The notes under the pieces were generated by a model. The model did no database searches, had not been told where the DNA came from, and saw nothing but the letters and a program-made list of their open reading frames with translations. From positions 1 through 61,200 of the forward strand of contig NZ_JAHESC010000044.1 in NCBI RefSeq assembly GCF_018598185.1: DNA of 61,200 bases, given 5' to 3'. Source of the DNA: Dawidia soli (GTDB lineage: Bacteria > Bacteroidota > Bacteroidia > Cytophagales > Cyclobacteriaceae). Made by a program: the position numbers and the translations under genes. Below are positions 1 through 61,200 of the stretch, in pieces; position 1 is the first letter of the stretch, and each line of letters opens with the position of its first letter.

Positions 1-1
1 T

Positions 2-43
2 TACGAGAATAATCAGTTGGACTTATTTAACGGCGGGTATTAA
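2..43 (+). CDS. Possible 3' end of a gene cut by the window edge
   Basis: Frame 2 reads 13 codons ending in TAA at 41-43 (…NQLDLFNGGY), only four bases before a strong hairpin with a T-run on this strand. The position right before a terminator suggests this is the tail of a plus-strand gene that starts outside the window and converges on the DUF1361 gene. With so few residues nothing can be said about function, and chance is a real alternative. Confidence 0.25.
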   Translation, partial: YENNQLDLFNGGY

Positions 44-47
44 AATG

Positions 48-74
48 CCCCGCGGCTTGCCGCGGGGATTTTTT
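48..74. terminator. Rho-independent terminator, probably bidirectional
   Basis: A perfect 8-bp GC-only stem (CCCCGCGG at 48-55, CCGCGGGG at 60-67) with a four-base loop is followed by six T on the plus strand. The DUF1361 gene ends at 73 on the other strand, so the hairpin also lies right after its stop codon; the minus-strand T-run is weaker. Confidence 0.75.
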
Positions 75-768
75 ACTCATTCGGGCGCGACACCGGCTTT
101 CGCGCATAAACATGCGCAAACTGAACCAACAGCACATACCCCAGCACCAGGAATGCAGCAAAGATGATCGTAACCCCGTAAGTATGCGGGTGCTCAAAGG
201 GATGGAGTATTCGTTGTGCAATATCATGCAGCAGCGATTTAGGGGAAGATATGATGTCCCAGCTGTTCCAACGCAGGTACCGCCCCAAATAGATACCAAA
301 GCCCGATAACAATAGCGTACCCACCGCCACACACCAACCCACCCAGGGACGAAAGCGTGTTGAGAAAACAGACTGTATGTCCATAATAGAGGCGTACCCC
401 AGCATTAGCCCGTTCCAGGCAAAGAACAGGATTAGCGCCAGGTCATACCAATATGGCACACCGGGGCGGGGTTTAAGGTGAAATAGATCCGTTAAGATAT
501 AAGGGGCGTTGGGCAAAAAGGCCAGCCAGGCCGCGAATAACACGAGCAGGCTGAACGTACGTAAACGTTGATGGTATAATACCAGCAAAGTGCTGATGAT
601 ATACGGTATAAGCGCCAGGAAAATATTCCAGACCAGGAACACGAACGTAATGCGCGTCGTGTATTGCACACGAAGAGCCACCAATGTTACGCACAAAATG
701 GTGGTAAGCGAAAAGATAAAGAGAATGGAAAGCCGGTTATGTTCTCTCAGGCGATGAAACAGCGTCAT
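73..768 (-). CDS. DUF1361 domain integral membrane protein
   Basis: About 231 residues with six or so hydrophobic segments spread along the whole length. The signature block of the DUF1361 family is clear: a segment resembling FLVWNIFLALIPY, then W..FLPNAPYILTDLFHL, then WYDL. The family is known only as conserved membrane proteins of unknown role. I chose the ATG at 768; a GTG at 786 in frame would add six residues. It stands alone on the minus strand, separated from the upstream aldo/keto reductase by an inverted repeat. Confidence 0.8.
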   Translation of the reverse strand: MTLFHRLREHNRLSILFIFSLTTILCVTLVALRVQYTTRITFVFLVWNIFLALIPYIISTLLVLYHQRLRTFSLLVLFAAWLAFLPNAPYILTDLFHLKPRPGVPYWYDLALILFFAWNGLMLGYASIMDIQSVFSTRFRPWVGWCVAVGTLLLSGFGIYLGRYLRWNSWDIISSPKSLLHDIAQRILHPFEHPHTYGVTIIFAAFLVLGYVLLVQFAHVYARKPVSRPNE

Positions 769-795
769 GGTGTAGTGATTTAACACCTTTCACGG

Positions 796-825
796 GCCAG
801 CCGGAAGAAAGTTATTCCGGCTGGC
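796..825. terminator. Intergenic inverted repeat, probable terminator
   Basis: A perfect 11-bp inverted repeat (GCCAGCCGGAA at 796-806, TTCCGGCTGGC at 815-825) with an 8-base loop sits between the aldo/keto reductase stop and the DUF1361 start, both minus strand. No good T-run follows on the minus strand, so it may stop transcription weakly or act as a stabilising 3' end. Confidence 0.45.
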
Positions 826-875
826 GATAATTTTCCCTGTTTCATCCCCAGGCCCGTGTAATGGAAGGGGAAGCG

Positions 876-1775
876 TTAATCTTGAATTTCGCCGCGGGAG
901 GCGATATACAGCTCGTACCAATCCTGGTGATCGAGACTGATGTTGAACGCATCGGCTATATTGCGGATACGCTGCTCCTCTTTTGTGCCGATCAGCGGCA
1001 ACGCGCCTAACTTGATCAGCCAGGCAGCCGCAATAGACTCGATATCGACATTGTACTTCTGGGCGTACTCTTGCAGTTTCTTCCGCACCCGCACCGCGCG
1101 CGCGTCCGTACCACTGGCGATCTGTCCGCTGGCCACCGGCGCGGATGCCAGTGGACGCATATACCGTTGCTTGATATAATCGATCTGGCCATTGTCCAGG
1201 GCAGAGGTGTTTAACAGATTTAGCTCCAGGTGATGGGTTACGATCGGTGTATGCATATACGACGCCAGCAATTGATGTTGGAACACCGAGAAATTTGCCA
1301 CCCCGATGCTACGCGCTTTTCCCGACTTTAGCAGGTGTTCCAGCGCGATAGCGGTTTCCTCCAGGTTGGAGATGGGGTCTAAGTGGTCGAGCAGGAAAAT
1401 ATCGATGTAGTCGGTGTTGAGCTTGCGCAATGAGTTCTCGACGCTTCGCTGGATATGCTGAGCCGATGTGTTATAATGCTTAACCCGCACCTCCGGCTGG
1501 TCCGGTCCCGGCACGCGCAGGCCGCATTTGGTGAACAGCACCAGATCTTCGCGCTTGAAAGACTTCTTGCGGATCAGCTGGCCAAACATCTCTTCGCATC
1601 GCGAAGAAGCATATGTATCGGCATGGTCGAATGTATTGATACCTAGTTCCAGACAAAGGCTGACAATCTTTTCCATCGACACCGATTCGGTAGCAGCATC
1701 GTCATGCCATCGGTAAAAGCCATAGACAGCAGGAGAAACTTTGGGACCGGCATCACCGAGATAGATTTTTTCCAT
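876..1775 (-). CDS. Aldo/keto reductase (YdhF-like)
   Basis: A 299-residue NAD(P)H-dependent oxidoreductase of the AKR TIM-barrel superfamily, closest in motifs to the E. coli YdhF group. The catalytic tetrad is complete: D50 and Y55 in FDHADTYASS, K83 in LFTKCG, H131 in LLDHLDP. The C-terminal cofactor segment (LPLIGTKEEQRIRNI) is present. The start is taken at the ATG at 1775, which gives the usual MEKIYLG… beta strand; a longer in-frame reading to 1829 adds 18 atypical residues. The physiological substrate cannot be told from sequence. No operon partner. Confidence 0.88.
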   Translation of the reverse strand: MEKIYLGDAGPKVSPAVYGFYRWHDDAATESVSMEKIVSLCLELGINTFDHADTYASSRCEEMFGQLIRKKSFKREDLVLFTKCGLRVPGPDQPEVRVKHYNTSAQHIQRSVENSLRKLNTDYIDIFLLDHLDPISNLEETAIALEHLLKSGKARSIGVANFSVFQHQLLASYMHTPIVTHHLELNLLNTSALDNGQIDYIKQRYMRPLASAPVASGQIASGTDARAVRVRKKLQEYAQKYNVDIESIAAAWLIKLGALPLIGTKEEQRIRNIADAFNISLDHQDWYELYIASRGEIQD

Positions 1776-1952
1776 AGGGATTATGATTACTTCAGTAGTA
1801 CTAAAAGTATCGGATTTAATACGAAACAAAAAAATGGATTGGGGTTTTCTGCCCGCAATTTGGCTCCTTCAGCAGGCTGCTGAACGTTAGGGAGCGCTGG
1901 AGCAGGTACGCCGGTGGTGGATGGCTGACAGGTAACAGGGCAGTTGAAAAGA

Positions 1953-1991
1953 AACCTGAAGTCTAAGGCTTCATACCTTAAACTTCAGGTT
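1953..1991 (-). terminator. Terminator hairpin after the HNH gene
   Basis: Nested inverted repeat: AACCTGAAG (1953-1961) with CTTCAGGTT (1983-1991) and an inner TAAGG/CCTTA pair (1964-1968, 1976-1980). On the minus strand it follows the HNH gene stop by under ten bases and is followed by TTTCTTTTC, which fits an intrinsic terminator. Confidence 0.6.
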
Positions 1992-1999
1992 CTCGGGCC

Positions 2000-2569
2000 T
2001 TAGACCTTTACGTGACCCCAGTTTTCTCCGATTTTGATACGGTGGATCTGCATGTCAGAAACGCGGAACTTCTTGGCCAGTGCTTTCAGGGTGGGTTGTT
2101 TTTTCGACTTGAACAACGCAACCTTGATCTGCTTCACCTTGTCGGCGGTAAGCTTCGGACCTTCCTCGGGATTCATACGTAGCAATACGTTGGGATCCTT
2201 CTTGGCATGTTCGATCTGGTCTTCATGCTTCACCCATTTGAGGTTAGAAGCCTTGTTGTTTTCCTTGCGGTGATCGACGTGGATGACAAATGTCTGCTTC
2301 GGACCGCCTTGCTTGCAGAAGTATTCCGCTACAAGCCGGTGGATGTAATAATTCTGGCGAGTATCCTCCCGGCCTATGGTAATGCTCGGGTAGCCTTGCG
2401 TCAAACGCGGCTTCAGGATATAGCCGTCTTCCAGCTCGCTCTTAAAACTCACAATCCGTCCTTTGTCCGATACGGCGTATCGCTTGGTGGTTGTGCCTTT
2501 CTTCAGTTTCAATTCCTTCCAGCTCTCGCCGGCGAGGAATTTTAGTTTAGATTGTTTAGTTGTTGCCAT
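2000..2569 (-). CDS. NUMOD4 / HNH endonuclease-family protein
   Basis: A 189-residue protein with three visible parts. Residues about 14-55 are a NUMOD4 DNA-binding module (GESWKEL…YAVSDKGRIVS). Residues about 75-115 resemble the HNH_3 nuclease fold (YIHRLVAEYF, then VDHRKENNKASNLKWV, with the H…N…L-W pattern). The C-terminal 45 residues look like a small helix-turn-helix (TLKALAKKFRVSDMQIHRI). Such proteins are common as single chromosomal genes in Bacteroidota as well as in phages and homing elements. Nuclease activity is not proven, because the HNH core is slightly divergent. The gene is alone and is flanked on its 5' side by a 517-base gap. Confidence 0.75.
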   Translation of the reverse strand: MATTKQSKLKFLAGESWKELKLKKGTTTKRYAVSDKGRIVSFKSELEDGYILKPRLTQGYPSITIGREDTRQNYYIHRLVAEYFCKQGGPKQTFVIHVDHRKENNKASNLKWVKHEDQIEHAKKDPNVLLRMNPEEGPKLTADKVKQIKVALFKSKKQPTLKALAKKFRVSDMQIHRIKIGENWGHVKV

Positions 2570-3086
2570 ATGTAGATATTAATAGGGTAAGGGTTCAGGA
2601 AAAGGTTGCGTCGGCCGCTGCAATAAGTGTACCGACCCCAGGGCTATCGTAAGCATATAGAATTGCCACGGTGGGCTTGCCCGACAAGGGAAAACAAGGA
2701 AGTAAAGTAAGTTTCGTAGACGGATACCATGGAGCCAGCCGCCTCCTTTCATGAACGAAAGGAAGTACATACAACTGGTAAGGGTAGGCCTTCGAACCAT
2801 GTTTATGCCTAAGTCTAAATGCTTTTTACCATCCGACAACCTGCGGGACAGAGGACATCAGGAAATCAGACTGGGTAGACTTTGAGCCTTATTAAAGTAA
2901 AGACTATTTTTGGTAAGGGACAAGCGTTTAGCGAAAAAGGTAACAGTTTTTCGTAGAATAGACTGATTCAGCATATGGGTTGATGACTAGACTGACCAGT
3001 TGCGGTTCAGTTGTATACTATACTTGCGCTGGGCATAGGCAGACCGATAGCTGGCGCTTGCTGCAGAATAACCAGCCACTCCGGTA
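2570..3086. other. 517-base gene-free stretch
   Basis: I see no supported gene here. An 86-codon reading frame at 2579-2839 (minus) has no family resemblance, an odd composition rich in Trp, Cys and Pro, and no useful start context. No repeat, tRNA or clear promoter was found. It may be decayed coding sequence. Confidence 0.5.
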
Positions 3087-3461
3087 TTACCCCAAAAATT
3101 CCTTCTTTACCACCAGTAAATAATAACCGTTTTCAATCGACAGGTAGCCCTGCTCGTAACAATACATGTACTGCGATCCATCTTTTGTAGTATACAAGCT
3201 GGTAAAATGCTTGAAGTCAAATCCCCGACTGAGCAGTTTCTCCCGCCCAACCTTATTCATACCTTCAGGATTCAGGTCCAACAGGATACGCCGGTTCTTT
3301 CGCAGAATATTGTTCACGTTGCGCATATAGTTTGTATCGTCACTATTCAACCGGTTATTGTGCGCACTGCGGCAATGATCAGAGCAAAACTTCTTATCAA
3401 CGCGGCCCTTTATGGCCGTCCCACACTCTATGCAGGACTTAGTTAAACTTTCAGACATCAT
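3087..3461 (-). CDS. Small zinc-ribbon protein, conserved in Bacteroidota
   Basis: A 124-residue protein that begins with a treble-clef/zinc-ribbon of the form CIECG…KKFCSDHCR (four Cys at about residues 10, 13, 26 and 30), followed by a basic helical stretch (NVNNILRKNRRIL) and a C-terminal half rich in Tyr. Proteins of this form are annotated as hypothetical or DUF2116-like in related genomes, with nucleic-acid binding plausible but unproven. It starts with two consecutive ATG codons (3461 or 3458) and is divergent from ssb, sharing a 148-base intergenic region with phased repeats. Confidence 0.7.
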   Translation of the reverse strand: MMSESLTKSCIECGTAIKGRVDKKFCSDHCRSAHNNRLNSDDTNYMRNVNNILRKNRRILLDLNPEGMNKVGREKLLSRGFDFKHFTSLYTTKDGSQYMYCYEQGYLSIENGYYLLVVKKEFLG

Positions 3462-3479
3462 ATAAGATCACAAACAATC

Positions 3480-3539
3480 CGTCTACAAACGGCTACAAAC
3501 GAATATAAACGAATATAAGCGTTTATCATACGATTATGC
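3480..3539. repeat. Tandem 10-bp repeats in the divergent ssb promoter region
   Basis: Starting at 3480 the sequence runs in 10-base steps that each begin with CG: CGTCTACAAA, CGGCTACAAA, then two nearly identical CGAATATAA(A/G) units, then CGTTTATCAT and a degenerate sixth unit. The pattern lies between the zinc-ribbon gene (start 3461, minus) and ssb (start 3610, plus). Ten-base spacing puts all units on one face of the helix, so a cooperative protein-binding site is an attractive reading. Confidence 0.6.
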
Positions 3540-3609
3540 CCCTTTTCTTCCACCAATTTTGACCCATCGCTTCATCAACCAGTAATCAATACAATAAATA
3601 CATATAGCC

Positions 3610-3951
3610 ATGAGAAACTTAAGAAACAGCGTACAACTAATCGGAAATGTAGGATCAGCCCCCGAAGTAAAAGCCTTCGATAGCGGAAGGGTTAAGGCAA
3701 CTTGCTCCATCGCTACCAATAGCTCCTATAAAAATCAAAAAGGGGAAAAGATTGAAGAGACCCAGTGGCACAACCTTGTGTTTTGGGGAAAGTTGGCAGA
3801 AGTGGTCAGTGAGTATGTGAAAAAAGGAAATGAGATCGCCATCGAAGGCAAGCTCATCCATAGAGCTTACGACGGGCCCAAAGGCGAAAAACGCTACATC
3901 ACCGAGATTACCGTTAACGACATGATGATGCTGGGCGGCAAGAAGAGGTGA
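3610..3951 (+). CDS. ssb: Single-stranded DNA-binding protein, short form
   Basis: A 113-residue OB-fold protein: NSVQLIGNVGSAPEVK at the start, then the typical TQWHNLVFWGKLAEVVSEYVKKG core and the YITEITVNDMMMLG end of the fold. It binds single-stranded DNA during replication, repair or recombination. It ends directly after the OB fold (GGKKR) and lacks the Gly/Pro-rich linker and the acidic tip (usually DDIPF) through which SSB recruits partner enzymes; a full-length housekeeping paralogue is therefore expected elsewhere. Phased repeats precede it and a clean terminator follows. Confidence 0.92.
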   Translation: MRNLRNSVQLIGNVGSAPEVKAFDSGRVKATCSIATNSSYKNQKGEKIEETQWHNLVFWGKLAEVVSEYVKKGNEIAIEGKLIHRAYDGPKGEKRYITEITVNDMMMLGGKKR

Positions 3952-4001
3952 GAAAAGAGAGGGAAGCAAGCAAGATGTTACTTCGTTAGCCGTTAACCCG
4001 A

Positions 4002-4029
4002 AGCCTGGCTCCAAACGCCAGGCTTTTTT
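4002..4029 (+). terminator. Rho-independent terminator of ssb
   Basis: AGCCTGGC (4002-4009) pairs perfectly with GCCAGGCT (4017-4024) across a seven-base loop, followed by a run of T to 4029. It lies 50 bases after the ssb stop. Confidence 0.85.
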
Positions 4030-4111
4030 ATGCCCAACCGCCTAAACCTCGATTTACTCTTTGAGACCAATCGTCCTACAACGGGTCCATCGAAAATTGT
4101 ACATTGCGGGG

Positions 4112-6112
4112 ATGAATCTGCTGTATCCTTCGTTTTTGTGGGCATTGGGCGTACTGGTTGTACCCATCATCATCCATCTCTTTAACTTCCGCAGGGCTAC
4201 CCGAATATATTTTTCCAATACACGGTTCCTGCGGCAAGTAAAGGAAGCCTCCACCGCGCGCCGTCGCTTGAAGCACTACCTCATCCTGGCAGCACGGCTG
4301 CTATTCCTGTTTTTCCTGGTCATCACCTTCTGCCAGCCCATCATCCCGGCCAAAGACCAGCTGGCCAATAGCCGGGCCATTGCACTCTACCTGGATAACT
4401 CACAAAGCATGTCCGCACGCCTGGAGGACAAAACCCGGGGCCTGGACGCCGCCGCGCAAATGGCCCGGAGCATCGTCTCCACATTTCCGCCAGAAACCCG
4501 CTACAAGCTCATAACCAACGATTTTGCTCCATTTTCGAACACCTTTAAGACCGGAGCCGAGATACAAGATCTGCTCACACAGCTCCGGCTGTCGCCCGTA
4601 ACGCGCTCCATGCAGGAGGTATCAGACAGGATCACGCAAGACATCGTATCCGGGCAACGCCAGGAAGTATTCTGGATCGCCGACTTCCAGAGATCCACAA
4701 CGGGCAAGCTCGACCATACCCTCGACACAACCGCACGCTGGCACCTGGTGCCCATTCGCTTTCAGCCCATGTCGAACATCTTCGTCGACTCTGCATACCT
4801 CGAGAATCCCTTTGCTGTCAGCGGCGAGAAAAATGTGCTCAGGGTAAACATGCGCAACGACGGCGTCCGGGAAGCGGATCAGGTAAATGTCAAGCTCCTG
4901 GTGAACAATGTGCAAACCGGCGCCGCAACGGTAAGCATCCCCGCGGGCGGCATGACGGAGATCAATTTCGACTTGGCAACAGGACTCACAGGGCTTCATA
5001 AGGCCACCATTAGCTTCAACGACTTCCCCGTAACCTTTGACAACACCTTTAACCTTGCCCTGAACTTCGCCGACAAGATCCGGGTGGTAGAGGTCAAAAG
5101 TATGACCGCCACCGAGGCAGTTCAGAAAGTATACGGCAACCAGCAAGTATTCGCATACAAAGGATTTGCCGTGGGCAACTTCAACTACAACGAGCTGGAA
5201 CAGGCAGACCTTGTGGTAATGAACGGCCTCAACAACATCGAGCCTTCGCTGGCCGGGGCCGTGCGCAATTACCTCCTTAACGGTGGGACAGTGCTGATCG
5301 CCCCGGGAGCACAGCCCCAGGCAGACGGATGGAAAAACGCGCTGACATTACCCGCGTTGAAAACCATTCCGCAAGAGGCTATGGTCGAGCTGGATCGCCC
5401 CGACTTTTCGAATCCCTTTTTCGAAAACGTGTTTGAAGAAAAGTCCGTGTCGCTGGCCATGCCGAAAGCCACCCGGGTTTGGGACTGGGGGAGCGATCGG
5501 TCTGCCATCCTCCGGTTCAAAAACGACCAGCCCTTCTTATCCGTGTTTGATCAGGGCGGCAAACTGTACATCCTGGCAAGCACCCTCGACACGGATCATA
5601 CCGACTTTCACCAACATGCGCTGTTTGTCCCCGTCATGTATCGTCTGGCCGCCAGTAGCAAAAAACAGGAGGGCAAGCTGTACTATTCGCTCAACGAGAC
5701 CTTTGTTCCCCTGAGGCTTGATAGCCTCCCCCGCGACGTGCCCGTGCGTCTGGTGGGAAAAGAAGAGGTGATCCCCGGGCAGCGGGTCGTCGGCGACAAC
5801 GTCTTTCTTGACATTCCCGGCTTTTCCGTCGAGCAGGGGTTTTATAAGATTGTGGCACAGGGCGATACCGTGGGCCTGATAGCGTTCAATGTCAACAAGG
5901 CAGAATCCCTGATGGAACAGTATACGGGCGAAGAGGTCAAAGCCCAGGCCGGAGGTGGTGAAAACGTCAGTATTTTTGAGGCTTCCACCATCGACGCTTT
6001 TAGCAACGAAATAAAGGAACGATATTTGGGCACGCCTTTATGGAAGTACGCGTTGATGGCAGCGCTGCTCTTTCTGCTGGCGGAGATCCTCTTGATTCGC
6101 TTTCTAAAATAG
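4112..6112 (+). CDS. BatA-like membrane protein with VWA-type domain
   Basis: About 666 residues. The N-terminus is the aerotolerance-regulator (BatA, PF07584) module: two membrane segments around LYPSFLWALGVLVVPIIIHL and the basic R-rich patch, then a second pair near LILAARLLFLFFLVITF. A von Willebrand A-like domain follows with a MIDAS start LDNSQSMS (D-x-S-x-S). The middle is a periplasmic beta-rich region, and a single membrane helix closes the protein (ALMAALLFLLAEILLI). The start is the ATG at 4112; 17 extra codons upstream read as non-coding. It is followed after six bases by the dihydroorotase homologue, a pairing often seen in Bacteroidota. The exact role is unknown. Confidence 0.82.
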   Translation: MNLLYPSFLWALGVLVVPIIIHLFNFRRATRIYFSNTRFLRQVKEASTARRRLKHYLILAARLLFLFFLVITFCQPIIPAKDQLANSRAIALYLDNSQSMSARLEDKTRGLDAAAQMARSIVSTFPPETRYKLITNDFAPFSNTFKTGAEIQDLLTQLRLSPVTRSMQEVSDRITQDIVSGQRQEVFWIADFQRSTTGKLDHTLDTTARWHLVPIRFQPMSNIFVDSAYLENPFAVSGEKNVLRVNMRNDGVREADQVNVKLLVNNVQTGAATVSIPAGGMTEINFDLATGLTGLHKATISFNDFPVTFDNTFNLALNFADKIRVVEVKSMTATEAVQKVYGNQQVFAYKGFAVGNFNYNELEQADLVVMNGLNNIEPSLAGAVRNYLLNGGTVLIAPGAQPQADGWKNALTLPALKTIPQEAMVELDRPDFSNPFFENVFEEKSVSLAMPKATRVWDWGSDRSAILRFKNDQPFLSVFDQGGKLYILASTLDTDHTDFHQHALFVPVMYRLAASSKKQEGKLYYSLNETFVPLRLDSLPRDVPVRLVGKEEVIPGQRVVGDNVFLDIPGFSVEQGFYKIVAQGDTVGLIAFNVNKAESLMEQYTGEEVKAQAGGGENVSIFEASTIDAFSNEIKERYLGTPLWKYALMAALLFLLAEILLIRFLK

Positions 6113-6118
6113 AGATTA

Positions 6119-7378
6119 ATGAAAATCTTAATCCAGTCTCCTGAAATTATAGATCCTCAGTCATCCTTCCATAAAAAAGAAAAAAACGTACTGTTAAACA
6201 ATGGCCGGATCGTTGAAATAGGCGACAAGAATTACTCGGCCGACCGCGTTATCAAGGCCGAAGGAATGAAACTCTCCATCGGATGGTTTGATCTCGGCAC
6301 CTACGTGGGAGATCCCGGACTGGAACACAAAGAAGACCTCGATTCGGTTTCAAAGGCCGCCGCCGCCGGAGGCTTTACCGAAATAGCCGTGCTGCCCAAC
6401 ACCGTGCCGTCCGTGCAATCGAAGAACGAGATCGGGTACATCACCCGCGGCAACGACAATCGACTTGTACAGATCCACGCCCTGGCGTCTGTGACCCGCA
6501 ATAACAAAGGCGAAGAGTTGACAGAAATGATCGATCTCCACGAGGCCGGAGCAGTAGCCTTCACGGACGGTCTCAAGCCGATCTGGCATACCGACATCCT
6601 GTTGAAATCACTGCAATACCTGCAAAAGTTTGATGGCCTCCTCATCGACCACCCGGAAGATATTTGGTTGAACATGTTCGGCCAGATGCACGAAGGGCTT
6701 CAAAGCACCATGCTCGGGTTAAAAGGTATGCCGCGCATTGCCGAAGACATCATGGTCGGCAAAAGCCTCGAACTGTTGGGCTATGCGGGCGGCCGCCTGC
6801 ACCTGGCGCGCCTGTCGACCGGAAAAGCGGTAGATCTCGTCCGAAATGCCAAAAAGAAACTGCAGGTAAGCTGCGACATTGCAGCCTATCAGCCACTGTT
6901 CGACGACACAGCCCTGGTAGACTTTGATACCAACTACAAAGTCAACCCACCGCTGCGCGAGAAAGCAGACAACGATGCCCTCATCAAAGGCCTGCGCGAT
7001 GGCACCATCGACGTGCTCTGCTCGGGCCATACACCCCACGAAGAAGAAAGCAAAAGCCTGGAATTTGACATGGCCGACTTTGGCTTGATCAACCTCCAGA
7101 CCTTTGGTGCCAACCTCGTGGCCCTCTCCAAAACGATCGACTGGGACGTGTTACTCGAGAAAGTGACTGTTAACCCCCGGCGGCTGCTCAACCTGGAGAT
7201 ACCTCGCATCGAGGTAGACGAGAAAGCCAACCTCACGCTGTTTGACCCGGAAAGAACCTGGACACTCGACGACCGCACCAACCTGTCCAAGTCGAAGAAC
7301 TCGCCGTGGTTTGGAAAAGAGATCACTGGCAAAGTGGTCGCGGTTTTTAACAATAACCGCCAACGCGCGGAGGACTGA
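6119..7378 (+). CDS. Dihydroorotase-family protein, probably non-catalytic
   Basis: A 419-residue amidohydrolase-superfamily protein aligning along its length with class I dihydroorotases (pyrimidine synthesis; carbamoyl aspartate to dihydroorotate). Automatic annotation would call it dihydroorotase, but the active-site residues are mostly gone: the HxH of strand 1 is G60-T-Y62 (WFDLGTYVGDPG), the zinc His of the CHVS motif is Arg (LHLARLST), and the catalytic Asp of the TDHAPH motif is replaced (CSGHTPHEEES). The His of the HxED motif remains (IDHPED). This matches pseudo-dihydroorotases such as PyrC' that only scaffold aspartate transcarbamoylase. A functional paralogue should exist elsewhere. 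Confidence 0.8.
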   Translation: MKILIQSPEIIDPQSSFHKKEKNVLLNNGRIVEIGDKNYSADRVIKAEGMKLSIGWFDLGTYVGDPGLEHKEDLDSVSKAAAAGGFTEIAVLPNTVPSVQSKNEIGYITRGNDNRLVQIHALASVTRNNKGEELTEMIDLHEAGAVAFTDGLKPIWHTDILLKSLQYLQKFDGLLIDHPEDIWLNMFGQMHEGLQSTMLGLKGMPRIAEDIMVGKSLELLGYAGGRLHLARLSTGKAVDLVRNAKKKLQVSCDIAAYQPLFDDTALVDFDTNYKVNPPLREKADNDALIKGLRDGTIDVLCSGHTPHEEESKSLEFDMADFGLINLQTFGANLVALSKTIDWDVLLEKVTVNPRRLLNLEIPRIEVDEKANLTLFDPERTWTLDDRTNLSKSKNSPWFGKEITGKVVAVFNNNRQRAED

Positions 7379-7915
7379 GTGGCAAAACCTATGAAACAGC
7401 CTCTGGTAAAGCTATCGATCCGGTATGGCCTTGTCGCGGGTGTGCTGGCCACCGCGGTGTTAATAGCCATGTTTTACATGGGACGGCACCCTGCCATGGT
7501 ATCACCCTTTCTGGATTTCCGGATCATGGTGTTTGGTATCTTTATTTTCTTTAGCTTGAAAGAGCTGCGCGATTATTACCAGGGCGGAATATTATATTTC
7601 TGGCAGGGTATGATCGGCGGAGGATTGATAGTGCTCATCGCCACCGTGATATCATCCGTGGGATTGCAAATATTCGGTAGCTGGGAAGAGCGATTTGTCA
7701 GCCAGTACATCAAACAGATGACCGACTACTTGAAAACCTTCCCCAAAGAAGATATCGAGCGGATCGGAAAAGATGTCTACGATCGTAATTTGCATGCCCT
7801 CCCCGAGACTAATATCCGGAAGCTGGTGGAAACGTATTTTGCACAGGGTATCGCCATTGGCTTTTTTGTAAACATTATCCTTTCGGTAATTCTGAGACGG
7901 CAACCCAAAACCTAA
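7379..7915 (+). CDS. DUF4199 membrane protein (first of a pair)
   Basis: A 178-residue integral membrane protein with four predicted membrane helices; the last helix follows a soluble, charged loop (residues about 95-145). The DUF4199 pattern (IRYGLVAG, FFSLKELRDYYQGGILYFWQG) is clear. DUF4199 is restricted mainly to Bacteroidota and has no known role. It starts with GTG directly after the TGA of the preceding gene (no gap); an ATG at 7391 is possible. It is in the same run as a second DUF4199 gene and two glycosyltransferases. Confidence 0.82.
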   Translation: MAKPMKQPLVKLSIRYGLVAGVLATAVLIAMFYMGRHPAMVSPFLDFRIMVFGIFIFFSLKELRDYYQGGILYFWQGMIGGGLIVLIATVISSVGLQIFGSWEERFVSQYIKQMTDYLKTFPKEDIERIGKDVYDRNLHALPETNIRKLVETYFAQGIAIGFFVNIILSVILRRQPKT

Positions 7916-7923
7916 AAATCGAT

Positions 7924-8439
7924 ATGGAAAACACAGTAGCCAGGCCCACCACGATCTCCATCGGAATAAAATGGGGTCTTATCTCGACATTGATCCATGT
8001 TATTATTTTTCTAATCACTTCGGTGATAGGAACCGATCCGTTTGACCAAAAAATGGCGTTCGTAAACGTCCCGGTCAGTATAGCAGTCCTGGTGCTGGCG
8101 CACAAAGCATTTAAAGACGGCGGAGACGGATTTATGAGCTATGGCCAGGGAGTGGCAATCGCTTTTTGGATTTCCCTGTTTGGCGTGATCTTAGGAGGCT
8201 TGTTCACCTTCGTGTATATAAATTTTGTGGATACCGCGCTGATGGACGCGTACTATCAGAAACAGATGGACGCGATGAGCGAAAAGAAAATGTCCGACCA
8301 GCAGATCGAAATGGCGATTACCTGGACAAAGAAGCTATTTTGGCCTATTTATGTGTTTTTTGGAATTTTCTTTGGCGTATTAATCGGCCTAATTGTTACT
8401 ATCTTTACGCATAAAAAGAACCCAGAACCGACATTTTAG
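7924..8439 (+). CDS. DUF4199 membrane protein (second of a pair)
   Basis: A 171-residue four-helix membrane protein of the same family as the gene before it, with the matching layout: IGIKWGLISTLIHVIIFL, then FKDGGDGFMSYGQGVAI, a soluble helical loop with DQQIEMAITWTKK, and a final helix. The two genes are eight bases apart and probably arose by duplication; the products may pair in the membrane. It is followed after three bases by a glycosyltransferase. Confidence 0.82.
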   Translation: MENTVARPTTISIGIKWGLISTLIHVIIFLITSVIGTDPFDQKMAFVNVPVSIAVLVLAHKAFKDGGDGFMSYGQGVAIAFWISLFGVILGGLFTFVYINFVDTALMDAYYQKQMDAMSEKKMSDQQIEMAITWTKKLFWPIYVFFGIFFGVLIGLIVTIFTHKKNPEPTF

Positions 8440-8442
8440 TTC

Positions 8443-9447
8443 ATGAACCAACCGGATATTTCGGTCATTGTGCCCGCCAAAGACGAAGAGGAATCAATTC
8501 CAGAACTTAGCCAGTGGATAAGCCGTGTCATGCAGGCGCACGGATTTCGGTACGAGGTCTTTTTTATTGACGACGGCAGTTCCGACGGAACCTGGCAACA
8601 GATCCTGAAAGTGAACGCCGCTGACGAGTGTTTTAAGGGAATTCGTTTTAATCGCAACTTCGGCAAATCGGCAGCCCTGCAAACCGGCTTCCGCGTGGCA
8701 CGCGGCAAGGTGGTCATCACCATGGATGCCGACCTCCAGGATAGCCCCGACGAAATACCCGAGCTATACCGCATGGTCACAGAGGGTGGGTACCACCTCG
8801 TTTCCGGCTGGAAAAAGAAGCGGCATGACCCCATCTCCAAGACAGTGCCCTCAAAATTCTTCAACTACGTGACCGGACTGCTCTCGGGCATCCGCCTGCA
8901 CGACTTCAACTGCGGCCTGAAAGCGTACCAATCGACTGTTGTGAAGAACATCAACGTCTATGGAGAAATGCACCGCTACATACCGGTCATTGCCAAATGG
9001 GCCGGGTTCACGAAGATCACCGAGAAAGTAGTAGAGCACCGCGAACGTAAATTCGGCTATACCAAATTCGGACTGGAGCGTTTCATCAACGGCTTCCTCG
9101 ACCTGTTGTCCATCACGTTCGTAAGCCGGTTCAGACAGAAACCCATGCACTTTTTTGGTACCTGGGGAACCGTGTCATTCCTGATCGGATTTGTATTTAC
9201 CGCCAAACTCTTCTGGGATAAAATGAACTCGCTCTTTTTCTCGCGCGTCCCCATGAAGCGTGAGATCACCGAGCAACCGCTGTTTTACCTGGCGCTCGTA
9301 GCCGTCGTCATCGGCGTACAGCTTTTCGTGACAGGATTTTTGGCGGAAATGTTCGCCATGCAATCCCTCTCCAAACGCGATTACCTGGTGATCGAAAAAG
9401 TAGGCCTGGAAGAAGACACAGCACGCAAGCTTCAGGGAGTCAACTAA
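8443..9447 (+). CDS. GT2 polyprenyl-phosphate glycosyltransferase (DPM1/GtrB type)
   Basis: A 334-residue family 2 glycosyltransferase. Residues 5-230 are the GT-A catalytic domain (ISVIVPAKDEEESIPEL, FFIDDGSSDGTW, and the metal-binding DADLQDSPDEIPEL). Two C-terminal membrane helices follow (near 235-255 and 278-300). This layout is that of enzymes that load a sugar onto undecaprenyl or dolichyl phosphate at the inner face of the membrane. It is in a run with a second GT2 gene (next start three bases downstream), so a role in envelope glycan assembly is likely. The sugar is unknown. Confidence 0.87.
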   Translation: MNQPDISVIVPAKDEEESIPELSQWISRVMQAHGFRYEVFFIDDGSSDGTWQQILKVNAADECFKGIRFNRNFGKSAALQTGFRVARGKVVITMDADLQDSPDEIPELYRMVTEGGYHLVSGWKKKRHDPISKTVPSKFFNYVTGLLSGIRLHDFNCGLKAYQSTVVKNINVYGEMHRYIPVIAKWAGFTKITEKVVEHRERKFGYTKFGLERFINGFLDLLSITFVSRFRQKPMHFFGTWGTVSFLIGFVFTAKLFWDKMNSLFFSRVPMKREITEQPLFYLALVAVVIGVQLFVTGFLAEMFAMQSLSKRDYLVIEKVGLEEDTARKLQGVN

Positions 9448-9450
9448 GCC

Positions 9451-10413
9451 GTGAAATATTCCATCATCGTTCCCGTCTATAACCGCCCCGACGAGGTGCG
9501 CGAGCTATTAGACAGCTTGACGCGTCAAACTGTAAAGGACTTTGAGGTGTTGATCATAGAAGACGGATCAACCGAGCGATGCGACAACATAGTCGATCTA
9601 TACCGCTCCCAGCTATCGCTTCAATATTTTTTTAAACCCAATGCAGGGCCCGGCCCCGCCCGGAACTTTGGTTACTCCCAGGCAGCCGGCGAATACCTGA
9701 TCGTGTTCGATTCAGACTGTATCATCCCCCCCGGATACCTGGAAGCTGTCGACAAAGCACTGGCAACCTACGGATGGGACGCCTGGGGTGGCCCCGACCA
9801 GGCCCATGCCACCTTCACCCCAGTACAACGGGCCATGGGATATACCATGGCATCCGTATGGACAACGGGCGGTATCCGTGGCGGGAAAAAACGCGTCGGA
9901 TGGTTCCAACCACGCAGTTTCAACATGGGCATCTCCCGAAAGGTATATGCGCAAACACAAGGGTTCCATTTTGATCGGTATGCGGAGGATATAGAATTTA
10001 GTATCCGGATGAAAAATGCCGGCTATAAGGTAGGACTGATACCGGAAGCCTACGTCTACCACAAACGCCGTACATCCTTCTCTCAATTTTATAATCAGGT
10101 TTCCAACTTCGGTAAAGGCCGCGCACTGGTAGGACGGGCACATCCGGGCGAAGTAAAGATCACGCACTGGCTGCCAACAATATTTGTCCTGGGTACACTC
10201 AGCATTCCCCTATGGGCGTTGATCAGTTCTGTGCTTTTTTACGGCGCACTGGGCGGCTGGCTGCTCTACCTGTCGGTGATCTTCCTGCACGCACTATGGC
10301 AGAATAAGGATCTCAAAGTGGCCTTCCTGGCGGTTCCCGCCGCATTGATCCAGCTCAGTGGCTATGGGCTTGGATTTTTGCGCGAATGGATGAAACCATA
10401 CATTCGCAAGTGA
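9451..10413 (+). CDS. GT2 family glycosyltransferase
   Basis: A 320-residue glycosyltransferase with the N-terminal GT-A fold (YSIIVPVYNRPDEVRELL, IIEDGS, and the DxD-like FDSDCIIPPGYL), an acceptor-side ED motif (RYAEDIEFSIRMKNAGYKVG), and two or three membrane helices at the C-terminus. It starts with GTG at 9451, three bases after the stop of the previous glycosyltransferase, so the two are cotranscribed. It probably adds a sugar to a cell-surface glycan or lipid-linked intermediate. Confidence 0.87.
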   Translation: MKYSIIVPVYNRPDEVRELLDSLTRQTVKDFEVLIIEDGSTERCDNIVDLYRSQLSLQYFFKPNAGPGPARNFGYSQAAGEYLIVFDSDCIIPPGYLEAVDKALATYGWDAWGGPDQAHATFTPVQRAMGYTMASVWTTGGIRGGKKRVGWFQPRSFNMGISRKVYAQTQGFHFDRYAEDIEFSIRMKNAGYKVGLIPEAYVYHKRRTSFSQFYNQVSNFGKGRALVGRAHPGEVKITHWLPTIFVLGTLSIPLWALISSVLFYGALGGWLLYLSVIFLHALWQNKDLKVAFLAVPAALIQLSGYGLGFLREWMKPYIRK

Positions 10414-10499
10414 CCGATTTGGTGACATTTAATCGCGCCAGGCACAGTTTTATTCATTAATTTTAGATAATATTGTTAAGAAACTGCATTGATTCTTAC

Positions 10500-11705
10500 A
10501 TGAGAAAATTATTCGTGCTTGCGCTCATAGTTGGCTCCGCAAGCATCTCTTCCCCCGTCTTTTCCCAGGCATCCGAACTCGCTCCCGGTTATTACCTGGT
10601 GGTAGGAGCGTACGCGAAAACGCGCGAAAGCACAGCACAGGCATACACACAACGATTGAAACAGCAGGGAAGAGAAGCCTCTTATGGGTACAATACAGGC
10701 CGGGGACTATACTTTGTATACCTCCAGTACTTTTCAACCCTGCGTGCGTCCCTGCTTGAAATGGCGGAGGTACGCAAGCAGGAAACATTAAAAGACGCCT
10801 GGATCCGCGTAGTGCCCGGAGACATCGCCGCACTGCAACCGCCCGGCAAAAAGATAGAAAAAAGCCCGGAGGCAACGGCCCCCGTAACGCCGCCAGCGCC
10901 CACGGAAGAAAAACAGGAACCGACAACGACCCCGGACGACGGTATTGTGGTAACAGACAACCCCGAGATCGTGCAATACAAAGTCATGACCCTCGAAAAT
11001 ACCGAAGTATTTTTGAGCCTCTATGACGCCCGCAACAACCGCATCGTAGATGGCACAGTACAGGTGATCGACACCGATCGCGCGCACCCCATCAGCCGTG
11101 TAAAAGGAAATGAATACCTGAATCTCCCGAACCCGAAAAGCAAATCCGGCCAGCTCACACTTGTCTGCGATGTATTTGGATACCGCAAACTGCAGCAGGA
11201 AATAAACTATCCATTGCCGCTGGCCGATACGGTTAAACCATACGTAGACCTGATGGGAACCACGATCGTAGTGAGCTTCGACATGATCCGCTACCACCGC
11301 GGAGATATAGCAACACTGTACAACGTATACTTCTACAACGACGCGGCCATCATGCAGCCAGATTCGAAATACGAAGTAAACAGCCTGCTGCAGCTTATGC
11401 AGGAAAACCCGCGTTACCGGATTCGCCTGCATGGCCACACCAATGGGAACTACCATGGCAAGCTCCTTACGCTGGGCCCTGATAAAAATTTCTTCTCCCT
11501 CGACGGAGCCAGCCAAAACAAAGGATCGTCCAAAGACCTTTCGCAACACCGCGCCGAAGTGATCAAAGAATACCTGGTAGCCAATGGCATCGATGCGAGC
11601 CGCATGGAGACCAAAGCCTGGGGTGGAAAACGCCCGCTATACGACAAACGCAGCGCAAACGCCAAAAAGAACGTGCGCGTGGAGGTAGAGATATTGGAAG
11701 AATAA
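10500..11705 (+). CDS. OmpA-family outer membrane protein with SPOR-like N-terminus
   Basis: About 401 residues with a signal peptide (MRKLFVLALIVGSASISSPVFSQ). Residues about 28-100 resemble a SPOR-type fold (GYYLVVGAYAKTRESTAQAYTQRLKQQG), a Pro/Thr-rich linker follows, and the C-terminal third is an OmpA peptidoglycan-binding domain (YEVNSLLQLMQENPRYRIRL, then HRAEVIKEYLVANGI and ending NVRVEVEIL). It likely tethers the outer membrane to peptidoglycan. The start is the ATG at 10500, which opens the signal peptide; nine codons further upstream are not convincing. A strong terminator follows. Confidence 0.84.
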   Translation: MRKLFVLALIVGSASISSPVFSQASELAPGYYLVVGAYAKTRESTAQAYTQRLKQQGREASYGYNTGRGLYFVYLQYFSTLRASLLEMAEVRKQETLKDAWIRVVPGDIAALQPPGKKIEKSPEATAPVTPPAPTEEKQEPTTTPDDGIVVTDNPEIVQYKVMTLENTEVFLSLYDARNNRIVDGTVQVIDTDRAHPISRVKGNEYLNLPNPKSKSGQLTLVCDVFGYRKLQQEINYPLPLADTVKPYVDLMGTTIVVSFDMIRYHRGDIATLYNVYFYNDAAIMQPDSKYEVNSLLQLMQENPRYRIRLHGHTNGNYHGKLLTLGPDKNFFSLDGASQNKGSSKDLSQHRAEVIKEYLVANGIDASRMETKAWGGKRPLYDKRSANAKKNVRVEVEILEE

Positions 11706-11729
11706 ATACGTTGATTCGATTGGAGCCCC

Positions 11730-11762
11730 GCTAAAAGCCCCGCCTGGGGCTTTTAGCTTTTT
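11730..11762 (+). terminator. Rho-independent terminator of the OmpA-family gene
   Basis: A perfect 12-bp stem (GCTAAAAGCCCC at 11730-11741, GGGGCTTTTAGC at 11746-11757) with a four-base loop and a run of five T. Confidence 0.9.
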
Positions 11763-11806
11763 ATCCAGGATGTTACCTTCGCGTGTTTTCATAAAAACAG
11801 ACTTAC

Positions 11807-12583
11807 GTGAAAAAGGTACTGAAAAGCTTCTTCCTCATCATCAACTATAAGACCCTCATCATCACGGCGCTGTCGGTCATATCAACCTATGTGTGTTACC
11901 ACTTCGGCCTGACGGCCAAATTCCCCGACATGCTCGTCGGCGTGGCAATCGTATTTCCGGTGGTGTTTTCCATTGGCTCTGCCTACAACCGACGGGAGAC
12001 GGCCCTGCAACGATTTTCAGACTTCAAAGGACATGCACTGGCGGTCTATTTCGCTACGCGCGATTGGACAACAGACAAGCAGAACGACATCCCCCAGCGT
12101 ACACGCGCCATCGTGGAATACATGATCGTACTGATGCGTTCGATGTTCACATCGCAACACGAGAAAGATATAATTGAAAACGAGAAAAAGATCTTCCGAC
12201 ATTTCTCAGACCTGTCGTTATTGATGATGGAACTGAAAAATCACGGCGTACAAGCCGGGGAGCTCTCTCGCGTGAACCAGTATGTCAGCAAAATGGTCAT
12301 AGCCTTTGACAACCTGCGGATCATTCATGCCTACCGAACACCCATTACACTGCGAGCTTATAGCAAAGTGTTTATCTATATCTTTCCCATTGTATATGGC
12401 CCTTATTTCGCCAGTACATTTAACGACTTTTCCGCGCACCTCGAATACGTCATGCCCGTACTCTATAGCTTTATACTGGTGAGCCTTGATAATATTCAGG
12501 ATCACCTGGAACACCCGTTCGACGAAGTGGGGGAGGACGACGTCCGGTTTGACGAGAAGGAAGTGATCATGCATATGGAGTAA
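11807..12583 (+). CDS. Bestrophin-like membrane protein
   Basis: A 258-residue protein with two N-terminal membrane helices (TLIITALSVISTYVCYHFGL, then a second near VGVAIVFPVVFSIGSAY), a long soluble helical region, and two more hydrophobic segments near residues 185-230. The end (LVSLDNIQDHLEHPFDEVGEDDV) recalls the conserved post-helix segment of bestrophin-type anion channels (…ENPFG.D..D). I infer a distant bestrophin-superfamily channel; a plain conserved membrane protein of unknown role is the alternative. It converges on the GNAT gene with only two bases between stops. Confidence 0.6.
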   Translation: MKKVLKSFFLIINYKTLIITALSVISTYVCYHFGLTAKFPDMLVGVAIVFPVVFSIGSAYNRRETALQRFSDFKGHALAVYFATRDWTTDKQNDIPQRTRAIVEYMIVLMRSMFTSQHEKDIIENEKKIFRHFSDLSLLMMELKNHGVQAGELSRVNQYVSKMVIAFDNLRIIHAYRTPITLRAYSKVFIYIFPIVYGPYFASTFNDFSAHLEYVMPVLYSFILVSLDNIQDHLEHPFDEVGEDDVRFDEKEVIMHME

Positions 12584-12585
12584 GC

Positions 12586-12870
12586 CTATCGATCCAGCAC
12601 GTCACCGTATTCCGGCACCTTGTCAAAAACACTTTTGGCAAAAGGGCAGAGGGGAAGGATTTTTAAGCCATGATCCCGAGCATGTTGGACTGCGGCAGCG
12701 ACAAGCTGCTTGCCGGCACTCTTGCCGCGCAAGGCGTCCGACACTTCAGTATGATCGATAATGATGAGGCTCTGCCCAGCCTTGCTAAAGGTCATTTCCG
12801 CCGCCCGGATACCGTCTTGCAGAATGAAGAATGCGCCCTTGTTTGTTGTTTCTTCTAGTTTAATTTCCAT
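12586..12870 (-). CDS. Small GNAT-like N-acetyltransferase (YjdJ/Gtn type)
   Basis: About 94 residues matching the short GCN5-related family PF14542: AEMTFSKAGQSLIIIDHTEV, then the acetyl-CoA loop DALRGKSAGKQLVAAAVQHA and the closing LPLCPFAKSVFDK. Members are minimal acetyltransferases of unknown substrate. The ATG at 12870 is preferred; a GTG at 12876 adds two residues. A terminator separates it from rny upstream. Confidence 0.85.
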   Translation of the reverse strand: MEIKLEETTNKGAFFILQDGIRAAEMTFSKAGQSLIIIDHTEVSDALRGKSAGKQLVAAAVQHARDHGLKILPLCPFAKSVFDKVPEYGDVLDR

Positions 12871-12912
12871 AGTCACGAGAATTGTTTGTCAGGCAATAAA
12901 AGAAATAAAAAA

Positions 12913-12933
12913 AGCCCTGCGCACAGCGGGGCT
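12913..12933 (-). terminator. Rho-independent terminator after rny
   Basis: AGCCCTGC (12913-12920) pairs with GCGGGGCT (12926-12933), including one G-T pair, around a five-base loop. On the minus strand it lies about 30 bases after the rny stop and is followed by a run of T. Confidence 0.85.
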
Positions 12934-12961
12934 TTTTCTTTATAAACGTGTAATCGTCTGT

Positions 12962-14530
12962 CTATTTCGCGTAAGAAACGCTGCGCATCTCGCGGATCAC
13001 GGTCACCTTTACCTGACCCGGATACTGCATGTCCCGCTCGATCTTCTGCGAGATGTCAAAGCTGAGCTGGCTGGCGCGTTCATCGCTCGCCTTCTCGGCA
13101 TCGACGATCACACGCAGCTCGCGGCCTGCCTGGATCGCATAACACTTCTCGACACCGTCGAAGCTCAGACCCAACTCCTCCAGCTCCTTGAGGCGTTTGA
13201 TATACTGCTCCATCACCTCGCGGCGTGCACCCGGACGTGCGCCACTGATGGCATCACAAGCCTGCACGATCGGCGACAGGATATTGGTCATTTCAATTTC
13301 GTCGTGGTGAGCACCGATCGCGTTGCAAACCACAGGATGTTCCTTGTATTTCTGCGCCAGCTCCATGCCGACGATAGCGTGCGGCTTTTCAAGCTCTTCC
13401 GGCCATACCTTGCCAATGTCGTGCAGCAGACCGGCGCGTTTGGCTTGTTTAACGTTCAGGCCAAGCTCGCTCGCCATGATGGCGCACAGGTTGGCCACTT
13501 CGCGTGAGTGCTGCAGCAGGTTTTGCCCATACGAAGAACGGAAACGCATCCGGCCCACCATCTTCACCAACTCGGGGTGAAGCCCGTGGATTCCCAGGTC
13601 GATGACCGTACGCTCGCCGATCTCAACGATCTCGTCTTCAATATTCTTAGTCGTCTTGGCAACGATCTCCTCGATACGAGCCGGGTGGATACGGCCATCT
13701 TGCACCAGGCGGTGCAACGACAACCGGGCGATCTCTCTTCGCACCGGATCAAAGCCCGAAATGATAATGGCTTCCGGTGTATCGTCAACGATGATCTCGA
13801 CCCCCGTAGCCGCTTCCAGCGCACGGATATTTCGGCCCTCACGACCGATGACCTTACCTTTGATGTCGTCGCTCTCGATGTTGAAGATCGAAACGCAATT
13901 CTCGATGGCGTGCTCGGTAGCAGTACGTTGGATCGTCTCAACAACGATCTTCCGCGCCTCTTTCGTAGCCGAAAGCTTCGCCTGTTCCATGATGTCCTTG
14001 ATGAAGCTGGACGCACGCGTCTGAGCCTCGTCTTTCAGGGCAGCGACAAGCTGCTCGCGCGCTTCTTCAGCGGTAAGCTTCGAAATGTTCTCCAGCACCT
14101 GGATCTTCTGCTGGTTGAATTTATCCAGCTCTTCCTTGCGCTTCTTTACGTGGTCGAGCTGAGCCGCCAGGTCCGTCCGGATATCGTCAAGCTCGCCTTC
14201 CTTGCGCTTCAGGTTCTCCATCTCCTTGCTCAAGGTCTGCTCACGCTGTTTGATCTTTTGCTCATTGCTGATGATGAGGTTCTTCTTTTTGGTGGCCTCC
14301 TCTTCAAACTCCGAGCGCATTTTGAGGATTTTCTCCTTGGCTTCCAGGATACGGTCCTTCTTCAGATTTTCAGCGGCAATTTCGGCCTCCTTCAGGATCA
14401 GATTGGACTTGTCCGTGGCTTCCTCCTGCTTTTTCTTCATTTTCCGGTTGTACAACGCGGAACTGATAAGCAGGCTCAGCACAATCGAAGCGACTATGCT
14501 GACAATAATAGCTATAGCAATGGATGACAT
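12962..14530 (-). CDS. rny: Ribonuclease Y
   Basis: A 522-residue membrane-anchored endoribonuclease that starts bulk mRNA decay. An N-terminal membrane helix ([19 protein letters not shown]) is followed by a long charged coiled coil (about residues 30-200), a KH RNA-binding domain ([20 protein letters not shown]), and a metal-dependent HD domain with [15 protein letters not shown]. Length and order are those of canonical RNase Y. It lies just downstream of zapA on the minus strand (67 bases), a conserved Bacteroidota arrangement. It has very long open frames on the opposite strand, which are shadows. Confidence 0.97.
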
Positions 14531-14597
14531 AAAAAATAGGGTTTATACTGCCCGGAGTGCCGCCTTGGCTCAGAAAGTGGTCATCAGGAGTGAAGGA

Positions 14598-14885
14598 TTA
14601 CAGAATGGATTGGGAAACCAGATGGTTGAGATGACTAACTTTCTCAAACACGGTTTTATCGATGACATGATGCGTCTCTTCGGCTGCCATTTTATCGACA
14701 AGACAGTCAAATGCTGCCATAGCCAACAGATCCTGCTTGTCGTCGATCCCAAATTGTTCCCGGTAAGATTTTAGCTTTTCATTGATGAGTTTGCCGGCCA
14801 GTCGTACCCGCTCTTCATCAGATCGCTTCACCTTCATGGGATATTCGCGGTCGGCTATTTTGATTTTTATAGAAAGTTCCTCCAT
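14598..14885 (-). CDS. zapA: Cell division protein ZapA
   Basis: 95 residues with the ZapA globular head (SIKIKIADREYPMKVKRSDEERVR) and a C-terminal helix (DLLAMAAFDCLVDKMAAEE). ZapA crosslinks FtsZ filaments at the division ring. The ATG at 14885 is used; the preceding codon is a TTG. It follows a coiled-coil gene by 24 bases and is probably cotranscribed with it, with rny downstream. Confidence 0.92.
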   Translation of the reverse strand: MEELSIKIKIADREYPMKVKRSDEERVRLAGKLINEKLKSYREQFGIDDKQDLLAMAAFDCLVDKMAAEETHHVIDKTVFEKVSHLNHLVSQSIL

Positions 14886-14909
14886 CAAGAAATCTTACAG
14901 GTTTTTACC

Positions 14910-15236
14910 TTATCTGCTTAAGTGGGCGATGCACTTGTCGATCTCGCGAATGTATTCGTCCACTTTTTTCTTCAACTCCAGAACACTTCCGTCTTCCGGG
15001 TTCAAATTATCCACAATTTTAGTGATTTTCAGTTGATTATGAAAGCTGCTGATCTGCTCGTCACGAGCTTTAAGAGCCGACTTTAGTCCCTGGTTTTCGA
15101 TTTTCAGGTTTTTAAGTTCCTCCTTCAGGTTCTTATGCTCGTTCAGGAGCACTACAAGTTTACGTTCCAGCCCCGAAAGGTTAGACTTTAAGAGTTCTTG
15201 ATCCATGCGAATATCTTTTGCCCCTGGCAGCGCCAT
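14910..15236 (-). CDS. Short coiled-coil protein upstream of zapA
   Basis: 108 residues, almost entirely a heptad-patterned helix (LLKSNLSGLERKLVVLLNEH, LKEELKNLKIENQGLKSAL) and a final helical segment DEYIREIDKCIAHL. No enzyme motif. Its place directly upstream of zapA suggests a division-associated ZapB-like partner, but that is inference from position and coil content. The start could be ATG 15236 or ATG 15206 (98 residues). Confidence 0.72.
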   Translation of the reverse strand: MALPGAKDIRMDQELLKSNLSGLERKLVVLLNEHKNLKEELKNLKIENQGLKSALKARDEQISSFHNQLKITKIVDNLNPEDGSVLELKKKVDEYIREIDKCIAHLSR

Positions 15237-15296
15237 TGGCTCTTGTAACTGTTCGTTCTGGTAGCGCCCGGCTCCTTTCCGGATATATACCTTTTT

Positions 15297-17723
15297 CTAC
15301 TTCCTGATAACCGCCCCAAGCTTCGTTTCAAAAGCCTCCATCAGGCGAGTCATGGTCTTTTCAATCTCATCATCCGTCAGCGTCTTCGTCTCATCCAAAA
15401 GAGTAAAACCTAAGGCATACGCCTTCTTCCCCGACGGGATATTCTCACCCTCATAAACATCGAACGCTATTATGTCCTTGATCAACCGCTTCTCGGTAGC
15501 CATCACAAGACTGCTGATCTCGCCAAAGTGTACTTGCCTGTCTAACACAAGCGAAAGATCACGTCGCACTTCAGGGAATTTAGCAACTTCTTGAATTACT
15601 AACTTAGGGGTTGCCGATTGGAAAAGCAAGGATGTGTTTAGGTCAGCAAAAAATATTTCCTGTTTGATGCCGAAATCCTTCAGCAAGGCCGTTTTTACTT
15701 TTCCAAGCGTCCCGATTTCGGTGTTCCCACGGAGAAGTTTCGAGCCATATTCCAGCAGTTGATGTTCTATAGTCTCCTGCTTCACCGACGAAATACCACT
15801 TTTCAAAAGTATATGCTGCACATGCTGACCTAAGTCATAGTATGTTACCGGCTGAGTCTTATGCCGCCAGTTCTCGGTCTCCACGTTGCCCGTCATGAAC
15901 AGCGACAAACGATCCTCCTCGTGGTACTTGCTCCCATCCTTATAGTAGATCTTGCCAAACTCATAAAGCTTCAGATCACGCTGACGACGATTGATGTTAT
16001 AAGCGCACACTTCCAGGCCGGAGAATAACAACGACTGTCGCAAAACACCTTGCTCTTCGCTCAGCTTGTTTAAGATTTCCACCGGTGAGCCTGTGAAAGT
16101 AAGCTGGTGCTTCTCCTGGTAAGCCTTGTTCGTAAGCGAGTTGGTCCAGATTTCGTAAAACCCGTTACCAACCAGCAACTCGCCGATACTCCGTTTATAC
16201 TTATCTATACTCTTGACGGGAAACTCCGCCAGGAAGTCCGTACGGGCCGTATCCGAAAGCGGTATATTGTTGAAACCATAGATCCGCAGGATCTCCTCCA
16301 CAACGTCGGCCTCCTGCGCAACATCAACGCGATACGGAGGTACAGACACGGTATACTGATCTGTTTGCTTGTCGATGATTTGTATATCCAGTGCCTCGAG
16401 AATGGCAAAAACCTCTTCCCGCGGAATATTCTTACCGATCAGCCGGTCGACATGCTTGTCCTTTACCACGATTGTGCGACGCCCGATCGCAGCAGGGTAA
16501 ACATCGGTAATGTCAGACGAGATCTTACCACCGGCGATCTCCTGGATCAATAAGGCCGCCCGCTTGAGCGCATAAACCGTGATCTCCGGATCGGTGCCAC
16601 GCTCAAAACGGAACGAAGCATCCGTCTTCAACTGGTGGTGCTGTGAAGACTTGCGGACAGAATCCGGAGAGAAATAAGCGCTCTCCAGGAAAATGTTTTT
16701 AGTGAGTTCGGTAATGCCCGATGTAGCACCGCCAAAGATTCCCGCAATACACATACCTTCCTCCGCGTTGCAGATCATCAGGTCGGTAGCCAGCAACGTA
16801 CGCTCCTTGTTGTCGAGCGTGGTAAACTTGGTGCCAGCCGGCAGAGTCTTTACAAGGACCTTTTTGCCGGTGATCTTGTCGGCATCGAAAGCGTGCATCG
16901 GCTGCCCCAGCTCGTGGCAGATGAAGTTGGTGATGTCGACAATGTTATTGATCGGCGAAATACCGATAGCCAGCAGGCGGTTCTTTAACCAGGTAGGTGA
17001 CTCAGACACCGTCACGCCGGTAAGCGTAACCCCCGAGTAGCGAGGGCAGGCTTGCGCTGCCTCCACCGACACCGTGATCGTAAGATCCCGGTTATCGACC
17101 TGAAAGCGATCCACCGAAGGCCACCGGATGGCACGTTTGCGCGAAGCACGGATGTCCCGCGCCACACCGATATGAGAGGCCGCATCCGCCCGGTTAGGCG
17201 TTAGCCCGATCTCAAAAATATAGTCCGATTCGATGTTATAGAATTGCGCTGCGGGCGTGCCGTTGGGTAGCGCCAACGCCTCCGGACTCGTCAGTACGAT
17301 GATCCCCGCATGGCTTTCTCCCAGACCGATTTCGTCCTCGGCGCAGATCATACCCTCCGATTGCTCACCCCTGATTTTTGCCAGCTTAATGGTAAAAGGT
17401 TCGCCGTGAGTAGGATGGATCGTAGCGCCCGGAACGGCCACAACAACCTTCTGGCCAGCCGCCACGTTCGGCGCCCCACAAACGATCGACAACGGTCGCT
17501 CGCCACCTACGTCCACTGTGGTCAACGAAAGCTTGTCCGCGTTCGGATGCCGGGAACAGGTAAGGACAGTACCCAGCACAAGCCCCTTCAGCCCGCCCTT
17601 AACCGTCTCATGCTCCTCCACCTTTTCGACCTCCAGACCGGTAGAAGTCAAAACCTTGCCGATGTCCTCCGCATTCTCTGGGATATCGATATATTCTTTT
17701 AGCCAATTATAAGAAATGGTCAT
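15297..17723 (-). CDS. pheT: Phenylalanyl-tRNA synthetase, beta subunit
   Basis: An 808-residue subunit of the alpha2-beta2 enzyme that charges tRNA-Phe. The domains run in the standard order: an N-terminal tRNA-binding OB fold (residues about 40-155; VLTCSRHPNADKLSLTTVDV), the B3/B4 editing region (ITNFICHELGQPMHAFDADK), the B5 domain, a catalytic-like core, and the C-terminal FDX-ACB anticodon domain (KFPEVRRDLSLVLDRQVHFGEI). Length is normal. The alpha subunit gene (pheS) is not in the window, so the two subunits are unlinked here. A short leader with a hairpin and a T-run lies just upstream. Confidence 0.97.
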   Translation of the reverse strand: MTISYNWLKEYIDIPENAEDIGKVLTSTGLEVEKVEEHETVKGGLKGLVLGTVLTCSRHPNADKLSLTTVDVGGERPLSIVCGAPNVAAGQKVVVAVPGATIHPTHGEPFTIKLAKIRGEQSEGMICAEDEIGLGESHAGIIVLTSPEALALPNGTPAAQFYNIESDYIFEIGLTPNRADAASHIGVARDIRASRKRAIRWPSVDRFQVDNRDLTITVSVEAAQACPRYSGVTLTGVTVSESPTWLKNRLLAIGISPINNIVDITNFICHELGQPMHAFDADKITGKKVLVKTLPAGTKFTTLDNKERTLLATDLMICNAEEGMCIAGIFGGATSGITELTKNIFLESAYFSPDSVRKSSQHHQLKTDASFRFERGTDPEITVYALKRAALLIQEIAGGKISSDITDVYPAAIGRRTIVVKDKHVDRLIGKNIPREEVFAILEALDIQIIDKQTDQYTVSVPPYRVDVAQEADVVEEILRIYGFNNIPLSDTARTDFLAEFPVKSIDKYKRSIGELLVGNGFYEIWTNSLTNKAYQEKHQLTFTGSPVEILNKLSEEQGVLRQSLLFSGLEVCAYNINRRQRDLKLYEFGKIYYKDGSKYHEEDRLSLFMTGNVETENWRHKTQPVTYYDLGQHVQHILLKSGISSVKQETIEHQLLEYGSKLLRGNTEIGTLGKVKTALLKDFGIKQEIFFADLNTSLLFQSATPKLVIQEVAKFPEVRRDLSLVLDRQVHFGEISSLVMATEKRLIKDIIAFDVYEGENIPSGKKAYALGFTLLDETKTLTDDEIEKTMTRLMEAFETKLGAVIRK

Positions 17724-17734
17724 AGTTCCAGCGT

Positions 17735-17780
17735 AAAAAAGCCCTGAACACCGCTCAGAGGTGTGTAAACCTCAAAAATA
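17735..17780 (-). promoter_or_regulatory. pheT promoter element and hairpin leader
   Basis: Reading the minus strand, a -7 element TATTTTTG (17780-17773) is followed by an ACACC/GGTGT hairpin (17764-17760 with 17752-17748) and a run of six T (17740-17735), 12 bases before the pheT start codon. A hairpin followed by T just before an aminoacyl-tRNA synthetase gene resembles a transcription attenuator. The -33 element is not evident. Confidence 0.4.
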
Positions 17781-17830
17781 AGGGTTTGGTGTTAATTTTT
17801 ATGCTAACGTAATACTTTAAGATAACGCGC

Positions 17831-18451
17831 TTAATGATATTGTCGCTCACCTGCCCGGATGGCGACTTTCAGTAGGTTTTCCGTCGGCGGAAGCGGGCAC
17901 GAGAATTTGTCAGAATAGGCACAATACGGGTTGTACGCCAGGTTAAAATCCAATGTGATCGTATTGGCACCCTGCACTTTGTTCAGGTCCAGGTACCGCC
18001 CGGCACCATAGGTCTCCACCGCACTGGTTTCGTCGCCAAATGCCAGGAACAACTTTCCCCGGAACGGCCCCATGTCGATCATTTCCAGGATCAACAACCG
18101 GTTATGATAACCACCCAGGTCAAAATCGGCATAAGCGTATTGAACGTAACGTTGCTCCTTCTCGTCATTTGTAGCCAGCAGCACCACCTGCTTGTTCGTA
18201 ATAGGGGTAAGCGAAGCCGTAACCTTATAACGTGCGTCCACGGGGTAATACTGCAGCCCCTTAAACGTCGCCGTCGAATCACCCGCGAAAGGAGACTCCT
18301 TCGACGTACGCATAAACACATCCTTGGAATCTCGCTCCTGTTGGATTTTGTCTGTATACGCACCCTGATCCTGACTACCAGTAAAAGAATACAGCAACGC
18401 GATGACCGCGGCAACAACAATGACCAGGATAATAATGCTTTGCTTCTTCAC
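17831..18451 (-). CDS. DUF1684 lipoprotein-like/exported protein
   Basis: 206 residues with an N-terminal membrane anchor or signal (IIILVIVVAAVIALLYSF) and the DUF1684 signature at the end: TLDFNLAYNPYCAYSDKFSC followed by PLPPTENLLKVAIRAGE. The family is widespread but of unknown function; the invariant NPYCAY…CPLPP…AGE residues suggest a binding site. It starts with GTG overlapping the TGA of the serine hydrolase gene (GTGA), so translation of the two is coupled. Confidence 0.85.
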   Translation of the reverse strand: MKKQSIIILVIVVAAVIALLYSFTGSQDQGAYTDKIQQERDSKDVFMRTSKESPFAGDSTATFKGLQYYPVDARYKVTASLTPITNKQVVLLATNDEKEQRYVQYAYADFDLGGYHNRLLILEMIDMGPFRGKLFLAFGDETSAVETYGAGRYLDLNKVQGANTITLDFNLAYNPYCAYSDKFSCPLPPTENLLKVAIRAGERQYH

Positions 18452-19716
18452 GGAACTTGAGAGTTGGAGGATAATGCCCGCCGTCGCCGATCATCATATA
18501 CCAGGATAGAATCCCGGTGCGCGCGGAATAAAGTAAAGAAAGTAGGAATGCCCTTGTCGGCCACAGCGCCCGGCGCATTGGCCAGGATACAGATAGCAAT
18601 ATGATCTTTCGTATTAACCGCTACTTCGCTGCGATAACCGTTCACAAAGCCGCCGTGATAGATTACAGTATCATTAGGATAGTACAATACACGCCAGCCA
18701 AGACCGTAATAAGAGCTGCTAAGCCGTTGAGTACGGCCGTAGTTCCGGTTCTTGGAAGGAGCTTGTATCTGCGGGGAGAATAACTGGTGGAGCGTCGACC
18801 GATCGATCACGTCTTCCCGGTAGCCCAGCAAGGCGATCATCCAGTTAGCCATGTCCGATATACTGGCATTTACGCCACCAGCAGGCGCTACGTTGTAATA
18901 CGTATTGGTGATCGAAGCAGGTACCCACCGCCCACCCCGCAACTTGTGCGGACGGGCGATATTGGGATTGGTCATCAGGGTAGTATAGTCCATCGACGCC
19001 TGCTCCATATGCAACGGTTTGAACACCCGCTCGGACATATTTATCTCGTATGGTTTGCCCGTAGCCTTTCGAATAACCTCCCCGATTAAACTGTAGGCTA
19101 CATTTTGATAACTGTACTCCTTACCAACTTCGCGAAACAGATCGACATCCTTCAATTTTCCAAGCAACACCGGAAGCTCCATCCCCGCCTCTACCAGGTT
19201 GGTATACGTATGATAAGGAAGCCCCGTCGTATGCGACAAAACATGACGGAGCCGCAGCGCACGGGTTTGCTCAGGTGACTTTAACTGGAAGTCCGGCAAA
19301 TATTGAACAACTGGATCGTTCCACCCCAGAAGACTATCCGAAACGAGAATACCCGTCAGGAAAGAAGCAAAGCATTTTGAAACAGAGGCGATCCGGAATA
19401 CGGTATGAGGATCCACGAGGGTACTACTGCCTGCCGCCCGCACACCAAACCCTTTCAGGTAAACAATGGATGAATCTTTTACAACCGCGATAGCAAAGCC
19501 AGGAGTTTGAGAAGCTTGCATCAAGAGATCGACCTCGTGCTCATACGCGTGCATGAGTAGATCAAACGCGGGGTTTACATACGGAGGAGAAGGTTCCTTG
19601 GGAGCCGGCGGTACGACAGCAACAGGCGTCGTGCTACTTTTCCAAACCTGCGCCAGGAGGATGGGTAAAAGGATGATAAGCGTTCCGACAAGTAAGAGTT
19701 TCTGCTTCTTTTTCAT
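18448..19716 (-). CDS. Serine hydrolase of the class C beta-lactamase/esterase family
   Basis: A 422-residue protein with an N-terminal membrane anchor (KLLLVGTLIILLPILLAQ) and a penicillin-binding/beta-lactamase fold. All three motifs are present: S111-V-S-K114 (SxxK), Y203-Q-N205 (YxN) and HGG in VIYHGGFVNG. Such proteins may be D-aminopeptidases, esterases or PBP4*-like peptidases; true beta-lactamase activity is only one possibility. It is coupled to the downstream DUF1684 gene by a stop/start overlap. Confidence 0.87.
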   Translation of the reverse strand: MKKKQKLLLVGTLIILLPILLAQVWKSSTTPVAVVPPAPKEPSPPYVNPAFDLLMHAYEHEVDLLMQASQTPGFAIAVVKDSSIVYLKGFGVRAAGSSTLVDPHTVFRIASVSKCFASFLTGILVSDSLLGWNDPVVQYLPDFQLKSPEQTRALRLRHVLSHTTGLPYHTYTNLVEAGMELPVLLGKLKDVDLFREVGKEYSYQNVAYSLIGEVIRKATGKPYEINMSERVFKPLHMEQASMDYTTLMTNPNIARPHKLRGGRWVPASITNTYYNVAPAGGVNASISDMANWMIALLGYREDVIDRSTLHQLFSPQIQAPSKNRNYGRTQRLSSSYYGLGWRVLYYPNDTVIYHGGFVNGYRSEVAVNTKDHIAICILANAPGAVADKGIPTFFTLFRAHRDSILVYDDRRRRALSSNSQVP

Positions 19717-19767
19717 TCACCACACAGATATCTCCAGGCACCGGCTCCGGGGATGTTCCCCACCGTT

Positions 19768-20466
19768 CTACAAAATGCCCTCGTCTGCAAAACTAAAATA
19801 TTTCTGGCCCGCGATGATAAGATGATCCAGAACTTGTATTTCGAGTAACTTGCCGGCCTCTTTTATTTTCTGCGTCAGGTGGATGTCTTTCTGGCTGGCA
19901 GTAGCCTCCCCCGAAGGATGATTGTGCGCCAGGATAACGCTCGAGGCTAGCTCATCAACACCCAGTTTGAAAATGATCTTAGGATCAGCTACCGTGCTGG
20001 AAGTACCACCTTGGCTGACTTGACGGGTTCGGATCACCCGGTTAGCCCGGTTTAACAAAATGACCCAAAACTCCTCATGTTTAATATCCTGTAAATAAGG
20101 CGCTATCACCTCAAAAGCATCTCGTGAGCTGGAAATCCTCGGTTTTTCCTCGGCGTCTGTAGTTTTACGCCGCCGCCCCAGCTCAAGCGCCGAAACAATG
20201 GCCAGCGCTTTCGCCTCGCCAATCCCTTTGATCTTCACAAGATCTTTCACGGTAAACAGCGCCAGATCGTGCAGGTTATTACCCGCCACCTGCAAAATTT
20301 TTTGGGCTAGCTCCACGGCATTCAAAGTGGCAGTTCCCGATCCCAATAGAATAGCAAGCAGCTCAGCATTAGAAAGCGAAGATTTTCCGTGAAGGATTAA
20401 CTTTTCGCGAGGTTGGTCTTCCGGCAGCCAGTCTTTGATGGCGGGTCTTTTCTCTACTATCTCCAT
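19768..20466 (-). CDS. radC: RadC family JAB-domain protein
   Basis: 232 residues: an N-terminal helix-hairpin-helix-like half (LKEL…VKIKGIGEAKALAIVSALELG) and a C-terminal JAB1/MPN+ domain with the metal-binding JAMM motif (VILAHNHPSGEATASQKDI). RadC was named for DNA repair but a direct role is disputed; the JAMM motif predicts a metallopeptidase or nuclease-like activity. Full length, located downstream of rpsT with a terminator between them. Confidence 0.93.
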   Translation of the reverse strand: MEIVEKRPAIKDWLPEDQPREKLILHGKSSLSNAELLAILLGSGTATLNAVELAQKILQVAGNNLHDLALFTVKDLVKIKGIGEAKALAIVSALELGRRRKTTDAEEKPRISSSRDAFEVIAPYLQDIKHEEFWVILLNRANRVIRTRQVSQGGTSSTVADPKIIFKLGVDELASSVILAHNHPSGEATASQKDIHLTQKIKEAGKLLEIQVLDHLIIAGQKYFSFADEGIL

Positions 20467-20493
20467 ATCTCACAACTTAAAAAACAAAGAAAA

Positions 20494-20522
20494 GAACCCC
20501 TCACCGGAAAGGCAAGGGGTTC
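20494..20522 (-). terminator. Rho-independent terminator of rpsT
   Basis: GAACCCCT (20494-20501) pairs perfectly with AGGGGTTC (20515-20522); on the minus strand the stem is followed by TTTTCTTTG. It lies 38 bases after the rpsT stop. Confidence 0.85.
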
Positions 20523-20559
20523 CCTAAATTATTCCTCTGATCCTAAAAAGGATTCTTAA

Positions 20560-20814
20560 TTAAGCAAGTTTATTCACCAGGCGGCTCAGTCTGGACTTTT
20601 GATTGGCAGCTTTCTTCCAATGAATGACATTCTTCTTGGCCAACTTGTCGATCATAGAAGAAACTTCCTTCAAAAGAGTCTGAGCTTCTGACTTCACCGT
20701 AGCGCTCTGCAATCTCTTGATAAACGTACGGGTAGTCTTGTGCTGGTAGCGGTTTCTTACACGCTTAGCCTCATTAGCACGGATTCTCTTTTCTGCTGAT
20801 TTATGGTTTGCCAT
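20560..20814 (-). CDS. rpsT: 30S ribosomal protein S20
   Basis: 84 residues, strongly basic and helical, opening MANHKSAEKRIRANEAKR and containing the S20 core TTRTFIKRLQSA and VNKLA end. It binds 16S rRNA early in 30S assembly. It has its own promoter (20838-20868) and terminator, so it is a single-gene unit. Confidence 0.97.
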   Translation of the reverse strand: MANHKSAEKRIRANEAKRVRNRYQHKTTRTFIKRLQSATVKSEAQTLLKEVSSMIDKLAKKNVIHWKKAANQKSRLSRLVNKLA

Positions 20815-20837
20815 AGCTCGGTTTCAAATAAGGACTG

Positions 20838-20868
20838 CAAAGGTAAAGGGATTCTCCGAATTTCCAAC
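20838..20868 (-). promoter_or_regulatory. Bacteroidota-type promoter of rpsT
   Basis: On the minus strand a -33 GTTG (20868-20865), exactly 19 bases, and a -7 TACCTTTG (20845-20838) match the consensus TTTG-N19-TAnnTTTG of the Bacteroidota primary sigma factor. Transcription should start about 15-20 bases before the start codon at 20814. Confidence 0.75.
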
Positions 20869-20947
20869 GTCTCTCTAAAATCTATTTTTCAAAAGCCTGA
20901 AAATGAATATTTTGAAAGCCGACAGAAACAAAAACGCACCCCCACAC

Positions 20948-21116
20948 GTGGCAGCCGCGAAAATCCAGCCCCACTCGGATGCGGAGGTCTAGGCCCGGGT
21001 TCTGGCGGCCTCCAATCGGGGTTTACCCGTATCAAAAGCATACCAAAGCTATACATTACCCGTATCATACCCATACCAAAGCTATCCTTGACATATCCCT
21101 GTCATATCACATCCCT
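20948..21116 (-). repeat. 11-bp-unit intergenic repeat element, copy 1 (minus orientation)
   Basis: From 21018 to 21116 the sequence is nine consecutive 11-base units without a single length error. Read on the minus strand they include ATGACAGGGAT, ATGTCAAGGAT, AGCTTTGGTAT (twice) and GGGTAATGTAT, and end in GGGTAAACCCC. A GC-rich tail follows down to GGCTGCCAC (20956-20948). The same unit series, start, end and tail recur at 58287-58504. It fills most of the gap between rpsT and the plus-strand zinc enzyme; apart from it I see only the rpsT promoter in that 346-base gap. Confidence 0.85.
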
Positions 21117-21160
21117 TGCCCCAACCCGGCAAAATTCCATATCTTCCTCCAAAAAACGTT

Positions 21161-22138
21161 GTGAAGCTTATACGCCATTGTTTTCCGGCCCTCATCCTTC
21201 TAACCCTCACCAGTCTAACCATTCCCAACACCACCTGGGGTTTTTTCGCTCACCGCCGCATCAACCGGCTGGCTGTATTCATCCTCCCCCCTGAAATGAT
21301 CGGCTTCTATAAAAAGAACATCGCCTACCTCACCGAAGCCGCCGTAAATCCTGACCGCCGCAGATTCATCCTGCCAGACGAAGCCCCGCGCCACTACATC
21401 GACCTCGACCACTTCGGCGACAGCGCGCGACACAAGGTCCCCCAATATTGGGACAGCGCGGTTTCCAAATACTCGGAAGACACCCTCAAAGCGCACGGCA
21501 TTCTCCCATGGCATATTGTCAAGACCTACTACCGACTGAAAGACGCCATGATGATTCGCGACGCTGCGGCCATCTTGCGCCTGTCGGCGGACCTTGGTCA
21601 TTATATCGGCGACGCCCACGTGCCCCTGCACACCACCGTAAATTATAATGGCCAACGCACCGGCCAGGAAGGCATTCACGCCTTCTGGGAATCCAGGCTG
21701 CCGGAATTGTTCTCGGACAACTACGACTTTTTTGTAGGAAAGGCGAAGTACATCGAGCATCCACAAACGGCCGCTTGGAATGCCGTCCTCGGTGCACACA
21801 GCGTGGTGGATTCCGTGCTGCAGGAAGAAAAGAAACTGGCTCTGCGACGTGGGAATAAAAAATACTCGTTTGAAACACGCGGGACACAAACCCAGAAAGT
21901 ATACGCCCGGGAGTACGCAGCCGCTTACCATCAAATAGTGGGAGTCATGGTAGAACGGCAAATGCGCGCGGCAATACACCTCACGGGTAGTATCTGGTAC
22001 ACCGCGTGGGTAAATGCCGGCCAGCCAGACCTGCAGGCATTGACAATAGAAATAGCCTCGGAAGAGGAGTTGGAAGAAAGACGATCAGCGTTGCGTGACT
22101 GGAAAGAACAACAAAGGAAGATTCGCGACCACGAATGA
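21161..22138 (+). CDS. Secreted zinc-dependent phospholipase C / S1-P1 nuclease-like protein
   Basis: About 325 residues. A signal peptide (LILLTLTSLTIPNTT) precedes W26-GFFAH, and an N-terminal Trp with closely following His is the typical mature start of the phospholipase C/S1-P1 nuclease fold, where it binds the trinuclear zinc site. Further metal ligands fit LRLSADLGHYIGDAHVPLH and GIHAFWESRL. It probably acts in the periplasm or outside the cell on phosphodiesters, but whether lipid or nucleic acid is the substrate is open. I place the start at GTG 21161; a TTG at 21116 lies inside the repeat element. Confidence 0.78.
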   Translation: MKLIRHCFPALILLTLTSLTIPNTTWGFFAHRRINRLAVFILPPEMIGFYKKNIAYLTEAAVNPDRRRFILPDEAPRHYIDLDHFGDSARHKVPQYWDSAVSKYSEDTLKAHGILPWHIVKTYYRLKDAMMIRDAAAILRLSADLGHYIGDAHVPLHTTVNYNGQRTGQEGIHAFWESRLPELFSDNYDFFVGKAKYIEHPQTAAWNAVLGAHSVVDSVLQEEKKLALRRGNKKYSFETRGTQTQKVYAREYAAAYHQIVGVMVERQMRAAIHLTGSIWYTAWVNAGQPDLQALTIEIASEEELEERRSALRDWKEQQRKIRDHE

Positions 22139-22156
22139 TTCGCCGGGAGCGAAACA

Positions 22157-22444
22157 TCAGGCCAACAAGGCCTGCACAATATTTCCCCACTCTTCCTGCA
22201 AGCTCACCTTGGGCACCGGCTTGCCCGCATGATGATACCAGTAAGAGGCATTTCCAAGATCACCTTCTACACGGTGCAGATAAGCGTGTACCCACGAGCC
22301 TTCTGCCGTGGCCACATCTTGCGCTAGCGTATGGGCAGCATCCCAATCGTCGTTCCCCGCAAACCACAGGGCTTGTAACAAGGGCGAAAGGGTAGACGAT
22401 GGCGCCGAGTCTTCCAGGGAGGCCGTAAATTCTTCGTAAGTCAT
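22157..22444 (-). CDS. Conserved hypothetical protein, 95 residues
   Basis: A small soluble protein with a distinctive core: LLQALWFAGNDDWDAAHTLA, then EGSWVHAYLHRVEGDLGNAS and YWYHHAGKPVP, ending EEWGNIVQALLA. I recall this pattern as a widespread bacterial protein of unknown function; it looks helical and repeat-like. The many Trp, His and Asp residues suggest a binding pocket, but there is no basis for naming an activity. Confidence 0.72.
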   Translation of the reverse strand: MTYEEFTASLEDSAPSSTLSPLLQALWFAGNDDWDAAHTLAQDVATAEGSWVHAYLHRVEGDLGNASYWYHHAGKPVPKVSLQEEWGNIVQALLA

Positions 22445-22496
22445 GCCGCCAAAGTATTAAAGCTCGCCCGAAAACCAAAGCGCCGTCAGTCAATAG

Positions 22497-23492
22497 TTAT
22501 TGAACAGGGTAATATACTTCTGTGATCCACTGCGCCGTATCCCGAACGACCATCGGATCGGTAACGTAAATTTCCCACGGACTGCCGCTGATCGTCAGGT
22601 GTTTGTTGGAAATATAACGATTGACCTGCTGATGAGTATCCGTCAGTTTGTCATACGCACCGGCGTGCACCGCCTTAACAGCTTTCCCCGCCGGGACCTG
22701 TTCTACCATATAGGGCTTGGGAAGTTTTGCGTCCGAAGCGATCGGCAGCGCCGCGATGATATCGATCTGACCGTCGGCTTCCCCCGGGTAAATACCCATA
22801 GCAGGACCCGTAACCTTTACCTTCGCCTTCTTTAACATAGAAAGAAGTGTGCCGTACATTGTTTCTAATTGTTTGCCGATGGCATCACTGTCGTCCGAAG
22901 ATGCCTTCCCCGCCATACCGACATAATGCAACGGAGCAGTATTCTCTTCGGTAATTTTAACGGTGAACACAGGCTTTGCTTCGGCCAGCGCTTTCAGGTG
23001 CGTGAGATTGTAATCAAAAGCCTTGTTCATTTCCGGTTTCATGATAATGCCGAACCACCGCGAAATGGGGTTAGCGCCCAGATCGCTCGAAAAGCCGATC
23101 GTTAGCTGCGTGCTGTCATCCTTGGGTATAAAAGTATACCATCCCTTGGCAACGCCATGCTCCATAAAGTCAAGATCTGTTTTGATAGAAGAGCCAGGAA
23201 TACTTTCCGTGATCGTGACTTTACCATCACCCGACTTCTCGCCCGTCCAGGAATACCACGCGCCCAGGCCCGCGCGTTTGTCACCATAGGTCAGTTGCAT
23301 GTCGTCTTTGTACAGGTCGTTCCAGTAAGACCACTTACCCCAACGCTCAAGGTCGTTGATATCCTCAAAGATGTTTTCAGCAGGTGCCCCGACTGTAATA
23401 TGGCGCGCGATCTCAAGCTTTCCGGGTAACATAAGGCCGACAATGGCCAATAGAACAAGAAGGGCTAAAAGCCCTAAAAAAAACTTTTTCAT
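22497..23492 (-). CDS. SRPBCC domain fused to GyrI-like effector-binding domain
   Basis: About 331 residues: an N-terminal membrane anchor (MKKFFLGLLALLVLLAIVGL), an SRPBCC/polyketide-cyclase-type ligand-binding domain (residues about 28-170; ITVGAPAENIFEDINDLERW), and a C-terminal GyrI/AraC effector-binding-like domain (about 185-331; KVTGPAMGIYPGEADGQIDI). Both folds bind small hydrophobic ligands, so a membrane-tethered sensor or carrier is plausible; no enzyme motif is visible. The ATG at 23492 is the start; upstream in-frame codons to 23579 look like leader. Confidence 0.82.
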   Translation of the reverse strand: MKKFFLGLLALLVLLAIVGLMLPGKLEIARHITVGAPAENIFEDINDLERWGKWSYWNDLYKDDMQLTYGDKRAGLGAWYSWTGEKSGDGKVTITESIPGSSIKTDLDFMEHGVAKGWYTFIPKDDSTQLTIGFSSDLGANPISRWFGIIMKPEMNKAFDYNLTHLKALAEAKPVFTVKITEENTAPLHYVGMAGKASSDDSDAIGKQLETMYGTLLSMLKKAKVKVTGPAMGIYPGEADGQIDIIAALPIASDAKLPKPYMVEQVPAGKAVKAVHAGAYDKLTDTHQQVNRYISNKHLTISGSPWEIYVTDPMVVRDTAQWITEVYYPVQ

Positions 23493-23571
23493 AGTGATGG
23501 AGGGTTTAAGTGACTGGAAGATAAGCAATAATCTTTTACGAAAACGTTTGCATTTATACACGAATGTCTGG

Positions 23572-23587
23572 ATATTCAACTGAATAT
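23572..23587. promoter_or_regulatory. 16-bp palindrome in a divergent intergenic region
   Basis: ATATTCA (23572-23578) and TGAATAT (23581-23587) form a perfect inverted repeat with a two-base centre in the 225-base gap between the SRPBCC-GyrI gene (minus) and the DUF4199 gene (plus). Its size and place fit a dimeric repressor operator. Nothing else was found in the gap. Confidence 0.35.
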
Positions 23588-23717
23588 ACGTTGGTAGGTA
23601 ACAGATTGGCAGGAGTATAAACAGGACCTAAACCGGTTCGCAAAAACGTAGAGGGTACTGGCCCTGTGGCACAGTATTTTAAGTTTTCTAAACAGAAGAA
23701 CACGAAACCTTAAGAAT

Positions 23718-24179
23718 ATGAATATCTGGAACAGAAGCACCCGCATCCCCGAGATCTACGGTACAGCGATCGCCCTGGGATTGATCGTCTACTTCTTTTT
23801 AATGTACGCCCTGGGGTTGATCCACGTTGTCGAACTTCGACTGCTGAACTTGGTCATTATGCTGGCCGGAGTTTATTACGCGCTGAAACAATTCACCCGA
23901 ACCCACCATGGACAGCTGAATTACTTCCGCGCCATGGCCGTCGGTGTAGGCGCTGCCGCGATCGGCTCCGCTACCTTCGCGGCGTTTTTATTCTTCTACC
24001 TGAAGATCGATACAAACCTGATGCAATCCCTCATTGACAATGAACCCATGGGGCCTTACCTCAATGCCTATATAGCCGCATTTATGGTCATGCTGGAAGG
24101 CCTTTTCTCTGGCTTGTTTGTGACGTTCGTACTATTGAACTGGATACGCACCGATCAGGTAAACCAGCCCATAGGCTGA
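23718..24179 (+). CDS. DUF4199 membrane protein (third copy in the window)
   Basis: 153 residues with four membrane helices; the central pattern ALKQFTRTHHGQLNYFRAMAVG corresponds to the KELRDYYQG…YWQG block of DUF4199. The loop between helices 3 and 4 is shorter than in the pair at 7.4-8.4 kb. Function unknown. A bidirectional terminator follows. Confidence 0.8.
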   Translation: MNIWNRSTRIPEIYGTAIALGLIVYFFLMYALGLIHVVELRLLNLVIMLAGVYYALKQFTRTHHGQLNYFRAMAVGVGAAAIGSATFAAFLFFYLKIDTNLMQSLIDNEPMGPYLNAYIAAFMVMLEGLFSGLFVTFVLLNWIRTDQVNQPIG

Positions 24180-24180
24180 T

Positions 24181-24217
24181 AAACAAAGAAGCCCACGTTT
24201 AGTGGGCTTCTTTGTTT
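24181..24217. terminator. Bidirectional terminator between convergent genes
   Basis: AAACAAAGAAGCCCAC (24181-24196) pairs perfectly over 16 bases with its partner at 24202-24217 around a five-base loop. The A-rich 5' arm and T-rich 3' arm let it work on both strands, for DUF4199 (plus) and the fucosidase (minus). Confidence 0.92.
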
Positions 24218-24222
24218 ACTAA

Positions 24223-25536
24223 CTACTTCAACTGGAGCTCGACGATCGTATCGAACTCCTGCCGACCCCCAGGGGGGATCTGTAATGTGATCCCATATTC
24301 GTTCTCCGCAAACTTGACCGGCGTCGATGTTCCATAAACCTTGGCCGTCTTGATCTTTTTGCCCCACGAAGGGATCGTCAAAACGTTATCCGACCAGCGA
24401 AGAATATGAACAAAAACTGTATTCCCTTTTTGCGTGGTCACACCCCAGTCCCGTGCTGTCAAGGGGCCGCCATGCGTGCCGTAAATAGTCTCTCCATTTT
24501 TAGCAAGCCAGTCGCCCACCTGTTGTAAGCGCTCAACATGCTCGGGTTGTATTTGCCCATTCGGCATCGGTCCGATGTTCAATAAGAAGTTGGCGTCGTA
24601 GCCGGCCGCCTTCACCAGGTACTGAACGAGCTCCTGCGTACTCTTATGGTGGTTGTCCTTCAGATTAAAACCCCATGAATGATTGATGGTCTCGCAAGTC
24701 TCCTTCGGCAGATCGCCGATCTTTTGCTCAGGCGCAAACCCAGTAGTGTTGTGGCCCGGCAGGTCCTTCTCGAACATCTGGAAATCCTCACCTGCAAAAG
24801 GCGTCACGTGGTGGTTACTGCCCACAAGAGCACCGGGCTGAAGTTTGTGGATCAAAGAGTACGTGCGCGCTAGGCGCCAGTCGGCATCCTTTTTATCCCA
24901 CATGCCGTCAAACCAGATGCCACCGATCTCGCCATAGCCTGTCAGGAGCTCCGTAAGCTGGGCATCCATATAGTCGAGGTAAGCATTCCAGTTGCCGTGT
25001 TCCGGCCGACCCGTCCAGCTGCCACCCGTACCCCCTCGGGGGAAATAATCGGGGTGATGCCAATCTAACTGTGAATGGTAAAAGAAAAGCTTGACACCCT
25101 CACGACGGCATTCGTCGGCCAGCATCTTCAACACGTCTTTGCCATAAGGCGACCGTTTTACGATAGTATAATCCGACACGCGGCTGTCCCACATGGCAAA
25201 CCCGTCGTGATGTTTGCTGGTAATGACGATATATTTCATGCCCGCGCGCTTCGCCAGCTGCACCCAGCTCTTGGCATCGAACGCGGTAGGATTGAAGAAC
25301 GCAGGCAGCTTCTCATAGTCCCGTATCGGAATCTGTTGCTGATTCATAACCCATTCGCCGTCGCCCAGCACACTATACACACCCCAGTGAATGAACAAAC
25401 CGAACCTCGCCGACTGAAACCATTCCCGGTTTTGTTTGTTGACATCGGAAGGAATATAGGTTGATTGTGCCACCGCGTTTCCCGAAATCCATAACAGGAC
25501 CAGGAACGACTTTAAAAGAATAGAAATTGGCTTCAT
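24223..25536 (-). CDS. Secreted alpha-L-fucosidase (GH29)
   Basis: About 437 residues: signal peptide (ILLKSFLVLLWISGNAVAQ), then the GH29 (alpha/beta)8 barrel with WFQSARFGLFIHWGVYS, YIVITSKHHDGFAMWDS and the nucleophile region GGIWFDGMWD, and a C-terminal beta-sandwich. It cleaves alpha-linked L-fucose from glycans in the periplasm. The start is ATG 25536 at the signal peptide; a 10-codon extension exists. It is isolated: no SusCD or other glycosidase adjoins it. A palindrome lies in the short gap shared with the divergent aminopeptidase gene. Confidence 0.92.
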   Translation of the reverse strand: MKPISILLKSFLVLLWISGNAVAQSTYIPSDVNKQNREWFQSARFGLFIHWGVYSVLGDGEWVMNQQQIPIRDYEKLPAFFNPTAFDAKSWVQLAKRAGMKYIVITSKHHDGFAMWDSRVSDYTIVKRSPYGKDVLKMLADECRREGVKLFFYHSQLDWHHPDYFPRGGTGGSWTGRPEHGNWNAYLDYMDAQLTELLTGYGEIGGIWFDGMWDKKDADWRLARTYSLIHKLQPGALVGSNHHVTPFAGEDFQMFEKDLPGHNTTGFAPEQKIGDLPKETCETINHSWGFNLKDNHHKSTQELVQYLVKAAGYDANFLLNIGPMPNGQIQPEHVERLQQVGDWLAKNGETIYGTHGGPLTARDWGVTTQKGNTVFVHILRWSDNVLTIPSWGKKIKTAKVYGTSTPVKFAENEYGITLQIPPGGRQEFDTIVELQLK

Positions 25537-25565
25537 AGAGTTTTGGTTTAAATTGCAGCCTGACA

Positions 25566-25580
25566 ACCGTTCAGAACGGT
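25566..25580. promoter_or_regulatory. Palindrome between divergent fucosidase and aminopeptidase genes
   Basis: ACCGTT (25566-25571), CAG, AACGGT (25575-25580): a perfect inverted repeat in the 61-base gap between the two start codons. A regulator bound here could control both genes. The gap is too short to hold much else. Confidence 0.3.
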
Positions 25581-25597
25581 GTTTTGAAAATTAACCA

Positions 25598-26899
25598 TTG
25601 AAAATGAGATACAAAAACATACCGAAGGAACTCTTCGAATCAAACCGGGAAAAGCTTCGCAAGGAACTAAAGCCTCACGCCCTGCTCGTCGTCAATGCCA
25701 ACGACGTTATGCCGACAAACTCCGACGGCAGCATGCGCTTCCGGCAGAACAGTGACCTCTTCTATCTCACAGGCGTAGACCAGGAAGAAACCATCTTAGT
25801 CATGTGCCCCGACTTTCCAGACGAACGCTATAGAGAAGTCCTCTTTGTGCGCGAGACCAGCGAAATGATCGCGATCTGGGAAGGACACAAACTGACCAAA
25901 CAGGAAGCCCGCGAAAAAACCGGCATCCAAACCGTGTTGTGGGTATCCGAATTTCAAAAAGTCTTTAACCTCATGATGCTCATGGGGGACACAGAATATG
26001 TATACCTCAACACCAACGACCATTACCGTGCCGACAACCCCGTGGAGACACGCGAGGGGCGTTTTGTAAAATGGTGCCTGGAGAAATTTCCGCTGCACAA
26101 GTATGAGCGCCTGGCACCCATCATGCACCGTCTGCGGTCGGTAAAATCGCAACACGAGCTCGACCTGATGCAACGCGCGTGCGACATTACCGATGCCGGC
26201 TTCCGGCGTGTATTGAAGTTCGTGAAGCCCGGTGTGAAGGAGTACGAAATTGAAGCCGAATATGTACACGAATTTCTGCGCCGCGGCTCCCGCGGTTTTG
26301 CCTACGAACCCATTATTGCCTCCGGCACAAACTCGTGCGTGCTGCACTACCTCGAGAACAACCAGGTCTGCCAGGATGGCGACCTCCTGTTGCTGGATGT
26401 AGGCGCGGAGTATGCCAACTACAATGCCGACCTGACACGTACAATACCCGTCAACGGTCGCTTCTCCAAACGCCAGAAGGAAGTCTACAATGCCGTGTTG
26501 CGCGTAAAACGCCACGCCTATTCGCTGCTGCGTCCCGGGGTGAAATACTACGAATACCACAAACAGATCCAACAGTTTACCGAACAGGAGCTTATCGGGT
26601 TAAAGCTCATAGACAAGACCGACATCAAAAATCAGGATAGGGACAAACCCCTCTTCATGAAATACTTCATGCACGGCACCAGCCACCAGCTCGGTCTCGA
26701 TGTGCACGATGTCGGCAGCATGTATCATGAAATGCGCGAAGGTCAGGTTTGGACAGTAGAACCGGGCATATACATCCGGGAAGAAGGCCTCGGCGTTCGC
26801 ATTGAAAATAACGTAGTCATTGGCAAGGAGGGAGTACACGACCTGATGAAGAACATACCCGAAGAAGTAGAGGAGATAGAACATATCATGAATAGCTAA
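25598..26899 (+). CDS. pepP: Xaa-Pro aminopeptidase (aminopeptidase P family)
   Basis: A 433-residue cytoplasmic M24 metallopeptidase that removes the first residue from peptides with Pro in second place. An N-terminal AMP_N domain (residues 1-150) leads to the pita-bread domain. The five metal ligands are visible: the two Asp in LLLDVGAEYANYNADLTRT, His in FMHGTSHQLGLDVHDVG, Glu in TVEPGIYI, and Glu in GVRIENNVVIG. Length is standard. It is followed after ten bases by a DUF4198 gene, probably cotranscribed. Confidence 0.93.
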   Translation: MKMRYKNIPKELFESNREKLRKELKPHALLVVNANDVMPTNSDGSMRFRQNSDLFYLTGVDQEETILVMCPDFPDERYREVLFVRETSEMIAIWEGHKLTKQEAREKTGIQTVLWVSEFQKVFNLMMLMGDTEYVYLNTNDHYRADNPVETREGRFVKWCLEKFPLHKYERLAPIMHRLRSVKSQHELDLMQRACDITDAGFRRVLKFVKPGVKEYEIEAEYVHEFLRRGSRGFAYEPIIASGTNSCVLHYLENNQVCQDGDLLLLDVGAEYANYNADLTRTIPVNGRFSKRQKEVYNAVLRVKRHAYSLLRPGVKYYEYHKQIQQFTEQELIGLKLIDKTDIKNQDRDKPLFMKYFMHGTSHQLGLDVHDVGSMYHEMREGQVWTVEPGIYIREEGLGVRIENNVVIGKEGVHDLMKNIPEEVEEIEHIMNS

Positions 26900-26909
26900 A
26901 CAAACGACG

Positions 26910-27710
26910 ATGCGAAAGCGGTTTCTCATGCTGACGGTATTACTCGCAGCCACATGCGCCGTGGAGGCAGCCACCTGGTGGATATTGCCCAGCAACTATT
27001 TCTTCGAAGTAGGAGAGACCGCAAAGATCGGGTTTGTACAGGGAGAAGAGTTTAAAGCCGAGCCCTGGCCGTTGACGCAAAGCCAGGTAGTACGCCTCGA
27101 ACATTACCGTGCCGGCCTTGGCGTTAAAGATCTCCGGGCTTCGATACAAAATGACGATCGCGAAAGACTTGCCATAAAATTCGACAGGGCGGGAACACAG
27201 TTGCTCGCCCTGCAAAGCGCACCACAGTTTAAAGCGTGGGACGCTGCGGAATTCAACGCATTCCTCGAGGAAAATGGACTGGAAACCATCCTGGCGAAAC
27301 GCAAAGAGAGCCGCACCAGTGATAAGCCCGCAGGCGAGCGGCAGGTCGTGTATACCAAATTGTTGATACAGGTAGGAGATACGCCAGACGATGTATATAA
27401 AAAAGCAGTGGGCTTCCCATTGGAAATAATACCCGAACGAAACCCCTACAGCCTCCGGACAGGAGATGTCATGCGTTTTAAGATTCTGAAGGATGGCAAG
27501 CCATTGTTCGGCGCACGGGTAAAAGTGTGGAACCGGAAAGATAATCGTACCACCTTGCAGAACATCTATACCGAGAAAGACGGAACCATGGAGACCCGCC
27601 TGAGCAGCGCCGGGCCGTGGATGGTCAGTGTCGTACAGACAGAACCGTCAAAGATCGCCGGAACAGAATGGAACACAGCTTCGGCCAGCCTCGTCTTTGG
27701 CATCCGATAA
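26910..27710 (+). CDS. DUF4198 domain periplasmic protein
   Basis: 266 residues: signal peptide (MLTVLLAATCAVEA), then the HxxW-type opening ATWWILPSNYFFEVGE seen in DUF4198 proteins, and a beta-sandwich body ending with KVWNRKDNRT…GTMETRLSSAGPWMVSVV. DUF4198 members are periplasmic and often tied to metal (nickel, cobalt) uptake, but no transporter adjoins this one. The stop overlaps the next start (TAATG), indicating coupled translation. Confidence 0.8.
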   Translation: MRKRFLMLTVLLAATCAVEAATWWILPSNYFFEVGETAKIGFVQGEEFKAEPWPLTQSQVVRLEHYRAGLGVKDLRASIQNDDRERLAIKFDRAGTQLLALQSAPQFKAWDAAEFNAFLEENGLETILAKRKESRTSDKPAGERQVVYTKLLIQVGDTPDDVYKKAVGFPLEIIPERNPYSLRTGDVMRFKILKDGKPLFGARVKVWNRKDNRTTLQNIYTEKDGTMETRLSSAGPWMVSVVQTEPSKIAGTEWNTASASLVFGIR

Positions 27711-28147
27711 TGCAAAAACCAACAAGAACTATGCTTTTTTCAGATAAGGCACCCAAACCAGTCGGCGCATACCCGCACGCAAGACAAGTAGGCAACCTGC
27801 TTTTTTTATCCGGCGTGGGACCAAGGAAACGCGATGCAAAAGACATCCCCGGCGTCACACTGGATGAAGACGGAAAAATTCTTCAGTATGACATAGAAAC
27901 ACAGTGCCACGCCGTCTTTGAGAATGTACGCCTCATCCTGGAGGCATCCGGCGCGCGTTGGGATAACCTGGTTGATGTGACCGTCTTTCTCACGAACATG
28001 AAAGACGACTTCCTAACCTTTAACCGGATCTACGCGGAATACTTCAAAGAAAATCAACCGTGCCGTACCACGGTAGAGGTAAATGCATTGCCGACACCGA
28101 TCGCGATCGAGCTTAAATGTATTGCCGTGATAGGATCAGGACACTAA
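27710..28147 (+). CDS. RidA/YjgF-family protein, 2-aminomuconate deaminase-like
   Basis: 145 residues of the RidA imine/enamine deaminase superfamily, with GAYPHARQVGNLLFLSGVGP, the internal FENVRLILEASGA and the active-site-side PCRTTVEVNALP and IELKCIAV. The GAYPHA and SGxGPR wording is closer to 2-aminomuconate deaminase of the 3-hydroxyanthranilate route than to housekeeping RidA. No other tryptophan-breakdown gene is in the window. Its ATG (27710) overlaps the TAA of the DUF4198 gene; an ATG at 27731 is also possible. Its end overlaps the convergent TerB gene by 12 bases. Confidence 0.82.
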   Translation: MQKPTRTMLFSDKAPKPVGAYPHARQVGNLLFLSGVGPRKRDAKDIPGVTLDEDGKILQYDIETQCHAVFENVRLILEASGARWDNLVDVTVFLTNMKDDFLTFNRIYAEYFKENQPCRTTVEVNALPTPIAIELKCIAVIGSGH

Positions 28148-28534
28148 ATATTTTTTCGTGAGCTCTTTCAGGGAAGCAGTCTCCTCGGCCGACATAGGTG
28201 TAGCCCTGACATGCAGCAGCAAATCGAACATAACCTGTTGATCGTATCCTAACGAAGCTGCGATCTTGGAGCAGAACATCATCTCCTCCTTATACATACG
28301 TTCGTCAATTTTCATGAGCTGCACCAGGCTGAAGATGTAATTGAACTTCTCGTCGGCCGTCAGGTCTTGCGGAACGATCAACTCATGGTAGGCATCAAAA
28401 AGAGGTTCGATCTCATCGGGATAAAAACCGTTGGCCCGGCCGATGTTGAGGATGTAAAACTGTTCGCGTTCCGCCACGCGGCCATCGATCTGAGCAAGGC
28501 TGATCAACAACTTCATTTGTGCAAGTGGTGCCAT
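28136..28534 (-). CDS. TerB-like domain protein
   Basis: About 132 helical residues resembling the tellurite-resistance TerB fold: AQMKLLISLAQIDGRVAERE, then the paired second half FSLVQLMKIDERMYKEEMMF. The acidic metal-binding pattern (IDGRV…E and IDERM…E) is repeated in both halves, as in TerB. No ter cluster is nearby, so a role in tellurite resistance is not implied. The start is taken at ATG 28534; its 3' end overlaps the RidA gene. Confidence 0.72.
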   Translation of the reverse strand: MAPLAQMKLLISLAQIDGRVAEREQFYILNIGRANGFYPDEIEPLFDAYHELIVPQDLTADEKFNYIFSLVQLMKIDERMYKEEMMFCSKIAASLGYDQQVMFDLLLHVRATPMSAEETASLKELTKKYLVS

Positions 28535-28666
28535 AGAGAGAAATCCGGATTGTTGAGGCAAAGGCAAAATTAACCACAATTAAGCAATTATGTCCAAAAG
28601 TCATCGTTGGGAAAGCCGGGGAGCATAAAAACGTCGTATTTAAGCGGGGAATCGTAATTTAAGGAC

Positions 28667-29251
28667 ATGAATTTTTTGGCCCACCTCTACTTGTCAGGCA
28701 ACGATCCGAAGATCATGGCAGGCAACTTTATGGGAGACTTTGTCAAAGGCCGCGCCTCGCTCGAAAAGCTCGACCCGGAAATCGCACGAGGCGTAGAGCT
28801 GCACCGCGCCATAGACCATTTTACAGATCACCACCCGGTCGTCTCACAAAGCAAAGACCGCTTGCGGCCGGTGTACCGGCACTACGCCGGGGTGATCGTA
28901 GACGTGTTCTATGATCATTACCTGGCAAAACGGTGGTCCGGGTATCACACCGCGCCGCTGGAAGATTTTGCAGTACACGTCTATGCTACCATGCAAGAGC
29001 TCCAGTACCTGCTGCCCGCCAGCCTGCAGCAAATGCTGCCCTATATGATCCGAGGCAATTGGCTGGTGGGGTATTCTCACATCGAAGGCATACAACGTAC
29101 CCTCACCGGCATGTCCCGGCGAACGACGCACGTCTCTCGTATGGACGAAGCGGTTAACGAACTGCGTAGGTACTATAAGGAATTTGGAGAGGAGTTCGAG
29201 GTATTTTTCCCCGAACTGCGGAAACACGCTCAGTCATTTTTAACACGTTAG
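28667..29251 (+). CDS. acpH: Acyl carrier protein phosphodiesterase
   Basis: 194 residues of the AcpH/DUF479 family: NFLAHLYLSGNDPKIMAGNF and MGDFVKGR at the start, HRAIDHFTDHHPVV (metal-binding His/Asp), VIVDVFYDHYLAKRW, and MIRGNWLVGYSHIEGI. These all-helical HD-like enzymes remove phosphopantetheine from holo-ACP. Full length and all family His/Asp present. Followed after 62 bases by a small unknown gene. Confidence 0.9.
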   Translation: MNFLAHLYLSGNDPKIMAGNFMGDFVKGRASLEKLDPEIARGVELHRAIDHFTDHHPVVSQSKDRLRPVYRHYAGVIVDVFYDHYLAKRWSGYHTAPLEDFAVHVYATMQELQYLLPASLQQMLPYMIRGNWLVGYSHIEGIQRTLTGMSRRTTHVSRMDEAVNELRRYYKEFGEEFEVFFPELRKHAQSFLTR

Positions 29252-29313
29252 ACCGGGCGTCATTGTTTTTCAACGAACGAAGTGGTTTTTTTACCGAGAC
29301 TTTCACTATAACT

Positions 29314-29673
29314 ATGCAGAACGATCCCGAATTGAATGGAAAGTACCTGGGCACCATCTCACAGGATTTTGTCAAAGTGGCCGATGCCCTGAAAGAAGCA
29401 TCCTACCAGATCCGCAAGGCGGGCTTTGATTATCCTGTTTTTGTGCTCTGCAAAGACGTGCAGCCCATCGGACAGCTGCTTTTCGACCAACGCCAGCAGG
29501 GCACAGCTTGGAATTACTTCGCATCCTTTCTGGACGAATTTTTGCAACGCGGGCTGGTGACAGGTCGCGAAGACTTTGAGAAGGCCTACAAAGACCCCGA
29601 TGAATTTTGCTGCCTGTTTGTAGTAGACGAACAGTTTACAAATTTTTTATTTATTCCCTATCCTGAAGACTGA
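29314..29673 (+). CDS. Conserved hypothetical protein, about 119 residues
   Basis: A soluble acidic protein with mixed alpha/beta pattern (GTISQDFVKVADALKEASYQ, FPVFVLCKDVQPIGQLLF-like strand, NYFASFLDEFLQRGLV, EFCCLFVVDEQFTNFLFIPY). No known domain recognised; I believe orthologues occur in Cytophagales. The ATG at 29314 is used because the upstream in-frame stretch resembles untranslated leader. It ends three bases before the sensor kinase, so the two are probably cotranscribed. Confidence 0.65.
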   Translation: MQNDPELNGKYLGTISQDFVKVADALKEASYQIRKAGFDYPVFVLCKDVQPIGQLLFDQRQQGTAWNYFASFLDEFLQRGLVTGREDFEKAYKDPDEFCCLFVVDEQFTNFLFIPYPED

Positions 29674-29676
29674 TAC

Positions 29677-32600
29677 ATGCAGTATACCGGAAACGTAGTT
29701 AAACGCAAAACGCTCCACAGTCTTCCGGTATGGCTGTTGTTTCTGCTTCCCCTCGTAGGCGTGGCTCAGGTCATGCCCGACGACGTTCCCTTCGAGCACG
29801 TATCCGTCCCCGGGAGTATCCGCTCCTCGTATGCAGTGGACATATTGCAAGACCCCGGCGGATTGTTGTGGTTCGGAACCGCCAGCGGCTTGTTCCGGTT
29901 TGATGGTTACAACTTCACCGCATTTGATTACGTAGAGCCCGACTCCGTACACATGGCAAGTCGGCAGATAACGTCCCTCCTGTGGGACGAGCAGGGCAGG
30001 CGCCTGCTGGTCGGAACCCGTCAACACGGCCTGTTGATGTATTCAAACGTGCGCGACAGACTGGTGACGCTGGTCCGTTCAAAGAAAACCGAGATAAACG
30101 ATCTGGCACAGACACGCGACGGCAGGATTTGGGCCGCCGCCGCCACTGGCCTCTACAACGTAGCAAAAGACACCCTGATATACTGTGATACCCATGATCC
30201 CGATCCCGGAGTATCGGCCTTGCTAACGCATGAGAACAAAGTTTTCGCAGGAGGTGTGCGGCGCATCAACGTCATGGAAAACGGAGTGTTCCAATATGCC
30301 ATTCCGTTGCAGGCAGAAGGGTACACATTTGCCCCCAAGACACGGGTCACAGCCCTCATGATCGACCACCGCAACCGGCTGTGGGCCGGTACAGACCTCG
30401 AAGGAGTCCTGGTGATCGACTTGGCAACACATAAAATTGTAGAGCATTTGTCCGGCAACCAGGAACCCTTTGCCGGTCGCATCAATGGGTTCATGCAGGA
30501 TGATCAAAAGTTTATCTGGATCTTGACCAAAACATCCGGTACCGTACTATATGACCCCGACACTCAAAAGATGTTGCAATTGATGCGGGACCCCACCAAC
30601 GAGTACTCTATCAGTGGGAACAACTGTGCATCTGTTTTTCAAGACCGGTCCGGTATCATCTGGATCGGCACGAATGGAGACCTGAATAAATACGATCGCG
30701 ACAAACGTAAATTCATGCACTATGAGTTTAATCCGCATAACCCCAATTCGCTTAGCGACAACGTTATTCGCGGGCTGCACGTGGATCCCGCCGATCGTAT
30801 CTGGGCGGCGACGGAAGGCGGCTACATAAATATTATCGACCAGGCAACGCACAAAGCCCAACGCATAAAGATTGCAATACCCGGGGTTGATGATATTGTG
30901 GTGCCCTACGCGTTTGCTCCTAAAAGCAAAACCGAAATGTTTGTGGGGTCGTCCGAGGGAATGCTCCTGCTGAACACACAAACACAGCAAATAACATCGT
31001 ACAAACCCCTGGCACAATACACCGGCGGGAAACGCGTGCGACAACTGCTGCGCAGCGGGCAAAAGTTATACGCGCTCGTGGCGGGCAACGTGTTGGTATA
31101 CGATCTGCAGCGCGGCGACGTAGAAGAATGGAACGACTTCAGCCACCGCGCAACATTTCTGTATGAAGACAACGAAGGGCGCATCTGGATCAGCACACCG
31201 GACTATCTGTGGCACCGCGATAAGGAAACCGGCCCGCTGATACGGCAACAGTTCTCCGCCGACACGACAAAGCAAATGCCTCTGCTAATCCAGCAAGCGG
31301 GACATGCGTTGATCGTAACAGTATACGAAGAGGGCATGTATATACTGGATGTAGGAGCGGATGCCCGTTTTACCGTCAGGAAACATTTCACTACCAGAAA
31401 TGGACTGCCAGACAATACCATATATGCCGCCCTGGAAGATAAAAGCGGTAACATCTGGCTCAGCTCCAACCAGGGCATCATTCGGTTTGCGCACAGCGAC
31501 AGCACCTTCACGAGTTTCGATACGTCCGAAGGAGTACAGGATGAGGAGTTTAATCGCCTGGCATTTGCCCGGACCAATAAAGGAAAACTTGCCTTTGGAG
31601 GAATAAACGGCCTGAACATATTCGACCCCGAACGGTTTTCGATCAAAAGACATACTGTCACACCGGTTCTTTTTGGCCTGACGACCTATACGGCCGAATC
31701 AGCATCGAACACCCGTGATTACTACACGCTCTTCGACCGGAAAGAGCTGAAATTAAAGCACACTCAAAACTTTTTCTCCATCACCTTTGGCACAGCCGAT
31801 TTTCATACCCCCGTTCGGCACACGTATCAGTATAAACTGGAACACATAGACAAGAACTGGATAGATGCCGGGCAACACAATTTTGCCAACTACACGGAGT
31901 TGGAACCGGGCGAATATACATTCCGCGTCAAGGTTACCGGCACCGGAGGCACCGACACCGAAGCATCGGTTAAGATCTATATCATACCGCCTTTCTATAA
32001 AACATGGTGGTTTAACGTACTCGCCTTCGTGGCCGCCGGCGTGATCGTGCTGGGCGTGATCCAGGGCCGCGTACAGCAAGACAAATTGGACAGACACCGC
32101 CTCGAAAGCCTGTTGACCATGCGCACAGCCGAGATCGAGCGCTCGCGCGAAGAACTGAAAGCCCTCAATCAGAAGAAGGACCTCATCTTCTCCATCCTCT
32201 CACACGACCTCCGCTCCCCCCTGACGACCTTAAAAGGATTCTTGGGAATTCTCATCGAAGACGCCGGCGTGTTGTCACGGGACGATGTGAAGAAGTATGC
32301 ATTGACCATACGCAACTCCGTCACCAACTCACTTGATCTCATTGATAATACGCTCTTCTGGTCGTTATCCCAGATGGGCAACATCACCCACAACCCCACG
32401 CGTGTGTCGGTGAATGCAATCATAGAAAAGGTCATGGGCCTGTATCAGCTGACAGTTCAAAAGAAGAAGATCGAGCTTACGTATAAAGCCGACGAAGCCC
32501 TGGCCGTATATGCTGACGAAAATATGTTTTATGTAACCCTGCGAAACCTGGTCTCGAATGCCATCAAATATACACCCGAGGGCAAAGTCGTTCGTGTAAC

Positions 32601-32874
32601 GTGCGTGCGCAAAGGAAAAATGGCCGAGATCGTGGTCCACGACGAAGGCGTTGGCATGAGTGCCGAATACCTCAGCAAGGTACTGTCGATGAAACAACCG
32701 ATCCTGAAAAAAGGAACACTCAACGAAAAGGGTACCGGCCTCGGGCTGTTGTTATGCAAGGAGTTCATCGCTGTAAACAACGGCACGTTCGATGTCTTCA
32801 GCGAAGAAGGCGCAGGCACCACCATCCGGGTAGCATTTCCCCTTGCAGAAGAAAACCCAGCGAATAATACTTAA
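29677..32874 (+). CDS. Sensor histidine kinase with periplasmic beta-propeller (HTCS-like, no receiver)
   Basis: A 1065-residue membrane sensor. After a signal segment (LPVWLLFLLPLVGVAQ), about 700 residues carry Reg_prop propeller repeats (GLLWFGTASGLFRFDG, RIWAAAATGLY, IIWIGTNGDLNKYD, NIWLSSNQGIIRF), then a Y_Y_Y domain (TYQYKLEHIDKNWIDAG), one membrane helix (about 773-793), a coiled linker, HisKA with H843 (ILSHDLRSPL) and a HATPase domain (LRNLVSNAIKYTPEG, GTGLGLLLCKEF). Unlike classic hybrid HTCS proteins it has neither receiver nor AraC domain, so a separate response regulator is needed; none is adjacent. Its TAA overlaps the thiL stop. Confidence 0.92.
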   Translation: MQYTGNVVKRKTLHSLPVWLLFLLPLVGVAQVMPDDVPFEHVSVPGSIRSSYAVDILQDPGGLLWFGTASGLFRFDGYNFTAFDYVEPDSVHMASRQITSLLWDEQGRRLLVGTRQHGLLMYSNVRDRLVTLVRSKKTEINDLAQTRDGRIWAAAATGLYNVAKDTLIYCDTHDPDPGVSALLTHENKVFAGGVRRINVMENGVFQYAIPLQAEGYTFAPKTRVTALMIDHRNRLWAGTDLEGVLVIDLATHKIVEHLSGNQEPFAGRINGFMQDDQKFIWILTKTSGTVLYDPDTQKMLQLMRDPTNEYSISGNNCASVFQDRSGIIWIGTNGDLNKYDRDKRKFMHYEFNPHNPNSLSDNVIRGLHVDPADRIWAATEGGYINIIDQATHKAQRIKIAIPGVDDIVVPYAFAPKSKTEMFVGSSEGMLLLNTQTQQITSYKPLAQYTGGKRVRQLLRSGQKLYALVAGNVLVYDLQRGDVEEWNDFSHRATFLYEDNEGRIWISTPDYLWHRDKETGPLIRQQFSADTTKQMPLLIQQAGHALIVTVYEEGMYILDVGADARFTVRKHFTTRNGLPDNTIYAALEDKSGNIWLSSNQGIIRFAHSDSTFTSFDTSEGVQDEEFNRLAFARTNKGKLAFGGINGLNIFDPERFSIKRHTVTPVLFGLTTYTAESASNTRDYYTLFDRKELKLKHTQNFFSITFGTADFHTPVRHTYQYKLEHIDKNWIDAGQHNFANYTELEPGEYTFRVKVTGTGGTDTEASVKIYIIPPFYKTWWFNVLAFVAAGVIVLGVIQGRVQQDKLDRHRLESLLTMRTAEIERSREELKALNQKKDLIFSILSHDLRSPLTTLKGFLGILIEDAGVLSRDDVKKYALTIRNSVTNSLDLIDNTLFWSLSQMGNITHNPTRVSVNAIIEKVMGLYQLTVQKKKIELTYKADEALAVYADENMFYVTLRNLVSNAIKYTPEGKVVRVTCVRKGKMAEIVVHDEGVGMSAEYLSKVLSMKQPILKKGTLNEKGTGLGLLLCKEFIAVNNGTFDVFSEEGAGTTIRVAFPLAEENPANNT

Positions 32875-33908
32875 GACGCGAAGTGATTCCAGCCCTGCGC
32901 TTGCAGCGGCACAATGCTACCTTGCTTGCTGATCATCAAATGCTGGTTGGCTTTGTCGTGTACATAACCGATCATGTGAATATCGGGATGGTTTTTGATC
33001 TTCTCCAGATCCGCTTGAGAGATTGTAAACAGCAGTTCGTAATCTTCGCCGCCATTCAACGCGCATGTAATAGGATCGAGGTTGAACTCCACCGCCGTAT
33101 TAAACGTGATCTGGTCAATGGGGATTTTATCCTCAAAGATTCGAACACCAACGTTCGAGTTTTTGCCGATATGGAAAAGCTCAGAGGCCAGTCCATCGGA
33201 AATGTCGATCATCGACGTCGGCTGCACGCCCGCCTCTGCCAGATCGGAAACAACGTCGGTGCGCGCTTCCGGTTTAAGCTGACGGCCAACGATATATTCA
33301 AACGAATCCAATGCCGGCTGCATATTGGGGTCCGCTAAGTAGACTTGCTTCTCGCGTTCGAGGATTTGAAGCCCCATAAAAGCGCCTCCCAGGTCCCCCG
33401 TTACACAAATGATGTCGTTGGGTTTTGCCCCGCTGCGGTATACAACCTTGTCTTTCTGCACACGCCCCGTCACCGAAATGGAAATGACCAACCCCGACGG
33501 AGAAGCAGTCGTATCGCCGCCGATCAGATCGACACCATAGCTTTCACAAGCCGCATGGATACCTTTATACAAAGCGTCGACAGCCTCGACAGAAAAACGA
33601 TTGGTCAGGGCAAGACTTACCGTGATCTGCTCGGCCTTGCCATTCATCGCCGCGATGTCTGACACATTCACCGCTACAGCCTTGTATCCCAGGTGGTGCA
33701 GCGGCATGTACGCAAGGTCAAAGTGAATGCCTTCCACCAACATATCGGTCGAGAGCAACAGGAAATCATCCTGTCCTGCTGACAGCACCGCGGCATCGTC
33801 GCCAATGCCCTTGATGGAAGAAGTGTTTTTCAGGGAAAAATCCCGACTGATGTGGTCGATCAGCCCGAACTCTCCAAGCTGGCTGATTTCTGATCTGGTC
33901 TCGCTCAT
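32871..33908 (-). CDS. thiL: Thiamine-monophosphate kinase
   Basis: 345 residues of the PurM-like ATPase superfamily; phosphorylates thiamine phosphate to thiamine diphosphate, the active cofactor. Motifs: GIGDDAAVL near the N-terminus, LLLSTDMLVEGIHFD, AVNVSDIAAMNG, DLIGGDTTASP, and MIDISDGLASEL; NGGEDYELLFTI closes the core. The start ATG 33908 gives MSETRSEISQLGE…, as in relatives. It is convergent with the sensor kinase with a four-base overlap (TTAA is the stop of both). Confidence 0.94.
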   Translation of the reverse strand: MSETRSEISQLGEFGLIDHISRDFSLKNTSSIKGIGDDAAVLSAGQDDFLLLSTDMLVEGIHFDLAYMPLHHLGYKAVAVNVSDIAAMNGKAEQITVSLALTNRFSVEAVDALYKGIHAACESYGVDLIGGDTTASPSGLVISISVTGRVQKDKVVYRSGAKPNDIICVTGDLGGAFMGLQILEREKQVYLADPNMQPALDSFEYIVGRQLKPEARTDVVSDLAEAGVQPTSMIDISDGLASELFHIGKNSNVGVRIFEDKIPIDQITFNTAVEFNLDPITCALNGGEDYELLFTISQADLEKIKNHPDIHMIGYVHDKANQHLMISKQGSIVPLQAQGWNHFAS

Positions 33909-33959
33909 AAATGAAATGGGCAGGCGCTGCTTCACCGGGAGAACAGCCCTTTCGTCCTG

Positions 33960-33967
33960 CAAAAGTA
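33960..33967 (-). promoter_or_regulatory. Possible -7 element for thiL
   Basis: TACTTTTG on the minus strand (33967-33960), about 50 bases before the thiL start, matches TAnnTTTG. I see no convincing -33 partner, so this is a weak call. Confidence 0.35.
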
Positions 33968-34035
33968 AGATTATGCGCGAATATGAGCGATTTACTTCCT
34001 AATATCGTAGTAACTATGCCCCTGAAAAGGAGACC

Positions 34036-34200
34036 ATGATGAAGAAGATGATTGCGATGCTGGTGATAATAGCAATGGTGATCGGCGCCTGCGCCTCATC
34101 CAAGCCCTATTACAAAACAAAAAAAGGGAAGAAGAAGCAGAAGTATTATAACGACATCCAGTTTGGCGGAAAGAGCGCTAGCGAGATGAAGCGTCCTTAA
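34036..34200 (+). CDS. 54-residue putative lipoprotein
   Basis: A short gene with a good ribosome-binding site (AAAAGGAG six bases upstream) and an ideal lipoprotein signal: MMKKM, a hydrophobic stretch IAMLVIIAMVI, then the lipobox VIGAC with Cys at residue 19. The mature part is about 36 residues, very basic (KTKKGKKKQK) and ends in SASEMKRP. Function unknown; small basic lipoproteins of this form occur in Bacteroidota. It overlaps the 3' end of the convergent mce gene by 23 bases. Confidence 0.62.
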   Translation: MMKKMIAMLVIIAMVIGACASSKPYYKTKKGKKKQKYYNDIQFGGKSASEMKRP

Positions 34201-34594
34201 TTTCCTGGCAAAGCTCTACCAACACGCCTTGCGTCGTTTTGGGGTGCAGGAAACAAATACGCTTGTTGTCGGCGCCATTTTTGGGTTGCGGGTTGATCGG
34301 CTCAAATCCCTTGGCCTGATAATCCTCTATGCTTTTTTCCAGGTCCGCAACCTCGAATGCCAGGTGGTGAATGCCCTCCCCGCGCTTTTCAATAAATTTG
34401 GCGATCGGCGAATCGGGCCGTGTGGCCTCCAGGAGCTCGATTTTTACCCCGCTCACGTCAAAAAAAGCCGTGCGGACGCCCTCAGAAGCCACTTCTTCCA
34501 TCTTGTATTGCGCTTTTCCCAAAAGAGCAGCAAAAAGTGCATTGGCCTGCTGCATGTCCTTTACCGCAATACCGATGTGCTCAAGTTTTTCCAT
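34178..34594 (-). CDS. mce: Methylmalonyl-CoA epimerase
   Basis: 138 residues of the VOC (glyoxalase) superfamily. It interconverts the R and S forms of methylmalonyl-CoA in the propionyl-CoA/succinyl-CoA route. Metal-binding residues are in place: His in KLEHIGIAV, His in GEGIHHLAFEV, Glu in GVLVELCQE. N- and C-terminal halves repeat the beta-alpha-beta3 module. No mutase gene is adjacent. It ends inside the small convergent lipoprotein gene. Confidence 0.93.
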   Translation of the reverse strand: MEKLEHIGIAVKDMQQANALFAALLGKAQYKMEEVASEGVRTAFFDVSGVKIELLEATRPDSPIAKFIEKRGEGIHHLAFEVADLEKSIEDYQAKGFEPINPQPKNGADNKRICFLHPKTTQGVLVELCQEIKDASSR

Positions 34595-34732
34595 ATTGTG
34601 TTAACTTTGTATTCAAAGATGAATCTTTTGCCAGAATTAACAGAGCGAAGCTTGAAATTGGGGCAATAATGGGAACATTGACGGCCCGTGGGCGGTTATA
34701 ATACAACGAAAGACAAAGTTCATTTCCTATCA

Positions 34733-35059
34733 ATGATACAGGTAACGGATAAAGCAAAAGAAAGAATCGCCGCCTTGCGCGTGGAAGAAGGTCGAACAGA
34801 TGAGCACAACATCCGTGTTTCGGTAAAAGGTGGAGGATGCTCCGGACTGATGTACGACCTCGGATTTGACGACCAGATCAATCCAGCCGATCAGGTTTTC
34901 GAAGACAAAGGCGTCAAGATACTGGTTGACAAAAAGAGCTTGTTGTATCTGCTCGGCACCGTCCTGGATTTCACAGACGGCTTGAACGGAAAAGGCTTCC
35001 AATTTATCAATCCCAACGCCACGCGCACCTGCGGTTGCGGCGAGAGTTTCTCGGTTTAA
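34733..35059 (+). CDS. Iron-sulfur cluster assembly protein, HesB/IscA/SufA type
   Basis: 108 residues with the three invariant cysteines of A-type Fe-S carriers: C36 in GGGCSGLMY and C100, C102 in TCGCGESF. They accept and pass on Fe-S clusters. The start is ATG 34733 (MIQVTDKAKERI, the family N-terminus). No suf or isc operon adjoins it. A TAACTTTG motif at 34602-34609 could be its -7 element, but no -33 is seen. Confidence 0.93.
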   Translation: MIQVTDKAKERIAALRVEEGRTDEHNIRVSVKGGGCSGLMYDLGFDDQINPADQVFEDKGVKILVDKKSLLYLLGTVLDFTDGLNGKGFQFINPNATRTCGCGESFSV

Positions 35060-35080
35060 CAACCGTTTTACCAGACACAC

Positions 35081-35644
35081 ATGCGAAGAATATTGCTCGC
35101 ATTTCTGTTGATAGTAAGCACGATGTTATTGACAGGACAGTCGGGCAACGCCAAGCCGCAAAAGGCTGTAAGGCCGATTCCTGCCGACAGTTTGATTATT
35201 TGGGTGTTTCTAGCACTGGACTGCCCGATCAGTCAAAAGTACATCAGCGAGCTAACGCAGATCGACAGCGTCTATCGCATGCAGGGCGTGCAGGTAAAAG
35301 CCGTTATTCCGGGTAGCGTCAGTCAGGCAGAGATCGATAATTTCTGGAAGGAATACGGCATCCGTTTTTCCGCGGTCGCCGACCCTGACTTCCAATGGGT
35401 TCGCAGATTTTCAGCCCGAATTACGCCAGAAGTCTTTCTGACGGATATCAACCAACAGGTCATTTACCGGGGTGCGATCGATGACTGGTTTTTTGACCTC
35501 GGCAAATACCGGCAACGTGTTACCCAACGCTACCTTAGGGATGCAATAGAGGCTGTTCAGCGCCACAAGGTCCCGGGCATCCGCGAAACCGAGGCGGTAG
35601 GATGTCCCATCCAGGTCTTGCCCTCCGCGAAAGCAAAAAAATAA
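35081..35644 (+). CDS. Exported thioredoxin-fold (redoxin-like) protein
   Basis: 187 residues with a signal peptide (ILLAFLLIVSTMLLTG) and a peroxiredoxin/TlpA-like fold: WVFLALDCPISQKYISEL, a middle GIRFSAVADPDF, the cis-Pro region RITPEVFLTD and IYRGAIDDWF. Only a single Cys is present at the active-site position (DCPIS, no CxxC), so it may act as a one-Cys peroxidase-like or c-type-heme-associated redoxin. It follows the IscA-type gene by 21 bases and may be cotranscribed. Confidence 0.78.
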   Translation: MRRILLAFLLIVSTMLLTGQSGNAKPQKAVRPIPADSLIIWVFLALDCPISQKYISELTQIDSVYRMQGVQVKAVIPGSVSQAEIDNFWKEYGIRFSAVADPDFQWVRRFSARITPEVFLTDINQQVIYRGAIDDWFFDLGKYRQRVTQRYLRDAIEAVQRHKVPGIRETEAVGCPIQVLPSAKAKK

Positions 35645-35651
35645 CATCTTC

Positions 35652-35679
35652 GCGGGGCCTGCAATCTGCCTTGCCCCGC
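35652..35679 (+). terminator. GC hairpin between the redoxin gene and lepA
   Basis: GCGGGGC (35652-35658) pairs with GCCCCGC (35673-35679) right after the redoxin stop. No T-run follows, so it is a weak terminator or an mRNA 3' stabiliser. Confidence 0.4.
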
Positions 35680-35701
35680 CGCGTAATCCAGTAATAATTC
35701 C

Positions 35702-35709
35702 TACTTTTG
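35702..35709 (+). promoter_or_regulatory. Probable -7 element for lepA
   Basis: TACTTTTG, 30 bases before the lepA start codon, matches TAnnTTTG and is followed by the usual CATT start region. The -33 position holds no TTTG. Confidence 0.45.
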
Positions 35710-35739
35710 CATTCCTAAATTTTTGAGGAACAGACGGGT

Positions 35740-37524
35740 ATGGAAAACATCCGCAATTTTTGCATTATAGCCCACATCGACCACGGCAAAAGCACGCTGG
35801 CCGACAGGCTCCTGGAGTTCACAGGAACCCTCAATGAACGGCAAATGGAAGCACAGGTCCTCGACAACATGGACCTGGAAAAAGAAAAAGGCATTACCAT
35901 CAAAGCACACGCCATCCAGATGAAGTACAAACTGGATGGACAGGAATACATTCTCAACCTGATCGACACCCCCGGCCACGTTGACTTCTCCTATGAGGTG
36001 TCGCGTTCGATCGCCGCCTGCGAAGGAGCTCTTCTCATTGTAGACGCCAGCCAGGGCATCGAAGCGCAAACCATTTCCAACCTCTACCTGGCCCTGGAAC
36101 ACGACCTGGAGATCATCCCGGTCATGAACAAGATCGACCTCCCGCACGCCATGCCCGAAGAAGTAACTGACGAGATCGTCGACCTCATCGGCTGCAAACG
36201 CGAAGATGTCATCCGCGCCAGCGCCAAAGAAGGTAAGGGCATCGAAGAGATCCTCCACGCCGTTGTGCATCGCATCAAACCTCCGAAGGGTGACGCACAG
36301 GCTCCGCTGCAGGCTATGATCTTCGACTCCGTATTCAATTCCTTCCGGGGTATTGAAATCTATTTCCGGGTCTTTAACGGCACGGTCCGCAAAGGCGATA
36401 GAATTACGTTCGTGAACACCGGCCAGCAATATTTTGCGGAGGAGATCGGCGTATTGAAGCTTGATAAACAACCCCGCAACGAGATCAGTGCAGGCAACGT
36501 AGGCTATATGATCTCCGGTATCAAGGTGGCCAGCGAAGTGCATGTGGGTGATACCATTACACATCCCGACAGACCGGGAGAATCGCTCAAAGGTTTTGAA
36601 GAAGTGAAACCCATGGTATTTGCGGGTATCTATCCCGTGGATACCACCGAGTTTGAAGAGCTCCGCGCATCGATGGAGAAACTTAAGCTCAACGATGCGT
36701 CGCTGGTGTGGGAATTGGAAACCTCCGCGGCCCTGGGCTTCGGCTTCCGGTGCGGTTTCCTCGGCATGCTGCACATGGAGATCATCCAGGAACGACTGGA
36801 ACGTGAATTCAACATGACAGTCATCACGACCGTGCCTTCAGTACAGTTTAAAGCTTTTCTGACGGACGGCGAGGAAATAAGCATCAACGCACCGTCGGAG
36901 ATGCCTGACCCTACCCGCATGAAATACATCGAAGAGCCGTATATCAAAGCTCAGATCATTTCAAAAGCAGAATACATCGGCCCCATTATCAGCTTGTGTA
37001 TGGACAAACGCGGCCTGATCAAAAATCAGAATTATCTCACGACCGATCGCGTCGAGATGTCGTTCGAGATGCCGCTGTCGGAAATTGTATTCGACTTCTT
37101 CGATAAACTCAAGTCTATCTCCCGCGGCTATGCATCGCTGGACTATCACCTCATTGGCTTCCGCGAGTCGGACATGGTGAAGCTCGATGTGATGTTGAAT
37201 GGCGAGAAAGTAGACGCCCTGAGCGCGATCGTACACCGCGGCAAGTCCCAGGATTGGGGCCGCAAGCTTTGTGAAAAGCTGCGCGAGCTGATCCCCCGCC
37301 AGATGTTCGACATTGCCATTCAGGCAGCGATAGGTCAGAAGATCGTCGCCCGCGAAAACCTGAGCGCCATCCGCAAGAACGTACTCGCGAAGTGTTACGG
37401 CGGTGATATCTCCCGTAAGCGTAAACTGTTGGAGAAACAGAAGAAAGGTAAAAAACGCATGCGCCAGATCGGCTCCGTAGAGGTGCCGCAGGAAGCATTC
37501 ATGGCGATCCTGAAAATAGAATAA
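35740..37524 (+). CDS. lepA: Elongation factor 4 (LepA)
   Basis: A 594-residue translational GTPase that acts on stalled or assembling ribosomes. GTPase motifs: AHIDHGKST (G1), DTPGHVDF (G3), MNKIDLP (G4). The order EF-G-like II, III, V then the LepA-specific C-terminal domain ([20 protein letters not shown]…[18 protein letters not shown]) is complete. First gene of a run with folD 15 bases downstream. Confidence 0.98.
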
Positions 37525-37539
37525 TATTTTAAGCAGGGA

Positions 37540-38427
37540 ATGACAGAAGCAATGACGTATACATTGATCGACGGCAAAAAAGTATCGGCCGATATCAAGA
37601 ATGAGATCTCACAAAAAGTAGCAGAGCGTAAAGCCCAGGGACGGAAGATCCCCCACCTGGCTATTATACTCGTCGGAGACGACGGCGCCAGCCAGACCTA
37701 TGTCGACAATAAGGTGAAGTCTTGCAAATCGGTGGGATTTCATTACACCATGATGCGATTTGCCGACACCATCTCGGAAGAGAAATTGCTGAAACACATC
37801 GATCACGTCAACAACGACGACGACGTAGATGGTTTCATTGTACAGCTGCCCCTGCCGCCACACATTTCTGTCGATAGAGTAACTGAAAAGATCCGCTCCG
37901 ACAAAGACGTGGATGGCTTCACCAACCACAACTTTGGCAGCATTATATCGAAAAATCCGCTGTTGATGCCGGCTACACCCTTTGGGGTAATGGAGCTGCT
38001 GCGCCGATACAACATCGAGACCGAGGGCAAGCATGCCGTGGTCGTGGGCGCCAGTCGTATAGCCGGAGCACCACTCAGCATGATGCTCACCGAGCAAGGC
38101 AGAGCCACCGTAACCATCTGCCATAAGTTTACAAAAGACTTAGGCAGCTATACCCGTTCGGCCGACATCCTGCTCGTTGCAGTAGGCAAGCCCGGACTGA
38201 TCACAGCCGACATGGTAAAAGAAGGTGCCGTCGTGATCGACATCGGCACCACCCGCGTAGAAGGTCCCCAATACCCGAAAGGCTGGGCCATTCAGGGCGA
38301 TGTAGACTTCAAAGCCGTAGCACCTAAGACGTCATACATCACACCGACACCGGGAGGAGTAGGGCCGATGACCATTGCATCGTTGCTGCTCAATACCCTG
38401 CGGGCTACTGAACTCCAACATCCCTAA
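37540..38427 (+). CDS. folD: Methylene-tetrahydrofolate dehydrogenase/cyclohydrolase FolD
   Basis: A 295-residue bifunctional enzyme that interconverts 5,10-methylene- and 10-formyl-tetrahydrofolate. Visible are TYVDNKVKSCKSVG with the catalytic Lys, FIVQLPLPPHI, DVDGFTNHNFG, the nucleotide-binding VVGASRIAGAPLSMML and the closing ITPTPGGVGPMT. The usual VGRS…VGKP stretch reads VGAS…AGAP, a mild deviation near the NADP site. An ATG five codons in (37552) is an alternative start. It lies between lepA and queE. Confidence 0.95.
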   Translation: MTEAMTYTLIDGKKVSADIKNEISQKVAERKAQGRKIPHLAIILVGDDGASQTYVDNKVKSCKSVGFHYTMMRFADTISEEKLLKHIDHVNNDDDVDGFIVQLPLPPHISVDRVTEKIRSDKDVDGFTNHNFGSIISKNPLLMPATPFGVMELLRRYNIETEGKHAVVVGASRIAGAPLSMMLTEQGRATVTICHKFTKDLGSYTRSADILLVAVGKPGLITADMVKEGAVVIDIGTTRVEGPQYPKGWAIQGDVDFKAVAPKTSYITPTPGGVGPMTIASLLLNTLRATELQHP

Positions 38428-38468
38428 AGTTGTTAAGACACGAGGGCCGGAACAGCCCGGAACACAAC

Positions 38469-39092
38469 GTGAAAACCGCACAAGCTATAGCGCCGCTTTC
38501 GCTTCCCCTGATGGAAGACTTTTATACCATCCAGGGGGAAGGGCACTACCAGGGCCATGCAGCCTACTTCATCCGCCTCGGCGGGTGCGACGTAGGGTGT
38601 GTGTGGTGTGACGTAAAAGAATCGTGGGATGCCAGCCAGCATCCATCGGTGGCAGTAACCGAAATGGTCGACCGGGCCGCCGCAGCAGGAGGGAAGATCG
38701 TCGTGATAACCGGCGGCGAACCCGTTATGCACGACCTTGCGCCGTTGACCGCCGCACTGCAGGAAGCCGGGCTGCGTACGCACATCGAAACCTCCGGAGT
38801 ATATCCGCTTACCGGTATATGGAATTGGGTGTGTTTCTCACCCAAAAAGTTTAAGAATCCCCACGAATCGATCTTTGAAAAGGCAGATGAGCTGAAGATC
38901 GTGGTATATAATAAAAGTGACTTTGCCTGGGCGGAAGAGCTTGCCGGCAAAGTACGTCCGTCGTGTCAACTTTTTCTGCAGCCCGAATGGTCGAAAGAAA
39001 AAGAAATACTTCCGTTGATCATCGACTATGTCAAGGCCAATCCACACTGGCAGGTATCGCTCCAGGTACACAAATACATGAATATACCGTAA
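38469..39092 (+). CDS. queE: 7-carboxy-7-deazaguanine synthase (QueE)
   Basis: About 207 residues, a small radical-SAM enzyme that forms the 7-deazaguanine ring from carboxytetrahydropterin for queuosine. PLMEDFYTIQGEGHYQG precedes the cluster motif C40-x3-C44-x2-C47 (GGCDVGCVWCDVKESW); VVITGGEPVMH is the SAM-binding GGE. I choose the GTG at 38469, which gives an N-terminus of family length; a TTG at 38430 and ATG 38511 also exist. It is flanked by folate genes in the same direction. Confidence 0.93.
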   Translation: MKTAQAIAPLSLPLMEDFYTIQGEGHYQGHAAYFIRLGGCDVGCVWCDVKESWDASQHPSVAVTEMVDRAAAAGGKIVVITGGEPVMHDLAPLTAALQEAGLRTHIETSGVYPLTGIWNWVCFSPKKFKNPHESIFEKADELKIVVYNKSDFAWAEELAGKVRPSCQLFLQPEWSKEKEILPLIIDYVKANPHWQVSLQVHKYMNIP

Positions 39093-39099
39093 GACACGC

Positions 39100-40074
39100 A
39101 TGACCATTACCGACTTTGTCGATACAATGAATGCATGGGGGCAACAGAAGGTCCCCTTTTTATTTGTGATCGATTTCGAAATGGAAAAGCCTTTCATTGC
39201 CCGGTTGTCAGATCTGCAGGGATCAGCAATATGGTTCGATATAAATGGTTATACCAACACTTCCAACATAGAAGTTGGAGACGAGCCTGTCGAGCCGTTA
39301 CACGTAATACCGCACGACCGTGACGAGTACGCCCGGAAATTTGCGCATGTATTTGAAAGGCTTGGCTATGGTGATTCATTTTTGACGAACCTTACCGTTA
39401 AGACCCGGGTAACTTCCGCGAACAGCCTTCAAACGCTATTTCACGCCAGCCGCGCCCGCTATAAACTACTGTTCCAAAACGAGTTCCTGGTTTTCTCACC
39501 CGAGATCTTCGTACAAATACGAGACGGAAAAATATACTCATACCCTATGAAGGGCACCATCGACGCCGCGGTGCCCAATGCCGCTCAGCGTATCCTGGGC
39601 GACGAAAAGGAACGAGCAGAGCACACCACGATCGTCGATCTGATCCGCAATGACCTGAGCCAGGTTGCAACACGTGTAACCGTGAGCCGGTTTCGCTACC
39701 TCGAGGAGATCCGCACAAACCATAAGAACCTGCTACAAGTCAGCTCCGAGATTGTCGGCGAATTACCCGATGACTACGGGACGCGGCTCGGCAGCATTCT
39801 CGTCGCGTTGCTACCGGCAGGGTCGGTCAGCGGCGCGCCCAAGGTGAAGACAGTGGAGATCATTCGTCAGGCAGAAGGAGAGACACGTGGTTATTATACA
39901 GGAATATTTGGTTATTTTAATGGACAACAACTGGACAGCGGTGTCATGATCCGTTTCTTGGAAAATCAAAACGGCGCATACTACTACCGCAGCGGCGGTG
40001 GCATTACCACGCAAAGCCAGGTCGACGCAGAATACCAGGAAACAATCGACAAAGTCTATGTCCCTCTTACTTGA
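39100..40074 (+). CDS. pabB: Aminodeoxychorismate synthase component I (PabB)
   Basis: A 324-residue chorismate-binding enzyme that adds ammonia to chorismate on the way to 4-aminobenzoate for folate. The core motifs are YPMKGTIDA (Lys at the position typical of PabB rather than TrpE), HTTIVDLIRNDLSQVA, and GSVSGAPKVKTVEIIRQ followed by GETRGYYTGIFGYF. It lacks the N-terminal half found in long PabB/TrpE proteins, the common short form in Bacteroidota. It ends 17 bases inside pabC. Confidence 0.92.
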   Translation: MTITDFVDTMNAWGQQKVPFLFVIDFEMEKPFIARLSDLQGSAIWFDINGYTNTSNIEVGDEPVEPLHVIPHDRDEYARKFAHVFERLGYGDSFLTNLTVKTRVTSANSLQTLFHASRARYKLLFQNEFLVFSPEIFVQIRDGKIYSYPMKGTIDAAVPNAAQRILGDEKERAEHTTIVDLIRNDLSQVATRVTVSRFRYLEEIRTNHKNLLQVSSEIVGELPDDYGTRLGSILVALLPAGSVSGAPKVKTVEIIRQAEGETRGYYTGIFGYFNGQQLDSGVMIRFLENQNGAYYYRSGGGITTQSQVDAEYQETIDKVYVPLT

Positions 40075-40654
40075 AACGATTAAGCTCCTCGACGGAAACT
40101 TCCTGAACCTCTCCCGGCACGAACAACGCATGAACCGTGCGCTGAAAACATTATGTGGAGCCGAAGATCACGTTGAGCTCGAACCCATGCTGAACGCATT
40201 GACACGTCCCGACACCGGACTGTACAAGTGCAGGATCGTATACGACGACGTCAGTCGCGAGATAGAATTTACACCCTATACACCTCGCCCCGTGCAAAGC
40301 CTGCGCGTGGTGGAGCACGACCGGATAAACTACGAGTTTAAATACGCCAACCGCAAGCTGCTGGACCAGCTGTTTACGTTGCGCAAAGACTGCGACGACA
40401 TCCTGATCGTGAAGCGCGGGTTCGTAACCGATACTTCCTATGCCAACATAGCATTCCGCCGCAAGAACCAATGGATAACGCCCTGGTCCGCGTTGCTCAA
40501 AGGAACGCAACGGCAAAAACTCCTTGAGCAAAACATTCTACAAGAGGAAGATATACGCGTAGAGGACATTCGGTCGTTTGATGCCTGCCGGCTCATCAAT
40601 GCGATGCTCGAATTTGATGCGCCTGAAATTGACGTATCCAACATAGTTTTTTAG
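40058..40654 (+). CDS. pabC: Aminodeoxychorismate lyase-like class IV aminotransferase (PabC)
   Basis: 198 residues of the PLP-dependent fold-type IV family; expected to split aminodeoxychorismate into 4-aminobenzoate and pyruvate. Seen are the N-terminal LLETIKLLDGNFLNLSRHEQ, the Lys in YEFKYANRKLLDQL, and DILIVKRGFVTDTSYANIAF. It is shorter than canonical PabC (about 270), again usual for the group. The ATG at 40058 overlaps the end of pabB, so the two steps of one reaction are translationally coupled. Confidence 0.87.
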   Translation: MSLLLETIKLLDGNFLNLSRHEQRMNRALKTLCGAEDHVELEPMLNALTRPDTGLYKCRIVYDDVSREIEFTPYTPRPVQSLRVVEHDRINYEFKYANRKLLDQLFTLRKDCDDILIVKRGFVTDTSYANIAFRRKNQWITPWSALLKGTQRQKLLEQNILQEEDIRVEDIRSFDACRLINAMLEFDAPEIDVSNIVF

Positions 40655-40662
40655 CTTTAAGC

Positions 40663-42591
40663 ATGCATAGACTCCTGCTCCTGCTCGCATTTGTACTGTT
40701 GTCCACCGGTTATACATCCGCACAGGTTCAGCTGAGCACCAAATCCAGGAAGGCTATCGACCTGTATACACAAGCCGATAACTTCCGCGTTCGCCGCCAG
40801 TTCAACATCGCCATCGACATGTTGCAGCAGGCCATCGAAAAAGACGAAGGATTTGTAGAAGCCTATTACCGCCTGGGCCTGGTCTATTCCGACATGAAAA
40901 ATCCCACGGAGGCGATCCGATACTACGAACAAGGATTGGCGCGCACGACCGATGTGAATAAACAAAAAGTATTTTGGTTTGATTTAGGCGAAGCATACTT
41001 TACCGCGGGCAACTATGAAAAAGCCGCCGCGATGCTGGATCAGTATCTGAAGAAAGAGTCGCAGAACAGATCTCGTCTGGGTAAAGCAGCTCATCTGCTC
41101 AAGAGCGCGGAGTTTGCGTTGAAGAATCAAAAGGAAACAGCTCCCTATAAACAGAAAGCCTTAAGCGACACAGTAAACTGTTTTGCGATGCAGTACTTTC
41201 CGGTGCTCACCGCCGACCAGCAAAAATTGATTTTTACCCGTCGCGTAACAAACGACCCCAATGCCGACGAAGACCTGGTGGTGTCACAAAAAGACGTGGA
41301 GGGCCGTTGGACCGCACCCCAGTCCATATCGAAGAATATCAACACGCAGCTGAACGAAGGCACCAGTACCATTTCCGCAGACGGCCGTAAACTGATCTTT
41401 ACCGCCTGCGTGGGCCGTCCCGACATTATCGGCAGCTGCGACCTGTACGAAAGCCACAGGATTGGTAGCGACTGGACTAAGCCCGTAAACCTGGGGCCGA
41501 ACGTAAACAGCACCGCCTGGGAATCACAACCCTCCCTCTCTGCCGACGGCCGCACATTATACTTTGTCTCCGATCGCCGCGCCGGCATGGGGCGACGCGA
41601 TATCTGGATGGCCACCCTCGACGACTACGACCGGTGGACCAAAGCCGTAAATGTTGGCAAGCCCGTGAACTCACCCTTCGATGAGATCTCACCCTTTATC
41701 CACGCCAATAACCACACCTTATATTTTGCATCTAATGGCCTGCCGGGCTTTGGTGGTTACGACATATTCTTTGTAGAGAAGGACACCGCAGGGTGGACCA
41801 ACCCCCAGAATATTGGCGCGCCGATCAACAGCCATGAAGACCAGTTCTCTTTGTTTGTCACGGCCGACGGTAAAAAGGGGTACTACTCCCACGAGGAGAC
41901 CACCGGCCCAGGCACCTCCCGCAGCCGGATCTTTGAGCTCGAATTCCCCGAAGGCACGCGCCTGAACAAAAAGAGCAACTATGTGCGTGGCATCGTACGC
42001 GACAAACAAAGCCGGCAGCCCCTGGCCGCCCGGGTGGAGCTGGTAAACCTGTCCAGCAACCAAGTGGTGGCCCTGGTCACGTCAGACTCGATTTCCGGCG
42101 AATATCTGATGGTACTGCCGGAAGGCGCCGATTATGCACTTTATGTGAGCAAAACGACGTATCTCTTCAAAAGCTTACACTTTAATTACGCCGGCCCCGT
42201 AGAGCTGCGTCCGGTGGAAATAGATGTGGACCTGGAAAAGGCAGCCGTTGGCTCAGGGGTAGTGCTGAACAACATTTTCTTTGACGTAGACCGGTTTGAG
42301 CTTAAACAACAGTCCATTCCGGAACTTGAAAAGATCTATCGCTTCCTGACCGACAATCCGACCCTGAAAATTGAGATCAGCGGCCATACCGATAATTCCG
42401 GCGCCGCGGCCCATAATCGCCAGCTTTCCGAGAAAAGGGCGTTGTCTGTATACAACTACCTCATATCCAAAGGGATTGTTAAAAATCGGCTCATCCCAAA
42501 GGGATATGGCCCCGACAAACCGATTGCTTCTAACGACGCCGAAAACGGCCGCCAGCTCAACCGCCGCATCGAATTTACTATTGTTCGGTAG
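40663..42591 (+). CDS. OmpA-family protein with TPR, PD40 propeller and CRD (PorE-like)
   Basis: A 642-residue exported protein (signal MHRLLLLLAFVLLSTGYTSAQ). Domains in order: TPR helices (about 25-140; YYRLGLVYSDMKNPTEAIRY), a TolB/PD40-type propeller (about 165-420; repeated SADGRKLIFTA, SADGRTLYFVSDR, FASNGLPGFGGYD), a carboxypeptidase-regulatory-like beta domain (about 430-520), and an OmpA peptidoglycan-binding domain (525-642; IEISGHTDNSGAAAHNRQLS). This is the architecture of PorE, a type IX secretion component, though similar OmpA proteins exist outside it, and no lipobox is visible. Nine bases after pabC. Confidence 0.83.
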   Translation: MHRLLLLLAFVLLSTGYTSAQVQLSTKSRKAIDLYTQADNFRVRRQFNIAIDMLQQAIEKDEGFVEAYYRLGLVYSDMKNPTEAIRYYEQGLARTTDVNKQKVFWFDLGEAYFTAGNYEKAAAMLDQYLKKESQNRSRLGKAAHLLKSAEFALKNQKETAPYKQKALSDTVNCFAMQYFPVLTADQQKLIFTRRVTNDPNADEDLVVSQKDVEGRWTAPQSISKNINTQLNEGTSTISADGRKLIFTACVGRPDIIGSCDLYESHRIGSDWTKPVNLGPNVNSTAWESQPSLSADGRTLYFVSDRRAGMGRRDIWMATLDDYDRWTKAVNVGKPVNSPFDEISPFIHANNHTLYFASNGLPGFGGYDIFFVEKDTAGWTNPQNIGAPINSHEDQFSLFVTADGKKGYYSHEETTGPGTSRSRIFELEFPEGTRLNKKSNYVRGIVRDKQSRQPLAARVELVNLSSNQVVALVTSDSISGEYLMVLPEGADYALYVSKTTYLFKSLHFNYAGPVELRPVEIDVDLEKAAVGSGVVLNNIFFDVDRFELKQQSIPELEKIYRFLTDNPTLKIEISGHTDNSGAAAHNRQLSEKRALSVYNYLISKGIVKNRLIPKGYGPDKPIASNDAENGRQLNRRIEFTIVR

Positions 42592-42739
42592 TCGGGAATT
42601 CTCCCCCCGGATTCAACAAACGATTTAAAGATGTTTAAACGCCCATTTTTGGGCTAACATGTATAAGCACAATCGTTTCCTATAACCTTTTTTGGGGGAT
42701 TTTTTTGAACTTTACCTACTAAATTTTGAGGGAGTACTC

Positions 42740-42770
42740 TTTTATGGGTTATTATTTTGTTATAAGTTTG
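42740..42770 (+). promoter_or_regulatory. Probable promoter of the susC operon
   Basis: A -33-like TTTT (42740-42743), 19 bases, and TAAGTTTG (42763-42770) fit the Bacteroidota consensus with one mismatch, about 40 bases before the susC start. The 218-base gap upstream also holds a small GCCCA/TGGGC hairpin (42641-42654) and is otherwise AT-rich without genes. Confidence 0.5.
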
Positions 42771-42809
42771 AAGTGCATATTTAATTTTCATTAACCTAAA
42801 CTTAGCAGT

Positions 42810-45800
42810 ATGAAGAGAATTCTACTCGTATGCCTCACTGCCGTACTGGCTCTGGCCAGCAGCGTTGCGTGGGCACAGGAGCGAACGGTCACAGGCCGTG
42901 TCACTTCCGCCGAAGATGGTTCCGGTCTTCCGGGGGTAAACGTTGTCTTAAAGGGTACAACGAATGGTACCGTTACAGACGTAAACGGTTCGTACACACT
43001 GAAGGTACCCGCTGAAGGCGGTATCTTAATGGTTACCTTTATCGGTTTAACAACACAGGAAATTGAGATCGGAAGCCGTAACACGGTAGACGTAGCGATG
43101 GCCGCAGATACCAAGCAACTCACAGAAGTTGTTGTAACAGCCTTCGGTATCGAAAAAGACAAAAAATCCCTGGGCTATGCTGTACAGGATGTAAACGGAA
43201 GCCAGCTCACCACGGCCCGTGAATCAAACATCGTCAACTCCCTTTCAGGCCGTGTAGCCGGTGTTCAGATCACGAACGGTTCTGGCAGCGTAGGCTCATC
43301 TTCCCGTATTGTGCTGCGCGGTGCATCTTCCCTGACCGGTAACAACCAGCCTCTCTTCGTTGTTGACGGTATCCCGATCAACAACAACAACTATGCAACC
43401 GGCATCGGTAATACCGTCGTTAACGGTAACGGTGGCGCTGACCGTCAGAACGGTGCGGCCGACATCAACCCCGACGACGTAGAGTCGGTGACCGTACTCC
43501 CTGGTCCGAACGCAGCCGCTCTTTACGGTTCACGCGCTTCAAACGGTGTAATCCTCATCACAACGAAAAGCGGCCGTGGCACAAAAGGCATCGGTATCTC
43601 CGTAAACTCTTCTGCTACCTTCGAGCGTCCGCTCCGCCTGCCTTCGTACCAAAACTCGTACGGTGGCGGTTACAATAACAAATACTACAGATGGATTGAC
43701 GGTACTACCGGAAGTGGTGGTGAAGATGAAAGCTGGGGTCCCGCATTGGACAAAGGTCTCGAATTCGTACAATGGGATTCGTTCGACGGTCAGCCTCGTC
43801 CCTGGGTATCACACCCCGACAACATCAAGGACTTCTTCGAAACCGGTAAGACATTCCAGAACAACATCGCTCTCTCCGGCGGTAATGACAAGGCTGACTT
43901 CCGTCTTTCGTTGAGCAACTTTGATCAGAAGGGTATCATCCCTAACAATGACCTTAAACGCTATACAATCGCGGTTAACACTGGTTTGAATATCACCGAC
44001 AAGTTCCGGGCAGAAGTAAGCGCGAATTATATCAAGTCGAGCAGCGACAACATCACGGGTGGCGGTTACGACAACAACAACCCGATGCAGCAATTCACCT
44101 GGTTCCAGCGTAACGTAGACGTTCAGAAACTGAAAGACTATGCTAACTTGCCGCTGGCTCCCGAAGGTACCAGCGCGGCCGGAACACCGATCAACTGGAA
44201 CACCAACTTTAATAACAACCCGTACTGGGTTTTGTACAACAACACACAAGGGTTTGATAAGGACCGCCTCATCGGTAACGTACGCCTGACATATGAATTC
44301 ACGGATTGGTTGTCACTGGCCGTAAGAACAGGTACGGACTTCTTTACCGATCTGGCGGTGAGCAAGCGTGCACACGGTTCGAACGATTACCCGAACGGTA
44401 ACTACCAGGAAATCGATCGTACCTGGTATGAAGTTAACTCTGACTTCTTGCTGACACTCAACAAAGAAGTTATGACAGACCTCAAAGTCGTAGCCAGCAT
44501 AGGTGGTAATAACATGCGTCAGGTACACGACCGTACAACGGCCGAAGCACCTGAGTTGGAAATCCCCGGCGTATATAACCTCGACAACTCGCGCGTAGCG
44601 GTAGACGTAGAGACATTTGCTGAGCAAAAAGAGATTCACAGCTTGTATGGTAACGTCGAATTGAACTTCCGTGATTACCTCTTCCTGACGGTGACAGGCC
44701 GGAACGACTGGTCGAGCACGCTGCCTAAAAACAACAATTCATACTTCTATCCTTCATTCGCGTTGAGCGCCGACGTAACGTCGATCCTCGGCCTGCAGTC
44801 TGAAACACTGAGCTATGCGAAAGTACGGGGCGGTTGGGCACAGGTAGGTGCCGACACCGATCCATACAAACTTGTAAACGTATACTCGTTCTTCGATCCT
44901 TGGGGTGGTTCACTGATCACACCGACAGTAGGCAACACCCTGTTGAACCCGAACCTGAAACCTGAGATCAGCTCTTCCTATGAATTTGGTACAGAGTTAG
45001 GCTTGTTCAGCAACAAGATCAACTTCACCGCGACGTACTATAACAAGAAGTCAACCGATCAAATCGTACCGGTAAGCATCTCGGGCGCATCTGGCTATAC
45101 TTCGTTCCAGGTTAACGCGGGTGAGATGACCAACAAAGGTATCGAGTTGTCGTTGTCAGGTACAGCATTGAAAGCTTCGAACGGTTTTAGCTGGGATATC
45201 AGTGCAAATTTTACCCGCAACAGAAACGAAGTGGTGAAGCTGGCTCCCGGCCTGGAGGCTTTGCAACTCAGCTCTTATTGGAACGCGCAGATCATCGCAC
45301 AACGTGGTCAGCCGTACGGTGTGATCTATGGTACCGACTATCTGCGTGATCCTCAAGGCAACATCGTTCACGTAAACGGTCTGCCGCAGCGCGATCCTAG
45401 CGGAAATAAGACCCTGGGCGATGCAAACCCCGATTGGCTGGCAGGTTTGAACAATACGTTCTCTTTCAAAGGTCTCTCGCTGAACGTCCTGGTTGACGCG
45501 AAGATCGGTGGCGAAGTATACTCCATGACCAACGCTTGGGGCCGCTATTCCGGCATCCTGGAGGAAACCCTGATCGGTCGTGAAACCGGTATTATCGGTA
45601 AGGGCGTGAAACAAGCGGGCACCGACGAAAACGGTGATCCTGTCTACGTTCCGAACGATGTCAGTGTATCGGCTATGAGCTACAACCACGCTGCCTTTGG
45701 CAATACCGTAGTAGCAGGTTCCGTATTTGACGCATCATACATTAAACTGCGCCAGGTATCAATCGGCTATACACTGCCTACTTCGCTGCTGGCCAAAACT

Positions 45801-45977
45801 CCGTTCAAGAAAGTTACTTTCTCTGTTATCGGGCGTAACCTGGCCCTGCTGTACAGCAAAGCACCGCACATCGATCCTGAAACCGGCTTCACCAACAGCA
45901 ACGGTAACCTGGGTCTCGAGCACGCTCAGACTCCCAGCACCAGAAGCATGGGCTTTAACTTAAACTTTACGCTGTAA
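42810..45977 (+). CDS. SusC/RagA-type TonB-linked outer membrane transporter
   Basis: A 1055-residue outer membrane barrel. Signal peptide (LLVCLTAVLALASSVAWAQ), then a carboxypeptidase-regulatory-like domain (TVTGRVTSAEDGSGLPGVNV), the TonB-box region TEVVVTAFG, a plug domain (VNSLSGRVAGVQITNGSG), and a 22-strand barrel ending RSMGFNLNFTL. It imports oligosaccharides or peptides with its SusD lid. Codon choice differs from neighbours: Arg is mostly CGT and Gly mostly GGT, a sign of high expression. First gene of a four-gene run. Confidence 0.95.
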   Translation: MKRILLVCLTAVLALASSVAWAQERTVTGRVTSAEDGSGLPGVNVVLKGTTNGTVTDVNGSYTLKVPAEGGILMVTFIGLTTQEIEIGSRNTVDVAMAADTKQLTEVVVTAFGIEKDKKSLGYAVQDVNGSQLTTARESNIVNSLSGRVAGVQITNGSGSVGSSSRIVLRGASSLTGNNQPLFVVDGIPINNNNYATGIGNTVVNGNGGADRQNGAADINPDDVESVTVLPGPNAAALYGSRASNGVILITTKSGRGTKGIGISVNSSATFERPLRLPSYQNSYGGGYNNKYYRWIDGTTGSGGEDESWGPALDKGLEFVQWDSFDGQPRPWVSHPDNIKDFFETGKTFQNNIALSGGNDKADFRLSLSNFDQKGIIPNNDLKRYTIAVNTGLNITDKFRAEVSANYIKSSSDNITGGGYDNNNPMQQFTWFQRNVDVQKLKDYANLPLAPEGTSAAGTPINWNTNFNNNPYWVLYNNTQGFDKDRLIGNVRLTYEFTDWLSLAVRTGTDFFTDLAVSKRAHGSNDYPNGNYQEIDRTWYEVNSDFLLTLNKEVMTDLKVVASIGGNNMRQVHDRTTAEAPELEIPGVYNLDNSRVAVDVETFAEQKEIHSLYGNVELNFRDYLFLTVTGRNDWSSTLPKNNNSYFYPSFALSADVTSILGLQSETLSYAKVRGGWAQVGADTDPYKLVNVYSFFDPWGGSLITPTVGNTLLNPNLKPEISSSYEFGTELGLFSNKINFTATYYNKKSTDQIVPVSISGASGYTSFQVNAGEMTNKGIELSLSGTALKASNGFSWDISANFTRNRNEVVKLAPGLEALQLSSYWNAQIIAQRGQPYGVIYGTDYLRDPQGNIVHVNGLPQRDPSGNKTLGDANPDWLAGLNNTFSFKGLSLNVLVDAKIGGEVYSMTNAWGRYSGILEETLIGRETGIIGKGVKQAGTDENGDPVYVPNDVSVSAMSYNHAAFGNTVVAGSVFDASYIKLRQVSIGYTLPTSLLAKTPFKKVTFSVIGRNLALLYSKAPHIDPETGFTNSNGNLGLEHAQTPSTRSMGFNLNFTL

Positions 45978-45997
45978 AATTTAAACTGGATTTAGAG

Positions 45998-47470
45998 ATG
46001 AAATTTTCTAATATAAATAAATACGTAGCGGGTGCAGCGCTCACAGCCATCTTGGCGACAGCCTGTACCGGTGATTTTGAAGAAGTCAACGAGAATCCCA
46101 ACGGTCCTGTTGTTATTCCGTCTCACCTGCACTTGCCTGCCATGATAGAGCAGACTGCGGATATTGTGTATGACATGTTCAACAGCGGTGATATGGGCGA
46201 AACATGGATCCAGCACTGGGCAAAAGTTCAATACAATGAAGAAGAACGTTACAACCCCCGCGTTACATCAATCAATAACTGGTGGGACCAATTGTATGCT
46301 CGTCCGTTGATGGACTCCAAAAAGATGTACCTGGCGGCCATTGACGAGCAAAATAACGTGACCAAAGGTGTGGCGCTGATCTGGCAGACCTATGTGTTCT
46401 CATTGTTGACGGACACGTTCGGCGACGTTCCGTACTCGGGAGCACTGCAGGCCGAAGAAGGTAAGACACTGCCCATGTATGACAAGCAGGAGGATATCTA
46501 TCCTGCCATGGTTGACTCGCTGGAAGCGGCTGTAGGATACCTGGCAGGCCCCGGTACGTTGCCCGCGGCACAGGACATTCTGTACGGTGGCGATGTGGCG
46601 AAATGGGAAAAGTTTGCAAACTCGCTCCGCGTACGTCTGTTAATGAGAATGTCAGGTAAGGTGGATGTGGGTGCTGAGTTGCAAGCAATTGTAAACGGTG
46701 GTGCTATTTTTTCCTCCAATGCTGACAACAGCCAGCTGAATTATCGCGAGACCAATCCGAACGCAAACCCTGTTTGGAACAACGTTGTCTTTACTAATCG
46801 CCTGGAGTGGAGAATCAACGAAACGCTGGTTACACTCATGGACGGTCTGAGCGATCCCCGCCTGCCCGTATATGCGCAACCTAATGACGGGGGCGAAATT
46901 CGCGGTGCTGCGCCGGGCATCAACAACCCGACTGTAAACGGTTATGACTATGCCAATACTTCGATGCTCGGCGAGTATTTCCTCCGTCCGAACACACCGG
47001 GCGTATTCATGGACTATGCTGAGTTGAACTTCCTGCTGGCGGAAGCTGCAAAACGCAGCTTGATCGGCGGTGGCGACGCAACAGCGGCTTCATACTACAA
47101 CGCGGGCGTTACGGCATCATTCGATACCTTCAAAGGATTCAAGAACGAAGACGGTTCTGTGGTAAACCTTGTTCCAGCAGATTACCTCGCAATTCCTGCA
47201 GTAGCATACGACGCGGCTAACGGCCTGAACAAGATCTACACACAGAAATACATTGCGCTGTACTTCCAGGGCATCGAAGCCTTCTCGGAATGGAGAAGAA
47301 CAAAAGTTCCTGCGTTGAGCCCGGCCATTGATCCGATTGGCATCAACCAGATTCCGTCCCGCTATATCTACCCGTCTAATGAGCAAACGCTTAACGCTAC
47401 CAACTACCAGACAGCGGTCGACAACATGAAGGGAGATCTGCTGACGTCAAAAGTTTGGTGGATGGAATAA
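45998..47470 (+). CDS. SusD/RagB-family outer membrane lipoprotein
   Basis: A 490-residue surface lipoprotein with lipobox LATAC (Cys at about 23) and the SusD-like_2 sequence DFEEVNENPNGPVVIP, FNSGDMGETWIQHWAKVQYN, and FSLLTDTFGDVPYSGALQ. The C-terminal region has YFQGIEAFSEWRRTKVP. It forms the ligand-binding lid over SusC. It follows susC by 20 bases and shares its codon bias. Confidence 0.95.
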   Translation: MKFSNINKYVAGAALTAILATACTGDFEEVNENPNGPVVIPSHLHLPAMIEQTADIVYDMFNSGDMGETWIQHWAKVQYNEEERYNPRVTSINNWWDQLYARPLMDSKKMYLAAIDEQNNVTKGVALIWQTYVFSLLTDTFGDVPYSGALQAEEGKTLPMYDKQEDIYPAMVDSLEAAVGYLAGPGTLPAAQDILYGGDVAKWEKFANSLRVRLLMRMSGKVDVGAELQAIVNGGAIFSSNADNSQLNYRETNPNANPVWNNVVFTNRLEWRINETLVTLMDGLSDPRLPVYAQPNDGGEIRGAAPGINNPTVNGYDYANTSMLGEYFLRPNTPGVFMDYAELNFLLAEAAKRSLIGGGDATAASYYNAGVTASFDTFKGFKNEDGSVVNLVPADYLAIPAVAYDAANGLNKIYTQKYIALYFQGIEAFSEWRRTKVPALSPAIDPIGINQIPSRYIYPSNEQTLNATNYQTAVDNMKGDLLTSKVWWME

Positions 47471-47502
47471 CAGGTGACAATACCTTTAAACGGAAAGAAA
47501 TT

Positions 47503-48477
47503 ATGACAATCAATTTTAATAAGATATTTTGTTTAATCGCTTTTTCCCTGACGGTGTTCTCGGCTTGTAACGAGTCGGAGGACCTGATCACGGAAGACGC
47601 TCGAGAAGGTGGCTTGCTAAATGCAACCAGCGCTTCCATAAACTATGTAGTAGGTAACCCGACTGGTCCGTACACGATCGAGCTTTGGGTAAACCAGGGC
47701 CGTCAGAAGACCCGCACGGTAAATCTGTACAAGTCGTTCACCAAAACTGTTACCTGGGAGATAACAGTTGGCGGTGAAACGAAAGATACTACCCGTACGT
47801 TTGTTTCAAACGAAGTACTGGCAGAAAGTATCGAGATCACCAACGACGAAGGCCACTTCGTTACTTCTTCGTATGATTTCAACGAGCTGATCAGTGGCTT
47901 GACCATCGGCAACCCCGACGGTACAACGGGCGCTTTGCCCGATAGCGATACGGAGTATCAGATTGGTGATCGCTGGATATTTCGCATCGAAAGCGTATTG
48001 GACGACGACCGCGCTGTGCAACAATCCTATACGGTGGGAATTAGTGTTTCAACACGCTATGCTGGTAAATATAGAGCCATTGTAGGTGAATATTACCGCA
48101 TTGGAGTGCCGACGTATGGAACATCCGATTGGCCAGAGGAGACTGTTATCGAATCCGTGGATGCTACCACATACCGTGTTGTTGAGTATTTAGGGGCAGC
48201 TCCTTTTACAGGGAACACCTGGTACTTCCAAATCGTCGATGGCAAGATCACCTATCCGGATAAAACTCCCACAGGTGAAGATCAAGTTGGCAACGACCAG
48301 CCGTTCATAGACTGCGAGTCAAATCCGACCGATATGGCCGATGTACATTGCGCAACGAGCAATTTTGTAACAAACTCGCCTGACGGCAGAGATCGTCTGA
48401 CGATGTCATTCGGTTACAATACACCCGGCTCAGGCCCCCGTACGTTCTACCAGGTGCTTGAGAAGATTGTTGAATAA
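47503..48477 (+). CDS. Lipoprotein of the SusCD locus, unknown family
   Basis: About 324 residues with a lipoprotein signal (IFCLIAFSLTVFSAC, Cys at 20). The mature part looks all-beta (VTWEITVGGETKDTTRTF, YAGKYRAIVGEYYRIGVPTY) and ends in RTFYQVLEKIVE. Two Cys near the end (DCESNPTDMADVHC) may form a disulfide. I do not recognise a named domain; by place it is probably a surface ligand-binding (SusE/F-position) protein of the transporter. Start ATG 47503; 16 upstream codons overlap the intergenic leader. Confidence 0.8.
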   Translation: MTINFNKIFCLIAFSLTVFSACNESEDLITEDAREGGLLNATSASINYVVGNPTGPYTIELWVNQGRQKTRTVNLYKSFTKTVTWEITVGGETKDTTRTFVSNEVLAESIEITNDEGHFVTSSYDFNELISGLTIGNPDGTTGALPDSDTEYQIGDRWIFRIESVLDDDRAVQQSYTVGISVSTRYAGKYRAIVGEYYRIGVPTYGTSDWPEETVIESVDATTYRVVEYLGAAPFTGNTWYFQIVDGKITYPDKTPTGEDQVGNDQPFIDCESNPTDMADVHCATSNFVTNSPDGRDRLTMSFGYNTPGSGPRTFYQVLEKIVE

Positions 48478-48497
48478 AGCATTAACCTACAAGAATT

Positions 48498-49700
48498 ATG
48501 AAGAAATTATATAGTCGATATATATCCATCCTGGGCCTGGCGGCTGCGTTCGCGGCTTGTAGCGACGATGATCAGACAGGTGACAGCATACTCACGCCGA
48601 CAGCGCCGACGGTAAACATCACCATCGACCACCCGGAAGTAACGATGTTGGAAAAGGACAGCACTTTCACCTTTACAGTGACCCTCAGCACCCCGCAGAT
48701 CGTTGACGTAGCCGTGTACGTTAACGTGACCGGCGGTGATGCTACCGAAGGAGAAGATTTTACCTATACCAGCCTGTTGAAGATCCCGGCAAACCGGACT
48801 TCTGCCAGCGGTCAGGTGAAGATCCTGGCGGATGATCTGCCGGAAGATAGCGAGACGCTGACCATCACCATCGGTGATGCTCAAACAGAGAACGCTACCA
48901 TCACACCGCGAACAATGTCGTTCACGATCCAGAACGTATCGTCGGGCGACCTGCCGCTGACACTGTCGTGGAACGGTACGCTGTTCGATGCTACCGGCGC
49001 ACCCATCGATCCGGACGATATCGCCGATATGATCCTGTACATCACAGACCTCGACGGTAACGTGCTTGAAACGATCGACGGTGCAAGCTATGAGGAGTTC
49101 CTGATGAGCAGTGATTTTGAAGATGGCGAATACCTGGTGAAAGCCGGTGTCTTTGCGGTGATCAACACCGGTGGACTTGGTGCTGTGCCGCTGCTGGATC
49201 TCTCTCTGGAGTATTCACAGGCTGGCGTTATGGAACCGGCGGTGCTGGAATTCCCCGCGTCCTTTGATCCCAACATCCTTTGTGGGACGAATATGTATAC
49301 CCTGGCAAAGATTGTGAAAACAGGTACTTCGTATGAAGTAACCCGCCTCGGTGAAGCTCCTGTCAGAGACATCTCGGAGTACGTAGGATCGTACGACGCA
49401 GAAGAGCCTGGTTATGACGGCAGCCCTTACCCCGTGAACTTCACACAAGGCGCTACGAAAGGCATCCTGATCAATGACAATTTCTGGGATGCAGCTGTTT
49501 CGGTTGAATACCATGCTGATCTTTGCGACGCAGGTGTTATCACAATCCCCGAGCAGACGTTCGAAGTTGGTGGTACCGCGTACACGGTAACCGGATCAGG
49601 GGAATATTCAGGCGGAAACACAATCGTAGTGGAGTACACCGTGACAAATGCAGCTGGTCAAACACTTGACCACAACACCCACACGTTTACGAAAAATTAA
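48498..49700 (+). CDS. Calx-beta-like lipoprotein of the SusCD locus
   Basis: A 400-residue lipoprotein (lipobox AAFAAC, Cys at about 21, then an acidic SDDDQTGDS). Residues about 35-130 match a Calx-beta motif (DSTFTFTVTLSTPQIVDVAV, DATEGEDFTYTS, ADDLPEDSETLTITI). The remainder is beta-rich with acidic Asp/Gly loops that could bind calcium. Probably exposed on the surface next to SusD. Last gene before a strong terminator. Confidence 0.8.
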   Translation: MKKLYSRYISILGLAAAFAACSDDDQTGDSILTPTAPTVNITIDHPEVTMLEKDSTFTFTVTLSTPQIVDVAVYVNVTGGDATEGEDFTYTSLLKIPANRTSASGQVKILADDLPEDSETLTITIGDAQTENATITPRTMSFTIQNVSSGDLPLTLSWNGTLFDATGAPIDPDDIADMILYITDLDGNVLETIDGASYEEFLMSSDFEDGEYLVKAGVFAVINTGGLGAVPLLDLSLEYSQAGVMEPAVLEFPASFDPNILCGTNMYTLAKIVKTGTSYEVTRLGEAPVRDISEYVGSYDAEEPGYDGSPYPVNFTQGATKGILINDNFWDAAVSVEYHADLCDAGVITIPEQTFEVGGTAYTVTGSGEYSGGNTIVVEYTVTNAAGQTLDHNTHTFTKN

Positions 49701-49740
49701 CAAAAGACGATAGTATTCGTCATTTACAAGAACAAATACT

Positions 49741-49771
49741 AAAAGGCTGGCCATCCACTGGCCAGCCTTTT
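49741..49771 (+). terminator. Rho-independent terminator of the susC operon
   Basis: AAAAGGCTGGCCA (49741-49753) and TGGCCAGCCTTTT (49759-49771) form a perfect 13-bp stem with a five-base loop, 40 bases after the last gene. Confidence 0.92.
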
Positions 49772-49805
49772 ACAGTTATAATAACAAGGAGCTTTAACGA
49801 TAGTT

Positions 49806-50546
49806 ATGAAAAAGAAAGATAGCTTGTTGATCGTCTTCGTAGGATTGATGCTGTTGCACACCGATCTGCTGGGACAGAATGTACTTGGCGGCGCCCAGGC
49901 CAGCGGCATGGATATGAATACCGGTCCGTACGGCACGATTAAGTCCTTTGGCTTTCCGGAGAAAGTCACCACCGGTAGCAAATATTTGTATAAGAACTGG
50001 AAGATTGGAACGCTTGAAGTCGATGCAGGCTCCGTAAAAGAGTATGGTATGAACATTGACCTTCAGAACGGCTATGTGGAGATCAGCACCGATATCGGTA
50101 TTCGTACCGTACCGATGAAGGCCATAAAGACACTGACTGTAGGGCACGCGAACACCCGCGATCTGCAGACATTCGTTAGTACACAGAAATACGGCGGAAC
50201 GCAAGTAGGAGCGGCTGGGCTTTTCGAAGTCCTGGTGCAGAACGATACCGAAACAACCTTACTGAAATATAATTTCGTAGAAGTAAAGCAAGCCAGCTAT
50301 AACGCCGCGCTTGACATGGGTAACAACGAGATCAAATATGTGATCAAGGAAAAGTACTTCTTATCAAAGAACGGCAAGTTGGTGGAGGTTTCGCCGAACA
50401 AGAAAAAATTCCTGGAATCCTTCACCGGCGAAAATCGTACCCAAATTGAAAACTTTCTGAAAGAGCATAACGTGAAGCTCAAAGACCAGGAAGGCATCGT
50501 GTTGGTATGTAATTTCCTGAACGATCGGGATATTGCCCTGAATTAA
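49806..50546 (+). CDS. Exported protein of unknown function
   Basis: 246 residues with a signal peptide (LLIVFVGLMLLHTDLLGQ). The mature part begins NVLGGAQASGMDMNTG and looks beta-rich (WKIGTLEVDAGSVKEYGMNI, GYVEISTDIGIRTVPMKAIK), with a basic helical tail (SPNKKKFLESFTGENRTQIE). No domain recognised. It is separated from the susC run by the terminator and from the pterin synthase by 63 bases. Confidence 0.68.
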   Translation: MKKKDSLLIVFVGLMLLHTDLLGQNVLGGAQASGMDMNTGPYGTIKSFGFPEKVTTGSKYLYKNWKIGTLEVDAGSVKEYGMNIDLQNGYVEISTDIGIRTVPMKAIKTLTVGHANTRDLQTFVSTQKYGGTQVGAAGLFEVLVQNDTETTLLKYNFVEVKQASYNAALDMGNNEIKYVIKEKYFLSKNGKLVEVSPNKKKFLESFTGENRTQIENFLKEHNVKLKDQEGIVLVCNFLNDRDIALN

Positions 50547-50573
50547 TAGGCTGCTGCCGGCCGGTTGTTCAGG

Positions 50574-50611
50574 ATTATTTCCAAAATTTGCAGGGAATTT
50601 CTGGAAATAAT
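50574..50611 (+). promoter_or_regulatory. Hairpin covering the start codon of the pterin synthase gene
   Basis: ATTATTTCCA (50574-50583) pairs perfectly with TGGAAATAAT (50602-50611); an inner AAATT/AATTT pair (50584-50588, 50596-50600) extends the stem to 15 bp with one bulged C. The first two bases of the ATG (50610-50612) are inside the stem and an AGGG lies in the loop. It could control translation or be a DNA operator. Confidence 0.5.
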
Positions 50612-51029
50612 GATCTACATCTCCCGTAAAGAACATTTTAACGCCGCCCACAAGCTCTACAATCCGCAGTGGACACCCGAGAAGAACGCGGAGGTATTTG
50701 GCCCCTGTGCCAACGAAAACTGGCATGGCCACAATTTCGAGCTTATAACCACCGTAAAGGGTCATCCAGACCCTGAGACAGGCTTCGTGGTGGACCTCAA
50801 GCGCCTCAGCACCCTCATTCGCCGGGAAGTGATAGACAAGCTCGATCACAAAAATCTCAACGTAGACGTCGATTTTATGCAAGGTAAGCTGGCCAGCTGT
50901 GAGAACCTGGTCGTGGAGATCTGGAAGATCCTGAACGCCCAGATCCCGACCATTACACGCTATGGAACGCTGCATTCGCTCCGCCTGTACGAGACTCCCC
51001 GGAATTATGTAGAGTACTTTGGCGAATAA
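50610..51029 (+). CDS. 6-pyruvoyl/6-carboxy-tetrahydropterin synthase
   Basis: 139 residues of the T-fold PTPS/QueD family acting on dihydroneopterin triphosphate. Zinc ligands are H14 (FNAAH), H39 and H41 (HGH); C33 is the catalytic Cys; KLDHKNLN and SCENL complete the site. The Cys-to-HGH spacing is C-x5-HGH (CANENWHGH), as in PTPS of tetrahydrobiopterin synthesis, not the C-x3-HGH of E. coli QueD. It would usually be annotated queD, and QueE lies 12 kb away, so both roles are possible. The start ATG 50610 lies in a hairpin. Confidence 0.88.
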   Translation: MIYISRKEHFNAAHKLYNPQWTPEKNAEVFGPCANENWHGHNFELITTVKGHPDPETGFVVDLKRLSTLIRREVIDKLDHKNLNVDVDFMQGKLASCENLVVEIWKILNAQIPTITRYGTLHSLRLYETPRNYVEYFGE

Positions 51030-51055
51030 ATCGCAAAAGTCGTAACTCGCAAGCC

Positions 51056-52180
51056 ATGCGATATTACATCATAGCCGGGGAGCGCTCAGGCGATCTGCAT
51101 GCCGGTAATTTGGTTCGGGCCATTAAGCAATACGATCCGAACGCGGACTTCAAAGGATTCGGTGGTGACTACATGGCATCGGGTGGAGTAAAGCTCACCG
51201 TGCACTACCGGGACCTCGCCTTTATGGGCCTCGTCGAGATCCTCACCAGTCTGAACAAGATATCCCGTTACATCAAGCAGTGCAAGGCAGACATCGAGGC
51301 CTACAACCCCGATGTCATCATCCTGGTGGACTATGGGGGCTTCAATCGCCGTATCGCCAAATTCGGCAGGAAGAAGGGCATCAAGGTTTTCTATTACATA
51401 CCGCCGAAAGTATGGGCCTGGTATCAAAGCCGTGCAAAAGAGCTAAAGGCAAACGTCGATCAGCTCTTCGTCATTCTTCCTTTTGAGAAAGATTTCTTCA
51501 AACGCTTTGATTGGGATGTGGATTACGTCGGCAACCCCGTGCTCGACGCGGTAAAGGCACACGCACCTGACAGGCAGTTCCCGGAGCGAAACAATCTTAT
51601 GAACAAGGAGCCTTTGGTAGCCCTGCTACCCGGCAGCCGTAAACAGGAATTGCGCACCATCATTCCGTTGATGGCATCCGTGGTAGAAAAATTTCCGACG
51701 CGTCACTTTGCGGTGGCCGCTGTATCGAATCTCGATAAATCATTATATGATCCGTTGCGGCAGTACGCCAATGTCACGTTCATCTTTGAAGATACTTACA
51801 ATTTGCTGCAGCATGCTCAGGCAGCCATTGTGACGTCTGGTACGGCCACGCTGGAAACGGCCCTGTTCCGGGTACCCCAGGTAGTAGTCTACAAAACGAC
51901 CAGCACGATCAGCTACTGGCTGCTAAAACAGATCATCAAGGTTGAATACATATCGCTGGTAAACCTGATTGCCGGAAAGGAAGTTGTGAAGGAGATGATC
52001 CAGGGTGCCGCCAATCCCGAAGATGTATCGGCGGAGCTCACCCGCATGTTAGACAATGCGCCCTACCGGGAGACCATGCTCCAGGAATACGACCGTATCA
52101 TAAGGATCCTGGACACTGGGTCGGCATCGGACAATGCCGCGCGGCTGATGACCCAATACCTGAAGAAAGCCGGAAAGTAG
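51056..52180 (+). CDS. lpxB: Lipid-A-disaccharide synthase
   Basis: A 374-residue GT19 glycosyltransferase that joins UDP-diacylglucosamine and lipid X in lipid A synthesis at the inner membrane. It opens with IIAGERSGDLHAGNLVRAIK and contains VDYGGFNRRIAKFGRKKGI, IPPKVWAWYQSRAKELK, DVDYVGNPVLDAV, LLPGSRKQELR and VTSGTATLETALFRVPQVV. Length normal. It follows the pterin synthase by 26 bases and converges on clpX with five bases between stops. Confidence 0.97.
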   Translation: MRYYIIAGERSGDLHAGNLVRAIKQYDPNADFKGFGGDYMASGGVKLTVHYRDLAFMGLVEILTSLNKISRYIKQCKADIEAYNPDVIILVDYGGFNRRIAKFGRKKGIKVFYYIPPKVWAWYQSRAKELKANVDQLFVILPFEKDFFKRFDWDVDYVGNPVLDAVKAHAPDRQFPERNNLMNKEPLVALLPGSRKQELRTIIPLMASVVEKFPTRHFAVAAVSNLDKSLYDPLRQYANVTFIFEDTYNLLQHAQAAIVTSGTATLETALFRVPQVVVYKTTSTISYWLLKQIIKVEYISLVNLIAGKEVVKEMIQGAANPEDVSAELTRMLDNAPYRETMLQEYDRIIRILDTGSASDNAARLMTQYLKKAGK

Positions 52181-52197
52181 CCCGGTTAGGCTACTTT
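52174..52197. terminator. Bidirectional hairpin spanning both stop codons of lpxB and clpX
   Basis: AAAGTAGCC (52174-52182) and GGCTACTTT (52189-52197) form a perfect 9-bp stem with a six-base loop. The lpxB stop (52178-52180) lies in one arm and the clpX stop (52186-52188) in the loop, so the terminator is built from the coding ends. T-runs are only three bases, so strength is uncertain. Confidence 0.55.
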
Positions 52198-53421
52198 CAG
52201 CTTACTGTAATGTGATTTGCTAAATTTCTCTTCCGCGTATGCGCGGTTGATGACGAGCCTGTCGGTATTCTTCTCAGACGGAAGCTCGAACATGGCGTCG
52301 TTGATGATCGCTTCGCAAATGCTGCGCAGGCCACGGGCACCCAGCTTAAACTCCATGGCTTTCTCGACGATGAAGTCGATGGCGCCGTCTTTGAATTCAA
52401 GCTCGATGCTTTCCATATCAAACAGCTTGCGATATTGTTTGATGAGCGCGTTTTTGGGCTCTGTCAGGATCTTACGCAGGGCATCGTTGTCCAGCGGGTT
52501 CAGGTACGACACCACCGGCAAGCGGCCGATAAGCTCAGGGATGAGGCCGAAGCTCTTGAGGTCCTGCGCCGTGACGAACTGCAGCAGGTTGTCTTTGTTG
52601 ATATCGGCAGGATGCAGGCCATCGAGACCCGCCACAAAGCCCAGGGGCCGTGTATTCAGGCGGTTACCAATGAATCGGGAAATTCCTTCGAATGCACCGC
52701 CGCAGATGAACAGGATGTTCTCCGTGTTGACGGTGATCATTTTCTGATCCGGGTGCTTACGGCCGCCCTGGGGTGGCACGTTCACCGCGGTGCCCTCCAG
52801 GAGCTTCAGCAGGGCCTGCTGAACGCCCTCGCCGCTGACATCGCGGGTGATGGAAGGGTTGTCGGATTTCCGCGCGATCTTGTCGATCTCGTCGATATAA
52901 ACAATGCCGCGTTCGGCTGCCTCGACGTTGTAATCGGCGGCCTGGAGCAAGCGCGTCAAAATGCTTTCTACGTCTTCGCCGACATAACCGGCTTCTGTCA
53001 GCACGGTGGCGTCGGCGATACAGAACGGAACTTGCAGCATCTTCGCCAGTGTACGGGCCAGGTAAGTCTTACCTGTACCGGTTTCACCGACCATGATGAT
53101 GTTCGATTTCTCGATCGTCACGTCGCTGTCGAGCTTGCGTTGCATCAACCGTTTGTAGTGGTTGTACACCGCTACCGACATGATCTTTTTCGCTTCGTCC
53201 TGACCGATGACGTACTCGTCCAGGAACTTCTTGATCTCTATCGGTTTGATCAGCTTGAAGTTGGGCGAAAAACCCGCCTCCGTCTTGCTTTTCTTCTCCT
53301 CGCTGAGGATCTGGTTTGCCTGCGTCACACACTTGTCGCAAATGTGTGCGTGGATACCCGAGATCATCAGATCAACATCTTTTTTACTTCTTCCGCAAAA
53401 TGAGCAGGTAACTTCAGCCAT
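52186..53421 (-). CDS. clpX: ATP-dependent Clp protease ATP-binding subunit ClpX
   Basis: A 411-residue AAA+ unfoldase. The N-terminal zinc-binding domain has [11 protein letters not shown] and CDKC; then Walker A GETGTGKT, Walker [14 protein letters not shown], the pore-loop GYVGEDV, and sensor 2 [12 protein letters not shown]. It feeds substrates to ClpP, encoded 97 bases upstream on the same strand; trigger factor lies beyond, the conserved tig-clpP-clpX order. Normal length. Confidence 0.98.
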
Positions 53422-53518
53422 GTTTTGTAGAGATTAGCAATGTGCAAATGTGCGCATTGAGAGTTTCAAAAATACCCAATAGTTAGCACATCTGCACAGT
53501 GACAAATCTGCCTTTAAA

Positions 53519-54193
53519 TTAGTTTTTCTTACGTTCCAGAACTTCGTCGATCAGGCCATATTCCTTGGCTTCAGAGGCGCGCATCCAGTAGTCACGGTCA
53601 GAATCTTTCTCGATTTTCTCGTATTTGGCACCGCTGTGCTTGGCCAGGATATTGTATAGGTCCTTTTTCACCTCCAGGGTCTGCTTCAATGAAATTTCCA
53701 TATCCGAAGCCTGACCTTGCATGCCACTCATGGGCTGGTGGATCATGACCCGGGCGTGCGGCAGAGCCGAGCGTTTTTTGGCCGCGCCGGCCGTCAGCAG
53801 CACGGCGCCCATCGATGCCGCCAGGCCGGTACAGATCGTGGCAACGTCGGGGTTTACATATTGCATGGTGTCATAAATGCCGAGGCCGGCATACACCGAG
53901 CCACCGGGGCTGTTGATGTACATAATGATGTCCTTTTTCGGGTCTGAAGACTCGAGGAAAAGCAGCTGCGCGGTGATCAGGTTGGCGATCTGGTCGTCAA
54001 TACCCATTCCCAGGAAGATGATCCGGTCAGAAATAAGACGTGTAAAGACGTCGATCGCGCGGAAGTTGCCCGGCCGTTCTTCGATCACGTACTGCGTCAT
54101 GTTCTGGATCTGCTGAGCATAGCTGTCGACGGTATTACCGCTCATGCCCAGGTGGTGCACAGCGTACTTTCTGAATTCGTTGTTATACTGCAT
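53519..54193 (-). CDS. clpP: ATP-dependent Clp protease proteolytic subunit ClpP
   Basis: A 224-residue serine protease that forms the 14-mer chamber for ClpX. The triad is visible: S127 in [13 protein letters not shown]152 in [10 protein letters not shown]201 in KDSDRDYWM. The IGF-loop region and the [18 protein letters not shown] strand are intact. An N-terminal extension of about 25 residues precedes the family core, probably processed. Upstream of clpX, downstream of tig. Confidence 0.98.
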
Positions 54194-54300
54194 AGTTAAA
54201 GATGAAATAATTACGTTTTAGGGGTCGAAATTATAGTAATCTTAGGCATCCAAGGTCACAAATCCAACCCTTTCGATCCTTAAACCCATTTAAAGCGAAA

Positions 54301-54339
54301 ATGGTTTTAATTCCCTCCCGCAGGCGGAATTAAAACCAT
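54301..54339 (-). terminator. Terminator-like inverted repeat between tig and clpP
   Basis: ATGGTTTTAATTCC (54301-54314) and GGAATTAAAACCAT (54326-54339) form a perfect 14-bp stem with an 11-base loop, about 70 bases after the tig stop, followed on the minus strand by TTTTC. It may partly separate tig from clpP. The rest of the 215-base gap shows nothing. Confidence 0.6.
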
Positions 54340-54408
54340 AGTCGTTTGGCCGGTGCGCTTTATTGCAGTCGTTGGCAACGGACCGCTACCAGCCTGAGTC
54401 CGTATCGA

Positions 54409-55755
54409 TTAGTGCTTGTGCTCTTCGACGATCTTCTTAAACTCTTCTACCGACACTTTTTTCTCCTGTACGGTAATGTTCTCCTTGATCAGCTTCATGA
54501 TCTTCTCGCCGCGAAGCTGGTTGTAGAGGCGCATAAAGTTCTGGCCGTTCTCGCTCTGCAGATAATTGTCGGCAATGGCATCCATCCGGTCACCCAGCTG
54601 GGCAGCAAACTGCTGGCCGCCAAACTGCGCCAGGATCATTTCTTTCGCTTTCTCGCGTACTTCCTCCGACTCTACGGTGACCTGCTTGTCTTCGGCGATC
54701 TTGTTTTTTACGAGGTCCCATTTCAGGCCGCGTGCGTAGGCATCAAACTCTTTTGCCAGTACATCGTCTGTTACCTGACCGTTGCTGGTGGACTTTAACC
54801 AGGTCTTCAGGAACTCCGCAGGCATCTCGATCTTGGTATTGTCGAGGTAATAATCTTCGATATGGTGGTCGAGGAAGTGTTCCGACTCGCGCTTGTAGTT
54901 CTCGCCAATCGTTTCCTTCACCTTCTCGATGAAATCCGCTTCGGTCGTTACCACGCCCGGGCCGAACACACGGTCAAAAAGCTCGGTGTTAACGGCAGCC
55001 GGCTCGTTATGGCTGATGTTGGTTACTTTGAAAATATAAGTTCCTTTGGCGTTTTTGGCTTCTTCTGCCGGGATGCCCAGCAACTGACCGGTAAGGCCTT
55101 CTTCAGCAAACAGCTTGCTTACTTCAAATTCTACCTCTTCGTCCTTCTTCACGCCAACAAACCTGGCTTGCTCTTTCTTGTTGACCTTTGCTACCTGCAG
55201 GAACGCGTATTCTTTTTTGAAGTCGCCTTCTTTTGCACGAAGCTCACCGGTCAGGTTATCGTCCGAGCCAGCAGCTTCCGGATAGGTCATGGTGCCAAAG
55301 CGGTTTTTGAGGTCGGCAATCGTTTCGTCGATCACTTTCTCGTCTACGGTGATGGAGTATCCCTGAACCTTCACTTTAGACGAAAGATCGTATGAGAAGT
55401 CTTCCACCATCCCAATTTGGTACTCGAACTCAAAATCGCGTTGCGTATCCCAGTCGATGCCAGCAGCTTTTTCCTGATTGGGCAGGGGTTCGCCGAGGAT
55501 GCGTAGCTTATTGTCCTTGATGTAATCCGAAAGCTTGTGGGAGAGGAGGTGGTTGATCTCGTCCACCAGGATGGATTTACCGAACATCTTCTTGATCACC
55601 CCCGTCGGTACTTTGCCCTGACGGAAGCCTTTGATATTCGCCTTGCGCGAATAATCTTTCAGCTTTTCTTCCACATGGGGTTGATAATCACCTTCGGTTA
55701 ATCTAATTTTAATTAGACCTTCAGTGCTGTTCTTTTTGTCCAGAATTATTTCCAA
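54409..55755 (-). CDS. tig: Trigger factor
   Basis: A 448-residue ribosome-bound chaperone. The N-terminal domain has the ribosome-docking signature ANIKGFRQGKVPTG, followed by a divergent FKBP-like domain and a long helical C-terminal domain. The N-terminus MEIILDKKNSTEGLIKIRL matches Bacteroidota relatives exactly, which fixes the start at 55755, where the codon is TTG rather than ATG. No clear ribosome-binding site is seen, as is common in the phylum. First gene of tig-clpP-clpX. Confidence 0.96.
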   Translation of the reverse strand: MEIILDKKNSTEGLIKIRLTEGDYQPHVEEKLKDYSRKANIKGFRQGKVPTGVIKKMFGKSILVDEINHLLSHKLSDYIKDNKLRILGEPLPNQEKAAGIDWDTQRDFEFEYQIGMVEDFSYDLSSKVKVQGYSITVDEKVIDETIADLKNRFGTMTYPEAAGSDDNLTGELRAKEGDFKKEYAFLQVAKVNKKEQARFVGVKKDEEVEFEVSKLFAEEGLTGQLLGIPAEEAKNAKGTYIFKVTNISHNEPAAVNTELFDRVFGPGVVTTEADFIEKVKETIGENYKRESEHFLDHHIEDYYLDNTKIEMPAEFLKTWLKSTSNGQVTDDVLAKEFDAYARGLKWDLVKNKIAEDKQVTVESEEVREKAKEMILAQFGGQQFAAQLGDRMDAIADNYLQSENGQNFMRLYNQLRGEKIMKLIKENITVQEKKVSVEEFKKIVEEHKH

Positions 55756-55839
55756 AGCTTAAAACGTTTGATTGTTTACCAGAGAAACCAAGAACCCTCT
55801 CTGCCCGTGTTTTTGTTATACGAACAGTGAGGGTTCAGC

Positions 55840-55924
55840 TGGTCCGGATGGAGGGACTCGAACCCCCACGCCTTTCGGCACCAGATCCTAAGTCTGGCAC
55901 GGCTACCAATTACGCCACATCCGG
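55840..55924 (-). tRNA. tRNA-Leu (anticodon TAG), CCA encoded
   Basis: On the minus strand the acceptor stem CCGGATG (55924-55918) pairs with CATCCGG (55850-55844), followed by discriminator A (55843) and an encoded CCA (55842-55840). The anticodon arm is CCAGA-CTTAGGA-TCTGG with anticodon TAG (reads CUA and other CUN). The long variable arm (GTGCCGAAAGGCGT) and GGTTCGAGTCC T-loop are typical of a class II leucine tRNA. Confidence 0.95.
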
Positions 55925-55936
55925 AAAATGAGGCCG

Positions 55937-55944
55937 CAAATTTA
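55937..55944 (-). promoter_or_regulatory. Probable -7 element of the tRNA-Leu promoter
   Basis: TAAATTTG on the minus strand (55944-55937) matches TAnnTTTG and lies 12 bases before the tRNA 5' end, followed by the common CGG start region. The -33 element is weak (ATTC at the 19-base spacing). Confidence 0.5.
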
Positions 55945-56047
55945 TGGAATATTCAGAAATAAAGAATAGTTTACGTTTTTAATTCACAAAGAGCTTACAA
56001 AAGAGGAAAAAACCTCGTTTATTGGTTCAAATCAGCGATTTCAGAAG

Positions 56048-58264
56048 ATGGTAATCGATCAGGAGCAGGAGAAAAAAGAGATCATCAGCCGATACAGAAG
56101 ATTACTACGCAAGGCTAAACCCATTTTGAAGGATGAGGATGCCAAATTGATCAAAAAGGCTTTTACGCTATCGCTGGATGCTCACAAAGACATGCGCCGC
56201 AAGTCTGGTGAGCCGTTTATTTTCCATCCCCTGGCCGTGGCCGAGATTTGCGTGGAAGAGATCGGCCTGGGCACGACCTCGATCATCGCCGCGCTCATGC
56301 ACGATGTCGTGGAAGACACTGACATCGAGCTGGTGGACATCGAGCGGATGTTCGGCAAAAAGATCGCCAAGATCATCGATGGTCTGACGAAGATCCGCGG
56401 CGTTTTTGAATACGGCACTTCGCAGCAGGCGGAAAACTTTCGCAAGATGCTGTTCACGCTGTCGGAAGACGTTCGGGTGATCCTTATCAAGCTGGCTGAC
56501 CGTCTGCACAACATGCGCACGCTCGACAGCATGCCCCGGCAGAAGCAGCTCAAAGTCGCCAACGAGACCATTTATCTCTATGCCCCGCTGGCCCACCGCC
56601 TGGGGCTGAACGCCATCAAAACCGAGCTGGAAGACCTGTACCTGCGGTTTACGGATAAACCGATCTATCAGTCTATCGCGCAGCAGATCGACGCTACCCG
56701 GTCGGCCCGGAACAAGTTCATCAAACAGTTCGTGGTTCCGATCAAGGAGGAGCTTGACAAGCTCGACATTCATTACGACATCAAGGGGCGCCCGAAGTCC
56801 ATCCACTCCATCTGGAATAAAATGCGTAAGCAGAACATTCCCTTTGAGGAGGTATATGACCTGTTTGCCATCCGCATCATACTCGACACCAGCATGGAGC
56901 ACGAAAAGGCGCTCTGCTGGCAGGTGTATTCCATCGTAACAGATTATTATACGCCCAACCCGGACCGCCTGCGCGACTGGATCAGCACTCCCAAGGCCAA
57001 TGGCTACGAGTCGTTGCACACCACGGTCATGGCCAAGAACGGTCAGTGGGTAGAAGTGCAGATCCGTACCAAACGCATGGACGAAATTGCCGAGAAAGGC
57101 TACGCCGCCCACTGGAAATACAAAGACTCCAACACTACCGCCGAGTCCAACCTGGAGAAGTGGCTGGCCCGCGTCCGTGACCTGCTGGAACAAAACAATC
57201 ACAATGCCCTCGACTTTGTCGACGACTTTCGCGGCAACCTGTTCAGCGACGAGGTATTTGTGTTCACGCCGAAGGGCGAGCTCAAAACATTGCCTTATGG
57301 CGCCACGGCGCTTGATTTTGCCTTCGAGATCCACACCCAGGTTGGATCGAAATGTATCGGCGCCAAAGTCAACAACAAGCTGGTACCGATCAACTACGTG
57401 CTGAAGAACGGTGACCAGATCGAGATCCTGACCTCGGCCAAACAGCGCCCGCATGAAGACTGGCTGCGCTTTGTGGTCAGCTCCAAGGCCAAGTCGCGCA
57501 TTAAGGATGAGCTCAAGGAGGACAAAAAGAAATCGGCCGAGGAAGGCAAGGAGATCCTGCTCCGCAAACTGCGTCAGCTCAAGGAAGAGCCCACCCAGCA
57601 GTTTATGGAACAACTACGCGAGCATTTCAAAGTGCCCGCCAATTTTGAGTTGTATTACCGGGTCGGCCGGGGTTTTATCACCGCAGCCGACATCAAAAAG
57701 TTTGTCGAGAACAAACCCATTTCCCCCATAAAAAGCCGGCCCAACCTGCAGGTGGCCGACGCCAAGGCCATCGAGCAGGAGATCACCAAGATCAAAGGCC
57801 GCTACGAGGACATTCTGCTGGTTGGCGAGGACATGGACGTGGTAGACTACAAGCTGGCCAAATGCTGCACGCCCATTCCCGGTGACGACGTTTTTGGGTT
57901 TGTGACCGTATCTGAAGGTATCAAAATACATCGCACCAACTGCCCCAATGCGCCCGAGCTGCTATCGCACCACGGCAACCGGGTCGTAAAGGCCAAATGG
58001 ACGTCCCAGCACGAGGTGGCATTCCTCACGGGTCTGAAGATCCGTGGCACCGACCGCGTGGGGCTCATTAATGATGTTTCCAAGATCATCTCTGAAGAAC
58101 TGAAGGTGAACATGAGCTCCATGTCCATCCATACCGACTCTGGTATTTTTGAAGGCGAGATCATGCTTTATGTAAACGACACCCGCCATCTGGAGCAGCT
58201 GATCGAAAAGTTGCGGAGCGTGGAAGGTGTCGTAAAAGTCAGCCGTTTCGATTCCAAGGAATAA
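56048..58264 (+). CDS. Bifunctional (p)ppGpp synthetase/hydrolase (RelA/SpoT)
   Basis: A 738-residue long RSH alarmone enzyme. The N-terminal HD hydrolase site is intact (ALMHDVVEDTDIELVDIE), as is the synthetase region (DIKGRPKSIHSIWNKM, FAIRIILDT, ANGYESLHTTVM, EVQIRTKRMDEIAEKGYAAH). A TGS domain (FVFTPKGELKTLPYGATALD), helical and zinc-finger-like region (LAKCCTPIPGDDVFGF) and C-terminal ACT domain follow. Both activities should be present, controlling the stringent response. Stands alone; the repeat element follows its stop by 22 bases. Confidence 0.96.
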   Translation: MVIDQEQEKKEIISRYRRLLRKAKPILKDEDAKLIKKAFTLSLDAHKDMRRKSGEPFIFHPLAVAEICVEEIGLGTTSIIAALMHDVVEDTDIELVDIERMFGKKIAKIIDGLTKIRGVFEYGTSQQAENFRKMLFTLSEDVRVILIKLADRLHNMRTLDSMPRQKQLKVANETIYLYAPLAHRLGLNAIKTELEDLYLRFTDKPIYQSIAQQIDATRSARNKFIKQFVVPIKEELDKLDIHYDIKGRPKSIHSIWNKMRKQNIPFEEVYDLFAIRIILDTSMEHEKALCWQVYSIVTDYYTPNPDRLRDWISTPKANGYESLHTTVMAKNGQWVEVQIRTKRMDEIAEKGYAAHWKYKDSNTTAESNLEKWLARVRDLLEQNNHNALDFVDDFRGNLFSDEVFVFTPKGELKTLPYGATALDFAFEIHTQVGSKCIGAKVNNKLVPINYVLKNGDQIEILTSAKQRPHEDWLRFVVSSKAKSRIKDELKEDKKKSAEEGKEILLRKLRQLKEEPTQQFMEQLREHFKVPANFELYYRVGRGFITAADIKKFVENKPISPIKSRPNLQVADAKAIEQEITKIKGRYEDILLVGEDMDVVDYKLAKCCTPIPGDDVFGFVTVSEGIKIHRTNCPNAPELLSHHGNRVVKAKWTSQHEVAFLTGLKIRGTDRVGLINDVSKIISEELKVNMSSMSIHTDSGIFEGEIMLYVNDTRHLEQLIEKLRSVEGVVKVSRFDSKE

Positions 58265-58286
58265 TACGATTGCTCCTGTAGCGATT

Positions 58287-58407
58287 ATGTCAGGGATAGG
58301 TGAAGGATAGCTATGGGATAGCTTTGATACGGGTAATGTACGGCTTTGGTACGGCTTTGATACGGGTAATCTACGGGTTTGGTACGGCTTTGATACGGGT
58401 AACCCCC
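58287..58407 (+). repeat. 11-bp-unit intergenic repeat element, copy 2 (plus orientation)
   Basis: Eleven consecutive 11-base units with no length error. They begin ATGTCAGGGAT, AGGTGAAGGAT, AGCTATGGGAT; the middle is dominated by GGCTTTGATAC, GGGTAATGTAC and GGCTTTGGTAC, where three units make a 33-bp higher-order repeat (58331-58396); the last unit is GGGTAACCCCC. A GC-rich tail follows and the element ends with GGCTGCCAC at 58496-58504, as in copy 1 at 20948-21116. It lies in the 453-base gap between relA and fur. Confidence 0.9.
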
Positions 58408-58432
58408 GGACTAAAGGCAGGCCGAAGCCGGG

Positions 58433-58487
58433 GTTGTAGCACTGATATGGCAGTATTGTAGCAGAGTTACGGCACAGTTGAAGCAGC
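58433..58487 (+). repeat. Second 11-bp-period block with a different consensus
   Basis: Five further 11-base units follow the GC-rich tail: GTTGTAGCACT, GATATGGCAGT, ATTGTAGCAGA, GTTACGGCACA, GTTGAAGCAGC. Odd units share GTTGTAGCA and even units share a GGCA centre, giving a 22-bp alternation. I do not see this block in copy 1. Confidence 0.6.
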
Positions 58488-58515
58488 CTAAAGAGGGCTG
58501 CCACAGCTCTGCTAC
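58458..58515 (+). repeat. Nested inverted repeats at the end of the repeat element
   Basis: GTAGCAGAG (58458-58466) pairs perfectly with CTCTGCTAC (58507-58515), enclosing a second stem GCAGCC/GGCTGC (near 58483-58488 and 58496-58501) with a TAAAGAG loop. Together they could form a branched RNA or cruciform. Confidence 0.5.
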
Positions 58516-58675
58516 ATCCCAGGTCAGGCAGTGCTTGCCGTGTGCCGTTAATATGCCTTTGGCCTGAAAAAGCTGCTATCGCTTCCCCCGATTCCCCTCA
58601 ACCACTTCTTTTAAACTCACTAAATCGTTGGAAGACAATGCTTTTGGCCGAAAGTGTAAGTCCCCTGGTGCTAAA

Positions 58676-58706
58676 TTGGCATATCGATTAAAACTGATTA
58701 TTTTTG
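58676..58706 (+). promoter_or_regulatory. Promoter of the fur-family gene
   Basis: TTGG (58676-58679), exactly 19 bases, TATTTTTG (58699-58706), then the start codon at 58718. It matches the Bacteroidota promoter consensus with one change in the -33; transcription would start only a few bases before the ATG. Confidence 0.65.
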
Positions 58707-58717
58707 CCCGTTAATTC

Positions 58718-59191
58718 ATGGCATTAAATCCGAAATTATACGACGAGGTCAGGAAGATCTTTACGGCTTACCTGGAAAACAAGGAGCTTCGCAAGACGCC
58801 TGAGCGGTACGCCATACTCGAGGAAATCTACACCCGTGATGGCCACTTTGATGTAGAGTCGCTCTACATCAGCATGAAGAATAAGAACTACCGCGTAAGC
58901 CGGGCGACAGTCTATAACACGCTCGACCTGCTGGTGGAATGCGACCTGGTTAGCAAACACCAGTTTGGAAAAAACCTGGCGCAATACGAAAAATCGTACG
59001 GTTATAAACAGCACGATCACCTGATCTGTACCGAATGTCACAAGGTGGTGGAGTTTTGCGATCCGCGCATCCAAAACATTCAAAACACCGTGGAGGAGAT
59101 CCTCCATTTCAACGTGATGCACCATTCGTTGATCCTGTACGCTGCCTGCACCAAAGTGGATTGTGAGCATCGCCAGGCGGCTTCAAACTAA
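58718..59191 (+). CDS. Fur-family transcriptional regulator
   Basis: 157 residues: an N-terminal winged helix ([38 protein letters not shown]) and a C-terminal metal-binding dimerisation domain with [18 protein letters not shown] (HxH and CxxC) and a second Cys pair near the end (AACTKVDC). It could be the iron regulator Fur, or a Zur/PerR relative; metal specificity cannot be set by eye. It leads a short run with the STAS gene and purA. Confidence 0.93.
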
Positions 59192-59203
59192 GCACAAGAC
59201 ACT

Positions 59204-59533
59204 ATGAACTTCAATCACCAAATAACCGGGAGCAAACTGGCCATACGCCTGTCGGGCGACCTGATCGGCGAAGATAATGGCGCTGCCGTCATCGAGATCG
59301 TTAATAATGCCATCCAGGAAAAGGCGCTGACCTGCATCATCGATATTTCCGAACTGCGCTACATCAACAGTAGCGGTATTGGTGTGCTGATCACGATCCT
59401 GACGAAGTTCCGCAACAAAGGCGGTGAGGTTTATCTCATGAAGCCGTCGGAAAACGTGCAGAAGCTGCTGGTCATTACCAAGCTTAACGCCATCTTCCAG
59501 ATCATACAATCGGAAGCGGAAATCGCAAAATAA
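59204..59533 (+). CDS. STAS-domain protein (anti-sigma factor antagonist type)
   Basis: 109 residues folding as one STAS domain; the phosphorylatable Ser lies in the conserved ELRYINSSGIGVLITIL. Such proteins relay signals by phosphorylation with anti-sigma kinases or bind nucleotides. No partner kinase or phosphatase is adjacent. Twelve bases after the fur-family gene and 27 bases before purA. Confidence 0.88.
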   Translation: MNFNHQITGSKLAIRLSGDLIGEDNGAAVIEIVNNAIQEKALTCIIDISELRYINSSGIGVLITILTKFRNKGGEVYLMKPSENVQKLLVITKLNAIFQIIQSEAEIAK

Positions 59534-59560
59534 TTTTCAGATCAATAAGAAATTTCACGG

Positions 59561-60841
59561 ATGTCTAAGGTAGATGTTTTATTGGGCCTTCAATGGGGAG
59601 ACGAAGGCAAAGGGAAGATCGTTGACGTACTGGCCCCGAAGTACGATGTAGTCGCCCGTTTTCAGGGTGGGCCGAACGCCGGTCATACGCTGGAGTTTGA
59701 CGGCATCAAGCACGTGCTGCATCAGATCCCCTCGGGCATTTTTCGTGAAACCACACGCAACGTTATCGGTAATGGCGTGGTGCTCGATGCGGTGATCTTC
59801 AAAGCCGAGATCGAAAAGCTGGCCAAGTTCAACCTGAACGTTAAGAAGAATCTTTTTATTTCTAAAAAGGCAACATTGATCCTGCCTACGCACAGGCTAC
59901 TGGACGCGGCCTATGAAAAAGCAAAAGGCGAGAATAAGATCGGCTCGACCTTAAAGGGCATCGGTCCGACCTACCAGGACAAGATCGGCCGTCAGGGCCT
60001 GCGGGTGGGGGATATCCTCTCGGCAGATTTCAAAGACCGCCTGAAGCGCCTCACCGATGTACACTTTAAGATCCTGAAAGATCACGACGTAACGTACAAC
60101 TGGGCGGAGCTGGAAGCACAATTCCTGGATGCGGTGCAATTCCTCAAAGAATTTAATCTCATTGAAAGCGAATATTTCCTGAACCGCGAGTTGAAAGCCG
60201 GATCATCGATCCTGGCAGAGGGCGCGCAAGGGGCGTTGCTCGACATCGACTTCGGCAGTTATCCGTTTGTAACCAGCTCGAATACCGTCACGGCGGGAGC
60301 TTGTACCGGTCTGGGTATTGCCCCCCGGCATATCGGTGAGGTATACGGCATCTTTAAGGCCTATAGCACCCGCGTTGGCAGCGGCCCATTCCCGACAGAG
60401 CTGCTGGACGCCGACGGTGAAGCTATGCGCAAGGAGGGCAATGAGTTCGGTTCTACTACCGGACGGGCACGCCGTTGCGGCTGGATCGACCTGCCATCAT
60501 TGAAATATTCTATCATGATCAACGGTGTGACGCAATTGTTGATGATGAAAGCGGATGTGCTGAGCATCTTTCCGAATATAAAAGTGTGTACGCATTACGC
60601 GTTAAAAGACGGTTCGGTGACCGATACAATCCCCTATGAGATCGTGCACGAAAAAATTTCTCCTGTTTATACAGAATTAAAAGGGTGGACGACGGACCTT
60701 CGTCAATCGAAAGAAAGTTTGCCTGCGGAGCTAAACGATTATATAAAGTTCCTGGAAACAGAGCTTCATGTTCCTATTACGTTGGTGTCGACGGGACCGG
60801 ATCGTACCCAAACAATACACCGTGAGAGCGTCACTGCGTAA
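59561..60841 (+). CDS. purA: Adenylosuccinate synthetase
   Basis: A 426-residue GTP-dependent enzyme that converts IMP and aspartate to adenylosuccinate, the first committed step to AMP. Visible are the P-loop GLQWGDEGKGKIVD, FQGGPNAGHTLEF, GIGPTYQDKIGRQGLRVGD, AEGAQGALLDIDFGSYPFVT and GSTTGRARRCGWIDL. Normal length. Probably cotranscribed with the fur-family and STAS genes. Confidence 0.97.
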   Translation: MSKVDVLLGLQWGDEGKGKIVDVLAPKYDVVARFQGGPNAGHTLEFDGIKHVLHQIPSGIFRETTRNVIGNGVVLDAVIFKAEIEKLAKFNLNVKKNLFISKKATLILPTHRLLDAAYEKAKGENKIGSTLKGIGPTYQDKIGRQGLRVGDILSADFKDRLKRLTDVHFKILKDHDVTYNWAELEAQFLDAVQFLKEFNLIESEYFLNRELKAGSSILAEGAQGALLDIDFGSYPFVTSSNTVTAGACTGLGIAPRHIGEVYGIFKAYSTRVGSGPFPTELLDADGEAMRKEGNEFGSTTGRARRCGWIDLPSLKYSIMINGVTQLLMMKADVLSIFPNIKVCTHYALKDGSVTDTIPYEIVHEKISPVYTELKGWTTDLRQSKESLPAELNDYIKFLETELHVPITLVSTGPDRTQTIHRESVTA

Positions 60842-60857
60842 TTTTTTCGCAGCGGAA

Positions 60858-60888
60858 TTTGCAAAACGAAAAACACCTGCTACATTTG
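60858..60888 (+). promoter_or_regulatory. Strong promoter P1 downstream of purA
   Basis: A perfect Bacteroidota promoter: TTTG (60858-60861), 19 bases, TACATTTG (60881-60888). It points away from purA to the right window edge. Confidence 0.8.
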
Positions 60889-60923
60889 CATCCCCAATCG
60901 CTGGAAGGGCGACGGGGATGCAA
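60886..60923 (+). repeat. 10-bp inverted repeat overlapping P1
   Basis: TTGCATCCCC (60886-60895) and GGGGATGCAA (60914-60923) are perfectly complementary across 18 bases. The left arm includes the last three bases of the P1 -7 element and the probable transcription start. Confidence 0.6.
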
Positions 60924-61042
60924 GAGGCGAAAGCCGAGAAAAGCAAAAGACACTTGACGTATTGAGGAGATTCTGGTTGGATCTGAAGGATTGTTTCTCT
61001 TCGTGGAGAGATAAAAAAAGAAGAAAAAAAGTTAGCCAGAAT

Positions 61043-61073
61043 GTTGCAAAGAGGAAAAAGCTTCTTACCTTTG
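61043..61073 (+). promoter_or_regulatory. Strong promoter P2, probably of an rRNA operon
   Basis: GTTG (61043-61046), 19 bases, TACCTTTG (61066-61073), then CACTCCC. The whole block resembles P1 185 bases upstream and the promoter of rpsT. Tandem strong promoters followed by a long leader are typical of rRNA operons. Confidence 0.75.
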
Positions 61074-61200
61074 CACTCCCAAAACGAAAGAGGGCTTCGA
61101 AGATCAGAAGGATTGACGGAGAGAAAAGTTGAAAGGTTTAAAAACTGTTAAAGGTTTGCGACCACGGTTGGTCGAAGTCGGAATGGATAAGTGATTTGAG
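61074..61200 (+). other. Leader-like sequence at the window edge, no gene
   Basis: The last 127 bases hold no open frame of note and do not reach a recognisable 16S start. A small hairpin (CGACCA/TGGTCG near 61160-61175) and repeated AAAGGTTT motifs are visible. Together with P1-P2 this looks like the transcribed leader of an rRNA operon that begins just outside the window. Confidence 0.4.

Follow-up and report, generated by a model that had tools for sequence, protein, structure and literature searches.

Dispersed intergenic elements built of 11-bp units in Dawidia soli and Parachryseolinea silvisoli

Two arrays of 11-bp units and a second element

The 61,200-nucleotide stretch of Dawidia soli DNA analysed here (the window) contains two arrays that a first-pass annotation, made from the sequence alone, described as copies of a dispersed element composed of strict 11-bp units. 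This raises the question of what kind of element they represent, how widely it is distributed, and what could hold a unit to one length while its sequence varies. The features concerned are listed below; R1 denotes a model of the B-type element and R2 a profile of the core of the A-type array.

21018..21116, minus strand: first copy of the A-type array, composed of nine 11-bp units and ending in GGGTAAACCCC (Tandem Repeats Finder, lag-11 identity, R2 profile)
58287..58407, plus strand: second copy of the A-type array, composed of eleven 11-bp units and ending in GGGTAACCCCC (Tandem Repeats Finder, lag-11 identity, R2 profile)
58403..58433, no strand: GC-rich inverted repeat CCCCCGG...CCGGGG, which joins the A array to the second element and holds the left lead GGCCGAAGCCGGGG (sequence, comparison with other copies)
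58420..58564, plus strand: B-type second element, 145 bp, with imperfect inverted ends GGCCGAAGCC / GCCTTTGGCC (R1 model match, end-pair scan, random-place control)
58433..58487, plus strand: B-type left arm of five 11-bp units, GTTGTAGCACT GATATGGCAGT ATTGTAGCAGA GTTACGGCACA GTTGAAGCAGC (lag-11 identity)
58483..58501, plus strand: hairpin GCAGC-CTAAAGAGG-GCTGC, the 5' stem being the end of the last unit and the loop of the CTAWAG kind
58497..58564, plus strand: right arm, degenerate in sequence (GCTGCCACAGCTCTGCTACATCCC...), together with the right end (end-pair scan, weak R1 minus-strand match)

Both A-type arrays are detected by Tandem Repeats Finder. Their lag-11 identity (0.55 in copy 1 and 0.64 in copy 2) is reached by none of 2000 shuffles, the shuffle maximum over lags 7-15 being 0.47 and 0.44 respectively, and the description of two strict 11-bp arrays without insertion or deletion is therefore borne out. 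The number of units varies among A arrays, with nine and eleven in the window and fewer elsewhere, and 10-bp arrays are also present (window 3462-3558), so that 11 bp is the rule for these arrays rather than a law. Copy 1 has no attached R1 element, the R1 model having no match there, and the orthologous gap of the sister species, Parachryseolinea silvisoli, is without the array. The orthologue of copy 2 in this species (L247), as read by eye, is shorter by one 33-bp block.

The second element located behind copy 2, together with its palindromic structure, was absent from the first-pass annotation. R1 matches it at 58431-58522 with 84.7 bits (E 3.9e-18), and there is a weak match on the minus strand at 58429-58520 (E 0.0081). 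The left arm has a lag-11 identity of 0.57, which 0/2000 shuffles reach, and is built of five different units. A GC-rich tail and GGCTGCCAC had been taken as the closing part common to both arrays; at copy 2, these belong to the B element, which is absent at copy 1, and the shared 9-mer is thus probably a coincidence.

Distribution among genomes

R1 gives at least 38 matches at no fewer than 29 distinct places in the D. soli genome, with nine of 29 places matching on both strands, and at least 36 matches in P. silvisoli; as up to 73 candidates were scored per genome, these counts are lower bounds. No match to R1 was found in 57 other relatives, five congeners included. R2 has 44 matches at approximately 37 places in D. 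soli, some arrays giving several. Of the 19 genomes searched with this profile, the sister species has 11 matches and a different congener a single weak one, whereas the remaining 16 have none. The genome scans reveal many further copies, and the common order of unit types noted in the two arrays is upheld genome-wide by R2; this order was the same at nine loci, which were chosen for possession of the core.

The pattern GGCTTTGRTACGGG, at no more than one mismatch, has 67 matches in D. soli compared with 8 for the reversed pattern. A period scan at threshold 70 yielded 15 peaks at period 11 versus 0-1 at periods 5, 7, 8, 10, 13, 14, 16 and 17, and period 11 is common to many unlike unit sequences. 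Outside the genus, 100-kb stretches from two further genera of the family yielded, at threshold 66, one period-11 peak (G036) and two (G019); none has a clear hairpin plan, and the G036 peak is, by eye, an AT-rich stretch. There was no match in the phages and plasmids searched, and no exact match to one pattern in viral contigs. One exact 17-base pattern occurs in 96 stretches of genome contigs from many phyla, which we take to be chance matches except for L188 of P. silvisoli, an 8-kb stretch contained in a contig of the P. silvisoli genome used here. Searches of open-licence papers yielded no account of elements of this kind in Bacteroidetes, Chryseolinea or Parachryseolinea. As far as searched, the elements are found in two sister species of one genus.

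Register, sequence turnover and palindromic structure

The five-unit arm is free of indels in 32 of the 36 strongest R1 matches, with a median identity of 0.62-0.63; this count covers matches with E below 1e-7, and the recall of the model favours indel-free copies. One weaker match outside the count (L239) lacks a unit in the model alignment. For comparison, alignments of intergenic DNA from D. soli and P. silvisoli contain 556 gap openings to 4694 substitutions, a ratio of 0.118. The unit length, first annotated as constant, hardly drifts.

At six sites common to both species the arms are 30-68% identical, compared with 85.5% for coding DNA, and at common R1 sites arm divergence far exceeds that of the flanks. 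An 11-bp period implies that all units would face one side, as the first-pass annotation proposed. Position 3 of the unit is T in 70/70 units from 14 B-type copies of D. soli, which suits sequence-specific binding. Unit similarity at equal positions across copies is 0.65 in both D. soli and P. silvisoli versus 0.58 and 0.53 at different positions; inside one copy it is 0.65 and 0.63, as high as at equal positions across copies. The units form dialects, GCA-type in one species and CCG- and CTAG-type in the other. The closest pair of copies is just 85% identical, which argues against a recent jump.

Copies with both ends measure 144-156 bp and have ends that approximate to GGSCAAAGCC. Inverted ends scoring at least 8/10 on both sides at this spacing are present in 7/20 D. 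soli elements (window, L351, L356, L368, L370, L226 and L241) and 1/18 P. silvisoli elements (L323), compared with 3/2000 random intergenic places and 2/1997 random places, the end pattern having been drawn from some of the copies later scored. Two recognisable ends are missing under this rule in 30 of the 38 copies (17/18 in P. silvisoli). Arms of 11-bp units lie on both sides in L364, L370, L241 and L368. In an alignment whose rows were chosen for possessing the hairpin, 90% of cells are paired versus 71% in shuffles, and four of five pairs are changed on both sides between subfamilies, a number that 86/500 shuffles reach.

Genomic sites and potential transposases

The intergenic placement first described is confirmed: all 29 array copies examined fall outside called genes. 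Comparison of R1 sites between the species (20 of the 29 D. soli places tested, 10 having both flanks in the P. silvisoli sequence examined) shows 8 occupied and 2 empty. Of the 16 A arrays for which the orthologous gap in P. silvisoli was available, we read 7 as present there and 9 as absent. Insertion of the elements is supported by these empty orthologous sites. Visual inspection of flanks and of empty sites revealed no target-site duplication, the flanks being too diverged for proof.

There is no recurrent transposase neighbour among 121 proteins encoded at 39 loci; similarity across loci is confined to a pair of loci that overlap, a single related protein at L073 and some remote paralogues. 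A scan of 2.26 Mb for an autonomous copy with the same ends found none and few end pairs spaced farther apart; the scan is a weak one, itself recognising just two elements (window and C100).

Origin and function of the elements

We favour the interpretation, to which we give an even chance, of a family of foldback elements, MITE-like and non-autonomous, in which the arms provide protein-binding sites in phase with one another; both the protein and the mobility are inferred. A complete B-type copy measures about 145-156 bp and has inverted ends, a hairpin at its centre and two arms, each with up to five 11-bp units. Dispersal has been as whole copies, as shown by the greater likeness of units at equal than at different positions across copies, and a trans-acting transposase may have brought it about. 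With a spacing of 11 bp, successive binding sites would lie on the same face of the helix, or of a foldback stem, where cooperative binding might occur by an oligomer, either of the transposase or of a host protein making use of the sites. Indels that break the register would then be lost, whereas substitutions keeping pace with the protein would be retained, giving rise to species-specific unit dialects. The A-type arrays may represent a related or associated family that grows and shrinks by whole units. A dispersed, MITE-like element was among the first-pass proposals and gains support from whole-copy dispersal, the inverted ends of the second element and the sites empty in the relative. Several observations count against this interpretation. 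Most comparable R1 sites are common to both species, and the arms have diverged far beyond their flanks, unlike a dead insertion. Among the neighbouring proteins at 39 loci there is no transposase that bears such arms, most copies are without two recognisable ends, and neither a target-site duplication nor a recent jump is apparent; the likeness of units within a copy leaves room for homogenisation in place.

A further and more novel reading, which we consider unlikely, sees each element as a multivalent landing strip on which a fast-evolving DNA-binding protein settles. Each arm would offer five in-phase sites. Strong selection would preserve the register, and unit sequence and protein would evolve in step; units, hairpin and sister copies would then shift dialect together while position, unit number and period persist. 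If true, this would be a bacterial counterpart of the arms races between satellites and their binders.

Of the rival explanations we give most weight, though still a low probability, to host binding sites comparable to the BIMEs of Escherichia coli, with arms phased to wrap gyrase or a nucleoid protein and so to set intergenic supercoiling, which spread anciently and were kept for their use. A nucleoid-protein array, another of the first-pass proposals, likewise keeps some probability. The occupancy of 8/10 comparable R1 sites in both species, the scarcity of arm indels and the intergenic, strand-neutral placement are consistent with this, as is the complete B element with its two phased arms in approximately 145 bp: the motif of E. 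coli gyrase sites is symmetrical and 130 bp long, its GC content oscillating with a period of 10.75 bp across two arms of 47 bp, and such sites are enriched in BIME-2 (PMC6379681). However, GC content does not follow a simple wave across the unit, since the first harmonic is not dominant (0.21 versus 0.18-0.32 for the others in D. soli, 0.26 versus 0.02-0.39 in P. silvisoli and 0.12 versus 0.12-0.34 in A arrays), and some unit positions are single letters rather than A/T versus G/C classes. Orthologous sites are also empty in places, and R1 is unmatched in the five congeners.

We consider it improbable that the elements are neutral minisatellites copied by slippage and by template switching at hairpins, the constant period being a residue of unit-by-unit slippage. 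A arrays do change by whole units, as in the 33-bp block that distinguishes the species at copy 2, and in-place homogenisation would make units within a copy as alike as those at equal positions elsewhere, which is what we observe. On the other hand, almost every strong R1 match keeps its five units, a constancy not expected of free slippage; the order of unit types is the same at the nine core-chosen loci, with R2 matching at about 37 places; inverted ends are present; and many unlike units share period 11, other periods being rare.

It is very doubtful that RAYT (Y1_Tnp) tyrosine transposases mobilise these elements in the manner of REP/REPIN repeats. The elements are palindromic, intergenic and hairpin-forming, and D. 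soli encodes four Y1_Tnp proteins, three RAYT-like (L280, L281 and L282) and one IS200-like (L279). An A array lies approximately 260 bp upstream of the L281 open reading frame, but by eye L280 and L282 have another repeat family (GGCGGTCTCCCGACCGCC type) at both flanks and L279 a third, and complete elements are about 145 bp long, not 20-40 bp.

Least credible is a transcribed structured RNA, as first suggested, or a terminator or Rho loading site at gene 3' ends: predicted folds are strong, many copies lie closely behind a stop codon and the minus strand of the A array is C-rich by eye, but orientation relative to genes is unbiased (9 same, 10 opposite), gap classes (19 codirectional, 5 divergent and 3 convergent) approximate to the background of intergenic DNA, and Rfam gave no credible match, identifying only a tRNA in the window and, near the element, two matches that fall far short of the gathering score.

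Relation to known repeat systems

Direct repeats at helix-turn spacing that are cooperatively bound are familiar from iteron arrays and phased activator boxes; the elements described here differ in that they are scattered over dozens of sites and many form hairpins by folding back. The foldback transposons of eukaryotes (FB, Galileo and Tetris) likewise have long inverted arms holding tandem repeats. Galileo arm repeats contain additional transposase-binding sites and the Tetris copies found are non-autonomous (PMC4079207). Our elements, in contrast, are bacterial, approximately 145 bp long and composed of one-helix-turn units in strict register, with no target-site duplication seen; since no transposase is linked to them, we compare them to foldback transposons rather than class them as such.

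Bacterial MITEs such as NEMIS, RUP and ERIC are non-coding sequences of 70-300 bp with inverted ends (PMC3733652), and MITECca01 of Cardinium is mostly intergenic and lineage-specific (PMC9769881). The present elements are likewise short and non-coding, measuring 144-156 bp where both ends are present, and are numerous, with 29 or more R1 places in D. soli; unlike these MITEs, they enclose a phased array of 11-bp units, their closest copies are only 85% identical and no parental IS was found. REPs, REPINs and BIMEs are also palindromic extragenic repeats that often neighbour one another in opposite orientation. REPs measure 20-40 bp and mostly bear a GTAG or CGTC tag (PMC3733652), from which the 11-bp unit arrays differ in length and structure, and repeats of other kinds flank two of the three RAYT-like genes.

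If the favoured foldback interpretation is right, bacteria possess small foldback elements built of one helix turn, nearly fixed in length while their sequence turns over. They would provide a natural series of binding-site arrays with which to find the protein that reads them, and correlated change across dispersed sites could be traced between two sister species. For annotation, this repeat family accounts for a number of long intergenic gaps in both species.

Period-11 arrays in the window and their family

Both arrays described in the first-pass annotation were recovered at the coordinates it had claimed, and the strict 11-bp period it attributed to them was borne out by lag-11 identities of 0.55 (copy 1) and 0.64 (copy 2), which no shuffle out of 2000 equalled at any of the lags 7-15. 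These arrays (termed A arrays) lie among the following features.

Features of the window (the whole of contig C61 of the 7.48-Mb D. soli draft genome, G000)
3462-3558: array of period 10 (not 11), TACAAACGGC TACAAACGAA TATAAACGAA TATAAGCG
20560-20814, minus: gene flanking copy 1, presumably encoding ribosomal protein S20
21018-21116, minus: A array, copy 1, units AGGGATGTGAT ATGACAGGGAT ATGTCAAGGAT AGCTTTGGTAT GGGTATGATAC GGGTAATGTAT AGCTTTGGTAT GCTTTTGATAC GGGTAAACCCC
21116, plus: called TTG start (position uncertain) of an ORF also flanking copy 1
55843-55924, minus: tRNA gene; no other Rfam match in the window reaches gathering score
58264, plus: end of the gene upstream of copy 2, which we take to encode a RelA/SpoT homologue
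58287-58407, plus: A array, copy 2, eleven 11-bp units
58420-58564: hairpin-bearing element of subfamily B, following copy 2

An array similar to that at 3462-3558, with units based on GGGAACTGTT, was seen by eye downstream of the A array at locus L249 of the sister species Parachryseolinea silvisoli QH1ED-6-2 (G002, whose contig C6 includes the named 8-kb stretch L188 of that strain); these arrays may be sister families whose register is 10 bp.

The proposal that the A array is a dispersed element, for which a genome-wide profile scan had been suggested, was upheld by that scan: a core profile of 53 bases, built from nine sequences, located about 37 places in G000, with 44 matches in total. 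A motif of 14 bases, searched with up to one mismatch, gave 67 matches (8 for the reversed control), and blastn with 58280-58515 as query gave 46. The order of unit types said to be common to the two copies likewise holds, the core being TATGTCAGGGA TAGCTCAAGTA TAGCTATGGTA TAGCTTTGATA CGGGTAATC. Among 19 genomes searched (at most 150 candidates scored in each), 16 had no match to the profile, whereas G002 had 11 and a congener (G004) a single weak one. Where an orthologous gap was at hand, seven A arrays were judged by eye to be present in G002 and nine absent, with copy 1 of the window among the latter.

Hairpin elements with the same period

A de novo search for period 11 across 855 kb of G000 returned 15 peaks at threshold 70, and control periods 5, 7, 8, 10, 13, 14, 16 and 17 gave 0 or 1 peak each in the same scan. 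Periods 6, 9, 12, 15 and 18 gave 9, 6, 7, 2 and 5 peaks, the counts at multiples of three being raised because of codons, and there were 4 at period 22. The corresponding scan of 1.4 Mb of G002, at threshold 68, returned 16 peaks for period 11 and 0 or 1 for the control periods 7, 8, 10, 13, 14, 16 and 17. The units are often quite unlike between arrays, as exemplified by subfamilies B (GTTGCGGCACA), C (GATATCATAGA) and D (ATTGAAATAGC) in G000 and E (GTTAAGCCCGA) and F (GATAAGCTAGT) in G002, yet the arrays follow a common plan, in which a GC-rich lead near GCCAAAGCSGGG is followed by usually five units and then by a hairpin in which the last unit forms the 5' stem and the loop resembles CTATAG or CTAAAG.

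A covariance model of this element (R1), built from 14 elements with the structure supplied by hand, matched G000 at least 38 times, at 29 places, and G002 at least 36 times; 57 other genomes, five of them congeners, had no match (at most 73 candidates scored in each genome). In 390 genomes drawn from the order, G000 was the sole match with 11 candidates scored per genome, a search in which G002 was also without a reported match. Sequence was read for about 0.86 Mb of G000, for loci of 3 kb surrounding additional matches, and for 1.4 Mb of G002, copy numbers beyond this being model-based. A pattern of two successive B units matched 44 times in G000 (0 for the control), 0 times in G002 and, among nine other genomes, once each in G004 and in a member of another genus of the family (G019); the unit dialects therefore differ between the sister species. 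Period-11 peaks, perhaps related, with units around ATGTTA and AGCGAA were observed in G019 (C1:2106828-2106928 and 2132843-2132953). At five of the 29 R1 places in G000 (C61, C28, C45:224, C49 and C100:15, from match coordinates) an A array lies within about 200 bp, where random intergenic placement would, on a rough estimate, give fewer than one.

Gene context

The intergenic location originally reported is confirmed, as not one of the 29 A arrays checked is contained in a called gene (gene calls being our own simple codon-pair calls). Those with both neighbours (n=27) comprise 19 codirectional, 5 divergent and 3 convergent cases, and gaps of at least 150 bp have 57% of their base pairs between codirectional, 23% between divergent and 21% between convergent genes. 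The gene strand is the same as that of the array in nine codirectional cases and opposite in ten. Eight R1 elements divide into 4 codirectional, 3 convergent and 1 divergent. Such a pattern would be expected of elements acting at the DNA level, but not of terminators or 3'-UTR RNAs.

Conserved register and sequence turnover

The five-unit zone (57 bases) contains no indel in 32 of 36 R1 matches with E < 1e-7 (18 per species), the exceptions being loci L226, L364, L370 and L074. Weaker matches (17 of 35 and 6 of 24, many of which hit the same places on the second strand) stand outside this count; among them, the model alignment has L239 eleven bases (one unit) short and L241 some bases short. 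Copies share a median identity of 0.63 within G000 and 0.62 within G002, with 0.85 for the nearest pair. Between the two species, aligned intergenic DNA shows 86.6% identity, 4694 substitutions and 556 gap openings; at that rate, with about nine substitutions per copy since the family ancestor, 36 copies would together have gained some 38 gap openings, although the R1 search favours gap-free copies and the true contrast is therefore smaller. The unit consensus is G-W-T-R-N-V-G-C-A-S-W in 14 of 18 G000 copies (four with indels omitted), position 3 being T in 70 of 70 units and position 9 being A in 97%.

Twenty of the 29 R1 places in G000 were tested, and for ten both flanks fall in the examined part of G002. 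The element is present at eight of these (seven by R1, C100 by eye), and two sites, C47:63576 and C45:224539, are empty. Inspection by eye of flanks and empty sites revealed no target-site duplication. The C28 element is in opposite orientation to that at G002 C6:336540, and the C41 site carries B in G000 and E in G002; the eight doubly occupied sites are not all one insertion.

Arm identity between G000 and G002
Window B element: 0.65
C122: 0.68
C45:114039: 0.53
C45:243856: 0.44
C41: 0.42
C49: 0.30 (one-base shift uncorrected)

Coding sequences are 85.5% identical between the two genomes, and thus the arms (0.30-0.68) change faster than their surroundings while the register stays. Such change could come from selection on a binding partner or from overwriting by copies of the same genome (conversion), and separate insertions could equally produce the difference at C41. 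The orthologous gap at L074 1360-1575 and G002 C5:6100-6310 holds an A array and a hairpin element in both species, the hairpin elements being of different subfamilies (C-like and E, respectively).

Foldback structure and possible function

R1 matches both strands at 9 of the 29 G000 places, and folding predicts long foldbacks, for example at C111 (L370), C47 (L364), C100 (L241) and C122 (L368). In a hairpin test on sequences picked for having a hairpin, the paired fraction was reached by 0 of 500 shuffles and the count of pairs changed on both sides was equalled by 86 of 500. The element ends are inverted versions of about GGSCAAAGCC. Both ends, with at least 8 of 10 letters and 144-156 bp apart, occur in 7 of 20 G000 and 1 of 18 G002 elements examined (the window copy measures 145 bp end to end). 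The controls gave 3 cases among 2000 random intergenic places and 2 among 1997 random ones. Weaker ends were not counted because at 7 of 10 the intergenic control yields 25 cases (of 2000) and the random one 46 (of 1997). The E and F copies of G002 are mostly without inverted ends.

The elements, which are dispersed as whole copies, have empty sites in the sister species, pair, and keep a nearly fixed register, fit best as non-autonomous foldback elements. A transposase might act on them through cooperative binding to arm sites, with possible co-evolution; as the repeat is one helix turn, these sites would face one side. Eukaryotic foldback transposons carry tandem repeats inside inverted arms, and the arm repeats of Galileo hold extra transposase-binding sites (PMC4079207); the present repeat differs in being one helix turn. 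The chief alternative is a host site of the BIME type, since in E. coli the phased arms of gyrase sites span about as much as these elements do (PMC6379681), and a weak 10-11 bp periodicity, the cause of which is debated, is found in bacterial genomes (PMC7537859). A pure bending signal, however, is disfavoured by the unit profile, in which the GC first harmonic is not dominant.

Search for an associated enzyme

Among 121 proteins at 39 loci, no recurrent transposase was found beside the elements, and the seven cross-locus protein pairs trace back to two loci that overlap, a single related protein at L073 and distant paralogues. Four Y1_Tnp genes are present in G000, three of which we take from length and flanks to be RAYT-like and one IS200-like. 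Two RAYT-like genes, L280 (C40:74383-77628) and L282 (C87:3654-6899), have a separate REP-like repeat family (GGCGGTCTCCCGACCGCC with CTGGCGCCGGTCTTTAGCCC) on both flanks; the IS200-like gene L279 (C26:31267-34608) is flanked by palindromes of a third family (types GCCCTTACAGGGC and CCCAGGCCTGCAGCCTGGG), and the third RAYT-like gene, L281, is preceded by an A array at a distance of about 260 bp. With no recurrent transposase beside the elements, and mostly other repeats at the Y1_Tnp flanks, no enzyme that moves or reads the elements was identified. Copies of the L280/L282 REP-like family also occur near some arrays, e.g. at L068 and L079.

Follow-up and report, generated by a model that had tools for sequence, protein, structure and literature searches.

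Dispersed intergenic elements of 11-bp units as a candidate DNA platform in helical register

Two arrays of 11-bp units lie far apart in the window, the whole stretch of DNA analysed here (61.2 kb), and they raise the question of what kind of element is built of units that are constant in length and variable in sequence, and what such an element could be for. Eleven base pairs are about one turn of the DNA helix. The reading that we favour, with a probability of about 0.4 and on the basis of sequence comparisons, is that the arrays belong to a superfamily of dispersed 11-bp-unit DNA elements of ~100-165 bp, which would form a platform at the DNA level, held in helical register, for a wrapping or cooperatively binding protein; gyrase is the leading candidate.

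The preliminary description of this DNA had placed one array on the minus strand at 21018-21116 and the other on the plus strand at 58287-58407, and rereading of the sequence bore out both the positions and the strands (Table 1). A scan of the window for lag-11 self-similarity, with a threshold of at least 27 of 44 positions that was reached by 1 of 100 order-2 Markov windows, returned two regions, at 21051-21114 (29/44) and at 58269-58405 (33/44). The order of units common to both copies, from CAGGGATA-type units through GCTTTG-type units to a closing GATACGGGTAA, was found again in many other copies. The GC-rich tail with GGCTGCCAC that the two copies had been thought to share fared less well. 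Aligned locally, the two tails share no better match than that single 9-mer, and 19 of 200 shuffled tails score equally well. Copy 1 has it at +77 from the closing unit and copy 2 at +104, which puts it in different 11-bp registers. The GGCTGCCAC of copy 2 is in fact part of a separate palindromic element, referred to below as type 2, that lies directly behind the array. A lag-10 region of ACAAACGAAT-like units was also seen in the window, between called genes (3455-3541, 32/44 positions).

Table 1. Positions of the 11-bp-unit features in the window.
Feature	Position	Strand	Description
Copy 1, type-1 array	21023-21116	minus	8-9 units of 11 bp; closing unit GATACGGGTAA at 21023-21033
Copy 1, right arm ("GC-rich tail")	20956-21022	minus	register behind the closing unit is the average of 42 elements, not of copy 1 alone
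Copy 2, type-1 array	58287-58402	plus	~10.5 units; last closing unit GATACGGGTAA at 58392-58402
Type-2 element	58408-58559	minus	imperfect palindrome of 11-bp units directly behind copy 2; R2 match E 4.8e-31
Five successive 11-bp type-2 units	58433-58487	plus	GTTGTAGCACT, GATATGGCAGT, ATTGTAGCAGA, GTTACGGCACA, GTTGAAGCAGC; read directly
Loop and two inverted inner units	58488-58518	plus	loop CTAAAGAGG; units GCTGCCACAGC, TCTGCTACATC (containing GGCTGCCAC)

The 11-bp step is largely kept across the arrays. When units were chained with steps of 7-15 bp allowed, 261 of 305 steps were of 11 bp, namely 187 of 222 in 45 arrays of G000, the genome to which the window belongs (122 contigs, 7.48 Mb), and 74 of 83 in 22 arrays of a sister genome of the same genus (G002). 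The remaining steps were mostly pairs summing to 22 (9+13, 7+15) or lay at the outer ends of arrays; in the chain of copy 1 (L005), the last five steps are 11 and the first two are 12 and 15. Forty-two elements from both genomes, aligned on GATACGGGTAA, show an 11-bp GC register that runs from about -88 to about +77 and is absent outside these limits, so the GC-rich tail shares the frame of the array, on average over the elements. For the right arm (+13..+68), GC power was 0.239 as against 0.013 in rotated controls, and none of 2000 controls was as high. Similarly, TA was phased at -88..-44 (p 1.7e-15) and at +13..+57 (p 1.2e-15), with the phase gone at +57..+101 (p 0.34); 4 of 46 anchors were left out of this analysis.

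The register is held by sequences that resemble each other poorly, the type-1 array copies being 55% identical to each other. Among non-identical bases, the S/W class was kept in the array itself (0.341 vs 0.321 in rotated controls) and slightly at +46..+79 (0.345 vs 0.333, sd 0.003), and at -88..-44 and +13..+46 it was not kept beyond rotated controls, so the register of the right arm may be that of decayed old units. The closing unit is near-invariant in this comparison, partly because the elements were chosen by the closing-unit pattern.

At the same threshold of 27 of 44 positions, G000 yielded 14 lag-11 regions over 461 kb and G002 yielded 7 over 400 kb. These samples are biased: arrays were the reason for choosing the window and 6 stretches out of the other 40, and the two long runs of stretches lie on contigs known to carry some. 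Other lags (5, 7, 8, 10, 13, 14, 16, 17, 19, 20, 23) gave 0-1 regions each, lag 22 gave 8 in G000 and 1 in G002, and 694 kb from eight other genomes held 2 lag-11 regions. A diffuse genome-wide periodicity was considered as an explanation and rejected: the lag-11 GC autocorrelation of the sampled intergenic DNA of G000 falls from 0.0061 to 0.0009 (noise sd 0.0020) once 12 array regions of 148 are removed.

The units come in several alphabets. Type 1 is one arm of ~3-11 units followed by a closing unit GATACGGGTAATCC; in type 2, ~150 bp in all, a short loop separates two inverted arms of about six units; and type 3 joins type-1-like units to GTCGCTATAAG units and was seen in five copies (two on contig C34, and L204, L205 and L206). 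By eye, a CCCTGGCTTTGRCC-like stretch is common to the right arms of type 1 and the ends of type 2. Type 2 was mapped with a profile, R2, built from 8 sequences including the element behind copy 2, which R2 also matches on the opposite strand (58426-58567, E 1.4e-5). In G000, R2 gave 44 matches at 23 distinct places, 20 of them matched at least over positions 6-147 of 158; 21 of the 23 match on both strands because the type-2 element is an imperfect palindrome. For 21 copies (L250 and L255 are incomplete and were dropped from the register and pairing tests), identity at lag 11 is 0.63 and 0.47 in the two arms, as against 0.19-0.27 at lags 7-10 and 12-15; the alignment was made with a high gap penalty, and the result of no gap in 21 arms therefore leans gapless. 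Further arrays were noted. A second array type, of 10-bp units (TTCCCATATG-like), occurs in the L202/L188 intergenic region as well as at L057, L065 and L068, and another 11-bp alphabet (CCCGAGTTAAG / CTCGGACTATA) was seen near type-1 arrays at G002 C6:336529-336605 (L112) and at L070. Both species also carry AT-rich arrays of 11-bp units (TATTGGATATC-like) whose halves are inverted, at G000 C34:274905-274983 (L089) and G002 C6:192913-193014 (L105).

The element had been described as dispersed, intergenic and stepping by 11 bp, and a genome scan for further copies and for drift in unit length had been proposed; dozens more copies were found, in which the steps stay mostly at 11 bp, and genome-wide copies, free-step chaining, GC register and gene context now extend that description. 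The copy-2 region 58270-58520, which includes type-2 sequence, has 48 BLAST matches in G000, and the closing-unit pattern with up to 3 mismatches has 73, compared with 0 for the reversed control. Profile R1, a sequence-only profile of the array 3' end made from 30 of 34 extracted copies (4 were left out), gave 82 matches in G000 at E <=0.1. These correspond to 62 distinct places on 37 contigs, of which 44, on 28 contigs, are strong (E <=0.00123), and some of the weak places are type-3 composites.

Outside its own genome, the family was found in few relatives. G002 has 28 matches to R1 and 12 to R2, and the other five genomes of the genus gave one marginal match to R1 (G005, E 0.094) and none to R2; types 1 and 2 are clear in two of the seven genus genomes. 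Under stricter filters, R2 matched only G000 in a sample of 148 family genomes, which evidently did not include G002. Of 59 genomes taken as relatives, a DNA query hit three, G000 included; the third, G009, matched weakly (E 0.0056) in surroundings that by eye resemble an IS-type transposase. The copy-2 array had no match in 72,556 plasmid records at E 0.1. A wider spread, looked for with the exact 19-mer GGCTTTGATACGGGTAATC, was rejected: the 4 stretches found in a genome-contig collection that may omit near records belong to a Porphyromonas MAG, an Acinetobacter, a gammaproteobacterial MAG and a Neisseria MAG, and are read as chance.

Copy 1 is located between the gene of ribosomal protein S20 and a divergent gene encoding a protein without a Pfam match at 1e-5, and copy 2 between a RelA/SpoT gene and a Fur-family regulator, its array beginning 22 bp past the RelA/SpoT stop codon. 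Gene context was tabulated with a simple home-made gene caller (38 rows, corresponding to 36 distinct type-1 arrays in 29 distinct loci), and all 36 arrays are intergenic, none lying inside a called gene. Among the 32 arrays that could be classed, 22 are flanked by co-directional, 6 by divergent and 4 by convergent genes, compared with 87, 45 and 16 of 148 background intergenic regions. The co-directional arrays point with the genes in 10 cases and against them in 12, without orientation bias. This even orientation, and the gene classes set against the background, fit a role at the DNA level. The arrays at L026, L057, L162, L180 and L198 adjoin coding stretches that are related to each other (67-72% DNA identity in self-comparison) and whose protein start, by eye, is MAKQKGIIKLIGKIGD...

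The elements could also be selfish or neutral, that is, a non-autonomous mobile element or a minisatellite slipping in 11-bp steps, with no cellular role and with the register as an echo of copying; we take this as a serious minority possibility. Both genomes carry arrays at relA, L012, L014, L015/L024, L021, L026, L198, L201 and L202, and at L004, L006, L162 and L199 the orthologous sites hold partly alignable or different arrays. Over six type-1 ortholog pairs, a comparison that leaves out L014, L024 and L198 (arrays in both genomes) as well as L004, L006, L162 and L199, array length differs by 33 bp (relA), 22 (L021/L067, taken from unit positions), 11 (L202/L188) or 0 (L026, L012, L201). 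The G002 ortholog of copy 2 has an array shorter by 33 bp, with the alignable 95 bp 93% identical. In the L202/L188 region, the 10-bp-unit array shows a 10-bp gap between G000 and G002 next to the 11-bp array with its difference of 11 bp; slippage is thus at work there as well. Five orthologous G002 sites have no array: rimM-trmD (gene names read from the sequence), the site of window copy 1, L016, L017 and L025. At rimM-trmD the difference is clean, a 100-bp insert in G000 with CCTATG on both sides that is absent from G002, where the site reads TAATATGCAC; the other four, each searched singly in G002, are without sharp ends.

The array sequence turns over fast between the sister species, as a neutral repeat would lead one to expect, and no bias is apparent in where the arrays lie or which way they point. 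Identity over the type-2 element is 66-71% in four ortholog pairs, as against 79-89% for flanking coding sequence and 73-92% for other intergenic DNA, and the element is thus less conserved than both kinds of neighbour, as a neutral repeat would be. Gap events per base were 3/142, 6/165, 4/161 and 10/125 inside the element and 4/309, 7/336, 15/500 and 8/368 in other intergenic DNA, not rarer inside in three of the four pairs, in alignments whose identity of 66-71% and cheap gaps make the counts unreliable. They give no support to selection against insertions and deletions in type 2, and to this extent count against selection on the register.

On the other hand, slippage alone does not easily explain chains of free 11-bp steps in copies that are 55% identical, nor a register kept across arms that are poorly alike. 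A mobile or MITE-like origin, one of the roles first offered, draws partial support from the array-less orthologous sites; no transposase and no consistent target duplication were found for it, and reading by eye revealed no terminal repeat shared among the type-1 elements. Of transposases, the Y1 (IS200-like/RAYT) family was the one searched for, and G000 has four such genes (L183-L186, on C26, C40, C32 and C87). By eye, three of them are flanked by other GC-rich hairpins and the fourth (L183) by other repeats, and a REP/RAYT origin of the arrays is contradicted by these other repeats. A RAYT gene 474 bp away from one array (L058) has hairpins of its own (L185). The Y1-flanking hairpins (GGCGCCGGTC...GACCGG or GGCGCAAGT...) also occur at several other intergenic places and may represent a REP family of G000.

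Another serious minority possibility, rated slightly lower, is that a dedicated DNA-binding protein, ParR-like with a ribbon-helix-helix fold or another small cooperative protein, reads the sequence of each 11-bp unit, the arrays being chromosomal centromere-like or silencing sites. Type-1 units do keep a base consensus: over 150 units, the T and A of TA carry 1.23 and 1.61 bits, the T at position 9 carries 1.43 and the GG 0.82 and 0.85, and such conserved bases fit a base-reading protein better than gyrase. Moreover, ParR wraps DNA on tandem repeats with one dimer per iteron, and its site parC can be split into two blocks (PMC5016525, in the passages available). However, the 11-bp steps of types 2 and 3 are filled by other unit sequences, and the type-1 places are spread over 37 contigs (28 for the strong ones) and not gathered at one locus.

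That the arrays act as a structured RNA or a single-stranded DNA hairpin (attenuator, terminator or small RNA) is very improbable, for both window arrays fold no more stably than shuffled sequences on either strand (z 1.83, 0.19, 0.49, -0.62), orientation to genes is even, and Rfam above gathering score recognises in the window only a tRNA gene elsewhere (RF00005, 55843-55924, minus), with two sub-threshold hits in the region 58230-58620. Some folding signal is nonetheless present: two short type-1 forms gave z -2.69 and -1.55, and the type-2 region of copy 2 gave -2.07 and -1.46 on its two strands. The inner type-2 units pair better within than between elements (unit 1, 0.723 vs 0.680, 33/3000 permutations; unit 2, 0.723 vs 0.639, 0/3000; unit 3, 0.485 vs 0.438, 62/3000), whereas for units 4 and 5 pairing is weaker inside an element than across elements, and for unit 6 the two are equal. 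Among the roles first offered, the structured RNA is poorly supported for type 1, and a protein array on DNA fits best, as a candidate. A promoter reading of TAnnTTTG inside the units was dropped because TTTG recurs at 11, 22 or 33. Taken together, the even orientation, the lack of a gene-side preference, the lack of folding excess in the window arrays and the register across unlike units point to a role, if there is one, on double-stranded DNA.

Under the DNA-platform reading, the helical register would be kept because every unit must show the same face to one protein complex, which would bind cooperatively or wrap ~130-165 bp. Slippage or unequal exchange may add and remove units, and copies falling out of register would be weeded out. 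The partner would most probably be DNA gyrase, as at the Mu strong gyrase site or BIME-2, followed by a dedicated ParR-like protein; gyrase comes first because its known motif is a long GC-periodic pattern in two arms. A more far-reaching form of the idea, which we regard as doubtful, is that the helical register, rather than the letters, carries the information: the unlike alphabets GCTTTGATACG, CTGCCGYAACT/ATGCTTTATCT and GTCGCTATAAG in the same 11-bp frame, the fast turnover and the length changes by whole turns would then be those of sites where DNA is wrapped and its topology set, dozens of them along the chromosome in this lineage.

Intergenic repeats, short direct-repeat arrays and helically phased gyrase sites are already known. 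BOX and ERIC are modular or palindromic intergenic elements of 100-160 bp for which we know of no helical-unit register, cyanobacterial STRR are intergenic arrays of short direct repeats, BIMEs are intergenic, and the parC repeats of R1 are 11 bp long. To our knowledge, no repeat family described from bacteria combines a fixed unit length of 11 bp with a variable unit sequence, and the listings and passages available from the open-access literature contained no description of 11-bp intergenic arrays or of such elements. The arrays are no CRISPR, as their units differ in sequence and adjoin head to tail, with no spacers between them. They are like REPs in being small, dispersed and intergenic, and type 2 is also palindromic; REPs, as given in the available part of PMC3733652, measure 20-40 bp and bear a tag, GTAG or CGTC, at one end, whereas the elements here extend over 100-165 bp in 11-bp steps. 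The tag was looked for by eye in the aligned copies, and by size the elements fall outside the REPs. The TAACTGA heptamers of Beggiatoaceae form many intergenic sets of one short unit (PMC4679880, passages available); that unit has seven bases and one sequence, and ours has 11 bp and a variable sequence. The parC iterons, as far as the available passages on ParR go, are alike in being short tandem repeats with a cooperative wrap. parC is one locus upstream of a par operon, in contrast to the dozens of dispersed chromosomal sites and several unit types found here.

The closest comparison is with gyrase sites. The E. coli gyrase motif, in the available passages of PMC6379681, is symmetrical and 130 bp long, with two arms of 10.75-bp GC periodicity and a 36-bp centre, and gyrase prefers BIMEs among chromosomal sites; all gyrases studied have a 10-11 bp GC preference according to the available part of PMC12324340. 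The Mu strong gyrase site and this motif may resemble our elements in carrying GC in helical period over two arms, within ~130 bp there. In a gyrase-like two-arm test, phase-locked GC extended over ~165 bp here, with S/W conservation in excess of identity confined to the array and, slightly, to +46..+79, as above. The type-2 units nearly reach the dyad, coming within ~5-9 bp of it, as against the 36-bp centre of the gyrase motif. The elements also differ from gyrase sites in their explicit unit repeat, conserved bases and closing unit.

Finally, bacterial chromosomes carry a 10-11 bp periodicity of debated role, described in the passages available as diffuse. The period is the same; here, in contrast, discrete elements carry the lag-11 GC signal of the sampled intergenic DNA, and they suggest a landing strip for a protein that would hold or wrap the DNA from one side. 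With the 10-11 bp signal residing in discrete, countable elements, and with sister-species sites that have and lack them, selection on helical register in bacterial DNA becomes directly testable in one organism.
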